DNA of 64,000 nucleotides, taken from assembly GCF_964355755.1 (NCBI RefSeq), contig NC_092671.1:10179001-10243000 (forward strand), read 5' to 3'. Under the pieces are notes generated by a model. That model saw only the letters and a program-made list of their open reading frames with translations. It did not search any database and was not told the origin of the DNA. The stretch is from Antedon mediterranea. Taxonomy: Eukaryota; Echinodermata; Crinoidea; Comatulida; Antedonidae. The position numbers were made by a program, and so were the translations under genes. Positions 1 through 64,000 of the stretch are shown here, piece after piece; position 1 is the stretch's first letter; each line of letters starts with the position of its first letter.

Positions 1-1250
1 AGCATATCCAGTACAACAGCCAGCATACCCAGTGCAACAGGCTGGAGCCTATCCAACCCAACAGGGTTACCCAGCTCAACCAGGATACCCTCAGCAACAA
101 GGGTACCCACCTGTGCACTACCCACATGCTGCTGCAGCTGGTGGTTTTCAACCTACCCCTCCACCAGGGTATGCACCACAAGGGCCACAGGGTCCACCAC
201 CACCATACACTGCTCAACCCCAGGTAGGAATTTAACTGTGCTGTTGGATTAATGATAAACTATAATTAGCCTTTGTCATTGTTGGTGTTCATACAATCTT
301 ACTGTATCACATTGATACAACACGAAAATTAATTATGCCTTTACAACTAGTTACAAAGACAAGTATTGACAGTGGAATATAGCATTCATATTTTAACTTT
401 TCTTTTTATCATTTTTCGTAGAACTTTGCAGCACCTCCAATGAGTCAGCCACCAATGCCTCCTGCACAACTTCAACAAGGAGGTACATTAGTGGTTCAAG
501 GAGGATTTGATGCTGGTGCAAGGAACCCAACATCAATCCCAGTAAGTTTATCAACTCATAGTTCACAATCCTAGTTTTAATAAAGTCTAATTTCTGAATG
601 TCAGTTCAGTTCACATCATTAAACAATTTATAATAAACAGAGTTATAGGAGACTTTTGTTTCATTTTTAAATTTACTTTAAACAGTACATAATATATCAT
701 TACCAAAACGGATAGATTCATTATACTGAGCTGGGGTTTTGGCCGATTCAGGCAAGAAATGTTTCAATGAATATGTGTTGTAATACAGTAGTTCAAACAA
801 TGCCATTGTCCTCCTCCTACTGAAATATTTCAGTAAATATACGCTCCAGTAGTTTTGAAAAGAGGCTTTGAAATACAATTCAGACTGTGATTCAAGGTGA
901 AAGGTCATAATCAAAGTTGTATTTTGTTATTTCTTTCCTGGTACTCTAATAAGGGAAAATACAAATTATTAGTTTCTAAAAAGGCAATTAAAATAATACC
1001 AGCATTTAATATTTACACACAATAAGAATAACAAACTTACTTTCCAACACATGTCTTTTTCAACATGCACCATGTTTTATTCATGATATTAAAACTAAAT
1101 AAATTCATGTTTCCCATTTAGCCTCCTCCTCCAGGCTACGCTCCAAACCATGCACAAATGGCAGCAACTCAAGGACAGAACGTGGTGGTGACACAACGTC
1201 AGGGCAACTGGATGACTGGTGGTTCCGATGGTGGCTATGTTGTTTGGTAA
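1..1250 (+). CDS. DAZAP2: DAZ-associated protein 2 (DAZAP2), 3' part, 5' end outside window
   Basis: Three exons can be read: 1-223 (frame from base 2), 422-541 and 1122-1250. All join in phase 0 at GT-AG sites and end with TAA at 1248-1250. They give 156 residues; the human protein is 168, so a short N-terminal piece is missing upstream. The visible N-terminal part is a repetitive Pro/Gln/Tyr-rich stretch of AYPVQQ- and GYPAQ-like repeats, with a PPPPY motif that could bind WW domains. The C-terminal block is the diagnostic part: a GGFDAGAR motif, then PPPPGYAPN, VVVTQR and the final GGSDGGYVVW, matching the conserved DAZAP2 end. DAZAP2 is a small adaptor linked to RNA-binding proteins, stress granules, ubiquitin ligases and Wnt/TCF transcription; those roles come from vertebrates. 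The gene converges on CRPPA. The family assignment is firm and the true start cannot be seen. Confidence 0.9.
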
Positions 1251-1700
1251 ACAACAAATACTGACCAAAGTGTTATTTATCAACTGAAGTGTGACCTTTG
1301 ACCTATAAAGAATCATGACGAGATTGTTATTGTCACCGAGATATTTACAACATTTAATTAAATTGGTCCATAAACACACTTTGTAAATACATTAAACAAT
1401 TTTTAATCTATTCAGAATAATTTTGTATTATACTATTATTTCCATTTATACTTATATTTATATGAGATTATAATTCCATGTTAGCTGTACTGTAAAATAG
1501 TGATATTAAACTTGTTATCTGCATCTAAATATATTTTATATTTCTAATTTTAATGTGAAGAGTCTATGATTTCTAAATCATAACTAATACACTGTTGATT
1601 ACAAAATGATAGACCAACAAAAATAACAGACATACCTGTACTGTACTTAAAAATCAGGGATGTCTAGAGCAGCTGTCTAGAGGAAAAGAAATTTGTTGAA

Positions 1701-1820
1701 ATTAGGCTGGCTGGGAGATGTTAAAATAAGGTTCGGGCTGGGTGGAAGATATTATAATAAACTTCAGGCTGGGTGGAAGACCTTAAAACAAGCTTTAGGC
1801 TGGGTGGAAGACCTTAAAGG
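1701..1820 (+). repeat. Minisatellite, outlying block of about 4 units
   Basis: About four diverged units share the core GGCTGGGTGGAAGAC followed by TTAAAA. This is the same monomer as the main array that begins at 2411. The two blocks are separated by about 590 bases of unrelated AT-rich sequence, so the array was either interrupted by an insertion or seeded twice. Confidence 0.85.
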
Positions 1821-2410
1821 CCAGGTGCGGGCAAAAAATTTCTATTGATCATACATTCCAATAATTATCAATCTATAGTTTCCCCTATGTTTCATAATTT
1901 TTGGGATTTTATTTGTGTTACACGAGCTTGTTGAAAATAAGCACTTTCATATCAGTGGGGGGATAGTTCAAATTACACAGTAAAATCTCTATTCTTTTGT
2001 ACACAAATTTTGTAAATAGAGAGGCATTTTAAAAAGCTATGAAAAATAAATGGTGTGGTAAAAAATATTATCAGATGACTAAATATAGGTAATATAACTA
2101 GAATATTACATTTCTGATATTTTTATTCAACTTCAGATTTTTATTTTCATGCTATAGCAAAAATTATCCACTGTATATCCACCATCTTTTTTCACCGTCT
2201 AGGGAGTCACCAGACATGTTATTACATTAGGTTAACTACCTAACTACTGAAAAAAAGTCTTCCTGGTTTTTATGGAAGAATTTTGCCAAATTTTGTATTT
2301 GACCATATTAAGGGAAATTCATGTTTTTTCGTCTCGATTTCTGTTACAAATATTTGATTTATGTACAATTAACCAAATATTATATTTAAAATTCATGCCT
2401 GTACCTGAGC

Positions 2411-3480
2411 TTTAAAACAAGCTTTAGGCTGGGTAAAAGACTTTAAAATAAGCTTTAGATAATAAAATAAGCTTTGGTCTGGGTGGAAGACTTTAAAATA
2501 AGCTTTGGTCTGGGTGGAAGACATTAAAAAAAGCTTTAGTCTGGGTGGAAGACATTAAAATAAGCTTTTGTCTGGGTGGAAAACCTTAAAAAGAAGCTTT
2601 AGTCTGGGTGGAAGACATTAAAATAAGCTTTGGTCCGGGTGGAAGACATCAAAATAAGCTTCAGGCTGGGTGGAAGACCTTAAAATAAGCTTTAGTCTGG
2701 GTGAAAGACATTAAAATAAGCTTTGGGCTGGATGGAAGACATTAAAATAAGCTTTTGGCTGGATGGAAGACTTTAAAATAAACTTTGGGCTGGGTGGAAG
2801 ACATTAAAATAAGCTTTAGGCTGGGTGGTGGAAGACATTAAAATAAACTTCAGGCTGAGTGGAAGACCTTAAAACAAGCTTTAGGCTGGGTGGAAGACCT
2901 TAAAACAAGCTTTAGGCTGGGTAAAAGACTTTAAAATAAGCTTTAGATAATAAAATAAGCTTTGGTCTGGGTGGAAGACTTTAAAATAAGCTTTGGTCTG
3001 GGTGGAAGACTTTAAAATAAGCTTTGGTCTGGGTGGAAGACCTAAAAAAAAAAGCGTTGGTCTGGGTGGAAGACATTAAAAAGAAGCTTTAGTCTGGGTG
3101 GAAGACATTAAAATAAGCTTTGGTCTGGGTGGAAGACATTAAAATAAGCTTCAGGCTGGGTGGAAGACCTTAAAATAAGCTTTAGTCTGGGTGAAAGACA
3201 TTAAAATAAGTTTTGGGCTGGATGGAAGACATTAAAATAAGCTTTTGGCTGGATGGAAGACTTTAAAATAAGCTTTGGGCTGGGTGGAAGACATTAAAAT
3301 AAGCTTTAGGCTGGGTGGTGGAAGACATTAAAATAAGCTTTAGGCTGGGTGGAAGACATTAAAATAAGCTTTAGTCTGGGTGGAAGACATTAAAATAAGC
3401 TTTGAGCTGGGCGGAAGATATTAAAATAAGCTTCAGGCTGGGTGAAAGATATCAAAATAAGCTTTAGGCTGGATGGAAGA
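2411..3480 (+). repeat. 31-bp minisatellite array with higher-order repeat
   Basis: About 34 tandem copies of a unit near 31 bp, with core AAGCTT, then GGCTGGGTGGAAGAC, then ATTAAAAT. Many units contain a HindIII site. Variant units recur in the same order: the odd pair with GGGTAAAAGAC followed by the short TTTAGATAATAAAAT unit starts at 2421 and again at 2909, giving a second-level period near 488 bp (about 16 units). The 3' edge abuts a dispersed duplicate at 3480. Confidence 0.95.
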
Positions 3481-3652
3481 ATATTGCATATTTAATAATT
3501 AATATTTATCAAGTAGCTAATTTTAAGATATCAAATTAACATCTGGGAACTGGGGAGATGATTAAAAATGCGTATCTTCGGTTGGATTTCTGTTATACTG
3601 TATATGAGATTCTTTTCAGATAATGCTTAAATAGTAGAACACTGCCAAGACC
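3480..3652 (+). repeat. Local duplicated segment, copy A
   Basis: Nearly identical to 5347-5515 over about 170 bases. Both copies run from GAATATTG through ACATCTGGGAACTGGG to ACACTGCCAAGACC. This copy directly follows the minisatellite. The pair brackets the last CRPPA exon in the same orientation. Confidence 0.9.
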
Positions 3653-4826
3653 CAAGAAATTGTCCACTTAATAGTTAAAAAAAAGAAAGAACTCTACTCA
3701 GCACAATTACATCCACATGTATTACATGCACACTAAATAATGTAAGTAAATAAACATACAGTACTATTTTTTACCTCCTTATGCAAGGATAAGTTGTTCT
3801 ACTGCCATCATCTCCATCAAATCACGCACAGGAGTATATCCACAGTATAATCATCTAAGTAGTCAACTCATTAAATAAACCAACTTTATTATTTATTTAT
3901 TATTGAGTACATAAACTTTATACACAGTTTTTGTTAACAATTTTGCATACTGTATACCATAATTAGCAATGTGATACGTACTGTATTCAATTTCTACTAG
4001 TGTCATATTTATCCACCGTAGGTAATTATATATTAAATATACTAATAACTATGAATGCTTATTTTACTAATAAGAGATTTTACAGAGCACCAAGTCCAAA
4101 TAATTTTAGTTTTGAATGCAACTACACAGTAGTAAAAAATATTTTTGTAATTCTTATTTGTTAGGTGGACTTTATATTCTTAATTTTAACGCATAAAAAA
4201 ATCTATTGTTAAATTGATATATTGTACATATTAAAAACTAATTTTAAATAGCTTTTACAAAATTTAAAACAAAAATGTTAAAAATATAAAATTTCTACTT
4301 GATGGCCAATACTTTAATCATTTCTACTGTACTATGATTAGCAAAATATTCTTACCAAACAAAAATAAATATATTGGCACCAATGCAATTACTATTGACT
4401 TGTAATTGAAGATTTGTGAAATCTACTGTGGTCATGTCATGTATTGGTGGGTGTGTCAAAGGTCGCAGACTAGAAATAGATTCCAAGTACAATCTTGCAA
4501 AAAAATATTCCTACCCCATCGTTAAATTCGAAGGTGGGTAAAATAGTAATTGAGTACTTTGGGAGTGTAGTGACTGGAAAAGAGCAATCTATATTATTTC
4601 AATCAATTTATGCGCACATAAACATGTTTGATGGCAACACATAATTTTTGTCAAACTGGATGAATATGCTATGAATGTCAAGAGGTATTTTTTAAACTGG
4701 CAAGTCAAATGGATTCAATTATTGCTTTAACATACACATCAGCCCACTGGACGGTCATTTATACACTATACCAAAAAAAGGTAAGTTTAGTAAAAATAAA
4801 TAAATTAGAGAACCTGAATAAAAACA

Positions 4827-7800
4827 TCAAACCATAAAAACTTGACCGCTAAACGCAGGAAGTCGGTCAAACATCAACGTGGTCACCAAAGATCCAATGC
4901 GTTCAACCGCACCCATGTAATACGTTTTCTCCTCAAGGACCAGGATGCTAACATTGACACAGTTTTGTTTTGATCTTTCACTTAACGTGTGCGCAATTTG
5001 ATGAAGTTTCTCCACATTTGGTTGAGACGTTGTTAATAATATCATTATGAGACACCCACCTCCAATGGCGTGTGTTATTAACCAGTTTAATGTTTCATTA
5101 CCTTGGTCTTGCAAACTTTCCTCTCCTTCCTAAATACAAAATAGAATATAGGTATGAGCAATAAACACTATCTAAAACACATATATAATAAATTTCTGTC
5201 ATTTGATTGAACGATTATGAGTCACATGGTGTGGCGCTCAATGCATCTATAGCTTTTTAAAATGTATTATATTTTAAAAATACAGTAGCATTAGAGAACA
5301 GTAACCTCTTCCAACTATAAACTCAATTGCAAACACTATTGTTGCAGAATATTGTGTATTTAATAATTAATATTTATCAAGTAGCTAATTTCAAGATATC
5401 AAATTAACATCTGGGAACTGGGAAGATGATTACAAATGCGTATCTTGGGTTGGATTTCTGTTATATATGAGATTCTTTTCAGATAATGCTTAAATAGTAG
5501 AACACTGCCAAGACCACTTAATATGGGTATCCTCTGAATAGGGGTTGTAATATATAATAATAATATATATAATATATATATATACGAATTTGTAAAGCGC
5601 CAATTCCAGCAACAAGTGATCAAAGGCAATGTGGACTTAGATGTTACATCTTTTCAACAACATTCTTCCCCCCTAAGGGTCACATCGTGTCATCGGCAGT
5701 CAACTACGGCGCCACTACGTCTGTCCACGACAGTGTGTGTGTATGAACTAGTACACCGGGGTAACCCCCTACTCGTCTCGAAAGATGTACTAGGTTCTTT
5801 AAAATGCACATGAACCAGATGTACACTGGACCTACGGTTTATAGTCCTTATCCGAGAAGACTTGTTCTACCACCACAACCATGGAGAACACTTGCCGATG
5901 TTATGGCTATGATTACGGTTCCACTGTCTTAACCGCTCGGCCACACTCACTCTGTGAGTGTTGTAGTGTTAAAATGTTTCACACAAAGGGTCACCTTAAA
6001 TAATAGGGTGTTCCCTGAATACGGGTTGGTCATTTCATTTATAGTGAAGAGGAGTTCTACTATATACTGTACAGTACTCTAGTGTATTTGGATGAATTCT
6101 AAGCTTTAGTAATGTATTGCATAATGTCACAGATGGTTAATCATAAAGAACCTGAATTAAATGTATTGTTGTGGGCAGATGCTTATCCAAGGACGAAAAT
6201 AAAATACCAACCAATAAATATCCTACATGAATAAATAATACTTACAATCATGATAGCGATTGAGTTGATATGTTTAGGTGTGCTGGTCATCCAATGAACA
6301 CTTGTACAACACTGGAAGACAATCACAACAAATGTTAAGCTCTGTGATGTGCCCAAATATGGTAGTGATATGCTTAAATATGGTAGTGATATGACATCGT
6401 CATGTCCATATTATGGGCACATCACATTTTTTTGTCACAAAGTTTGATAGTGTAGACAGAGCTTTACAATTAAAATTTACCACAAAATAAAAAATAACTG
6501 TACAGAAAAAAAGAAAGTTAACTTTACCAGTGATTTTTCAGATAACTTTGACTGAATACTTTTGACTAAACGATTATCATCAAATCCAACCAGACAAGGA
6601 GAAACACGTTTTTCTGAAGAAGAATACAAAAAAGTTTTATGAAAATTTTAAAGCAATATATATTTATCAATTTTTATAATACATATACTGTATATTACTA
6701 AGCTCAGTATAACCCACACAAGGAGTAGTGGTGTCTCAAATGAGGGGTCATGCTGTATTTACAGTTTCTGAACCTGAATACTCTGTACACAGTATATGAA
6801 AGCAGTGTAATATTTTAAGGGACACAACAAGATGTATTCAATCTTGGTTTAGTTAGTAACTTAAATCAAATTAAAAAATAAAGCACCATAACATTTCGAA
6901 ATATAATAATATTGATTGAGGTACACATTGGGGAGTTTCTTGTCAGTTGTTAGGTTTTTATCTTACAATGAGCTACAATAAAACTTTACAGTCTTAGAAT
7001 GTACACTTACATCTGTCTTCTGTACATAGACGTGTTATACAGAAATGTTTAAACAATTTATGACATTGTAAAATTTAATCATCATATTTATCAAACACTG
7101 TGTATATACAATTCTGGATAACGATAAACATTTTGATAAATTACCTTTAATAATGGCTTCAGCGGCATACAAATCTCTCCTATATGTTATCTAATTTAGA
7201 ATATTACAACCACTTCATTAGTAAACATAAACAAAATGTTATCAGAAGCAGTAAAACCACGGTCTAATTTATAGGTTCATGATAAAACTTATCAGATGCC
7301 ACTCAGGTACTGTGTATGTATAGTACTGTACACAAACATTTAAGGGTATGTTCAGACTCAAGGAGTTACGGTGGAGTTATCTACGCAAGGCGTACGGTAA
7401 TCCGTGGCGTTAAAAGCCAAGGTGTTCAGACACAACGATCAACATTCCAATGCCTTGCGTTTAAAACACTCTGATCAGGTCAAAGCAGATAGAACTATAT
7501 GTATACATTCATGACAATGCATGAAAGTTTACATCGTTTACATTGTTTTTTTCATTTTTATTTATATAATGTTTACCTTCAAATATACTGATTTCTTCTT
7601 ACTTGTAGAATTTCATTTTAATTCAAAATAATTTAAAACGTAATTGTTACATGGACAATTATCTGATTAATTGATTTAATTTATGAAACTAACATATTAC
7701 TGACGTCAACTTTACTGTTCTTTAAAATCTGAACCTGAAAATACATTTGACATAGCTATTTCGCTGTCGTATCATAGGGTACGGGTATGTAGTTGCTGTC

Positions 7801-10719
7801 TGCTAATCGTGGTCGTGTATTTTCATTGGTTAAGGTTAAAATCACTGATGCATCACTGGATTAGCGTTATGAAATCTACCCTCTCCCGCTAGAGTTATTA
7901 ACGCCACTGGCGCAGAGTAACAGCTTCCTAACGCTAATCCGCGGCATGGTTCAGACACAAAAATATGTACGCCGCTTACATAACTCCACCGTAATTTAAA
8001 AACAATTTTGACCCAAATAATACATGCACGTGGATATCACGTTGCCGATGTTCCCGTTGCAGGCATCAATAGTTCAGTTGGTATGTTTGTTTGTATGTAT
8101 TTTTGTTACTGTTATTATGTATATGTTAAGGGGGGATGTGGATAGAGGTGCTTGTCACCTGTCATGTATATGTTAAGGGGGGATGTGGATAGAGGTGCTT
8201 GTCACCTGTTCATCCCCTTCTTTTCGCTGTCTCTGTATGCAGTGATAAAGTTTACTAAATAAATAAATAATAAAAAATAAAGTAACTCCGTGAGTGTGAA
8301 CATACCCTAAGATGAATAAGCCTCCAATCTAAACCTTGTGAGGTTGAAATGTTCTTAATGATGATTTATTTAATTATGATAGTAATGATTAATATTTATT
8401 GATTAATTTTTATACTTCTTAAAAATACTTATTTTATGATATTTGTCTTCATTTTGGGGGTATTTTTGAAAAAATTTACTTGAAATTTAATAAATTGATG
8501 ATGATAAATAAATAAATGTTCTTAGAATAATAATTATGACATATTTGCTGTACCTTCCACACATCCTCTGGCGCTTCAATAAGCTTAGCTTTCACTTGGC
8601 AATATTCTTGAGCAACATGTAAGCACTCTGTTCCAAAATCTAAGTTATGTTCTGAAATCTAAAAGATTAAAACAAATTAATGGAATTAAATAAACACACT
8701 ATCATAGAAGCTCTCTTTTTGTGGGTGGTAACCTCCTTTAAGGGGACAACTTTCTGTGCAAAATGAACAAGGTAAACATATGGTTTATAACTATGGCCAA
8801 TCCCATCTAAAGTGACAGAAAGAAACTTCCAGTTATGGACCAGTAAATAATCTTTTTTGTGACCCAACTAATTGGTTGAGTCCTTTGAGACGATGGGAAT
8901 ATTTGCACAGAATGTTCTTACTTATAGACAGAATCATGTTATTAAGTACAGTACATGTAACAGTGCAATAGGTTATGCATTGTGTAGTTTCTCAAGAGCT
9001 TTACACCACAATAGACTCAAATGCCTATAGGCCTGGTTACTCTACTCCATCATATGGTATTTCAAACAGCATATGGAAAGTGCTTCTTATTTTAATGATT
9101 GATTATTCTGCTTACCTTTTCATAAGCTGTTTTAATTATGGGGTAAGAAAACGCTTGTGGTGTTTGACTGGCTCTGTACTTAGATCTTACTAGAGTGTGA
9201 TCTAGAAAGCCTTCTTCATCAGCTGCAACTGTTGTCGATACTAAAGGACGGATGCAACCAGCAGCCTAGAGAAAAAATAACTGAATTGTTATCATAACTT
9301 TTAGAGATAAAGAATATAAATGTAAATACAGTAAATTGTCACTGTCCTATGAATAGGGGTGTGAGGCCTAATTGTTTGCACACGTAGCTAGATACCCAGG
9401 CTTGACTACCCGGAGCGGTTTTAACTAGCCAGTGTACGCCGGACTAGTGAAATATCGAGTCCTGACGGTGTTTTACTGTAGTGCACAAAATTCTTTACCA
9501 AAGGTGCATGGGACCAATGGCTTGAAGAACTTGGTAAAAATATGTCTAACCCCAAATTCTGATGCAGCTAATGCAATCTTCTTCAAAATATTTTCATCAA
9601 CAAACGGTCTAACTGCATCATGCACGATCACGACACTTTTTTCCAGGTATGCCTGCTCGTCATCCTCGTCACTGCTTATAGCGTTAATGCCATTTCTAAT
9701 TGACCTATGTCTCGTGGAAGCGCCCTCTACCAATTCTACCTTCTGGAAATCATTCTCAAGTAAAATTCTTTGCATGTAATTTATTCGATCAAGTGAAATT
9801 ACAATAAAGATTTTCGTTATCCATGGCAACCTGAAAATATAAATAAATTCAATTGAAACTGTACAGATTAGTCATATCTAAAGATTAATACTGAATTATT
9901 ATCTAAAACTCAGAAAATTGGTAATTGCATTACATGATGACAATCTATATTTATAATATATGATTATGTAAAAAATGAACTGTATAATTATGACTGAATA
10001 TAACCCAACGCTTGATTTGATCATGTTCACACAGATATATTAAAGTATATTACTGTCTTTGATTTATAGCCCACACATCATTCAGCAATGTGTCCTCTAA
10101 AAAATGATGGTATAATAAAATATCAGACAGTAAAGATTAGCAAACAAAGAGATAAATAATAGAATAAGTTTGATTTGAACACCCCCACACAAGGTCAAGG
10201 TATAAACTACAATACTGCAGACTGTACAGTCTAACCATGGAGGTAAATGGTCTAATAACATTATTGATTTTCTTTAATCAAAGTTTTAAATTAAATAAAT
10301 ATAAATAAATCAAACCAGATCAGATTCACAATAACAATTAATTAGTTTAATTTGAAAAAGATGTGTGTGTACTAAGATAATAGTTCATCATCCAAGCAAT
10401 TGACATCCAAACGTTTTTTCTTCTGTACACTAGCCTAGTTATACAGTAGTAGGCCTACAGTGGAGAGGAAGAAATACTGACCTTCCTTGTAACACCTACA
10501 GTTTGAGGAGTGTTCTGTCTGGTAACATTTGACCTCACATAGTAGTTAGGCCTAGCTTAGTATACGATTTTAAAACACTTTCACTAACCTTTCAAAACAT
10601 TCAATCGTATAAACAATAAGAGGAAGACCTAATATATTACAAAATTGCTTTGGTTGTTTAATTCCCATCCTCTCTCCGCTTCCAGCGGCTGGAAGAATAA
10701 CGTAAGTAGGCAACTCCAT
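4827..10719 (-). CDS. CRPPA: D-ribitol-5-phosphate cytidylyltransferase (CRPPA/ISPD), eight exons
   Basis: Exons on the minus strand: 10719-10589, 9830-9551, 9265-9116, 8658-8554, 7190-7145, 6613-6528, 6311-6246 and 5129-4827. Every junction is GT-AG and phase-compatible, giving 388 residues (human 451, which has a longer N-terminus). The IspD-type fold is complete: [11 protein letters not shown] at 9-19, PKQF at 23-26, TRHRS at 83-87, HDAVRPFV at 114-121, GCIRPLVST at 140-148, RASQTPQAF at 168-176 and RDLYAAE at 227-233. The C-terminal ISPD extension, residues 239-388, is also present. The enzyme joins CTP and ribitol-5-phosphate into CDP-ribitol in the cytosol, the donor used by FKTN/FKRP on alpha-dystroglycan. 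The chosen start has A at -3 and G at +4. In-frame ATGs at 10743 and 10779 have weaker context and would add 8 or 20 residues. Donor 2 (GTTAGA) is weak. No key residue is missing. Confidence 0.93.
5347..5515 (+). repeat. Local duplicated segment, copy B (CRPPA last intron)
   Basis: Partner of 3480-3652, with only a handful of substitutions and small indels. It lies in the intron upstream of the last CRPPA exon and runs into a short TATCCTCTGAATAGGGGTT motif. Similar motifs occur near 9345 and 13209, so it may belong to a dispersed family. Confidence 0.9.
5551..5955 (-). mobile_element. tRNA-Ser-derived SINE-like element in CRPPA intron
   Basis: Read on the minus strand from about 5955, the sequence begins GAGTGTGGCCGAGCGGTTAA, which matches the 5' end and A box of tRNA-Ser/Leu. 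The expected B box about 50 bases on is eroded (AAGTGTTCTCC). A roughly 250-base body of higher GC follows, then a tail with GGCGCTTTACAAATT and an AT dinucleotide run, a common SINE ending. No target-site duplication was defined. Open frames across it are not genes. Confidence 0.7.
6335..6466. mobile_element. MITE family 1, copy 1 (CRPPA intron, truncated left end)
   Basis: The right end AGTTTGATAGTGTAGACAGA-GCTTTA and the internal GTGATGTGCCC and AAATATGGTAGTGATATG motifs match the family. The left inverted repeat is mostly deleted. It sits in the CRPPA intron just upstream of the exon at 6311-6246, ending 23 bases from the splice acceptor. Confidence 0.85.
7344..8307. mobile_element. TIR DNA transposon remnant (PIF/Harbinger-like), 3-bp TSD TAA
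   Basis: The left end GGGTATGTTCAGACTCAAGG and the right end, reverse complement GGGTATGTTCACACTCACGG, form inverted repeats that continue as GAGTTACGGTGGAGTTAT. TAA flanks both ends (7341-7343 and 8308-8310), as expected for PIF/Harbinger. It has no transposase frame. A retroelement fragment splits the right inverted repeat. It lies in the CRPPA intron between exons 4 and 5. Confidence 0.75.
7999..8281 (+). mobile_element. Retroelement 3' fragment nested in the TIR element
   Basis: This insert interrupts the right inverted repeat of the surrounding element between ACTCCACC and AACTCCG. It ends in an A/T-rich AAATAAATAAATAAT tail typical of non-LTR retroelements, with GTAA at both edges as a possible target duplication. 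A 47-bp unit containing GGATGTGGATAGAGG is tandemly duplicated at about 8117 and 8164. No coding sequence is visible. Confidence 0.55.
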
Positions 10720-11888
10720 CTTCTTTTCTTCGAGGCTGGGCATGAATGAATGAATGTCAACAAACAACAAACGTGACATGTGTGGATATCAAATTTCAGC
10801 TAGTGCGCCCTCTACAGTATCTAAACTTTGTACAATATTTATATTACAGTTATGTAACAATTTTAAGCAGAGAAATAGTGACTTTTGTGGTTGACGTTAG
10901 TCTCAGCAAGCTTGGAGATATCAAGCGTATTAATTTCATTTTGCGGCGGACCGCATGTATTTAGAAACAACGAGCAGTTTCATATATTGAAACTCCTGGA
11001 TGTGAGACTGAACGGCCGCACACAGCAGGCGAGGGTAGACTTAACTTCGAAGCCGCTTTTTAAAAGAATAACGACTTGACCGAGCAAAACGTGGGCGTTC
11101 ATTACATTAATATGATGTGATAATCAACTAAAGTACATCCGATTTAGAATTAATTAACGAATATTGTTAAAACTTTTTATTTGTTTCATACGAAACTTAA
11201 CGCCTCATGTTTTCCTGGTAGATATGCCAAAACATGTCAACATTATTTTAGGTGGATTATGCATCTCATCCGTTCAGCAAATTAACATTACAACAAAATT
11301 AACAACTTACTTATGTTTAATATCCGATATGTAACTGTTGTTACAAAAGACCATCCAATCAAACTTACCATAACATTTTGTCGTTTGTGACAGTTTCCCA
11401 TTTTAAATTCCCTTTACGTGTTTTTAACGCAAAAATTAGAAAAATATGTGTGTATGTGGTTAACCATCAATTAATGATAAACAGTAGACCTTAAATATTT
11501 TAGGCCTATCAAATTAAACACGAATTACCGATAAACAGAAAAGTTTAAAAGTTGACCTGTCAGTGTCATTGGTTTTAACCACAGCAAAGTGTGTGATAGG
11601 AAATAACACACGTGATCTTGTCACTTTTTTTCAATTCTAAATCAGTGACCCTAATTCTGTGGTGAAGAATTAACCTTACAAAACACATGAAGATGCGCTA
11701 ATCAAGCACATCCTCGAAATAATTGAATAATAGTATGTTTATTATCAAACATAATAATTTAAGCATGTTTACCAGCGTTATATACATTAATAATAGGCTT
11801 TCATATTAGTTTATAAGATTATAATTAATTTTGTTCTAACTGAACACCACCGGTATCCAATGCCCGACGGCGAGTTGCGTTCTTACTC
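10720..11888. promoter_or_regulatory. CRPPA 5' flank and presumed promoter
   Basis: The first 400 bases upstream of the CRPPA start are richer in CpG than their surroundings (GCGGCGGACCGC near 10943, AACGGCCGC near 11010). No TATA box is evident on the minus strand, which fits a housekeeping promoter. The rest, to the MITE at 11889, is AT-rich with nothing recognised. Confidence 0.3.
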
Positions 11889-12039
11889 AAAGCTCTGTCC
11901 ACACTATCAAACTTTATGTTACAACAAAATGTGATGTGCTCATATAAGGACATGTGATATCACTACCATATTTAAGCATATCACTACCATAATACTTGAG
12001 CACATCACAAACTAGTTTGATAGTTTAGGCAGAGCTTTA
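11889..12039. mobile_element. MITE family 1, copy 2
   Basis: Both inverted ends are present: AAGCTCTGTCCACACTATC on the left and GATAGTTTAGGCAGAGCTTT on the right. Internal ATATCACTACCATA motifs occur twice. About 151 bp. Confidence 0.9.
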
Positions 12040-12388
12040 GACCAAATATATTCGACGCGTTAAACGCGAATGGTGCATGGGCGTGTTCTCCGTTTCTACG
12101 TTTATTTAAACCCGAAATCCGGCCCGAATTTTAAAACAAAATCGAGGGTTTGGTATTATTATGGAAGCGTTTACATCAAATCTATTTAATTTATACACAG
12201 CGCCCTTTTCCGGATCCGAGATTGGCATTAATCGCAGCTAGACACAATAATTATTGAACGTCGAATACTAGTCTGGGTTCCAGCCGGATTTTTGACCTAA
12301 TATTGGTAAAAAGATAAATATTTGGGCACAAATGGCGTTTCATACGTAAACCTCGAAAAACCTCGAAATAACTACAGACTTGGTCTGT

Positions 12389-12528
12389 CCAAGTCTAGTC
12401 CAATATGTCCAATTTCAATGTACATGAGTAAGTTTAAGCCTAGGACTCCAACGTCCAATTTCAATGTACGTGAGTACGTTCAAGTCTAGGACTCCAATAC
12501 GTCCAATTTCAATGTACGTGAGTACGAG
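12389..12528 (+). repeat. 46-bp tandem repeat, three units
   Basis: Three imperfect units share GTCCAATTTCAATGTACGTG and AAGTCTAGGACTCC, starting near 12389, 12436 and 12481. Confidence 0.85.
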
Positions 12529-13837
12529 ATAAATACACTTTCAATATTGATGCTGACTCATTTTCGGTTAAATAACTTCTTGCGACAATAACATGACTTT
12601 TAATGTGACGTTAATTATTTCGTAGGATAAACATAAATTTGATTAAACGATGAGACGTGTTCGACCTTCTTTGTTAATCGCATAACATGTTTTTAAATTA
12701 TACGGTATTCAGTACCTAATTCATACAACCCCAGTCCCAAAGAATTCACTTCTGGATTGATACGGTAACTATACTCAATGTTTCATACGTTTTGACATGA
12801 AATGAAAAGTAATACACCCTTCTGAGACATAATGGTATAATAATTATTACATCATACAATGACATTACACAATTCAATCATCATAGGATAGTCACATATC
12901 AATAACGTAACAGTATAATGGTTCTAAATATTGCCCTACAGGCGTTCAATTCGCTTGAATTGGAACGACACATGAATAGTTCTGAGACTGTAAGTTCGAT
13001 ATAGTCCGTATGTAAACCAAATATTAGGAAGTCAAGTTTATACCTTGTGATTTGTGCAACACATCACATGGCACATGATTGTCATAATTGTTCAATAGTT
13101 GTCAGTGTTGCCTTGTGTCTTTGCAGGTACGGATGGGAACGTACTCTACTATACAGTACAAAAGAACTCTTTATTAAGAAATTTCGGGACTCAAAAAGTT
13201 TACTTAAACGCGTGTCCTCTGAATAAGGGTTGCCTGTTATAGTGTTGAAACATATAATATGTTACTCTTCATTCGTTCACGAGAAGGTGGAAACATAAGC
13301 GTGTCTCATGAGAGTGATGCCCTACTACGTCTACTGAATTATTGTGGACAAATAAGATCGTTTAGTAAAATACTGAGTGCCAGCAGACGTATATAGACCG
13401 TGATGAGATACCGTCTACATAATCTAATACAGTAAATACAACTTTAAGGACGGTAAAGTTGAACCGTATCGAATAGAATTCACTGACATAGTTTATCCAT
13501 AAGCTTCAGTTATGCTGTAATACCATATGGAATTCACACTTTGCAGCTTGCAAAACATAACAAGTAAACTAGTTGTATAAACTAATATTTAATTTCAATT
13601 TTGTGCAGATGTTAAGTGTCGGTTGGTTATTGCTTCAAAGTACAACCTGCAGGTAATCAAATAGGCCAACACATGGACAGGCCTATTATAAAGCAACATA
13701 CGAATCATGTTACACAACTGCTTCAGGATGTTATTCACTATGCTAATATAAAGATGATAACTCAATGCTGATTTATGACCTGTAGCTGTTATTTGTGTTT
13801 TGAACACTGGTGGAGATCGTAAGGGAATAGGAGAGGG

Positions 13838-13882
13838 GGATAGGAGATTTTAGAGGGGGATAGGAGATTTTAGAGGGGGATA
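13838..13882 (+). repeat. 20-bp tandem repeat
   Basis: Two and a half copies of a unit reading GGATAGGAGATTTTAGAGGG, a purine-rich strand. Confidence 0.85.
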
Positions 13883-15489
13883 GTTCTGCACTTTTCGGCG
13901 ACAAATAAATGGCATATTGAAAGCAGCAACTTCTTTTTATCCTCTTTAATATTTGGATCAGGGCCTATAAATATTAGTTTTGCCTTGCTTGTTTTTGTAT
14001 TTACATAAATGATTTTTTGATATTTTTTTAAAAATAATTTCTGATATATTTATTGAAATGCTATATCTTATCTTTATGTGCTACTTGGTAAGACTGAGGG
14101 TTACACTGGCTCTTGTTATAGGGATTTAGTTCCCGCTTGTGTTTCCTGCCACTTTGTAGTTATTTGTTTGTTTTTGGGTTTTTTTTTATGATTGGCAATA
14201 AAGAAGAAGAATAATTAGTTTTGAATTTCTGTGATTTTGTGTGGAGGAGGGGTGACACACGAGCGGTAAAGTCAGATTATTTGGACCACCAAAAGCATGT
14301 AATATTAATAATTTTCAACATATATTATGTTCTGTTAATTTAGGAGTTGATGAATGCTTCTGCCATCTTGGTCCGAATAAAACTACTGCAAAGATGAAAG
14401 TACTACAGAATGAAATAACTAACTTAAAATATGTTATGTTATATCATGCTTTTTATATCCATTTGAGGTGATGGATATTAAAAGACACTTCATCACAATG
14501 TGCGATGAAGTGTTTCCTTCACACCTTGAGGTATTCAACAAAGTTTGATACAATTTGCTTTCTCTCTCTTCCTCAGCCTGTTGTTTTAAATCTTCTATCA
14601 CAACACAAGTTCCAGCTAAGTGTCAATATCTTAACTAAATTTAATCGTTACGTTGATGGATGTTCCATTAGGGCAGTCAATATGTCCTATTAACCTGCAC
14701 ATCACAGGTGTCTAGGCCAGGGGTCACTCGATCTATCTAATATCCGTTCGCAATCAAAAGCGGTTCTATGGACCGAAATATGTCTTAAATAATTAATGTC
14801 AAAATTAAAATGTAAAATTATTTATGACACTAAGCAATGAAAACTGTCAGCACTATGTAATCTATGTGCACGTGACATATTTTATCGGCAAAAACATTCA
14901 ATTTTTAATATAAAAAAGTGTCCAGTTCTAGTTGAGAGTGGTTTTAGAAAATTGAAATGTTCGCATACTTCTCAAGGCCTACTACAAATTACTACAGTAA
15001 GTGAGTAAGACATGTCATAGGCCTATATACTATTTCATCTTTTTACATTTTATTAAAGCAAAAGTGATAGCAAACGAGTGCTGTTAAACATTTAAGTAAA
15101 CACGACGTCGATGAAATCTATGACTGAATTTAGCCATTGTTTACATTAAAATAATTAGTCAACAATATTCATATAGTACGGCCTACGACTCTTCTTTGGT
15201 GATCAATAATTAGTAACCAAGTCCGTTTAGTATAAGTTTTAATTATTTCAATTTGCAAAAATATAGGACGTAAATTAGTAAAGGCAATTAATTATGAGTA
15301 AAATCAATACAAAAAAAGCAATAAATATGAACTTGTGTATCAATGGATACATTTAATAGAACAGTTTCAAGGAAGAAGTTTTCTTACTAAAAATGTCACG
15401 TTTAAGAAAACAATAAATTAAGTAAATTTAAAAGACAGCAATCAATGTTCTTCAACAGTTTTGCACTTTTACGATTGGGTGTACGTATT

Positions 15490-16017
15490 GAATGGTATGG
15501 ATAGATATGTTTTCGTTACAAATAAACTACGCTCTAGCTTGTATTATGTACAAATGTATACATGGTATTGCACCTCCCCGTCTGTGCAACGATATTGAAA
15601 TGGTTTACGACCAACATGGATACTCTACGAGATATTCCTAATCTCTGAATGTTATACCACCTATACCAAATTGCTTATTAATGAACGGATCGCTAAAGAT
15701 TGCAGGAGCAAAAGCTTGGAATAAGATCCCTCTAAATATTCAAGATAGTTTGTCTGTAGGCCTAAAAAGTTTCAAAATTAATTATAAAAAGCATTTCTTA
15801 AAAATAAAATTGTATTTCCACACGTAGTATTATTAACGTTCTATATTCACTGATTGTTATATATTTTCTATTTTTTTTATTTTTTTTTAATTTTTTTTTT
15901 AATTTCTTGTGTTTTTTTTAAAGTTGTTTCATTGCAGGACCATATTGAAAAACCAGAAATGTTGTGATTTTTTCTTTTCTGAAGAATTATGTTATCCTGC
16001 CTAAATAAATAAATTAG
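15490..16017 (+). pseudogene. Non-LTR retrotransposon (CR1/L2/jockey-like) 3' fragment, broken
   Basis: A reading frame from about 15519 to the stop at 15825-15827 encodes the extreme C-terminus of a LINE reverse transcriptase polyprotein: an MYKCIHGIAPPRL-like segment, then GAKAWNKIPLNIQ and a final SFKINYKKHFL. One in-frame TAA interrupts it in the middle. The 3' region ends CCTGCCTAAATAAATAAATTA, a typical LINE tail. No polymerase core is present, so this is a dead 5'-truncated copy. Confidence 0.75.
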
Positions 16018-16548
16018 TAACAAGTACACCAAATACTTTTGAATTTTTAGAACCGTGTAACTGTATAACCAATCGATGGCTGTAATATTAATGTTGATGT
16101 TTCTTCGACGAGGAAGCTATAAATGAGTTTGTTTGAATTCTATAAATAAACTAAGTTGTCTATTATTAGAGGTAACTGTTACGCATCTTACCCATTAAAA
16201 TATGTTCTTGGAATTTCTAAAAACTAATGTTTAATTTTTCAAGTTTAATATTTGTATTTTTATATGTATTTATTTTCATTCAAATATACGCTGTTTTATA
16301 AATTGTACTGTAAGTTGTTGGAAAGCAATACATATTACTTACTTAATTAAATAAATAATGTTATTATTTATTTCGGACTGCATCGAAAAGTCAAAACAAT
16401 TAATTTCACCGCACATAGACTCTGAGTATACTTACAACTATTCAAGTTAATTACAGCGAATCTATATTTTCGACTGAAAGTTGCATTTGAATTAATACAA
16501 ACTGTTTTCATTAATTTTAGTTTATTCGTTACAAACATTTTTTCTTAG

Positions 16549-16615
16549 ATACTTGTGACTTTTCTTGACACCACCATGGGTGAAATCGTCAGGACGGGCA
16601 ATCTAAACCGGAATG
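16549..16615 (+). other. Candidate short first coding exon, unassigned
   Basis: A plausible acceptor (TTTTTTCTTAG) at 16548 is followed by a strong initiation context, CACCACCATGG, with ATG at 16576-16578. Thirteen codons (MGEIVRTGNLNRN) plus one base are followed by a GTAATT donor at 16616. The phase-1 end would fit the phase of SOSTDC1 exon 2, though a phase match has a one-in-three chance. No family was recognised, and it may be fortuitous. Confidence 0.2.
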
Positions 16616-16873
16616 GTAATTAAAGTAAATACAGGGTTACGTTGTACTTATAAGCTTTTTGCACAGTTATAACTTGAATTAAAAGTACACTAACATATTA
16701 TTGCAAATTGATCCATTTTGGATCTGTCACTGGCAATAATATTCTGTAATTTGATTTCAATCAGCTGGTACCCGTGGCCTAGATGTATATTCCTCAAATG
16801 TCTTCAGAGTAATTTCGCATTTGACGTTTACATCTGGCACCAATATTTACTTCCTCTTTCTCAAGACAATATG

Positions 16874-17152
16874 TGACGTCACAAATATTATTGACGCGAC
16901 GACATTATGACGTCACACATTTACTGTACAAACATCATGATTGTAAAAAATAACAAATTTAACTGAAATTGAAAACAAAAATGTAATGGGTTTTTTTACA
17001 CTGTGTGAATAGATGCAGGGAGGTAATATCTGAAATTAAAAAAGTTTTATATCTGACCACAACAATATTTAACATTTTATTACGTACCGTAATAAACATG
17101 TTTGTGATGTTTGTGACATCATAAATCAGGACTGGCGCTAACTATGACGTCA
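16874..17152. promoter_or_regulatory. Cluster of three CRE palindromes
   Basis: Exact TGACGTCA occurs at 16874-16881, 16908-16915 and 17145-17152, with a TGACATCA near 17114. This is the CREB/ATF site. The cluster lies about 7 kb upstream of SOSTDC1. Another single site is at 18920-18927. Function is inferred from the motif only. Confidence 0.3.
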
Positions 17153-18450
17153 CTTATTTATTACACGCAAACGTAAATACTATTTGTTTTGTTGAGTGAG
17201 GAGAAAGACAACTTCTTCCTGAGTAATGGAATGTGCCTTTAATGTGTGTTTTATGTCGAAAATTCGTAGAATCAATTTAATTAAAGGAGAATTATAGGAT
17301 TAATTGTGATTATGGGCAGATGCCACATCGACAAGTGGTAAACATTTATCCGAAATTGAAGCACAAACAACGTTAATGAACTGTACTGGTTTAGGCTTAC
17401 TTCTTACAGTTAGGCCTACTGAAACAATTTAACCTATATAACGTTAAGACACTACTGAACCGCATTATAAGCGTATAAGTTTCAACAAAGACTACCTTTC
17501 ACTCTATTACTATTATTGAAATATAGAAATAATATTTCTACTTTATTAGTAAGTAACAAAACTAAACCAAGAAATGAAAGATGCATTTGCTTCGTTTTGA
17601 TTTTTATTCTACCAATAATAGAGTCCTACAATACAACACATATCTAAAAAAGCAAAACAAAGCTCATACATCATATAACAGTTCAGTAAAGTGTATTCTG
17701 GCAGGTTTGAATATTAAAATTAAAATATCTTCTTTCTGTTTGCGAATTTACTAAGGTAGAATATGATGTTGACAGCAATTCAAACTGTTCCAATTTACGT
17801 ATTAAATTACATGTAATTACTAACTAATTTCAGTAATAATATATTTTACACAGACTGATCACAATATCGAATTATCGATGATTATGCAAAACAAGCAAAA
17901 CTGACCCCCTATCAGACGATAATCCAACGCGGGGAAAGGTTCCTATTTCTACACATGTGCTGCAGAAAGTTTGCGTGTTATTCAAGAGAAAATGGCGGGC
18001 TTTGTCACGTTCTTTTTGATTAATATCTAAACAGGTCCTGGGCTAGTTTATGGGAACTTTAGTCTGAAACCAAAGTCATCCGAGTTCAAATATCAAGCCA
18101 ATTTCGAGAACTTTTACGGTTTAATTTAGATTCAGATGACATTTATTACTTTCGTTGTCCATTGTACGAATACAATATAAAAGGTATCAGTTACCTTGTG
18201 ACCAACTTAAGTCTAGAGATTGAATTTGTAATACAAATTATTTTATATTTGTCATACCTACATATAAAAGTAAAATATGTATTAAATATATATATATATA
18301 AAAATTTAATATAAATAAATCGAGTAAGTAATTTAATTTGCCACAATTAAATTGAGAAAGGTCTATCTATTAACTGTCTGTCTGCTTATTCTTTTTTTAT
18401 ATAACTTATTAATGTTGCCTATGTAGTACAATCAATTATTGATTTCTGTC

Positions 18451-18609
18451 TTAAGTTCTATCTACACTATCAAACTTTATGTGACCAAAAAAACATGATG
18501 TGCCCATACAAATGGAGGCACGATGACATCATATCACTACCATATTTGGGTATATCACTACCATATTTGGGCACATCAAACTAGTTTGATAGTGTAGACA
18601 GAGCTTTAA
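18451..18609. mobile_element. MITE family 1, copy 3 (near full length)
   Basis: The TTAAG-flanked left end TTCTATCTACACTATCAAAC and the right end GATAGTGTAGACAGAGCTTT are both intact. ATATCACTACCATATTTGGG is present twice in the middle. At about 158 bp it is a good reference copy for the family. Confidence 0.92.
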
Positions 18610-20323
18610 ATTGATATAACTGTTAGGTAGAGGGAAGATGCAAATCGACACGACACACCCAAAATACTAACCGCATCATCATGAAACCAGGAAGCAACAA
18701 CTCACGACGCGCGATCTTGTGAAAAATCTGATTTAAAAAAAAACGGTACGATTGTACGCACGCGTAAACATTGGTAAACCTAACGTAAGCACAGTTAGCT
18801 TGTTTACGATATGTTGTTTTGTTAGATTATGAGTTTACCCTGGAATTCAAAGTATCTTGTAATGATGATATCTTTCCTGTTTGTTTTACGACTGATAACC
18901 AAAACACGTTGTTTTTTAATGACGTCATATGCATATTTTTCGACAAACGCAACAGTTTGATTACTAAAATAGATAACATTAATTATCGTCTTGTTTGGCA
19001 ACCATTGGTTTTTAAGAGACATTGCGGTTTAAAGGAAACCTAATAATTCAGCCCCCTTGACCGTAATGTAGCCTAGCTAACGGAAGGAGAACTAATTTAT
19101 CAACATGATGTCAATGAATCACTCAAAAGCATTACATTCCTTCATCTCTATTATTAGTAATTTACTGTATTCCAACGTACAAGGTCAATGAATGAATAGT
19201 AAAAATACATTGATTGCTAAAAATTCACCAAACTCTATTTTATTATAAAATATTATAATGTTTATATTGCGCCCTCTAGCAGAATTAACTTTTTTTATTA
19301 ACTCTCCATTTTTTAATAATATCAGAAACCAAGGCAAAATGTTACTCTTCTTTTGTTGTTTCAGTTTGTTTTGAGCTCAACTTCATATGACGTGTTGCGC
19401 TAGACTCGCCCTAGATTGGGTTTCTTTAAAAAAAAACGTTTTCTGTTTATTCCAGCTTAAGTGTGTATGCCAAAATGGTTTTCTTTTTAGTCGCGTGCAA
19501 CAAGACTCTACAGCTCACTATGTCGGTCGGTTGGTAAACAGTAACTTGTGCACGCGACTGCAGCCATGTATATGGCCTTGTTTTTAAAATGAAAATTAAG
19601 TAAATCGCCGTCTCAAACCTAGGATAACATTGAGCATTTAAAAACGGGTAATCTGAGCAACATTTTTAATAAAACATTTACATTTTCGGTTGGCCAAACT
19701 ATTTAGATTTCAACGAACATTTATAGGCATGTACGCATAGTTCTTTTTTTTTAAGTTGATAGTACGATTTTGAATAAACCAATATGTTTTAGAACCATTA
19801 TAAAGAACTTTTAAAACTTAGTTCAACAAAAACAGAAAAATATGAAGAAAAGATTATTTCAAACGACACATTGAATTATAACTTTCTGACAGTTTATAAA
19901 ATTTAACAGACAGTATTTTTCGGTTCGGTTCAAATATGGAAATGTTTACAAGACCTGTGTTGGGTACACACAATGAAAGTTTAGGGGGGTTTTCTCTTAA
20001 AGGATGTTTTTCCTTCTCAAAGTCAACGGGCGGATGTCATGATAATTAATTATTACCAGAGTTTATTTTAGCTATGACTTGGCTGACATGAAGTTTCCTG
20101 GAGCGAAATCGGTCAGAAAAAAAAGAAAAAAAGAAAAATGAGTTTGAGTTAGGCCTATATTTCAAACTAATATTTTTAACAGTGTATAGATAAATGTGAG
20201 CCTTGTTATTAGACCACTGTTTGTCATGGTATTCCTTCAAGCCAGATTGGAACATCATAGTTCTGTCTTCTTCTAATACCGGTATCAATCAAATGGTTCT
20301 AATCTCGATTTGTATAGGATAAC

Positions 20324-20434
20324 ATTAACGTAACGGGCAACGCAAGTGATTTTACTAAATGATATACATATTATTATCGTTTAGTGATTGTTTGCCCTTA
20401 CGATTAGTTGCGTCCTAGTGGGAACCGAGCTTTA
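20324..20434. mobile_element. MITE family 2, diverged copy
   Basis: Begins AACGTAACGGGCAACGCAAG and ends GCGTCCTAGTGGGAACCGAG-CTTT. Both ends match the family terminal repeats, while the centre is replaced or diverged. Confidence 0.7.
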
Positions 20435-22237
20435 TAACTTCGCCATGTTGAAGATGTCCTAAAATTACATTAGGCCAACGTTTTTTGCTTAATTAATACG
20501 ATTATACCCAATGGCTATAATTCTTTTTCGTTCTATTTATAGAAACTCGACATTTTAAGTCCCATCTACTAAATAATATATAGTTTGATGATTTCTTTTC
20601 CCTCCACTCCAACGTAGTAGCTTATCTTTGTTGGTTTTTTTTCTTTTAAACTTTTCATTATCATTTTCTTAATTTAGCTTCATATTAATGATAAATTACT
20701 TTACACATTAATTGTTCTGTTCTTAACGCTAGAAACCGCTATGTCAATATGAATCAAAAGTTTGAAATCATAATTCATCTTCATATGGCGATAACAATCT
20801 TCCAAATTAGTTTTGAATCATTATACTTAGCAATGTCAGATGGAATTTTCGTTGAGGAAATTATGGATAAAATTGTCGTTCAGTTAATCCATTAATTAAT
20901 CCCTTGGGATTATTAATCTCTGTTTCGTAACCTTGATCAACCAGCTGATATTAATTCATTTTGTGTGAATACAAATATTGTCAATTCTCTTTTTGGCAAT
21001 CATTACAATACAACTTGTGAATATCCAGCAGGGCGTTGCGTAAAAGAGTAGGCTCCTCAGTCTTAATATGGGATAGTTTTGGAAGAAATTTTCCCGAGTG
21101 TTCTTATCAAAATGTTGGGTTGTTTGTGTTTAGAAATTGCATTTACATTCAATATTATTTCTATAACTCATTAAAAAATTATACTTCACCGTAGGCCTCT
21201 GTAAACAATAATAACGGTAGGCCCACAAGCCTCATAGTAATGAAGAGAATTGGCTTTAAATTTTCTCTACAGCGCCTAAACACTGATTCCCAGCAGTAGA
21301 TGCAAACCAGACTTTCACACCGGTGTCTATCACTACATTACCATAGCAACCACATCATTCCACAAGAAACAAACACGAGTTGTATAATGACTCAATAATA
21401 TGGCATGTTTCAATAATGATGCATTATGGGAACTACGTTAATTAGTGCGTAACAACATTCAGACTACAACGGAAGTTTAATGTGCGCGTGACTTAAGTTG
21501 TTCGTTGACTTAATACATGCTGTCTAAATTAAGCATGTTAAACATGCGGATATTAAGTATGGTTTAAAAATAGAATTTAGTTATTTGTAAAATAAGCTTC
21601 CTTAGGACTACTCATGATGACAGAGTATCAACTTTAAGTTACCAGCATGTAATGTTGGTGTTATATTTTTCTTTGAACCAACAAGTGTATCATATTCTAG
21701 TACAATTTTATTTTAGGTGTTCTCATTAATTTTTAATTTCAATTAAAATGTTCGAGGAAGCTTAATTATAAAGAACGCTAATAAATTGGGAAAGATAATG
21801 TAGGCCTACATTTTTATCTTCACCGTGGTGTGGATATCGATAAACCGATACATTTAGGTCCCATGATAAGTTTGAACTCATCTGCTTCAGTTACGACATA
21901 CTCTGGGGTAAGATCCAATATTGTAAAGCTACATGATCATAATGTAACAAATTTGCTTCCTGGATAGCTAGGTTAAGCGTCCCCATAACATTAAACTATT
22001 ACATGTATGGAGCGCCCTAAATGACAAAAAGGAGTACCCGAGGTCATGTAATGCGGAAGAGTACACAACTCAATAGAAATGGACAGATTGAAAATTAACA
22101 ACAGAAAGTTCTCTTAAAGTAGCACACTGCCATTACCCATGAGTTGCATAAATCTTAATAATAATCATGGCGACTTTATACTATTTGCGACCACAAGGAT
22201 CGCGATTCAATTCAAACTGTGGCAGAAATCGTTCGAA

Positions 22238-22309
22238 AATGACCACTAATATGACAAACAAATGACCACTAATATGACAAACAAATGACCACTAATATGA
22301 CAAACAAAT
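22238..22309 (+). repeat. 23-bp tandem repeat, three units
   Basis: Three near-perfect copies of a 23-bp unit containing AATGACCACTAATATGAC, starting at 22238, 22261 and 22284. Confidence 0.95.
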
Positions 22310-22514
22310 TAAAACAGACTGTCGAACACTTTGGTCAAAAAGCTGTTGAGCGGATGTTGTGAAAATGAATTGGCACTCTGGAAGCAAATTGTCACTTCCG
22401 AGAATCAGTAATTAATAATTATATACAATTAATACTGAATATAAAACACGACTGACAGGTAGCTAGAGAAGCGGTACAGGCGTGTCACTGACGACGGACA
22501 TAAGCTATCTACCA

Positions 22515-22584
22515 ACTAAACGAAGCCAACATGCCCCTGAATGAAGCAAACTAAACGAAGCCAACATGCCCCTGAAGCAAACCA
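22515..22584 (+). repeat. 35-bp tandem duplication
   Basis: Two copies of a unit beginning ACTAAACGAAGCCAACATGC, at 22515 and 22550. Confidence 0.9.
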
Positions 22585-22743
22585 ATGTTACCGATAATTA
22601 TGCTCTACCAATATAAACGGTGCAAACATTCGCTGTTAACGATATTCGTTGCTCAGTTATGAATATATATCATAAATATATGTTTTACAGATATTATATT
22701 CGGTGTTCGAGGCTCTGCCAAGCAAACACAACTTTCACATTGA

Positions 22744-22860
22744 CAACTGTCTACATTATCAAACTACAGTAGTGAAAAAGTGTGATGTGCCCAAATATGG
22801 TAGTGATATGATGTAATCATGTCCATATATGGGCACAAACACATGTGTAGACAGAGCTTA
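22744..22860. mobile_element. MITE family 1, copy 4 (shortened)
   Basis: Left end AACTGTCTACATTATCAAAC, right end GTGTAGACAGAGCTTA, with GTGATGTGCCCAAATATGG inside. Part of the right arm is deleted. Confidence 0.85.
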
Positions 22861-23525
22861 ATTGTTGTGACAGAATCGAGGCCCGAGTTGATGTATATAC
22901 TTAAGTTAATTTTATAATTTAAAAATAAAGCTTAATTACCTCCAAACTCATATTACTGATTTTTCAATCCGTTGCAAAAGAAGAGTGGCCAATAGGATTG
23001 GAAGACATGTTATTAACCCGCAATATAGTCAGTATTTATAATACTGATTTACTTATAATATAACTGACCTCCAAACACATCGAGGTATAAAATTCAAAAT
23101 TAGTTTTACATAATTTAGTTTTACTTGAGATAATATTTCAATTTTATTTTTTTAACTTAACAACTTGATATCATGCAGCTTGTAATTTCTTTAATATTAC
23201 CGTGGTAAATGAATTGACAATCAAAGCGTGACGATAAACTACCGGTTTGTTGAGTAACACGTGTATCATATGTATCATCTTAACCTTTATTTCGTTTGTG
23301 AAGAAATTATATTTTGTACGATATTCGATACGGTATACGACATTCTCCGAAACACAACAGTATAATTAGACATACATTCTGAGAATATATTGCTACTATC
23401 GGCTATGGCAATTAGTGTTACAAGATATACAGGAGACACAATTATAATGTAATCACTTTGTTCGGTGAAACTTTCAGGGGACATTTTAATTCTCAGTGGA
23501 TATGTTGACAGTTGGTTATAATTAC

Positions 23526-23545
23526 CAGGGGTGGATCCAGGGAGA
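23526..23545. mobile_element. Lone hAT-type terminus
   Basis: CAGGGGTGGATCCAGGG resembles the end of the element at 63629-63792. No partner terminus was found nearby. Confidence 0.35.
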
Positions 23546-23791
23546 CAGGCAGAAGAGTAAAAGGAAATAGAAAAGAGAGGAATTATCTAGGCCTATTAGT
23601 ATTATTAATTAATATTTAGGCAACTCTACAATGTGCTTCACCGGGTCAATAAAACAATTGCGGTACACAATCCGACAGGAAAGACCACGAAAACATGTGG
23701 CAAAAAATCTATAGGCAGCATATAAAGTGGAACACATCACTTGTCAGTCATGGTGTTACGTTTCTACATCTCCTCCCTATATTTGATAGAG

Positions 23792-23799
23792 TATAAATA
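23792..23799 (+). promoter_or_regulatory. TATA-like box upstream of SOSTDC1
   Basis: TATAAATA lies about 510 bases before the SOSTDC1 ATG. Transcription would start near 23825, leaving a 5' UTR of about 480 bases if unspliced. A CACGTG E-box lies near 24028. This is based only on motif and position; TATA-like words are common in AT-rich DNA. Confidence 0.3.
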
Positions 23800-24306
23800 A
23801 CATCAGAACTCATTAATTTAAAAGCGAGCAGCATTTGTTTATAAGCCTACTGTCAGTCATACAGTGGCACACGCAGTACCTGTACTACATCTTTGTTAGG
23901 GGGCTATTGCGGCGGCACGAAACTCCTCCTACTCGAAGTTTTAGCGTTGTTTTTTCCTCCGGTTTTCTACAATATACGACTGCCGCTGTGGAATACGCCA
24001 TTAAGAAGAAGAATAAACGTATAGGTCACGTGAGCGAGTAGTGGACTATCTGAAAAGTTTAGCAGTGTTCAACAACAGAGACTCCGCCCACTGTAGAGCT
24101 GAACGACAAAATACTTTTCATTGGGGTTCAGTTAGACGTATGAAGTCCTAGTGTTCGCATATGCTATTGTTCCCGCGCATTTACATACATAAAACGTTAT
24201 TCTTCTGTTTGAACATACAGTTTGTTTTACACTGACCTTGTGGTACAACGGCAGTAAACGTCCATGTAGAAGTTACACGCTTTTTGGATTCAATACTATT
24301 TTAATA

Positions 24307-27300
24307 ATGAAGTTGAATTATTTCGGCTGTACGATGCGGCCTCTCTCATCAACTTTCTCGTGGATTGCATTATTTTCTGGATTGTTATTTGTATTATATT
24401 GTGATTGTGCAGTTGTAAACCCAGATAAGTTAGTTTTAGAAACATCTCCACCTTCAATTGAGGAAGTAGTAGTAGAGACCGCTACGGTCGTTACAGAGAA
24501 TAAAAGGGATAGAGATCAAAAACGAAGAAATAGGCAAAGAACAACCGAGTTGGATACGCCGCAGCAGCCGGGTACAGAGGAAAAACCTAATGGATACCCT
24601 TCCCCTTACAACCCAGGTAAGCTAAAAAAAAACATCCAATTATTCTATATATTTTATTTTATGATTTATATATAAATATATATTTATCTAATTGTTCAGG
24701 GTGACAGAAATACTGTCACTACTCTTCTCTTTTGTTGATAACGTAAGGAAGATATCCCCAGATTTTATGTATATTATTCTGTTTAACCCAGAGGCTATGC
24801 AAACAAAAGGTGCGAATGAAGAGAATACCTTTTACTGTCCAATGGGTTTTATACATGCTGATGATTCCTTCACAATTAGACGCCTCTGCTCAATTCCTAT
24901 CTGTGTAGATAATACCTCATCCACGAAAGCTTTTGTTCAATGGAATTGACACTCAACTAAAGACGAATCATTGCATTAAAAACCTGCACAGATTTTTTTT
25001 TTTTAATGAATAGGCCTACTGTGATAGCGATCGTCTGCTAATAAGGTTGCCTTGCAGACGACCATGTTTACCACCAGGAACACGTGATCATGGTCGATGC
25101 ACGCTTTACTACAGTCCGCAATATTTTGTGTCGAACCAAATAAGGAATAGGTCAATGCAGTAATTTTAATGAAATACTACCCACAAGCCTATATTATTAT
25201 GTAAACTTTAAACAAATGAGCACAATGATTATCATTTAAATTCATTAAATTTATAATAACAGTTTAGGGGACGGTCTAATAACAAGAAAACAAAATGGCA
25301 ACGCTACCGGTATTTAGTTTACACACTACATTTACAAGATACGCGTCTTCATTATTATTTAATTATTCATAAGTTTTAAATGATAGCTTTCGGTGATATT
25401 AAAATAAATATATCGATCCGTAGCTTCAAATTAGGCCTACTAGGCCTAGATTATGAACACCGCATGCAGTGATTAGACATAGGCATCACATGTTGAATCA
25501 GCCGATTATACTATGCCATAACTAAATCGAATTAATAATATTTATGTTTCTGTCAATCTGTCAAATACAGACAAAAATCTAATTGATAGTCAGCTATTAT
25601 TTACACAATTTATTCGCATACTACTTGTAAAAATGTCCGATGTAAATATTGGCTGCCTGCCAAATTGAATTTCTAAACCCCCATATCATCATTAAGCGTC
25701 TGTAGTGCTAAAGTCTATATTATTATTATCGGTGGGTTGTCCTGTGATTGGCCGAAAACGAGGGTGTGTGTCTAGATTACTTTTAACCAATACAGTAAGG
25801 TAGGCCTACATTTATGTAATTCATTCTTTATATTTAGTAGGCACATGAGCTTAACTACGTCTATATTTTTATTTCGATGATGTTAACACTTTTTAACAGT
25901 TTATGTTATGACGTACACACTAGCTAACGTGAATAAATATATTCGTTAAGTATATTAAACCAAAACATTTTAGGATAATGTATATAGCCTGTAAAATGTA
26001 ACATGTAATACATAGATTTCGGTAACTATCAAAAGTAGGCCTATACGTGTGGATGATAGGCCTACATAAATCGCCCGTGACAACAAGTGAGTAGAGGGTG
26101 TGGACCTGTGGTGATAACAAATGGAGATTTTTATAATACTGTATTTCAAGATACGGTGTTTTATATACAGTAGAAGGAAATTGGAAACATTTTAGTAGAT
26201 TTTTTTCCTTTCAAGAAATTTACCCTAGTTTCTGGATTGAAATTGCTTTCATTCGTCAGAGAATTTAGGGCCTACTACATAAAACACAAATATTTACTCA
26301 TTAAATATTACAAAAAACTAATTAGTATTTATTTGTATGTTGAGTTCTCGGTAACATTCCTTCTGGTAGAACTCTTAAAAAGTTCAATTCACTTTCAGCT
26401 GTCGATCATATAGAATGAAGGTTGCTGATGTAACAGCAGTATACAGCAAAGTGAAATGCATTGTGAACCGTATGAATTCAAGTACTGATACGTTTCATAT
26501 ACATTTAAATAGCATTCTATTGCATCAACCACACGATGAAACGATAGGAACAGGTAAAACAAACTCGCACTATATGTGCTTTCTATGCGAACAATATCCT
26601 ATAAATTACACGTGTCTCAAATGTCACCATTTCTTTGTCTTCCTATTTATTGGCAATATTATAGAAGGAGGTGGAAATGAAAGAGGTTATTATGCCCTTA
26701 ATTGTTACATTTGTGATTTTTTGCAACAAAATCAAGACAACTTTGACAGCTTTTCGGCGATTTTCTCGCTCTCGAGTTCCTTCTTTTTATATCAGAAGAA
26801 TATGAAACTTTCTCAACAAAAGACCGAACGTTTCTTTTTGTATTGATGTTTTCTACCAGGAAAGTTCAGAGGATGAGATCAATAAATTACGTTTACTTCT
26901 TTTTCTCAATCATAAGTTCTATTATCATTTAATTAACACAAAGAAAGGAGGCAACCTAAATCTTTTATTTTTAAATTCGTATTGAATATAAAAATTTACA
27001 AAATATATCACACACTAAAGTTTTAAATAGTTATTGTGAGTGTAAAGATCAGTATATTTAACCACGCTTGGCATGCTAAGTTGACCCCTAATTAGACACC
27101 TAAGAAATTACGAGTGTACACCAATAAATTATTGCCTTTTCCGAATAATTTGTCATTATTTCACCATAAAGAGAACGTGTACAATTTCAAATAGGCTTAA
27201 TAATGAACAATGTATATTTAATGGAAATCGACCGACAAGTTCATTGACATACTACAAGGTGGATGACTCCAGGGATAGAGAAATGAATATGTTCGCTTAG

Positions 27301-30300
27301 GCCTAAACGTTTCATAGAGATCCATATAACAGTCAGGGGAAAATGGTCCAACTTTCTATGAGTTTTATCAAATAATCTATATTGTTTCGACAACTCTTGT
27401 AACATGACCACAGTGCTGATTTTGCTATCCCCCTTCACTCCCTAACGGTTAAGGTCTTAATTAAAATATAAACCATCGTAGTGGTGCGCATGCGTTTCTA
27501 CATTCTGATTCATGTTTAAACAGGCCATCAAAATCAGGTATCTCGACAATTATAGTATCCTTGCAGGCCTAATTATACCTCAAATACATTAAATCATAAT
27601 TCGCAATATGATTCAATACCATGTGTTGATCCCAGACTTCCAAACATGAAGGTCTTGGAGCATCCTGCCTCTGTATCTTTCTACAAGGTTGCTAGACTAG
27701 AATTTTTTTTAAAGAATTCCTTGATTTTCATTTATTTTATGGCAGGAAGAGTAGTAACCTTACGTGTCCCTGCTATCATTCACAATGATACTACAATATT
27801 GAATGACTATAAAGTGCGCCTCATGGTTTAATTTAGATTTGATAGGTACTGTATATATGATAATCCTTTGTTTGACGGCATATACATTCATTTTCCTTGT
27901 AATGGTTTCTGTTTGTTTTATATTTTATACTGAACACAACGACTTTACACTAAATGAACATGTTGTTAGACGGAAGCTGCAGGACATCCCGTGTTTTCAT
28001 AGTATTTTGGTATTTTTTCTTTTGGTAGATCGTGAGTCATCGAAACGCGGTTAAACGCCTGATTTAACAGTTGGTCCTGTTAGTCTAGCCCATTGTCATT
28101 CTCCTTTGGTATTAATGGAATCATTCATTACATTATATAACATACAAACGTTGTTATAATTCGTATTCGAATTACAATAATTGCATGTATAATTCGCTAA
28201 TTTTTTTGACATGTTAATATTCTTTAATATATATGTAGTAAAATATATTTAGCCTATATATAACAACTAAATACAGTAGATTCCTAACAAGTGAAATAGA
28301 AAGGCCTGTGTCGAAGCCTTGTCAGCCGGGTTATTTGTGAAAAGTATACAGACAGTGATACTCGCTATATACCCTACATTATGGTTAAAAAATAAAAAAC
28401 TAATTTCAATGAACCTGATGTTATACAGGTTTGTTAGATCATACATAAGGTTTAAATACATGGTTACTGGTCTTACTGGTTAGACATTCTTTACGAGGCC
28501 TATGCGTTATCCAGCGTCGAAGTTCGAAAACACCACCCACCTAGCCCCCTCCCTTTTTCGTGCTAGTAGGATTTTAGTTTACGACTATCTTTTGTAGAAA
28601 ATGTGTCCTCGGTACTATGAATCGTTTATATTTCAATTGAATTTTTCTCTGTGGATATTCGAAGTCGATTGATGAAATTTGAACGGCTGCCGTCAAAAAA
28701 AGGATTTGTTAACAATTTGACAAGATCAGTAAATCCGTATCGTTCGTTAATCTTGGATTATGAAAACAAAACCAGACTACATAACTGGTGGCAAACTGCA
28801 ACCTTGGTTTTGTGACAGATTTCTAGGATTGTATTGTACTGTACAAGATATAACAGAAGTCGACGAGGCGACTGGCACGCGAATAATGTCATTGGTCTTC
28901 TTCATGCCTTTGGTCCAATTTCTTCTTTTGTAATCGCTAAGGATTTAACGAGAAAAGATGTCATTCAGATGTTTTAAGAGGAGATAAAATTAGTCCGTTA
29001 AATTTTCTACCATTAAATTGAGAACAAACGTAAGAGCTATAGATATAGAACACAAGGCTGAGCCTTTTATTCTTCTGCAATATTCTTTAAGATAGATTAT
29101 CAATTGTAGAGAATTGTTCACGTGGCGGACGTTGCACCGCACTGTAGTGCTGTTGTGATGTCATTCTCATGTCAAGTTGATAGGGTCTTGGGTTGATGGG
29201 GTGTGACGTGTTGTTGGTGCATTATTAGGGTCTTCACTCCGGATCGACACGTTACGATACCGTACCGTATTCCTGAGTGCCAACCCGCCTAAATCTAACA
29301 ACCGTTAAGCAACCCCTTCGTTACAAATTCTGGACGACGCCACTGTGATGTTCACATTATATTTACAACCGTACTTTTTAGCAACCAGACTTCAGCTTCA
29401 TTGTTGATGAATTTGCGTGTATATATAAGGTATATACAGTAAGCGCGTTTACGAAAAATCTACTTAGTAAAATATCAAAATCTACTGTTCAGAAACCATA
29501 CGCCTGGTTATTCAGAAACGTAAAAAAAACGCTAAAAATAATTTTACAATTACGATTTTGTCCTGCTCGAATGATGACATACGGCACACGTATACGGGAG
29601 ATTCCTGGTCAGTGATGATTACCAGGCGTGTCACTGGTTGACAGCTCGTAAAAGACAACCCACATCATCAAAAGCAGTTGTTATCAATAACCTATATATT
29701 GTGGCTTGTTAATATAGATCATGATAAAAATCGTTACACAGTGTGGTTGATAAATGTGGGAAAATGTAATAAATCATATTAATCGTATTTAACAACATAT
29801 GTTACCGGTAAAATCACAGTGTCTGATTAGACCAAGTTCGCAAACTATTTCCTTATCAGAGGATGCACTATCATGTGAGCATCTATCTATACTTTAATAC
29901 ACATACGCAGTACAATAATGATTGTATGGTGACTGTGACGTAACGAATGGCAAGAAGCATATTTTACTTATGTAAGATTCAAACCCAGGGCCACTTAACT
30001 GGACTGAGCGTATGCTGCTTTCAATATCCTGAACTACGATTCCAAAATCAAATGAATTATTTCAAACATTCCGCTTAAATACCGGTATCGTAACTGGCCT
30101 ATATTATGCCAATGGTATAAAATGTTCAAACGCGCGCAAACTGCATCCAGTGGTAGTAGGATCCAAATCAAACATTAAAAAAGATCGAAAGAAAGGGACC
30201 ATAATATTATAATCAGAACCATTGTGATCAGGGTATTGTGTCATTGTATTTGGCCCCGGGCCGCTAAGTAAGTACTTGGTAATCACGTGACTAAACTGAA

Positions 30301-31697
30301 AACTTATTGAAATTGCTTCAACGATATAGGTATTTTTCCGTTTTGGTATATTTTAATGGCGTTCATTCAACCAAAACTGATCACACTTTGTGACTACATA
30401 ATTGTTGCCCTACCACTGCTTTAACATTTCATGGTGTGTATTGAAAATTTGGAATTATTAAGTTATCTAGTCCCTTAATATCCTGGTTTTGAACAGAAGA
30501 GAACAGAGACGGCTTAACAGAGATCAACTCTTTGTTGTATTCCTTTTAAGAGTTCTCTTTCATAAATTGTTACACGAAGGACAGCACTAGTTCCAGGGAT
30601 GTCATAATATAGTATGCTTTTAAATTAAAATATTTCTTTTTATTAATATATCGCCTTGCCGACCCAGTTTATAACCCATTTTAGGATGGAAACATATTGC
30701 ATTCTTCCCACGTGTTACTGTTACCATACAATATAGTATGTAGACTGCCGTACCTGTATGGCGAGCTGTGTAGTACTTTCACGATAGATGGTCAAACAAA
30801 GTGAACATTTAATGGAGGTGTCCTAAAGACCAGTTGTATTCCTTCTTATTACTTTTAATACGTTTGTTATAAAAATGTTCATTGCAATCTTGATGGACAT
30901 ATTGCGATCGAATTCAACCCATTATTTGAATATATATCATTGGTATATTGATACGCTTTGTTTAACCAATAGTTTGCGGTTGATAACAAGGTCAGGACCG
31001 AACACACTTTGACAATTTGCCAAATTATATTTTAAGAGTGAAGTGGTTTCGTTTGACTTATCAATATCTTCAACTCATAAATCATTAAAACAAAATTCGA
31101 TGACGTTGTTGAAAATGAGTTGTACAAACATACGGGTTCTCTGACATCATTCTTGAAGCTGGCTGACGATTGCTATGCTATATTACTGCTATATGTGAAT
31201 ATCATATCTTTTCATCCATCTATAATATTGAATTTACCCCAAGCGTCCTGTACCTATCTTGTCAGACTACACCCTCCAGAGATTAACCCGTTTGTTTATA
31301 TTTTTATCTTCCAGACGATCTACAACTTGGCTGTACCGAACTCAGATCAAAACGGTATATTTCGGATGGATTTTGCACAAGTATAAAACCTATCACAGAA
31401 GTTGTCTGTGCTGGCGAATGCTTACCCGTACGAAACCTTCCATGGTACGCCGAATACGTCAAAGTATGGAGTACCGAAAAGACAAAAGAATGGCGATGCG
31501 TAAATGATGTTATTCGCCATAAACGGGTTCATCTCCGTTGTGAAAATGGTGAAAGGCGAACATATAGAATTCGAACTGTTCGAAGTTGCAAATGTAAAAA
31601 ATACAATAAAAAACACAACCAGTCTCGCTTGGACAATAACCATCATCAAGATACAAGTCGAACGGAACGTAAACGAAGTCGAGAAAAGGAAAACTGA
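24307..31697 (+). CDS. SOSTDC1: Sclerostin/SOSTDC1 (Wise, ectodin)-like secreted cystine-knot protein, two exons
   Basis: Exons 24307-24616 and 31315-31697 join in phase 1 through a GT-AG intron of 6.7 kb and give 230 residues (human SOSTDC1 206, SOST 213). Residues 1-34 form a signal peptide with hydrophobic core IALFSGLLFVLY; Met10 is an alternative start. Residues 35-103 are a basic, proline-containing linker. The C-terminal cystine-knot domain has all eight family cysteines (110, 124, 135, 139, 165, 179, 195, 197) in RYISDGFC, VVCAGECLP, EWRCVND and SCKCKKY. A sequon at Asn205 sits where SOSTDC1 has one, and the basic tail (RTERKR) also resembles SOSTDC1. Family members are secreted BMP antagonists that also modulate Wnt through LRP4/5/6. 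The N-x-I LRP-binding motif of loop 2 is not visible; the loop reads NLPWYAEY and is about three residues shorter. Exon 2 has no in-frame ATG, and other open frames across it are shadows. CRPPA lies divergently upstream. Confidence 0.93.
24617..31314 (+). other. SOSTDC1 intron 1
   Basis: The donor is CAG|GTAAGC and the acceptor is ATCTTCCAG. The vertebrate SOST and SOSTDC1 genes also have a single intron just before the cystine knot. No transposon of the named families was found inside it. It contains a 143-codon open frame of unknown meaning and several TAGGCCTA sites. Confidence 0.8.
26415..26846 (+). other. 143-codon orphan open frame inside SOSTDC1 intron
   Basis: ATG-initiated frame with a real stop at 26844-26846. 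The product has cysteine pairs in MCFLCEQ, TCLKCHH and NCYICDF, spaced a little like a zinc ribbon, followed by a Phe/Ser-rich C-terminus. It resembles no family I recognise. Composition matches the intron, and a frame this long is only mildly unexpected by chance in 64 kb of such DNA. More likely non-coding. Confidence 0.15.
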
Positions 31698-34103
31698 TAA
31701 GGGGGAAAATTAGTTTGCCCTTTGTGCCTTTACGTGGTGCTAAAATGGTGAAGAACGTATCGCAGACGGTTAAGTACATTTTACGTCTGGTTTACGATCA
31801 CATGACGTGGTGACGAGACTTTAACCCAAAGTGTACAAGTCTACACTGTTAAAGATGTGTATGTCACCAATGACAGAAGTGGAGGTGCCTAACCAGCAAC
31901 CTGGATTAATGTACAGTACGAATCAGACGTCATACGTGTACAAGAAACTGTAACGTCATAATGTTAATTCTATAACAAACTCGTACGGTAACATTAACCA
32001 ATGCAATAGAATTAACACAGGAGTACGGTACGAAAACTCAATAGTACGAACTAACTGCCATTATAAGGCATATTATTATATAACCTGTTATGCCATCGCA
32101 CATTTGTATAATATTGAATTTAGTGTAAAGTTCATTTGTGAAACGTTGTAAATAATTTTTATGTATAAATAATGATATTGTATTTGCTATGGTTGCATTG
32201 GAAGCACAGATGGCAAGTTGATTGTATTCATTTATGATATATTGTATATTGTTTCTTTTTGAATAGTTTATATAAAAGCAGTATTAATTTTCTTACATTT
32301 AAAAAATAATAATTCTAATGTTATGCTGATGATGTGATCAGTGATTTAGCATTTTACTAATAAGTGCATGTTGTTCACGAATGTTAACAAGGAAATTATA
32401 TCCTTTGTCACCGAACACTTTTGAATATAATTTAATAATATAATTTGAATGAAAGATACAAATTATTTAACGGATTCTTGCATAATTTTGCTACAGCATT
32501 TAATTGTAAAAAACTTATATTAAGCACTATAAATGTATCTGGGCCCTCATCAAATCGTAGAAAACTATGATTATAATACAAAATTAAAAGTGTTGATATT
32601 TATAGTGTTACTTTTATAGGACTAATTTATTGTATTATAAGATATAACAAAAGAATAATTTATCGCGAAACAAAAATTACATTATACTACCGGGTATTCA
32701 AGTTTTTACATATCTTACGCGCGCGTAAAAATATTTTTGTACGCGCGCGTACAGGCATGGTGTCAGTGTTTCTACGTGCGTTTAGATGCATGATACATTA
32801 ACATCAACTGTACGCGTCAAGGTAGATGCATAATATAGTAACATCATCTGTACGCGCGAGTCAAGTTTGGATTCATAATATATTAACAGCATCTGTACGC
32901 GCGCGTCAAGTTTAGATGCATGACATCAGTGTTCATACGCACTAATCAATTAGATTCTCGATATATTACGATTTGTAAACGCGCATCAAGTAGCGTCACT
33001 AATGAAATGTTTTTGATTTTAGATCACCATGATTTCTTGGTCCCTTTACGTGGTATTTTATCAAGTTCAATTTTATATTTGACCAATGTTTAAAAAATTA
33101 ATATTATTTGCCTATAATAGGAAATACAATTTAGTTATTGTTTAATTCAAATCTATTCTTATCGAGAGCAGAAATACATTTTCATGTTGGTATGCATATT
33201 AAAATGATATAACTGTTGGTTTTAGAATTTAAAAATATAATGTATAGAATTGAATATCTTTCAAGTTTCTTAATGTTTATTAATAACAATACTGTTTTCT
33301 TTGTTAATTTAATAATAATTGTTGTTTTACTGGCTGGGATTATCATTTCGAAATGTTCGTTTATCATTCTATTTTAATATTTACGATAGTCATTCCATTG
33401 AAATAGGCAACCTTGTTAAAATCTATATCTAGAGTATATTGATGTAAAATTCTGTTTTAATGTTCAACATTCATATTATAAAGAAAATACAATATTTATG
33501 GTGTTATTGCTTTATTTAGAATTAACAGGTTTTAAATCTGCTGAAAATACAGCAAATTAAAGCGAAGAAGAGTAAAAAGTTATAAACATATTTAAGTGTA
33601 ACTGTATTTCGGAATAAAGCAACCCGAAAGTAACACTAAGAACGTTCAAAAGTTGTACTGTTGTATATCGACTATCGATTATAGTAGCCGGTCTCTTGTC
33701 TGCCATGTTTGGTTTGAAACTTGATCAAGATTGACAGTAATCGCCAATGTTTAGATAATAATACTACTACGCCAATCATTGCGATTTTATAATAAAAAGC
33801 AAAATAATGAATATTGATAGACAAGGTTTGCGTACACAAACTAATGAATACATCACATCATCATAATTATCATTAATGCTTTCAATGCGTTTCCTTGAAT
33901 CAGAAAGAAATCAGCCAAATGACACAGGTCGATTATATTAAATGTGCTTAGAAAAAAAAACAACTTAACTTTATTTCTTTTTTAATATTTTGCTTAATTT
34001 GTTTTCAAAATAACAAGCCATATTTAAATCTTAGATGACGTATACAATATAATATACTGCTGAAAAATAAAGCCTTTTTTTTTTTTACAAGCACTATTTC
34101 GAC
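31698..34103. other. SOSTDC1 3' flank, probably including 3' UTR
   Basis: Downstream of the SOSTDC1 stop. AATAAA-type signals occur (for example near 33612), but none is obviously the main one. The stretch contains the CpG-rich tandem array at 32715-32997 and nothing else recognised. Confidence 0.5.
32715..32997. repeat. CpG-cored tandem repeat with palindromic head
   Basis: It starts with two ACGCGCGCGT blocks separated by AAAATATTTTT, together a near-perfect palindrome (32715-32752). Four to five degenerate units of about 40-45 bp follow, each opening with TACGCGCGCGTCAAG or a variant and continuing with an AT-rich TAGATGCATAATATATTAAC part. Alternating CG runs of this type can adopt Z-DNA. 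Confidence 0.8.
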
Positions 34104-34231
34104 TTAAGCTCTGTCTACACTAACAATCTTTATGTGCCCATATAATGGATACGGTGACGTCATATCACTACCGTACTTGGGCACATCATACTTGTTGTCA
34201 AACTAGTTTAATAGTGTGGATAGAGCTTTAA
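34104..34231. mobile_element. MITE family 1, copy 5
   Basis: Left end TTAAGCTCTGTCTACACTA, right end TAGTGTGGATAGAGCTTTA. It includes GTGACGTCATATCACTACC, so this copy carries an exact CRE palindrome. Confidence 0.9.
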
Positions 34232-34982
34232 GCAAAAGATTAAATGCTTGTTCAGTAGGCCTATACTAATTAATATTAATTAATATATACGTTAATTAAG
34301 CAGAATCATTGACTTAAAACAAAGTTAAGATGGTTGTTTTGCGAAGCAAGTTTGATAAACTGGAACAGAAAATGGGAAAAAATGGTGAATAACCAATCAA
34401 CCAAAATTCGCCATACCCAGTCACACATAAATGACAATTTAATATTCTAAAGGTTGGACCAGGTCGTCAAAACGCCGAAGTATTTCAACTTATAAAAGCT
34501 AAATATCTCTCTTTATCAACTTCTTTCATCCTTCATAGGAAATAAATTGTTTGAGGGTTTTTCTAATACAATGGAACAACCTCTTCTATATGAATAACCT
34601 TACAATAGAAAGAATAGTTGTTTGAATAGAACGACAAGAGAAATTGTATACCAGATATATTTCGCATATAGTTAAAAAGAAATTTACATTCTAAGTCTGT
34701 TGATGTTATCAATCGCGACATTAAGACTCCTATTGAGTAGGAGCCGAATAATTATAATAGTAGTTGTAACCTATTGAAATTAATACTTCAACAAAATATA
34801 ACCAGTTACGTTCATTTGGAATATTGTAGCAATGGTTTTGTAGTGTACACCCATATTCCAGAACATTAAAACAACGAATATCTTCCGATAGACTACAAAG
34901 ACGAATTTCACTCTTCCCTGAGCATAAACTTCAGCCTGTTAACGCCCAAACCTTATATACCTAATTTATTTATTAAATTCAA

Positions 34983-35720
34983 GGGTATTGCTAAACACCG
35001 CAAACCCCGCAAACCCCCGCAAACCTCCAAAAAAACATAGCAAACCCCATCGAACCAACATAAAAGTGATTGAATCATGTAGTGTACAACCCACTGGGTA
35101 TATCCATGTAAAAAAAAATTAAATTTCTACTGTTAACAACTTATTTTTGGGGTAAAACATCATTTTTTGGTCAAAAATGATTGCTAAACCCCGCAAACCT
35201 CCAAAAAAATATAGCAAACCCCACCGAACCAACATAAAAGTGATTGAATCATGTAGTGTACAACCCACTGGGTATATCCATGTAAAAAAAATATTAAATT
35301 TCTACTGTTAACTATTTATTTTTGGGGTAAAACATCATTTTTTGGTCAAAAATGATTGCTAATTTTTAACCAAAAAATGATGTTTTATCCGCAAAAAAGT
35401 AGTTAACAGTAGAAATTTAATATTTATATACCCAGTGGGTCGTACACTACATTATTCAATCACTTTAATGTGGGTTCGGTGGGGTTTGCTATGGTTTTTT
35501 GGAGGTTTGCGGGGTTTAACAATCATTTTTGACCAAAAAATGATGTTTTACCCCAAAAATAAGTTGTTAACAGTAGAAATTTAATTTTTTTTTACATTGA
35601 TATACTCAGTGGGTTGTACACTACATGATTCAATCACTTTTATGTTGGTTCGATGGGGTTTGCTATGTTTTTTTGGAGGTTTGCGGGGGTTTGCGGGGTT
35701 TGCGGTGTTTAGCAATACCC
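34983..35720. mobile_element. 738-bp fold-back transposon, 8-bp TSD
   Basis: Two inverted arms of about 370 bp (34983-35359 and 35363-35720) meet with almost no loop. Each arm is itself two tandem units of about 185 bp. The ends are GGGTATTGCTAAACACCGC and its inverse. AAATTCAA flanks both sides (34975-34982 and 35721-35728), an 8-bp target duplication of the hAT size class. It has no coding capacity. Outer units pair best with outer and inner with inner (for example CCATCGAACC versus CCACCGAACC). Confidence 0.9.
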
Positions 35721-35728
35721 AAATTCAA

Positions 35729-38700
35729 CTATAATTATCCATTTAAAAAATCTAAAACTGTTTTTATCAATACAAACAATAAACATACATTTTCCCTATA
35801 GGAAATTATAAACATGGAAATACTGGAACAAGTCATCCACTAGTGGCTGGTACAATAATTTTAAATCATGATATTGTCTTTTCTTGCACAGTACCGTAAG
35901 CAATATTATATATAGGCCTACGCTACCGGTAGAATATATTTAGTCTTCGTAAATATGTAATAAAATCTGTAAACATTCCAGTACCAACTTCCAAATTGTG
36001 CTACCGTGGATTGTCGAAGCGTAACGAGCCGAAAAACTAAACACTATATAAAGCCTATATACAACATACACAGAACAGTTTGAAAAATAGTATTTCTGAA
36101 AGTTTTTGTTTTCAAGGATTTTACATTTAAATATAGTCATTAGAGGAGAATGTTCTTCATTTTAATCGTCTGTACTGTATTGTGTTTACCATTGGAAGAT
36201 TCCCTCTCACATAACTTAAATAAAACAATCACACGCAACGTATGCAGTCAAACGCACTTGTTAAACATATTGGTGTTAGTTATACAACCAAACACATAAT
36301 ATGTAGCAGTCAAAAACAAATATATACGTATATTGTTCAACAATTATTCAAGAGGGAACATTTATTATTTTTCGGAGTCGAATAGAAAAAGTAGAAAGGT
36401 CTAAAATGTAGAGACACACACAGTGAATAGTCGTAGCCGAATTTTGACCCACGACTATAAGGATAAAAGATTTAGTTAAAATAACCAGGTACTGAATTCG
36501 AATAAAAGGTACGTCTGAAACCAAGAGGCAGTTCCATGGTTTTCGTAATTCTCTAATCATTCATGTAATCGTATGCATATTTTAGTAATACGCCACAACA
36601 ATTGGCCTTTTGTTGAGATGTCAAATTAAGTGAGATTTAACTCTACAATGCCCCAGGAGAAACTCACAAAGAGTGGCATCAGTACAAAAGTCTCTAATCA
36701 GTGCAATTCTATGCACAGATTTTCATTCAGAATGAAAAGTAAAGAGAAGAAAAAAATGGTTCAATGGTTGTAATGGGTTTAGTTTTGTAGGCGGTGCACC
36801 GCAGTGGCGGTTAAATGTTGCGTATAACGTGCACTTTCAGACATACAATATTCAGTTACGATGCACATCTTTAACCCTAACATCCTGGTTCTATTATATA
36901 CATCACCTATTTCCTACAACGTGAAATGCTAACTATAATCTCCAAATGTTCAATACAATATAGAGCATTTCAACAACAAAATTTAAAACTAAAATGTAGA
37001 CGGTACTAGCTGTATAATTACTGTGAATTTATTACGTGTAATATTACATTTTGTAATTTTGATGTTTCAATCAACTTCAATTAAAATTGTTACTAAGGTT
37101 TTGGTCAAAATTCAGAGGACAATTTTTATTAAAATTATAATTTTGTTCTGTTCTTGTCACGATTTTACGATTAAAGTATAGAAACTTCTCTTAAACGACC
37201 AGAAACGGTCAGGGTCTGTAAAAAACAGCAATATAAAAAACATCCAATTCTCAGTCCTGTATCTCCACATAATTATGACAATATCTGTCTGTAACATGCA
37301 TATTCCAGAATACAATGTTACGTTGTACTGTACAGTACGATATGGTTTATAATGGCCTGATACACGCGTCATATGTGATACATAATGTAACAATGTATCA
37401 CGGAATTTGCATATGATACTGTAGATAGTATCTGGAATCGGCTAATATAAGACCGGTTCAAATAGAGGTCTATCGTTTGAAAGGCGCATGTCTTTGAAGT
37501 GTCGCTTTTACCTTTGAAATCAAAATTATCAAAATATTTTACAGATTAATTGAACCAAAAAGAAGCCACGTGACTTTGTAAGTATTTATTATAGTTATCC
37601 CATAGATCAACTCTATTTGGTTTTTAAGTCGGATTTGTAGGTGCATTTTTGTTAAGCTTACTTAAGCCGACTTATCAGCCATGGCTAAACCCTATCAAAT
37701 GACCCATTTTTTAAATTTTTTTAAATTAATATATATATTCTTGTCAAATTCTGACATCGATGTAGGGTTACAGATTATAACGTGAATTCTTAAAATGCAG
37801 TAATATTTAACTTTTTCCTTTTGGGCAATTCGTTCATTTCTCGTATAGAGGCCTACAATCAGAGTTTTATAAAACAAAAATTCGATACTATTCAAAATTT
37901 GAATTAAAATAAATATTCAATTACTCCATTTTCTTTTAATCAAAATTATATTTGAACTGACGTATTTTGTCAATGAAAGACATTTTTATATCGACTCCTA
38001 TGAAAAAAAAACCACTTTCGAAGGAACATGCAGAAAAAGAAGCGTTTGTTTTCGTTCTTTCTTTCTTTTTGTTTAGAGTTTCAATGTTATAACATGCCAT
38101 AACGTCCATATATAAGAAGTTGCATCAAATGGTTTTGTTTCATTACATATTTTCTTTTGATTTTTCCGAATTTGTTTGCTTTTGATACAAGTGTAATATT
38201 TATTGTATTATATAAATGGCCTTACTACGCATTGGAAGGCCTCCATGGGTATGGATCCCTTTATTGGATTCGCGAAAATAACATGTACTTTAGGACTAGA
38301 ATTGGGTACTGTAGGCTGTATTTGTTTCCAATTGATCGAGTAAAGGACCAATATTTATGGGGACTCACCTGTCGTTTAAACCATTGTATTAAATGTTGTC
38401 TATGTACTTTTGATCTCAAGGGTCACAGGAAGACAGTTCATGAAATAATGGGTTATTCACAGCTATACAATTGCCCTACACAATGAATGATCTATCCAAC
38501 ATACAATACTAATATTATATGATCAGTTCGGTGGCCTAATATGTATTTGGGAGGGTGGTGGGTTGTGGGTGGTGCGTGCGTGTGTGGCTGTCATCATCTT
38601 TCATTTGGTTTAGTCAATCTTTGTATTGAAATAACCTCGACCTTTACGTTCTATTGTGTAATAGATGCGAAGAAAGTATTAATTTATTAGTGTCAAAAAA

Positions 38701-40740
38701 ACTCCCGGCAAATCACCTATCAAAGAACTCCAGCTCAATGACAAGATGACAAAAGGCGTCGTGCTCAGTTGAGTTGTATAAATGTGATATCTCAACACCA
38801 TTGCCACGCGCTGCTGCATCACGACCGAAAAATAGGAGCTTAGTTGTGGCACGCGTTATATTAAAATAATGGTAGAGGATATGGTATGTGGCGCGCATTA
38901 TCAAATATAAATACTCGTACGCTCAGTACTACAGCAAAGATATACCACAAGTTCGTTCGTTCGAAAGACAAGTAGTAGCAGCACATTTTGTACTAAAGCA
39001 GAACTAAAACTGAAACAAATTTTCCAGAATTTAACCAACGATTGAAAACGGTAACGGAACTTTGCCTGAACCAAAATAGATAGAAGGAATGATTTCCTCT
39101 CATATTAATATAATTTGCCATTAAACTTATCAAAGACGACGAAAACCAAATATCACTTACGTCTAAACAAAATGAACTACTGCTCAGCCTAACCTCAGCC
39201 TTAAAAATATATAATGTACAATTATCAACGACATTTAAGATTTGACGGAGGGCAAGGAGTGGTGTTCCTTTAAATTTCATATGTAATCAATGATTTTGAT
39301 TGCTTTGATGCGTAAGGTTATACAATATAACCTATAATAACTAAGGCTAAATACATCTCTAGCACCTAGTGAAGGTGAAATATTTTGTTTTGAGGAGCAC
39401 GTGCCCAGAAGGACGGTAACGAACCAGAAAATAACAAGGCCCACACGATTAACGCGCAACAATCGAGGCCACTAGGGGTGTGTGCTAGAGGTTTAGCTAA
39501 GATGAATTTCATTTCAATGTATTGTTCTACACTAAACCTTTTCGCCAATGGGAATAACAAACCACCATTCTACCTGGCCATGATTTTCCTAATCTATGAT
39601 TATACAATACGTTTTGTATTATGATGCCGTCAAAACAAATTTTCAAGCGATTATGCGTATTCGATTATCAACAGAGTCATAACAGTATTGGCCATAGAGA
39701 AACTGAATAAAATTATGTTTTATTACTGAACCAGATATTTTATAATCAATATAATTCATCTATATATGATCATTTGATACAAAAAAGATTTCGTTTGACA
39801 GAACTGTATTTAATATGTATTATGATTCACGGTGTTGAGTGGAACAATATCAGTTTCATATTATTAAACATCTGATTCCAATATCCCACACTTCGTATTA
39901 ACGAGTACCATAAGACTATGTCTGCGAAACGTTTATTTCAAGTCGAACTTTTAAAATGTATCTAAATTACCTTAAGACAAAGAGAGCATTTTTGTGTGAC
40001 GATATAGAGGGCGTGCTATAAGTAACTTATGCAAATTAGTACTAACTATTCGCTTTTCTGTTTACCGGATGTTAATATTATTTACTACTGGTACCGTACT
40101 CCTGGCAAACTTTAATAACTTATTAATTATCATGCATACAAGACCGGATCGCACAAAGTATGTAATTGATTCCACGAGGTGTTCAGCATGTGGTGGGCGC
40201 TTCATGGTTTTAATCGAATTCCATGTTACCAAATCTTACCAACATCATCCTAACGCTTGATTCACACGGACACGCAGCAAGTAATTTGACCAATCACGAC
40301 GCGATGGACCATCTGAATTTTAATTGATACGTTTCTTAAAGCAAAATCCCAATCGTATCTTTTGAAATAAGTATCGCTTTGCTGATAATTAGCAAATTAT
40401 AATTTCAATATTTTTTTAAGAAATTCATATTTGATCGACAGTGTCGTCATATTATATTATACATTATATTAATAATATTTGATCTAAAGCAACTTATTCT
40501 GTAAAGGGTTAAGGTCATCTACTTAACCTATTACGTCACCGGATTAACTAATGAAGTTTCACTTGCGCGTACATCCTATACGCATGCTCGTAAAGAGTAA
40601 TTTTGAAAAGTGTACGTTTAATATGAATTGAGAGAAGGGTTCATGCCTTGTTCTAATGTCTGGTTATACCCATTGACAACCGCAGTGTTGTTGTAGGTTC
40701 TGCGTTGAATAAATTACGAACCGTAAAAATCTATTTCTAT
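35729..40740. other. Gene-free spacer
   Basis: AT-rich DNA. The longest frame (38157-38486) starts at TTG, has no recognisable domain and is of a length expected by chance. No repeats beyond simple A/T tracts were picked out. Confidence 0.5.
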
Positions 40741-41005
40741 TTTAGGTGGCCTAACATTGGTTATCCTTCCACATATATTTGAACATACCCCAATCAAACA
40801 AACAATGAAGGAAACTAACAGGAAAGTAAAACGACCCGTAGGAAGACCAAGAAATAACTGGATGAATCAAATAAAGAAAGACTTACAAGGACTAGTAGAC
40901 ACTAACACAATAACAAACCATCCTGCCATAAACAGAAAAAAATGGAAACAAATTGTGGAAAGCGTAATGTCGGAAGACGGAAAACGTTAACAACAACAAC
41001 AACAT
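40741..41005 (+). pseudogene. LINE endonuclease/reverse transcriptase C-terminal fragment
   Basis: A frame ending at 40990 encodes KRPVGRPRNNWMNQIKKDL and then INRKKWKQIVESVM. This is the typical GRPR..W...IK.DL and RKKW..I motif pair at the C-terminus of many non-LTR retrotransposon polyproteins. The stop is followed directly by an AAC trinucleotide run (to about 41005), a usual LINE 3' tail. It is a dead 5'-truncated insertion of about 250 bp. Confidence 0.8.
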
Positions 41006-44000
41006 ATACTTGAAAATGAATATATTTTTCAAATTTTATTATTACAATTAATTAGAATTTTTTAAATTATTATTATTATTAAAGCTATATATTCTATCCT
41101 ATTATTAGCCGGAGAAAACAATAATGAGGTTGAAGACAACATGTCACTGTCAAAGAGGCAAATATGGCACAGTAAACCAAGTTTTTATTTCGACCTTATT
41201 ATGCTTTTCAGTCAATTCTCTTTTTTTTCTAAAGATTATGTAATCGTTGTTTTTTTAATGACAATCTATTCATAATAGAATCAGCATAATTCAATTATGG
41301 AATCATGTCAAAGATATAATTATTTTGACAACAGAATATGCCTACGCCGCCCTTCTTCATCCGTCGTGTCTACAAAGAAATTAAAACTATTGTTTCATAT
41401 AATAAATAACATAAATGATTAAATTAAACAAAGATAAAAAGTCAAGGATGAAAAATGCAATTAACTAATTCGCACATTGTATTGTTGGTTTGGTTATAAT
41501 AACATTTATTAGAGCCTACTACTACGATTAGGCCTCCTATACTTTTATTTAGGATGTTTTCTTTGACTCGAATTAATCAAATCTACTGTACTAAACACAC
41601 CAGATTCGAAGTGCTGTATCTCCACAAACTATCTATTTCCGAGGTATATCATAGGAAAATTCGGTAATATAGCATCTCATTCATATCACATGTAGTGCCT
41701 TGTAGTATCATGGAAGGTTAGGTTAATACTTAGATACATGTGGAACACATGTGATGTTGTATTACCAAATATTGCTATGATACTATATTGCTATACCTAT
41801 ATTAATACTTTACTGGAATAACCAATCTGAACAGAGTTGGAATTTATGGGTTTATACCCGTGTACCACAATGAAGTAAACTATAAACTGGAGATGGGCTA
41901 ATACTCTAGTGTGTGGGGCTTATATTCGAATTAATACTGAATTGTGAACATAAATTCTCATCAAAAAATGTGCAGGACCAGTTTTTAAAAATCGTCTTTT
42001 ATTGCACCTTTCTAATCTATTTTCTACTATATTTTAGGCCTATTTAGTTTTGGAACTTTTCTAGTCTAACAATGTTCGATTAGTGTATTATACAGTGTGT
42101 TTGCAATGTTCTCAGTCACAGTATTTATAGGTCAAAAGTTTATATCGTGAACAGGCAACCGTCTATTCTTGATATAAAAAGACAAATAATTTCCTTAAGC
42201 TATCGCCAAACTGTAACAACTTTGGTCGTCTTTAAAATCACACCAACCCTATTGTTAATGGGTGCAGGTGTTTTTCTATTGAAGTACCGCCAAAGTCATA
42301 GACTTAACCTACCTTATAAACCCGAGGACGGGACAATGCTGTTTTTATAGTACATTTTATCTATATGCGCAAGGATTAAATCGAACCTTTAAGAGTTTTC
42401 TTTTAAAGCTACTTTCTGTTATGTTATATCTAAAAGCCTTTTTAAGGTTACACTACTGAATATTTCATTCCCTATTTTACTCAACACCTCGACAGTTTAA
42501 ATCCGTTTATAATTCTGTATGAATGATTAGGTTAGCATACTTATGTTACACTCATCCCTATTTCCCCGTATACATCAGAATGGTAATATAATAATTTATG
42601 GCACGTCAAACTGGTAAAATATAACCCTTCATTAACTTAGCCCACTTAACCTTCTACAAATCATCAATTAATGAACAAGTTGAACAAAGTGTACCGTGTT
42701 AATAAATGATATGAGCGAAAAAATGTACTGTGAAATTATGCTGATTTATGAATTATAACATAAGGAGTTAGGTTAGGCCTCTGGGAATGTATTACATTTT
42801 CTATATAACATAAATATACCAAAGTTGGTAAAATTAAACCACTGTTCGTAAGTTAAACAAACACCACATAATTCAAACTTTAAAGTTTGTAAAGTTAATT
42901 TAATATTTCTGGAACTTACTGTAATAAAATGATCATGTTATATTGCATATATTGTCAACATATAGTACTGTATAGCATTTCGTAGGTAAGAGTGGGTACA
43001 GAAATCAGTTTGACCAGTGTCATTTTGACGGGCGCGTCAAATTTTGTCTCCGGACGAATAGCAAAAATGGACATTTATAAGCTGCACCTCATCTTTGGAC
43101 TTTAAGCTGCACCTTCCCCTTCATCTTACCCCCTACCTTGCTATCGAAACTGGGTCAATTATATCGGAACCTAGTCACTATCAAAATGGTGACACTTCTA
43201 ATAATAACGAACATATCCCCGTGTTCCTGTGTTACAATGCAGATGACATGTAAGAATGCTAGCACTTCATAATGCAAAACATAATATCAACGGAAATTAG
43301 CCGGAAACGGCTATTCACACGAATACAGAATATCCAAGGCTACTGGCACGTTTAACTCACAGAAACAAAAAGACATTACACTAACAACTTGACAAGTGAG
43401 AGAATAAAGATTTAAGATTAATTTAAGCTTAAGCAAGCTACTCGACGTTTGGTAATTTAAGCAACATGTTGAGAATGATATCACAAAGGTAGTACTTGCA
43501 ATGTCATCCTTACATAAAGAGTTTTGTTCAATAAAACTTCTGGCAACGTCACACAGATAATGATATTTTTTGATAAGTCATAATGTAGGCTACTGTTCGT
43601 TGAGAGTTTTCTCAGACGGGATTTTCGTTATAACTCTAATAATAACAATGCATGTGTTCTGATTTCCTCACCATGATAAGTACAAAATTTCTTTTATAAA
43701 TGTTTTGTTATACTATTATACCGCACCTTAAAAGTTAGTATTGCGCATCAATGAAATAGTATAGGGACTACAGTAGTAATTGTAACCGTAATATAAGTAT
43801 TCCGTGCAGTTACTAATAATACTGTGAACTTGAAGTATACATTTATGATTTTTGAATAATTAATTTATAATTTCCTATAATCTATTTTAAAATAATTAAG
43901 TTTCCTTTTTGTCTTCTCAAATCCCAAAAGCATTTTTAAAACAGATAACCAGATAAGCATTTTTAATTGTAGTTATTTTCAACTCATTTTTTTCTTTTTT

Positions 44001-47000
44001 TTAAATCGATATACATTTCCAGAAATGTATGTTTTAATTTGGAAATATTGTTATTTCTAAGATTTAGGATTGTGTTTAAAAAAATGAAAAATAGAAAACT
44101 AATTTTGGTTTGTTTCTTTCATAGTTTGTTTCAGTTTTTTTTTATTCGAGATTTAAACCATCGGACGTGTTTTATATTTCAACGTATTTTTTCAAACACA
44201 ACATAACTTCATTGCCGTATGAAACTGAATTGCGAAAACAAGGCTTAAAACTGACTAAAATCTTTAAAGAAATAAGCCTAAATTACACTTTATTAATTAA
44301 TTTTATTAAGACTAACATTCTCATTTTCATTGCACATTGTTTCAGAAACTTACTATTAATGTTATCTTATCTTCCAACTTATCGGATACTTAATAAAGAA
44401 CGAATACATTAATGGTTACCTTGATATATATCCGTAATCTCGGTTTGAGGTCCTTTAACTTGCATGGAATCTGTGGATTGCTTCGGGGTGGTGTGTTCGA
44501 TATTCATTCTGTAAAGTATACATCTTGTTTTTGTATTAACCTGAAGAAATCAAGAACAAATTATTTTCAAAGATTTAAAATAATTCAGATATTTGGAGCC
44601 GATCGCACGAGTATGCCTCCTGAATATCGTAATTAAGTAATCTGACCGCTGAGCCTGGACTCAATTGTAAACAATCACTATTAATTTATTCTAATTCAGT
44701 TACAGTTATTCCTGTAGGCCTGCCAGAAAATACATTAATTTAAACTTTTAGAGCGACTAATTTTGAATTGGAGTGACCAATAAGTTAGCAAATCTTTCAA
44801 ATTTTCTTTTAAAAATAAGATATTATAGAAATGTTCTGTAGAGAAAGTGTAGAGGAGAAAACAAAAGAGGAAAAAAAAAACAACATTTCAGTACATTATT
44901 AAAAATAATATATATTAAACGTCTCTCATCCGTCATTTTAGAAAATTCATACAATTAGTTGTTATATAATTTGTAAAAGGCATTCAGACACGTTTTACAC
45001 TTATTGTTTATATTATTCATATTTCAACAAGAGTTTTAAAAGGAAAACTTACACAAAATTAAATTTAACTGAATTAAAGGTCTATTTTTAAACTAGAAGA
45101 TTTGAAGTATTACCAGACAAGGCATTACCAGATATCCAATCAAAACGCAGCAAAAAATAATGCAAATTATAGGCAAGATTGTTGCGTCTGGTCCCTTATT
45201 TGGATTTACAATAATACACATTGGTTTTACAAAACCGCAATTTTTATGGAAGTAAACATAAATGATGTATAATTTCCCATGATACTTGTATCAAAAATAT
45301 GAACCTGCTAGTTTAACAGGCGATTAATCAATCCCAAAGTGATCAGTAAATTGAATAGGGATAATGTGACATCCTTTGTTACATTCAAGTTGAACGCTTT
45401 TGGCATAAATAACAGGTAATAATTATTAAAATTGTATGATATCTTAAGTACATACATGCAATTATATAAATAGTCGTGTAGCAGTGGGACGTAATCAATC
45501 AGTATGTTCTTAAAAGTAAAATAACGAAAATACAAAACCATTCCATCAAGTACAAACAAACAGTAACTTGTATACAACAAACAGCAGCAGTAATAAAAAA
45601 AAGATGTGAACACTGATAACTGAACCAAAGAATGTGACTTCAGATAGGATTGTTCTTTGAGAATCTTTAGTCAATATATCAAAAATTTCCCATGCTCTTA
45701 ACGTTACCTTTTACTGTTTCATAATTATAACACGTACAAAACTAAATGTATAACAGAATGATAGAGTTTAATGTTCATGAAACCAACACAAAATGTATAT
45801 TCTTAGTATAATGATAGATATAGCCTAACTATAAATATTACTCGCTATTTTGATGCTTAAAATTAAGTCGAAGTCATTGTACCTCATGAGCATATCGCGA
45901 CTACGTGGAAATGCCTCTCTCATCTCTCATGGGGTATCATAATTAACAATAACACTCGGTAGAATTAAATTTTAATTTATTTTCCCACATAACGATCTAA
46001 AATAAGAAGAAAATAGGCCCTACATTATGCTATATTAGGAAGGTGTTGGCTATTATTGAATTAGCAAAACAAGTCAGAACAAAGTGTCCCTGATCGAGTT
46101 AGAATTATGAGAAGAAAAGATCGTACATTATACAGCACTTCCGAATGCGACTCAAAAAGTGTTGACATTTTATTGAGATATCCTTTGACTAACAACTATA
46201 TTTTTGTGTGAAGTTGTTTTAAATACATTTAAAAATTGTAATTATGTAAAATATTATTTTAAACTCATTGGAACAATTAGCCACTTATTGCCATCGTAAG
46301 AGGTAATATGTTCAGTTTCCATGGAAGTTCTAAATTAGTTAGTTTGCCACCTTCTTCACATTATACAGAATACTCGCATGCCAAATTGCCAACCAATTTT
46401 ACCCGCTTGAACAAATCAATAAGCTTTCTTCAAAATTGATTAATATATTATTGTTAATGTAAAAACCGGTTTGTTCCAACTATGATCTTCGATTAAAAAA
46501 TTACAGTTGTAATAAAACGGAAAGTGTTAGTGCTTTAACGCAATGTGTTCAAATGTGGTGATAGGAGTTAATCACTGAACGCGTTTTCCCAACCAGGCAA
46601 CTGGTCTTTTCATTGACTGATGCCTAGTCAAAAACCTTTTGTAATCTCCTACAAAGAAATATGGATTTTAGCACTTTTAGTGGATAGACGACTGAAGTAG
46701 TACATTTAAACGTGTTGCAGGTCTGGTTAAATATTGCAATTTTCCCACGTCTGAGTATATTCCTTTTTGTATGTGGGAATTACTACGGTCGAACAGCCCT
46801 CGCGGAGCAAAGTACAGAAGACCCGACAAGGGTACCAGAGTTCCTTCATCGGTTCGACAAGACTATAACAACGTAAGGCCTGAGTACCATATAACATATA
46901 CTTTGGCTATGGAGGTCCTCAATGCTTTGACCAGATATTACAACGCTTTATATTTCAAATTCAGTCAATTTTAACAAGTTTAAAGTAACTTTATAAATGA

Positions 47001-47283
47001 GCCAGAGGTCATTGTACTGTCATTAAAGGTTCCGATTTCAGATACACGTCCTAAAACTTCTCCTGAAGCAATTATTATATTGTTTGATTGAAGATAAGCG
47101 TTCATTCAAAGTTCGCACCTTTTCGGTTTTTTAACATTATAGGCTATATAGCAAAATTGTATTAGGAGAAAATTATCCACTTATACGAAAATAATTTCCT
47201 CATTTAAATGTAAAGCAGGTAAACGAAATGTTGAAATATACGAAAGCCGTCAAGTATATCCCACACTTTTAAAGCCTTAACTA
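41006..47283. other. Gene-free spacer
   Basis: AT-rich intergenic sequence. A short GC-richer island with coding-like frames lies at 46751-46876 (listed separately). No other exon or repeat family was recognised. Confidence 0.5.
46751..46876 (+). other. Coding-like island with donor site, unassigned
   Basis: A compositional island in which all three forward frames are open. One frame of 41 codons reads NYYGRTALAEQSTEDPTR and then VPEFLHRFDKTITT before TAA. Another frame carries an ATG at 46771. Near the end, ACAAC|GTAAGG at 46872/46873 is a good splice donor. It could be a lone exon or a retroelement scrap. No family was recognised. Confidence 0.2.
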
Positions 47284-47316
47284 CTACTTATTATTATTAT
47301 TATTATTATTATTATT

Positions 47317-47347
<31 letters not shown>

Positions 47348-47377
47348 GTAGTAGTATTATTATGATTATTATTATTA
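47284..47377 (+). repeat. TTA trinucleotide microsatellite
   Basis: About 30 TTA/ATT units with a few interruptions (TAGTG, TAGTAG, TGA). Confidence 0.98.
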
Positions 47378-49137
47378 GCAATTCATTTAAAGGTCTAAAT
47401 TAGCAATGCCTGTAAAGACCTAAATGAGCAAATCCATGCCAAATACCACCACTAAGTATTTGGCACCATATCTAACTAATTAGCCCGAGGGATCGTGCGT
47501 TACAGAAAAATATAACCTGCCAATGTTGAATTTTATTCAAACAAACAATATATAATGAAAATAAATAATCAATTAAAAATATTGACAATACTTTTTAAAT
47601 CGTTCGTTATATACGGGATATTGCATAACATACGAGATTATCTCATCTTTCTTATTAAATTATTTCAGTTTTTATGCATGGACGTTTTCTCTCTTTCCGA
47701 AATAAAGTATAACCCTTCCTTTTGGGACACTATTGTTCGTGAAAAGCGGAAATGTATGTTTTAACACAACGGTCAACGCACATTCAGGGGACACTCCATA
47801 TTAAGAGGACACTTTGTTGGCTGGTTTACTATATAAAGACTACATAGGCCTACCGTACTGTATTGCTTCTAAAAAACTGTCAATACGTCAAATTGTGATT
47901 ATCAAGGCCAATACTTCTAATGTAGGTCACACAATCTGGCTTTTGTGTTCATAAAGTTTATCTTAAAATCTCGCAAAGATTTTAATTGATTTTTTTTTCA
48001 AAAATTATGATTACGGTAATTCGAAATCTCTATTTTAGTACAGTTAACATTATATACTTGATTCGGGGATTTCCTTAAAAGAAACCTTCTAACAAAGGAC
48101 CTTTGGATGAATGCATGACATACAAATGATCTTAAAGGTGTTTTTAACTAGCATACATTCGTTATAGTTCGATTCATTTGATAGTCTAAAAATAAACTTT
48201 TATTAGAAGCATTCTTGGAAATGTACAATTGTAATGATTGATACATACCGGTAGCAGATAGCTATATTTCTTTCCTTTGATTCTAAATGCAATTAAAATA
48301 TAGGGCCTACGTTAATACAAAATCCACACAATGTTAATCAATTGCAGTCGTTGTATATACGCCTACTTTAGAAAATACAGTAGAACCTTTTCCATCCCTA
48401 TTCAGTGGTGGGTTGGGGGGGAGGGAGCGGTTGAGGGGGGTTAAGAGGACACTTTCCTGTGAAATGTTTCCTAATCTCAATTTAAAAGGATACTTCGTTT
48501 GTTCTACTGTATTACTTTTTGTAACGGATGCAAATAAGTTTCTAAGTTACCGTAACAATTATTATAATGTTGGTGTCATAATGTGGTAGGCCTATAGTGT
48601 TGCGCCTGTGTTTATTCGTTGGAAGTCCTATCATTAATTATTCTATAAATGGAAAGGTTCCATTATTTTTTTAATAACTTGTGGAGAGTACATAGCGAAC
48701 CCATTGCACCTCTACCTTGACCTACACGTAACACCTGTAGCAATACCACGGGTGCTACGTAAATACTAGATCTCTACAATATTTGATGGTTTAAGTTACC
48801 TTAAACAAATACCTGTGTAACAGGTTGCTTTAACACTATTGTAACACTATAGAATTCCTTTAGATTGCACTTTGTTTATTCTACTGTTTTACGGGACATT
48901 GCATTAATCAGTGAATATGAATCAATCATAATTCCTCAACTTAACTATTATTGTTATACGCTCATGGCGTACGACCAACTGTTACATATCATAACTACAA
49001 TTATTTGTGTTATTGATTTCTAATTGATTGGTGTCAAGTTGCAATATTAAAATGTACAGTATGGACAATTTAATATCAAAGAACGCGCCAGTTTTCAAGT
49101 TATATGTCTATTACCAGGTATAGGTACGTTCATACTA

Positions 49138-49440
49138 AAGCTTGGTCCCACTAGGACGCAACGTAAGCTTGTTGACCAATGACAAGCGACAGTGCGAATA
49201 CTCCATTGCTTGTGATTGGTCAACTTACATAAGCTTGGTTCCCACTAGAACGTAACGCAAGGACGTCAACGCAACGCAAGTGTTTTAACCAATGACAAGC
49301 GAAGTTATAGACAGTTAGCAATCACAAGCGAATAAGCCATGATTGGTCAATTCACTTGCGTTGCGTTACGTCCTTGTGTTGCGTCGCTAGTGGGAACCAC
49401 GCTTTATGTTGCGTTACGTTCTTTGTGTTGCGTCTCTAGC
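49138..49440. mobile_element. MITE family 2, host copy interrupted by a second copy
   Basis: The left half (49138-49231) has AAGCTTGGTCCCACTAGGAC and the CCAATGACAAGCGACAGTGC hairpin centre. The right half (49405-49440) continues TTGCGTTACGTTC and CTTTGTGTTGCGTC. The halves are separated by a complete second copy. The outer right terminus is eroded. Confidence 0.8.
49232..49404. mobile_element. MITE family 2, nested full copy, TSD TA
   Basis: AGCTTGGTTCCCACTAGAAC opens the element and CGCTAGTGGGAACCACGCTT closes it. The interior reads CAACGCAAGTG and GACAAGCGAAG. TA on both sides (49230-49231 and 49405-49406) is the likely target duplication. Confidence 0.85.
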
Positions 49441-49461
49441 ATTAGACACGGAGAAAACTAT

Positions 49462-49562
49462 GGGCTACGTTACGTTTTTCGTTCACACGCATACGTGTTG
49501 TAATGAACCAGTGTGATTTTGGGTCATCTGACCGGAATCCAAGTTCAGTGTGAACGTAGCCT
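49462..49562. mobile_element. Small TIR element (about 100 bp)
   Basis: GGGCTACGTTACG and GTTCACAC on the left mirror GTGTGAACGTAGCC on the right. It abuts the family 2 cluster. The target duplication is unclear. Confidence 0.5.
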
Positions 49563-52382
49563 ACGACCAAATTCACACAATTTATCACAACCATTTAAGG
49601 TACTGCAGTAATTAATCTAATTACTGTAATATACAGTGATAGTTGTTATATATGATGCATACGTAGCTTGCAAAAGTTACAAATAAGGGGCTTAAACACG
49701 CGACAAACTCCTTAAAAAGAAACAAATTAATTATGTATATCTATGTATCTAATCGCATGTGAACGCCCGGTAAACTTTATAGCACACGTTAACATACAGT
49801 TTATTTACTTTAATTCGAGCTCGGATGAACGAAAGTCAATGGCATTGACGCAAATGTAGCAGAAGAAATGTATTCAATTTAGCATTATTATAATCGGACG
49901 GTGACTATTACAACTCGGTCACAGCGAAGTGCAGTTAACTCTAATATTTTTCTAGTCAATTGAAGGAATAATGATAAAAGGTGTTAAGCGTACTTTGAAC
50001 AATGCTTATTTAATGGACTGTAAATGACCAGGTAAGGTGACATCGTCGGCATACCTTTGATTTATCCAGGCATCATGTCTCACATCAGATTTTGGCGGTG
50101 TTTGCCTTCCATAAGAGTCAAAGTTAATATTCCACGATTTAATTTGTCAACAGTCACAAGCTTGATGGGTACTCGGAATTCATCATCTTAGCTAAATGTC
50201 AAACCATCTGCACAACATACCAAACTAACTAGTAACGTAAGTAGGCCCAAATTGCCAAATATATCATAAAAGCGGTAAAATATTTTGCTCATTCAAACTC
50301 TGTTCCAATAAAAATAGTTAATTTAGGCAATTTTATAACTAAATCGCAAAGCCAAACTTATGAGGTTTCCTTTGTGAAGAAGACCATAAGTAGGCCTAGG
50401 CCTAATAGCAAACACACTTACGGTGAGATCAATTTTCACCACAAGAAACCAAGATAGATCCACTCCATTCTCAGAGTAATTTAAAAACCTCTCGATTTCA
50501 ATTGGTGCCACGGAATCAAACTGCCTTCTAATGGTTACCAAAGTTATTTAACGATACATTGAATTATCACACAGGATATCAAATGAAACATTAATTTATG
50601 TTGACATTTGGCACCATGCATTTCATATCAGTGGATACTTACACCCATAGCATTGTTCATGCATCCGTCGCTATTGTATTCCAGTCTCCCCTGCCCCATT
50701 TATGAGGGGGTTCAGAGATCAGGAACACTCAACACACGGTTATTCATTCTCTTTTGATAATCAAGCAATCGCTTAAGGCAATACGGATACTACGGTTACG
50801 TTTTTTTCAACAATGAAGTAATATAGGAAAAAAAACAAAGACATTACTGTGAGAATTAAGACAAAAGGCCAGTGTATGACAATCTAACTTGCTTAGTTTA
50901 TCTTGGTCATAATATCAATATTCTCATCATTTAAAGAATGGAATAATTGAATTAATGATTTTTATCGTTCACAAAAATACAAAAGAGCACTCGGTAGGTC
51001 CTAGATCCCGCTAATCGTGTGTGAACTCGAATAAACCCGGTTCTCGCTCAAGATATCGATCTGGGAAATTATCAGTTTTAATAATCTGGTGGTTTCGATT
51101 AAATTTGTATGCTTTCTCTTGTCGTTCATTCACAAAATACCGCTCTCTTTTGAAAACTGAAAAGGTAAATCCACCACATAGTGTGGTTACCACGTGGTCA
51201 CACTTTTGATGGCATATTATTTATTATCATCATGCTAATATTTTATAGTTTTCGTTTTGGTTTGAATTTTTTCTGAATGTGTTTGGTTATGTTCAGGGTT
51301 AGTCTTTCAGCCCTGTGAATGATGACGTATCTCACTGTAGGTTGATGATGAAATAAAATAAAACAATAAATAAAATAGGGTATTTGATTACAGGTTTCAC
51401 ATGTGATGTTGTATCATGGCAATGATGGCCTATGATCTATAAGCAAATTTAGGTACGCAGTATTATACCCATCTTCTTTTAGTGAAACACCACAATAATA
51501 TACTGTGCCATCTCTTGGTCAGTGATAAACTTCAGGATTGACCGAATTGCTACGCTATAGTTACAAATTCTTAGACCATTCTTTCTAAAACCGTGTGCTT
51601 AAATCTTTAAGTTTGATCAATCAAATCGGCTGCGGATGATTTTTTTTATAATCCGATATTTATAATACTGTCACGAATATCTATCAATGGTTTCCGGTTA
51701 GCAATTTGTCAAATACTGATATCGCAAATTATACACATGCATGTCGAGCGTAGGTTGGTGGAGGAAAATCATGTTTATATTTTTTTTAAATGAAGACTCA
51801 ACGTGAACGCTCTCAACTTTACCATCGACACGTGGGAACTATTCCTGCATGGGACGCGATTTTTAGACACCTTATAGCGGGCAGTAAATGTGATTTTTAG
51901 TACTCAATACTCGACAAATTTGGCATTGAATGAACTAAACGCCGTTACTTATCAGGTTCAATACACTCTTCTATTGTTTTTTCTAAATGATCGACTGATG
52001 TAATTTTAATTTGCATTGTTTCAAGAAACTGTTGCTATTTTAAATCTTTAGAGTGCTTAATTAGCGCAAACGGTTAAATAGTTTAAAAGTCGGTTCTATT
52101 TATTTGAGAAAGACTTTTCGTTTCAGATCCAGGCCAGTGAACAATAACATTTAGTTCGCCCCACTTGTTGCATTTGTACGGCAGTCGTTACCCAGGTGCC
52201 TGCGCGCTCAGGCATATGGATTCTCACGAACATTATGTGACCACTACGCGATGCAAGACCAAGACCAGAGATTCAGCGCCACCCTCTAAAAAGGTACTGA
52301 GAGCTTAGCTGTCGCCTCGCTAAAATTATGCCTGAAGACAAGCTGCCTAGAATAGGAGCTATAGTACTTGAATAACGGATGA

Positions 52383-52583
52383 CTTGGCAGGCTCAACAGA
52401 ACGCTAAAGTCAGCCCTAGGTAATAAAGTTAATGCAACCAGGGTTCCTTTATGCAGGTGTTTCGATGCTCTTCAAAAGAAAACAACGGTAAAGTATGGGA
52501 ATAAGGCCCCATTACTTAAACGTGTTAGAAATTTTTGCCTAAAAGACCGTAACGAGGCATTCAAACACGTGTCAATGGAATAA
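52383..52583 (+). other. 66-codon stop-to-stop frame, coding-like, unassigned
   Basis: The frame follows TGA at 52380-52382 and ends TAA at 52581-52583, with no useful ATG near its start. It is basic and cysteine-containing (for example VNATRVPLCRCFDALQKKTT and RVRNFCLKDRNEAFKHVSME). The region is less AT-rich than its neighbours. An acceptor-like GGCAG lies at 52390. No family was recognised; it could be an exon or chance. Confidence 0.15.
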
Positions 52584-52946
52584 ACGACGTAACTATATTT
52601 ATTAACACCCAATTTCACTGCAATTTATATATTAATTACGTGTATTTAAAATGTGAACTATTACGGGTGAATTGGGGATTGTGTTCGAATTTTAATCCCT
52701 GTTATGCATACAACAGAATTGGCAAGTGCACGAGTTCCAAGACAGGCGGCACTCACGACAATTTACAGGCACGTTTCCAGAACATTAAAAGCAGTATAGT
52801 CTTGAAACCAAAGGGAATATTACCAATGCATATGTGTTGATAAATAATGCGTCTACACTTTATACTTTACTGCATACAGTACTATAGTGCCATTCGAGAA
52901 CAAGCCTCAAAGCCATCCAGACATGCGAATACTGTTCACACTGGCG

Positions 52947-52995
52947 TCCATCGACATTTAAGTGAATCCATCGACATTTAAGTGAATCCCTCGAC
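52947..52995 (+). repeat. 20-bp tandem repeat
   Basis: Two and a half copies of TCCATCGACATTTAAGTGAA. Confidence 0.95.
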
Positions 52996-53263
52996 GACGG
53001 TAGTTAATGGCCTAGCCGACGTATAATACCAAAAATGCAGAATTAACTTTGATTTGTGTACTCAGAGTGATTAACTAAATCTAATCTTCTAATCAATACC
53101 AATTGACCAAATCTTAATCTCAGTAAATAATAGCGGATTATCAGGTTGCCCTTCCCTCCAGTTAAGTGTGGATACTGCTGCATACCGTATGCCAGCTCCA
53201 TATACATTCAATTGAACTAATTAGAAAATGCAACAAGACTTTTCAATAAAAGTAGCCTACGCC

Positions 53264-53406
53264 ATTAAACTATTGACAAAAAAGTGTTATGTGCCTAAAA
53301 TGGTAGCGATATTCCCAAATATGGTAGTGATAAGACATCATCGTGTCATATATGTGCACATCGCATTTTTTGTCACATAAAGTTTGATAGTGTAGACAGA
53401 GCTTAA
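53264..53406. mobile_element. MITE family 1, copy 6
   Basis: The right end AAGTTTGATAGTGTAGACAG-AGCTTAA is intact and the left end is eroded to TTAAACTATTGACAAA. GGTAGTGATAAG is inside. Confidence 0.85.
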
Positions 53407-54731
53407 ATTTAGGAATGAATGCTAGTTTGTTAAGCCTCAAAATATTGTACACGTAAGCTAAAACAGGACTTTGTATTGCGCGTAATTTGCACCTCTAGTC
53501 TTCATAATTCGTAATTTAGCGTCGTATGTACGCCAGTTTTCTCAATCACGTTTGATTTCCCCTTGTTTTTTTTAGGTAAAATGCATAAAATAGGCCTTTG
53601 TATATTTGCAAGTCAGATCCGCCCCTTCTGATTGACCAGCTTTCATAAACAGATATATTTGTTATCAGTTATGTCGTGACAAATCCTTCTCGTACTCATC
53701 TACCGTTTTCCGATTTTGCACGTTGCACCTACGTGATTATGCGAATAAAACGCCAGGGAACTTACAAAATAAATTGTATGTGGTGGGTTAGACGATAAAC
53801 TAAAATGTTGATTGCATTCTTTACCCGTTGGAAACACAGATTCAACAGGAAATATTATTTCCTTAGTTGTCCAGTGGTCTACATAGATAGACCGCCAACA
53901 TATGACAAGTGTATTTTGAATGTCTCAAATCATTACTTTAAAGTTCAATGTTAAATGTGGTAATCATTTCAGTCAAATAATTTAATGTTCTTTAACTATT
54001 GTTTTGCTTTATGTGTTTAAAATATAATCGTCATAATAAGAATTAAATATCATAGCAGGGATACTGTAACCATTACCAATGCTGCTAGTGTTAAATTTCA
54101 GCTGCAATGGTAAGTACCGTACAGTATTCGTAATAATTGTGTTGGTTTATGATTTTAAATTTTTGGAATATAACGATATTACAAACTTCATGAGAAATTA
54201 TTTAGGGTGGCCCAGTGTCTACATAGTGCCAAAGCCAGAGGGAAACAACACACACGGTTTAGATATTGATTTGATCCCCAGACCCCCTTCACCGCCCCCC
54301 TCCCCCCCCCCACCACAATCCCAATTGATACAGGCCTACAATAGGGCTATTATACTGATTACAACCAATGTGAAACAGGTTCTGGTCCGGTGCAACTCTC
54401 TAGCAAAAGTAGCTAATATTTTATTGAATTAACCTGGTGTGAGGCTCTCAATCAGCATACTTAAGTGGTCCATCATGTTGAGTGACAGTTTGACAGGTTT
54501 CTCTATGAACCTATAATGAAGGTATTACTACTACGTTCTTGATCCCATCTATGTACACTCAAGACACCTTGAGTCACGAACTATATACACAATTGGTCAT
54601 TCATATAATGCCGAGTATTATACCCGACCTTTTACGGATAATTTTAATCCTTTATAAGCTAACTTAAAGAAAACTTTGCAAACGTGGTACTATCGTTGAA
54701 TGAAATCGACAAATTCGTTAGCTTTCCAGCC

Positions 54732-54854
54732 AAGCTATCAAACAAACAATGTTGTGATGTGCCCAAATATGGTAGTGATATGATTAAATATGGTAGTGAT
54801 ATGACATCATCACATTATTTTGTCATAAAGTTTGATAGTGTAGACAGAGCTTAA
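54732..54854. mobile_element. MITE family 1, copy 7
   Basis: Left end AAGCTATCAAAC, shortened by about 12 bases. Internal GTGATGTGCCCAAATATGG, right end TTTGATAGTGTAGACAGAG-CTTAA. Confidence 0.85.
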
Positions 54855-55016
54855 GAATACCGATAGTAAATTCTAGCGGTAGGCCTATCATACGGTAACG
54901 GATTCTGGGATATATAGTTTATTTATTAAATTATTAGTGTAATATCATGAAGTTGACGTACCTCTTTCATTGAGACGTAAATGGTGCATGTCTAAAAGTA
55001 CCGACATCCATATATT

Positions 55017-55123
55017 TGTCCAATCACAAGCGATGGATTTATTAGACTGTCGCTTGTCATTGGTCAATACGCTTACGTTACGTTCACGTCCTTGCGTTGC
55101 GTCATAGTGGGAACCAAGCTCCA
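55017..55123. mobile_element. MITE family 2, right-hand part
   Basis: Contains the AATCACAAGCGATGG and CGCTTGTCATTGGTC hairpin and ends GTCATAGTGGGAACCAAGCT. The left terminus is missing. Confidence 0.75.
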
Positions 55124-55849
55124 TGATGTTCAACGGACTTGCGTTGTGCCACGTTTACGTTGTTTTGCGTTATTGTTATTTTTTATTGAATACACTAATA
55201 ATGTGCTGAATAACAAACATAACTTCCTGAATCTTCAAAACCTGTATGTGGTAATTTAATGTATGAGTAATGTTAATGCAATGCCAACGAATGAATTGCG
55301 TGTAAAATGTCCAACAGTTCGTCGTGTTTTTTTTTTTTCGCGACATCCAACAGAAATTACATTAGTTGGGTGTGGTAGGCTACCATGAAAGGTCGGGGTT
55401 CGGGTAAAAGGTGACGTGGCTTGGAGAGCAATAGGGGAGCCTATTTGTCAAACAATTAAGGTAGTTACAATACATCAGTTCAAATCCCTTGTGTTATTTT
55501 AATAAACAGGCCTAATTGACATTTTGTTCTATCTATTAGTTTAGCTGTTTCACACTCTAAATTAATGATCATCTTTTATTCAAACGTTAAAACCAACAAA
55601 AGGCGAATCAGGAGGTGTCACGATATCCATTTCATTACGACAGAAAAAAGCTGTACTATGGCCCACCTTCTCGAAAGGCAACAATGTAAATATGTAACCT
55701 GTCGAATAAAAATATTAAACGGCGGGAAAATCGATCGTCTGTCGGCATTCCCACGTGGCTCTGTTTACTTGACTCGCGTACATAAAGTTCATTTTAGCTA
55801 TTTTAAACACGATTTGTTTATATATCTAAACGATTTATAAATGTGACAT

Positions 55850-56046
55850 TAGTAGTGGAGGTAGCTTGGTGGTTAACGTGCTTGCATTCCAATCCCAATG
55901 TCCGGGGTTCAATCCTGTGTAAGTGCAAGGATTGTTACTCACGACTTTTTCAACTCCACTTCCTAGCCTCAAATGAGAATTAGTTTATAAAGCACGATAA
56001 ACTATAAAATAGTTTATCTCATCCTGGATGAGTATGAAATAAGTAA
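55850..56046 (+). mobile_element. tRNA-derived SINE
   Basis: The head has an A box-like TAGCTTGGTGGTTAACGTGC near 55862 and a good B box, GGTTCAATCC, at 55906-55915, spaced as in a tRNA. The acceptor arms do not pair as in a real tRNA, and an unrelated body follows, ending in CCTGGATGAGTATGAAATAA. This marks a SINE and not a working tRNA gene. Confidence 0.65.
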
Positions 56047-57558
56047 ATATTGTTGCGATAAAAGTCTTACATTGTCATTGCGTTATACGATTTAAACAAA
56101 CCCGTACGGTGCAACATACACTGTCAGTGTGTAGGATTCAATTTTTTAAATGTTTACTATAAGCCTACTATAATATTACAGTATATACATTTGATTCTAT
56201 TTTTTCTGTAATGTATAAATCAAAGGAACATTCATAATTGACTTCTCTGTCACGACAGCAAATTAGAGGAATTATAAATCACTGGTCAAGAGTGGTTGAA
56301 AAGTTTAGACGATAATAAATGACAGATTGGCGCGCCATAGAAGAGCAATGAAACAAGATTTTTTTGTTGACATCTTCCAGTGGGAGCAGAGTAAAACCAC
56401 AATTAACTATTAATGATTTATACCTCTCTTTTGAGAGACATTCTATATTTAATTATATCATTGCATGTTTCTATTTGTAACACAATTAAATGTCGAAGAT
56501 TAATTGCTGTGTGATAAGAAAAACTAATTAATTTCAAAATACACTCCCGTAGGAGGTCTAGAAATAAATTAGGCCTACAAATGATACAAATGGGCACATT
56601 TACTGAGTGCAATTTACGAGTGCGGCCGGATTTCTAAATAATAGGTTCAGCTTTATGGTTCGATCCCAACATGTTTTTTTGGCGGTAATCAAATGTGGGC
56701 ATGATGGTGGTGTACTGTACTGTTAATTATTTTTGACAAATTATACAAAAAGTGGAAATTACACTGTTCTACTTTCATTTTATTTCGTAATGAATGTCTA
56801 TTTTTGGTGTCTCCAAAAACAGGAAGTCTGTCAATTAACATCACCGTTTTGTGATGTGGGGAAAATATTACCCTGACCACAGCTTTTAAATGTGTTTTTT
56901 TTAATTATTTCACTAGGCCTAATCTTTCCACGAAAGCCTAGGCATAATATAACAGAAGATGACAGGAGTAGTAAGATACATCCTAATGATGGCGTTATAT
57001 CAATGCTATTGAACCCTAAACTTTAAGATGCTATTTGACAAATATAATACAGGTTGAATGCGTATAAACTTTAAGATATAATCCAAGTCAGTTATAGCCA
57101 CGGGGTTCGTATAGTGCCCGATCCCACTTTTTTCAGAAGTGCCATTTTTAAACTAGAGTCCAGTAGCGAAAGTGCTTGTAAATAGGTCTACTTCATGACA
57201 ATCGTTTAGTTGCTAATGCAATTCAACATTCCTTCAGTTGCTTACGCATTTTTTTGGTGGAAAAAAGGCCCCATGCCTGAAAAGTATTGTTACAAACATT
57301 GGGTTTCTCATTCTCGCAGTTTCCCAATCTTTATCGGTTCGATCAAATTAATTAATTTATATTTCCTTATTTTTTTTTTAACATCGTTGGATTACGTTAC
57401 CAGTGTTAATGACATTTCTCAGTAGTAACAAATCAATGAATATTGTATTGTTACGATATAATATAATGTGTGAAGCGTTAATTAGTTTAGTAATAACGTT
57501 TAAATCAACGTGTCTCTTTCAGAATGTTACTAATGTGATGACGCTAGTTACGCTTCCT
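56047..57558. other. Gene-free spacer
   Basis: AT-rich. A lone B-box-like GGTTCGATCC at 56657-56666 is followed by a T run, without a convincing A box. Nothing else was recognised. Confidence 0.5.
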
Positions 57559-57741
57559 AAAGCTTGGTTCCCACTAGAACGTAACGCAAGGACGTAAACG
57601 CAACGCAAGCGTTTTAACCAATGACCAGCGAAGTTATAGACAGAGAGCAATCACAAGCGAATAAGCCATCGCTTGTGATTGGTCAATTTACTTGCGGTGC
57701 GTTACGTCCTTGTGTTGCGTCGCTAGTGGGAACCACGCTCG
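57559..57741. mobile_element. MITE family 2, full-length copy
   Basis: AAGCTTGGTTCCCACTAGAA at the left and CTAGTGGGAACCACGCT at the right, with long inverted arms (ACGTAACGCAAGGACGTAAA versus TGCGTTACGTCC) and the CAATCACAAGCGA centre. About 183 bp; the best reference for this family. Confidence 0.9.
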
Positions 57742-58975
57742 AGAATGGCTACGTTACGTTACGTACGGTACAGAAACATTAAAAAACACGATGGTTCAGA
57801 GCTGGTACGGGTGAATCCACGTATGTTATGCATTTATAAAATAACTGTTGTAAATAGGCCTATACGATATAAGATTTGATGTCGTTATTTCGTACATGTC
57901 GTACGTGAGAATAGGCCCTACTGAACGACATAATACTAAACTGACCTAATAGGATTGGTTATATAAGATCCCCACATGAGCTAGGGATGAGCGGCCTCGA
58001 ACTTGAATATGTAACCTACAATAAAATAGTAAAAATTTACACAAATCCTCATTAACAAAAGCTGTTTTATATTATCTTCATCCGTTTTGTTACTAAGCAC
58101 TTTACACACAATGCGACCATTTTAAACAGCATACACGATTGAATAGACAGACAATAGGGTATAACTCTACGATAATCATACATATTTTAATAAAACTAGC
58201 AAAACGGGTACGCTGAAAAGAGTTTGAACCTGATAGTCGAACACAAAGCCATAAAAGAATTATATTGAAGTGATTCCAGTCTTCAGATACGCTATTATAG
58301 TGTAGACAATTTAGCTATTGTAAGAAGCCAACAATAGCGATTGTGGTTAGAGGGCATAGGCACCCAGCACTACCCTGGCTATTGCATCAGTTTGATTCAC
58401 ATGGGATTAGGTAGTCTTCATTCTCTATTTGTAAATTCCCCAAAGAGCATTTTGTCGTTAACGGATCTTCAAAGAAATTTTGATAACAATCGTGTATAAA
58501 TTTGCTAACTGAAACAATATCGCTACAAAGCTTATATTATTATAAACAAAATGGTCGCTTGAGGGAATTTTTCCAGTGAGCATTTGTTCTTAAATGTAAA
58601 TGGGTAGGGAAATCTCCCGACATCTCCTATACAGTACTATACTGATTTATAACAAGAACAACCACAGATTTTTAAAGTACTTCCATAAATGGATCTTCTA
58701 ATATGTACCAGGAACTCTAGGCGTTGTTTTCTGTTCTGATGATGAGAATAGTTTCTCGAAACATGTCAAGACACCTTAAGGCAGTTTGCCTATGTACCAA
58801 ATGCCTCACAATCGTTATTTTTAACTCGAAAGTTCGGTGGAATCATTCATGATTTATGTACCAGGAACTATATTGTCGAAGGATGTTTTTCACTAGGAAA
58901 AAGTATTCGCGTAGATCGAAAGCATTGCTATATTTTAGATCTCCTTTTGTAACGCGAAAAAATGCGCAACCAATA
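57742..58975. other. Gene-free spacer
   Basis: AT-rich, nothing recognised apart from scattered TAGGCCTA sites. Confidence 0.45.
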
Positions 58976-59289
58976 AAGATGTATTGTCCCCCTGAAAAAA
59001 TAGTTCTTAAAAAAATTGTTGTTAAATATTCCATTGTAATGTAACATAATAGTTATTCACTTTGACCAAAATTGGATCCAAAAAAAATGTATTTACCTGA
59101 AAAAAATGTAATTTTAAGCAAAAAATGGTCAAATTGGCTGCCAGCCAATGGATTTTTGGTTGAATTTAACCATTTATTTTGTCATTTTATAAGAAAGTGA
59201 TTAACTTTATTAAAACTATAAAATAATATATTCAAAGTCTGATTTAATTAATCTTCATTTTTTCATGTTTTAGGGGGACAATACATCTT
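58976..59289. mobile_element. 314-bp MITE, Tc1/mariner-like, TSD TA
   Basis: The 18-bp perfect inverted repeats AAGATGTATTGTCCCCCT sit at both ends, flanked by TA (58974-58975 and 59290-59291). The interior is AT-rich with repeated GACCAAAATTGGATCC- and GGTCAAA-like words and no coding frame. Confidence 0.85.
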
Positions 59290-60643
59290 TAAAGCTTATC
59301 ATGGTCGATTAGCGCGAATAACATCAAGTTGCCACTATCATTAACACGAGGTTCAAATCTACTGTACGGTCACAAACAAATTTCATCCAAAATGTTTAAG
59401 TTTATGTAGAGACATTTGAATATACTACCGTCTCAGTATTATGACACTGAAAGTGAGAAAACGTTACACAGGCCTTTTTTTTTAATTTTTCAATAAATAA
59501 TTATGCCTAGTGCCACAAAAACGGTGTAACAATAAAAAGTAAAGAAAAAAAAATAAATTTCTTTATTTAAAAGAAATATAACGATTGAATATTCTTCTAC
59601 CGTTCACGATATAAACCCGGTTTCTTTAGGTAAATTCCAGTCAAAAGTAAAGATTTTTGATAAAATCAGTTACAGCGCCATCAATCCAAAATGCCACAAA
59701 ATAAGGCAAATTATACTGAGGGCGCACGTCTTGGTTTAGTAGCCTTAATTTGGTTTTAAAAATTAATTTTGATTTTCAATAATTCTCCAACATCCATTTT
59801 TCTAATCATTTTCCCTGTACTGTCTGATGGTTCTGATATTGTTTACATAGCATTTTTTTTTTGTTAACAAATTTATATTTTTTACTGGTTGGAAGTAGTT
59901 AATGTGCAGTTCTTTTTTTAAACCGACATCTTAATTTACTAATTTGTTTAATCTACTAAATGTCGGTCTTAATGTTAAATCTTTAAAAAAAATTAATGAA
60001 ATATAAACGTAGGCCTATACAGTGGTAACAGTGAATGATATTATCTGACATCTGAAATGAGATTTAGTAAGGAAGTTGAGAAAGGCATTGAGAATTGATT
60101 GTAAATCCCAGACTTATTAAATGTGGATCCTCTATTAATATTATACTAGATAAGCTTATCCCTGAGGATGATGTGGATGGATACTGGAAAACTATAACAC
60201 CACAGTGTTTCCATGTGGGGGAGGGCGGTAGCCTCTACTGCCAGAGCTGTTAAGATTGATGATGTCTTAACCTAGCCAGTAGAAGCTACTTTAGAGGCCA
60301 GATAAGCCATGTAGGGCAGGTGGCGTCCCCTACCAGGCCTAAATTATGGGTTAGCGGCTACTGTCTGTAGGAGAGGCCTAGACTAGCTAGCCACGGTATA
60401 TTAATTATTATTGTAGAAGGTAAGTCTACTCACTTCACGAATGTATCATCTATCAAGCCTACGTTTAATTATGTGAGGTTGCCTGCTTAACTTCCCAGAA
60501 GTGTTGACGAACATCGATGCCTCTTCCGTTACATTTGTTTAGCTAAATTCCAATATAATCGTCTGCCACGTTAGAATTGTTGCTGTTGCATTCCGCGCCA
60601 CATGACTTGCTAAGTTCCATATCTATGTTCTGATTGGTTTAAT
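59290..60643. other. Gene-free spacer
   Basis: AT-rich to about 60100. A GC-richer stretch at 60150-60400 contains CCAGTAGAAGCTAC and related short inverted words. No family was recognised. Confidence 0.45.
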
Positions 60644-61470
60644 CAAAGAATATATATCACAAGAATGAGTAATCCGCGATTTTCCCTGTAACAGTAATAT
60701 TGTCCATGTGGTAGGGCGCCGCCATAAGTGTGGATGTATCTGGGATGTATACAACTTTTTGTGACAGTTTCACTAATCAAAGGCTGGACCACCGGTAGTA
60801 TTTTCATGATAAAAAATGTTATAAACTACATGCCAACATCATGTTAAATACTATTTGGATATTTAATTGTTCGTTTTATGCAATTTATTTAGTAAAAACT
60901 GCCGTATAAACAGTTTGCTTTATCAACCGGGCACTACGATAGCGTGACCGGGCGTGTTGGTGTTTACGCGTTTTCACGAACGATAGTTTAATAATATTCC
61001 TATATTTAACTTGTTTCTGGTAAAACAAATAAATGTTAATGATATTTAACATTTTGTCCTATTAATAACATGTATTTTATACTAATTTATATCATAAAAA
61101 CAATACTTAATTTACCGGGTAGTACACGGCAATGGTAAAGAATAGGCCGTGCTGAGTAACGATTCGTTGATTTTTGGTGTTGCTGTGTTAGGCTTTTTTT
61201 GTGAACTAACTTAGCATGTTAGTAAATAATTGTCTGTAAAAGTGAATGTACACTAGTTTGTTAATAAATATGTATTATAAAATAGTTTACAATTGCAAAA
61301 TATATTATTATAATTCTATTTAATGTGACATGTATAATCTATTAAATCAAGTCTTATTTAGTATGTATACATCCGCCCTTATGAGGGCGGGCATCACTCA
61401 CTGGAGCTCTCTGTTACAAATTTCTCATGCAAAAATCGCGGAATACTCATTCTTGTGATATATATTCTTT
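60644..61470. mobile_element. 827-bp non-autonomous hAT-like transposon, 8-bp TSD
   Basis: Inverted termini of about 40 bp (CAAAGAATATATATCACAAG onward through TCCGCGATTTT) match at all but one position. GGTTTAAT flanks both sides (60636-60643 and 61471-61478), an 8-bp target duplication. Weaker inverted similarity continues inside (GGATGTAT and GGGCG words). No transposase frame was seen. Confidence 0.88.
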
Positions 61471-61720
61471 GGTTTAATATACAGGAACACCAGTATTATA
61501 GCGCCACCTACAGATCAATCTCATTCTCTCTCAAAAGTTAGACAATATCTACTATCTATACAACAAAAACGGAAAACATTACACAGCCTTTCAAAACAAA
61601 AACACACTATAAAAGGCCTAGATAGACTATAGAAAATGTAAAATTATCCGTGAAATCACTGCATGAAAGTTGCTTTCGCATGTTATGCCAAACAATATTA
61701 TTTTCGCATCGTCACGCACT

Positions 61721-61900
61721 TTTCATCATCATAATCATCACATCCAAACGAATCAACGATCATCATCATAACGCCAACTGCATCATCATCCCATATCGTT
61801 ATAATCGTCATCGGCGTCATCGTTATCATCACGCCCATGACACCATCTTTTTCCGTCATCATAAAAATAAGAGCTTTGTTCACCGTTGTCATCAATCTTA
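61721..61900 (+). repeat. CAT/ATC-rich low-complexity tract
   Basis: Degenerate CATCATCGTCATC-type sequence. It produces false histidine-rich frames on the plus strand and methionine/threonine-rich frames on the minus strand. Confidence 0.9.
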
Positions 61901-62312
61901 AGTCAGTATTTATTACGGTCATAGATGTATTATTTTATTCATATTAATTTTTATAAAAAAATTAACATAAAGACAAATAATTTATATACAAAACAGTTTA
62001 TTGAAACAGCGGGGTCATGTGATACAAAAACCTTAAACATAGAAAGTTGACCATATTACCAATGTAGCCACAAAAACAGCCTAAATTGTTACCACGGAAG
62101 AACTAGCGGTCAACATCTACCCATTTCCACCATTTACAAAATATCACGATAACATACCATCTTAATTAGAAATATAACATGATTTTGTTCTAAACATTCG
62201 GAATACATTTGCTGGTAAACTGATTGTCTTATAAGGATTAAATCTCAATTATTATTTATGTCTAATTACTGATTTATTTATAATACAATTCCACAACGTT
62301 AACCTAAAATCA

Positions 62313-62346
62313 GGAAGAGTGAAATTTAGAGTAATTTCACTCTTCC
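62313..62346. repeat. Short perfect hairpin
   Basis: A 13-bp perfect stem (GGAAGAGTGAAAT and its inverse) around an 8-base loop. Confidence 0.85.
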
Positions 62347-62396
62347 CTGCCTAAAATTGATGCTTAAAAGATAAAATTTAAATAAACAAAATATAC

Positions 62397-62620
62397 TATT
62401 GGAATAGTGTTAGAAAACTGAGAGCAGATGTTACCATATCTTACTTATCAGCGGTTGAAATAGAAATAATGTAAATGTTAAAATGAAGAAAGTGTTAATT
62501 AATGGTTGTTTGTCATAAATTAAAACAATAAAATGACAGTAGCAATCATTATAAAAAAATTTTTGAAAAATAATTATTATTGTTAGAAAACCGAGATCAG
62601 ATGTGTTACCAAATCTTATG
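62397..62620 (+). repeat. Diverged local duplication
   Basis: GTTAGAAAACTGAGAGCAGA near 62409 and GTTAGAAAACCGAGATCAGA near 62583 begin two related segments about 174 bases apart, each followed by a TTACCAAATCTTA-like word. Confidence 0.7.
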
Positions 62621-63477
62621 AGTGAACTAAGTAGAAGTAATAAAATTGAAGAAAACAATAAAATAACAGTACCAAGCACTGTTTAAACACACAAAAGATG
62701 TAGATGAAGTATCTACAAGATTCAGTTTTACACTCAACATTTTCTATTTTAGGCCTACTATTACAGAATTCATGATTTAGGAATTGTACTACAGTAACAT
62801 AGACAATACTGCAGCATAATATAGGTAATGGACATTATACTCGAAACAAAAATGCAAAATGAATTGAACAATGATTACAAAAAAATATATAAAAATACTA
62901 AAATGAAGTTGTGCTGACTTTAAGGTCATGTGTTAAAACCGTTAATAATCTGATATTATATTTCTGAAAATCTGCTATGATAAAACACATAACATACCAT
63001 CACAATTTACAGTACTAACACAATAAAGAAAAAACAATACAGTATTCATTACAGAAATTATACAGTATAACAACTCATTTGAGAAACCCTTATTAAGGGG
63101 ATGCTTCCCTGTGAAACGAACCAGGGCAATACAGTGCATGATTTAACTCTCAATCTACCCCCATTAAGAGAACAAAGTGATTTTTCCCTACTATTTTTAT
63201 ATGACATTATATAATTTGACATGATTGTCTTTTTTTTTGCAATTCAGTTCAAACCGTTAAATCTAAGCAAAGGGTGTACTAAGACTAAAATTAAAAATAT
63301 ATATATTTTAAAGAGTAACGTACCAGCAGTACATTTTACATTAAATTCTATTAGTTCACTGATTGGGAAACATTGTTTTATTGTACCTGATGAACATAGT
63401 AAGGATAATATAACTGTATACACAATGCTGAACTAAATCTTACATTCTTTCTATATATATTTGTTATTTATTGTTGT

Positions 63478-63624
63478 TTAAAGCTCAGTCTACACTATAA
63501 ACTTTATGTGAAGAAAATGTGATGTCCCCATAATTATATGGACAAGATGAAGTCATATCACTACCATATTTGGGCACATCACACTTTTTTGGCAAACTAG
63601 TTTGATAGTGTAAACAGAGCTTAA
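63478..63624. mobile_element. MITE family 1, copy 8
   Basis: Left end TTAAAGCTCAGTCTACACTA, right end GATAGTGTAAACAGAGCTTA, with ATATCACTACCATATTTGGG inside. It ends five bases from a hAT-type MITE. Confidence 0.9.
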
Positions 63625-63628
63625 GAGA

Positions 63629-63792
63629 CAGGGGAAGATCCAGGGGGTAGTGCACAGTTCCCCTAAAATATTATGAAATTAATGAACTACTTTTTGATAT
63701 CGATTTTTTACTACTACCGGTAATATAATGATGTCAGCCCAACACCCCCTCCCCCGCCCCACCCCTTAAAAAAATCCTGGATCCGTCCCCTG
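63629..63792. mobile_element. hAT-type MITE (164 bp)
   Basis: CAGGGGAAGATCCAGGGGG on the left pairs with a right end whose reverse complement is CAGGGGACGGATCCAGGA. CAGGGG-type ends are typical of hAT elements. The flanks do not show a clean 8-bp duplication. The interior has C- and A-rich tracts only. Confidence 0.7.
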
Positions 63793-64000
63793 AGAGACTT
63801 TCTCTATTGTAATGTATAAAACCAGTCATGCATTCATACCCAAACAATCCCACATGATAAATGTTATTTTACATACTGCAACCCCTTATCTTCATACATC
63901 AGGTACGAAGATGGCTGGTTGCAATCTTTATACAGCTGGTAGTATCTAATGATATATTTATATTTCTCGGCAATTACCTCTATATTACAGTGACGCATTA

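What the first reader, a model, noticed from the sequence alone, without database searches (positions are those of the whole stretch)
4827..31697. CRPPA-SOSTDC1 microsynteny shared with vertebrates
CRPPA and SOSTDC1 are neighbours in human 7p21. Here they are adjacent with 13.6 kb between start codons and no gene seen between them. Two functionally unrelated genes staying linked over such a distance suggests a shared regulatory block, for example SOSTDC1 enhancers in or near CRPPA.
Basis: partly seen in the sequence, partly recalled or inferred. Interest (0 to 1): 0.72.

Follow-up and report, generated by a model that had tools for sequence, protein, structure and literature searches.

The report
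Ancient gene cluster around sclerostin gene
Two unrelated genes, for a sugar enzyme and a bone-type signal blocker, really do sit side by side in this animal as they do in people, and two more of their human neighbours lie just beyond the window, so what has survived looks like a small ancient gene neighbourhood rather than only a pair.

Summary
CRPPA (minus strand, seven exons, 366 aa) and a sclerostin-family gene (SOSD, plus strand, two exons, 230 aa) are intact; each is the only place matching its family in the 354-Mb genome. They are head to head, 13.6 kb between start codons; Pfam, Rfam and tRNA scans found no gene between them.

The pair is part of a larger block. A PEA3-class ETS gene (ETV1/4/5 class) lies 33 kb downstream of SOSD, just past the window, followed by a type I diacylglycerol kinase. 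The exons found for all four genes span 149 kb. Vertebrate ETV1, DGKB, CRPPA and SOSTDC1 share one region. Of eight reported partners tested, three are close (SOSD included); MEOX and CUL1 are on the same chromosome but megabases away; no AGMO-, ANKMY2- or BZW-family match is close.

SOSD linked to ETV1 and CUL1 is already published for limpet, amphioxus and sea anemone. My preferred, inferred reading is a SOSD-PEA3 regulatory landscape on SOSD's 3' side, with CRPPA a passenger. A new member of a known kind.

The parts
1..1250 (+). 3' part of a DAZAP2-type gene, left neighbour of CRPPA (coding stretches about -50..232, 428-541, 1110-1250; outer limits approximate)
   Evidence: Pfam DAZAP2 4.2e-19 in one of three plus frames of window 1-1301; proline-rich frames
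4827..10719 (-). CRPPA (ISPD) gene, exons 10719-10589, 9830-9551, 9265-9116, 8658-8554, 7190-7145, 6613-6528, 5129-4827; 366 aa, no internal stop; one exon may be missing between 6528 and 5129
   Evidence: spliced protein best PDB hit 4cvh human ISPD 8.7e-77
10744..24306 (.). interval between the two divergent start codons; no recognised gene; at least 5% dispersed repeats (counted only against the 204 kb held)
   Evidence: six-frame Pfam 0 families over 10760-24291, Rfam 0, tRNA 0, repeat cover 0.053
24307..24616 (+). SOSD exon 1 (signal-peptide-like start, judged by eye)
   Evidence: open frame and GT donor read
31315..31697 (+). SOSD exon 2, sclerostin/DAN cystine-knot domain
   Evidence: Pfam Sclerostin 1.2e-38, DAN 3.4e-12; 2k8p human sclerostin 3.6e-24; single match in genome
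31698..64000 (.). window part of the 33.4-kb interval from the SOSD stop to the coding end of a PEA3-class ETS gene on the minus strand (about window coordinate 65.1 kb, outside the window); proposed SOSD-PEA3 regulatory landscape (inferred)
   Evidence: ETS matches at C2:10244338-10244880; best PDB hits ETV1/4/5; six frames of 31698-46699 give one chance-level match, Orf78 E 0.085 and below its cut-off; 46700-65136 not Pfam-scanned

Best explanation
The pair is what is left, in this genome, of an ancient gene block holding a PEA3-class ETS factor, a type I diacylglycerol kinase, CRPPA and a sclerostin-type BMP/Wnt antagonist. Shown: order here is DAZAP2(+) - CRPPA(-) - SOSD(+) - PEA3(-) - DGK type I(-), the exons found for the last four within 149 kb, while MEOX (a member of the vertebrate block) and CUL1 (a reported SOSD neighbour) lie megabases away on the same chromosome. 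Inferred: the block stayed together because SOSD and PEA3, both developmental genes, have interleaved long-range control DNA in the 33 kb between their 3' ends, and perhaps in the 50 kb between the PEA3 and DGK exons found, so breaks there are selected against. CRPPA and DGK are passengers held in by their positions at the flanks.
For: PEA3 identity: two ETS exons 1.3-1.9 kb beyond the window, the only 2 of 12 ETS matches on this chromosome; best PDB hits ETV1 5.5e-35, ETV4 5.5e-34, ETV5 6e-34, next class ETS1 6.3e-20; two upstream exons with partial ETS_PEA3_N matches below that family's cut-off. DGK: type I N-terminal domain at C2:10323954-10332498, no other match in the genome; N-terminal and EF-hand exons, accessory and catalytic exons. 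Vertebrate linkage: ETV1, DGKB, AGMO, MEOX2, ISPD in about 1 Mb in chicken (PMC11806877); AGMO, MEOX2, CRPPA, SOSTDC1 in 1 Mb in pig (PMC12189728). Vertebrate duplicates keep parts: DHX8, ETV4, MEOX1, SOST, DUSP3 in cattle (PMC10804543); ETV5 with DGKG (PMC7699364 and PMC3537611). Deeper age: SOSD near ETV1 and CUL1 in limpet, amphioxus and sea anemone (PMC4079206). Shuffling elsewhere: MEOX 3.63 Mb, a Hox gene 2.15 Mb and CUL1 8.86 Mb away. Regulation by analogy: 4C contacts from the human SOST promoter to ECR5 and to enhancers between MEOX1 and ETV4 (PMC7825314).
Against: There is no expression, chromatin or conserved non-coding evidence here for any regulatory element; the regulatory part is analogy with human SOST. 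Internal order and at least one orientation differ from vertebrates (human strands recalled), so breaks inside the block have been tolerated. Of 8 partners tested, 5 are not close: MEOX, CUL1, AGMO family (0 of 7 matches on this chromosome), ANKMY2 family (1 of 28 zf-MYND matches on it, at 2.43 Mb), BZW family (1 of 5 W2 matches on it, at 36.9 Mb). Without the preselected SOSD the chromosome-wide chance of 2 of 7 is only about 1e-3. The published anemone, amphioxus and limpet neighbourhoods name ETV1 and CUL1; 'ISPD' does not occur in that paper's main text (its figure is not held). The other ETS matches were not classified, so a second PEA3 gene elsewhere is not excluded. Repeats sit in the gap.
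Confidence: 0.5

Rival explanations
1. Plain inheritance without constraint: the genes sat together in an old linkage group and have not yet been separated; no shared control is needed.
For: The chromosome looks like an old linkage group: MEOX, a Hox gene, an MNX-type gene and CUL1 are all on it (homeobox names by recalled signatures). The left neighbours (DAZAP2, neogenin/DCC type, a beta-tubulin) are not members of the vertebrate block (recalled), as expected of random mixing. CRPPA is a metabolic gene with no obvious reason to be bound to SOSD.
Against: MEOX, Hox and CUL1 are 2-9 Mb away while four genes stayed within 149 kb. Under random placement on this chromosome, 3 or more of 8 within 150 kb has chance about 2e-5, or 1e-3 for 2 or more of 7 without SOSD. 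Pieces of the block are kept in two further vertebrate duplicates.
Confidence: 0.33
2. One reading: enhancers of the sclerostin gene lie in CRPPA introns or in the 13.6-kb gap, so CRPPA cannot be separated from it.
For: The two genes are adjacent here with no gene found between, and successive in the vertebrate gene lists.
Against: The cattle SOST region lists ETV4 and MEOX1 and no CRPPA, and the SOST promoter's reported contacts lie on the MEOX1-ETV4 side. CRPPA is on SOSD's 5' side here; in human 7p21 it is on the 3' side (strands recalled). No non-coding conservation could be tested either way.
Confidence: 0.13
3. Coincidence: the genes came together independently in this lineage and in vertebrates.
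For: Orientation and order differ from vertebrates (human strands recalled).
Against: Four block members within 149 kb, and a prior report of SOSD-ETV1 linkage in limpet, amphioxus and sea anemone.
Confidence: 0.02

Closest known systems
[quoted passage not shown] synteny section with figure legend read, other passages seen)
   Same: Sclerostin-type gene linked to a PEA3-class gene; CUL1 on the same chromosome here too.
   Different: That paper's main text has no ISPD, MEOX, ANKMY2 or BZW2 (the name CRPPA was not searched, the figure is not held). Here CRPPA and DGK type I join the block and CUL1 is 8.86 Mb away.
Human 7p21 / pig / chicken ETV1-DGKB-AGMO-MEOX2-CRPPA-SOSTDC1 region
   Same: The same four gene classes together: ETV1, DGKB, CRPPA, SOSTDC1.
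   Different: MEOX is 3.63 Mb away and no AGMO-family match is on this chromosome; order and SOSD orientation differ (human strands recalled); 149 kb instead of megabases.
Human 17q21 ETV4-MEOX1-SOST with the ECR5 enhancer (van Buchem region)
   Same: A PEA3-class gene lies on the 3' side of the sclerostin gene with a long interval between (33 kb here).
   Different: No CRPPA listed beside SOST (cattle); the vertebrate interval holds MEOX1; enhancers shown there, not here.
Genomic regulatory blocks / cis-regulatory microsynteny (listing; two listed papers searched for these gene names with no occurrence)
   Same: Developmental genes plus functionally unrelated neighbours kept together across phyla.
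   Different: The defining arrays of conserved non-coding elements could not be tested.

Membership tests
CRPPA (ISPD) orthologue | IspD-type cytidylyltransferase domain closer to animal ISPD than to bacterial IspD/TarI | tested here: met
   4cvh human ISPD 8.7e-77 against 3.5e-25 for the next chain
CRPPA (ISPD) orthologue | additional C-terminal domain after the IspD domain | tested here: inconclusive
   109 residues follow the aligned part, but HMMER's local alignment ends at query residue 257 of 366; an exon between 6528 and 5129 may be missing from the model
Sclerostin/SOSTDC1 family | sclerostin cystine-knot domain above the family cut-off | tested here: met
   PF05463 133.4 bits, cut-off 27
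Sclerostin/SOSTDC1 family | SOSTDC1 rather than SOST (paralogue identity) | not tested
   single match in the genome, presumably pre-duplication; the three PDB chains listed are all SOST; no tree was made
PEA3 class (ETV1/4/5) ETS factors | ETS domain closest to ETV1/4/5 | tested here: met
   ETV1/4/5 chains 5.5e-35 to 1.3e-30, next class ETS1 6.3e-20 (3' ETS exon)
PEA3 class (ETV1/4/5) ETS factors | PEA3 N-terminal domain | tested here: inconclusive
   two exons match ETS_PEA3_N at 3.8e-5 and 1.6e-5, 24.2 and 25.4 bits, below the 30-bit cut-off; the whole-genome PF04621 search found none, not even these
Type I diacylglycerol kinase (DGKA/B/G) | DAG_kinase_N plus catalytic and accessory domains | tested here: met
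   DAG_kinase_N above cut-off in two exons; DAGK_acc in three exons and DAGK_cat
Type I diacylglycerol kinase (DGKA/B/G) | EF hands | tested here: inconclusive
   one EF-hand match 1.2e-4, 21.8 bits, below the 25.4 cut-off
Conserved microsynteny with vertebrate 7p21 | at least three orthologous genes within a short stretch in both genomes | tested here: met
   exons of CRPPA, SOSD, PEA3, DGK type I in 148,671 bp; vertebrate linkage from papers
Genomic regulatory block | conserved non-coding elements acting as long-range enhancers of a target gene | not testable with these tools
   no related eukaryotic genome held; no chromatin data

The most novel reading that the evidence does not exclude
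The downstream control landscape of human SOST, broken in van Buchem disease, descends from a SOSD-PEA3 regulatory neighbourhood that predates vertebrates and still works in this animal in the 33 kb between the two 3' ends; CRPPA and DGK have been carried along as passengers for more than half a billion years.
Probability: 0.25. Interest if true: 0.72.

Novelty: new member of a known kind. Interest (0 to 1): 0.42.

Why it matters
It moves attention from a pair to a four-gene block and from CRPPA to PEA3. If the block is held together by shared control DNA, invertebrates with compact genomes become a place to look for the ancestral elements behind SOST and SOSTDC1 regulation, which bear on bone mass and on tooth and feather patterning. 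If it is not, the block is a clean example of how far gene order can survive without constraint.

Tried and rejected
CRPPA-SOSD bidirectional promoter: rejected, because the start codons are 13.6 kb apart.

Codon-usage scan for hidden genes: the signal is too weak in this AT-rich DNA (1 of 7 CRPPA exons at 12 bits or more). It flagged one stretch in the CRPPA-SOSD gap (12.2 bits), none in the SOSD intron and two in the SOSD-PEA3 interval (19.7 and 12.1 bits). It counts neither way.

Whole-genome search for the PEA3 N-terminal domain: 0 matches although partial matches are present in this gene; uninformative.

COX1 search for a mitochondrial contig, to read the genetic code and so the phylum: nothing found. 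Sialyltransferase count as a deuterostome marker: 150 matches, which leans to deuterostome by recalled taxonomy of the family but is not a phylogenetic test; the phylum stays open.

MEOX and ANKMY2 as immediate neighbours: no match near. AGMO and BZW families likewise. Family searches over introns can miss genes, so these are missing matches, not proofs of absence.

Paper searches for a printed CRPPA-SOSTDC1-ETV1-DGKB invertebrate block. Several lists were cut (15: 20 of 291 shown; 38: 15 of 358; 39: 20 of 89; 46: 15 of 112; 74: 12 of 77). Among the papers shown, only PMC4079206 was found to cover part of it. PMC8851819 and PMC9023564 have no occurrence of six gene terms in the main text. PMC3057954 (passages) gave nothing on linkage. 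The genome-wide microsynteny paper of Irimia 2012 (recalled) is not held, so the block may be listed there.

Not tested: LRRC72, TSPAN13, AGR2/3, AHR, SNX13, HDAC9; Pfam scan of 46.7-65.1 kb and of the PEA3-DGK interval; identity of the other ETS matches.
Full report
What is there. The window is C2:10179001-10243000 of a 354-Mb assembly in 18 contigs. CRPPA is on the minus strand. Several exons match human ISPD (4cvh), and a seven-exon model with standard splice sites (read) gives 366 aa without a stop. The spliced protein hits human ISPD at 8.7e-77, against 3.5e-25 for the next chain; the alignment ends at residue 257, so the C-terminal third is placed by frame and eye only. The sclerostin-type gene (SOSD) is on the plus strand in two exons, 230 aa, with a Sclerostin domain at 1.2e-38 and human sclerostin at 3.6e-24. 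Whole-genome searches give one place for each gene. SOSD is better called the SOST/SOSTDC1 pro-orthologue than SOSTDC1; no tree was made.

Is anything between them? Six of six frames of 10760-24291 hold no Pfam family at E<=0.1; the same X-for-stop method did find IspD in 2 of 3 frames of the CRPPA gene. No Rfam family reaches gathering score in the window, and ARAGORN, run with the bacterial code, finds no tRNA. A codon-usage scan flagged one weak stretch in the gap (12.2 bits) but recovered only 1 of 7 CRPPA exons, so it is not usable. A lineage-specific gene without a known domain is not excluded.

The block goes on outside the window. An ETS-domain search gave 12 matches in the genome; the two on this chromosome are two exons of one gene, 1.3-1.9 kb past the window's right end on the minus strand. 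Its 3' ETS exon is PEA3 class: ETV1 5.5e-35, ETV4 5.5e-34, ETV5 6e-34, then ETS1 6.3e-20. Two further exons have partial matches to the PEA3 N-terminal domain, each below the family cut-off, and a whole-genome search with that domain found nothing. The other ten ETS matches were not classified. PEA3's coding end is 33.4 kb from the SOSD stop, 3' end to 3' end. Next on the same strand is a type I diacylglycerol kinase. Its N-terminal domain matches at C2:10323954-10332498 and has no other match; an EF-hand exon (below cut-off), catalytic and accessory exons follow down to window coordinate about 119.8 kb. From the CRPPA stop to the outermost DGK exon found is 148,671 bp, and 50 kb, not scanned with Pfam, separate the PEA3 and DGK exons found. 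To the left lie a DAZAP2-type gene, a neogenin/DCC-type gene and an intronless beta-tubulin frame, none of them members of the vertebrate block (recalled).

Comparison with vertebrates, all from passages of papers. MEOX2, CRPPA, SOSTDC1, LRRC72, ANKMY2, BZW2 and others lie in one 2.9-Mb pig region (PMC9687167). A largely matching list is given for human 7p21 (PMC3002326). [quoted passage not shown] So CRPPA, SOSD, PEA3 and DGK type I here are counterparts of one vertebrate neighbourhood. Vertebrate duplicates keep parts of it: DHX8, ETV4, MEOX1, SOST, DUSP3 in cattle (PMC10804543), and ETV5 with DGKG (PMC7699364 and PMC3537611).

Results against a full block. Of eight reported partners tested, three are near (SOSD, PEA3, DGK type I). 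MEOX is 3.63 Mb away on the same chromosome: its homeodomain is split over two exons and was recognised by its recalled signature and by Pfam Homeodomain on the first exon. CUL1 is 8.86 Mb away on the same chromosome. The AGMO family has 7 matches, none on this chromosome. zf-MYND (for ANKMY2) has 28 matches, one on this chromosome at 2.43 Mb. W2 (for BZW) has 5 matches, one on this chromosome at 36.9 Mb. Of the four homeodomain matches, two others on this chromosome look like a Hox gene, 2.15 Mb away, and an MNX gene at 39.4 Mb (names by recalled signatures); the fourth, on C4, was not assigned. Order and orientation also differ: here CRPPA and SOSD are head to head and PEA3 follows SOSD; in human all are on one strand, with ETV1-DGKB on the far side of MEOX2 and CRPPA (recalled).

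Chance. If genes were scattered at random along this chromosome, at least 3 of 8 partners within 150 kb of CRPPA has probability about 2.1e-5; over the genome, 3.4e-8. SOSD was preselected by the finding; without it, at least 2 of 7 has probability 1.1e-3 and 1.5e-5. The radius was set after the result was known and independence is assumed, so these are orders of magnitude. They speak against coincidence but not against slow decay of an old linkage.

How it may work. I think the SOSD-PEA3 side is more likely. In human bone cells the SOST promoter contacts ECR5, a downstream enhancer whose deletion lowers sclerostin in mice, and further enhancers between MEOX1 and ETV4, all on the centromeric side (PMC7825314, passages); so ETV4 lies on the 3' side of SOST. 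Here PEA3 also lies on SOSD's 3' side, across 33 kb; the first 15 kb, scanned in six frames, hold only a chance-level Orf78 match (E 0.085, below cut-off), and the rest was not scanned. CRPPA, by contrast, is absent from the SOST neighbourhood listed in cattle. This is an argument from position only: no non-coding conservation, chromatin or expression could be examined. I give the whole explanation 0.5, with unconstrained inheritance at 0.33.

Known or new. PMC4079206 (synteny section, figure legend and passages) already reports SOSD with ETV1 and CUL1 in limpet, amphioxus and sea anemone and on one human chromosome. PMC13121700 (passages) says that two annelid assemblies lack sclerostin, which implies that other spiralians have it, so the gene is not confined to deuterostomes. 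I saw no paper in the held library naming the CRPPA-SOSD-PEA3-DGK block in an invertebrate (searches, several with cut lists), but a main genome-wide microsynteny paper is not held. The finding is therefore a new member, and a useful extension, of a known kind.

Noticed in passing
window 2412-3480: Large 31-bp-unit minisatellite (about 33 copies) between DAZAP2 and the CRPPA 3' end; a shorter array of a similar unit at 1704-1818.
   Followed up: no
window 5660-5950: tRNA-derived SINE-like element in the last CRPPA intron; its middle resembles the widespread Nin-DC SINE domain (recalled, by eye; ARAGORN calls no tRNA).
   Followed up: no
window 6343-6465, 11889-12039, 18436-18608, 22747-22861, 34103-34231, 53277-53407, 54743-54858, 63464-63626: About 120-bp dispersed repeat family, some copies inverted, MITE-like by eye, in a CRPPA intron and in both intergenic intervals.
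   Followed up: partly
window 35009-35694: 174-bp unit in tandem plus inverted copies.
   Followed up: no
window 40727-40990: ORF resembling the C-terminal end of a non-LTR retrotransposon (by eye; no Pfam match).
   Followed up: no
G000, contigs C1-C11: 150 matches to sialyltransferase family GT29, many in clusters (e.g. C9:6.93-7.21 Mb, C7:20.77-20.89 Mb), which seems an unusually large expansion.
   Followed up: no
G000:C5:3.06-3.40 Mb: Several cullin genes or fragments in one cluster on C5, with near-identical scores at several places.
   Followed up: no
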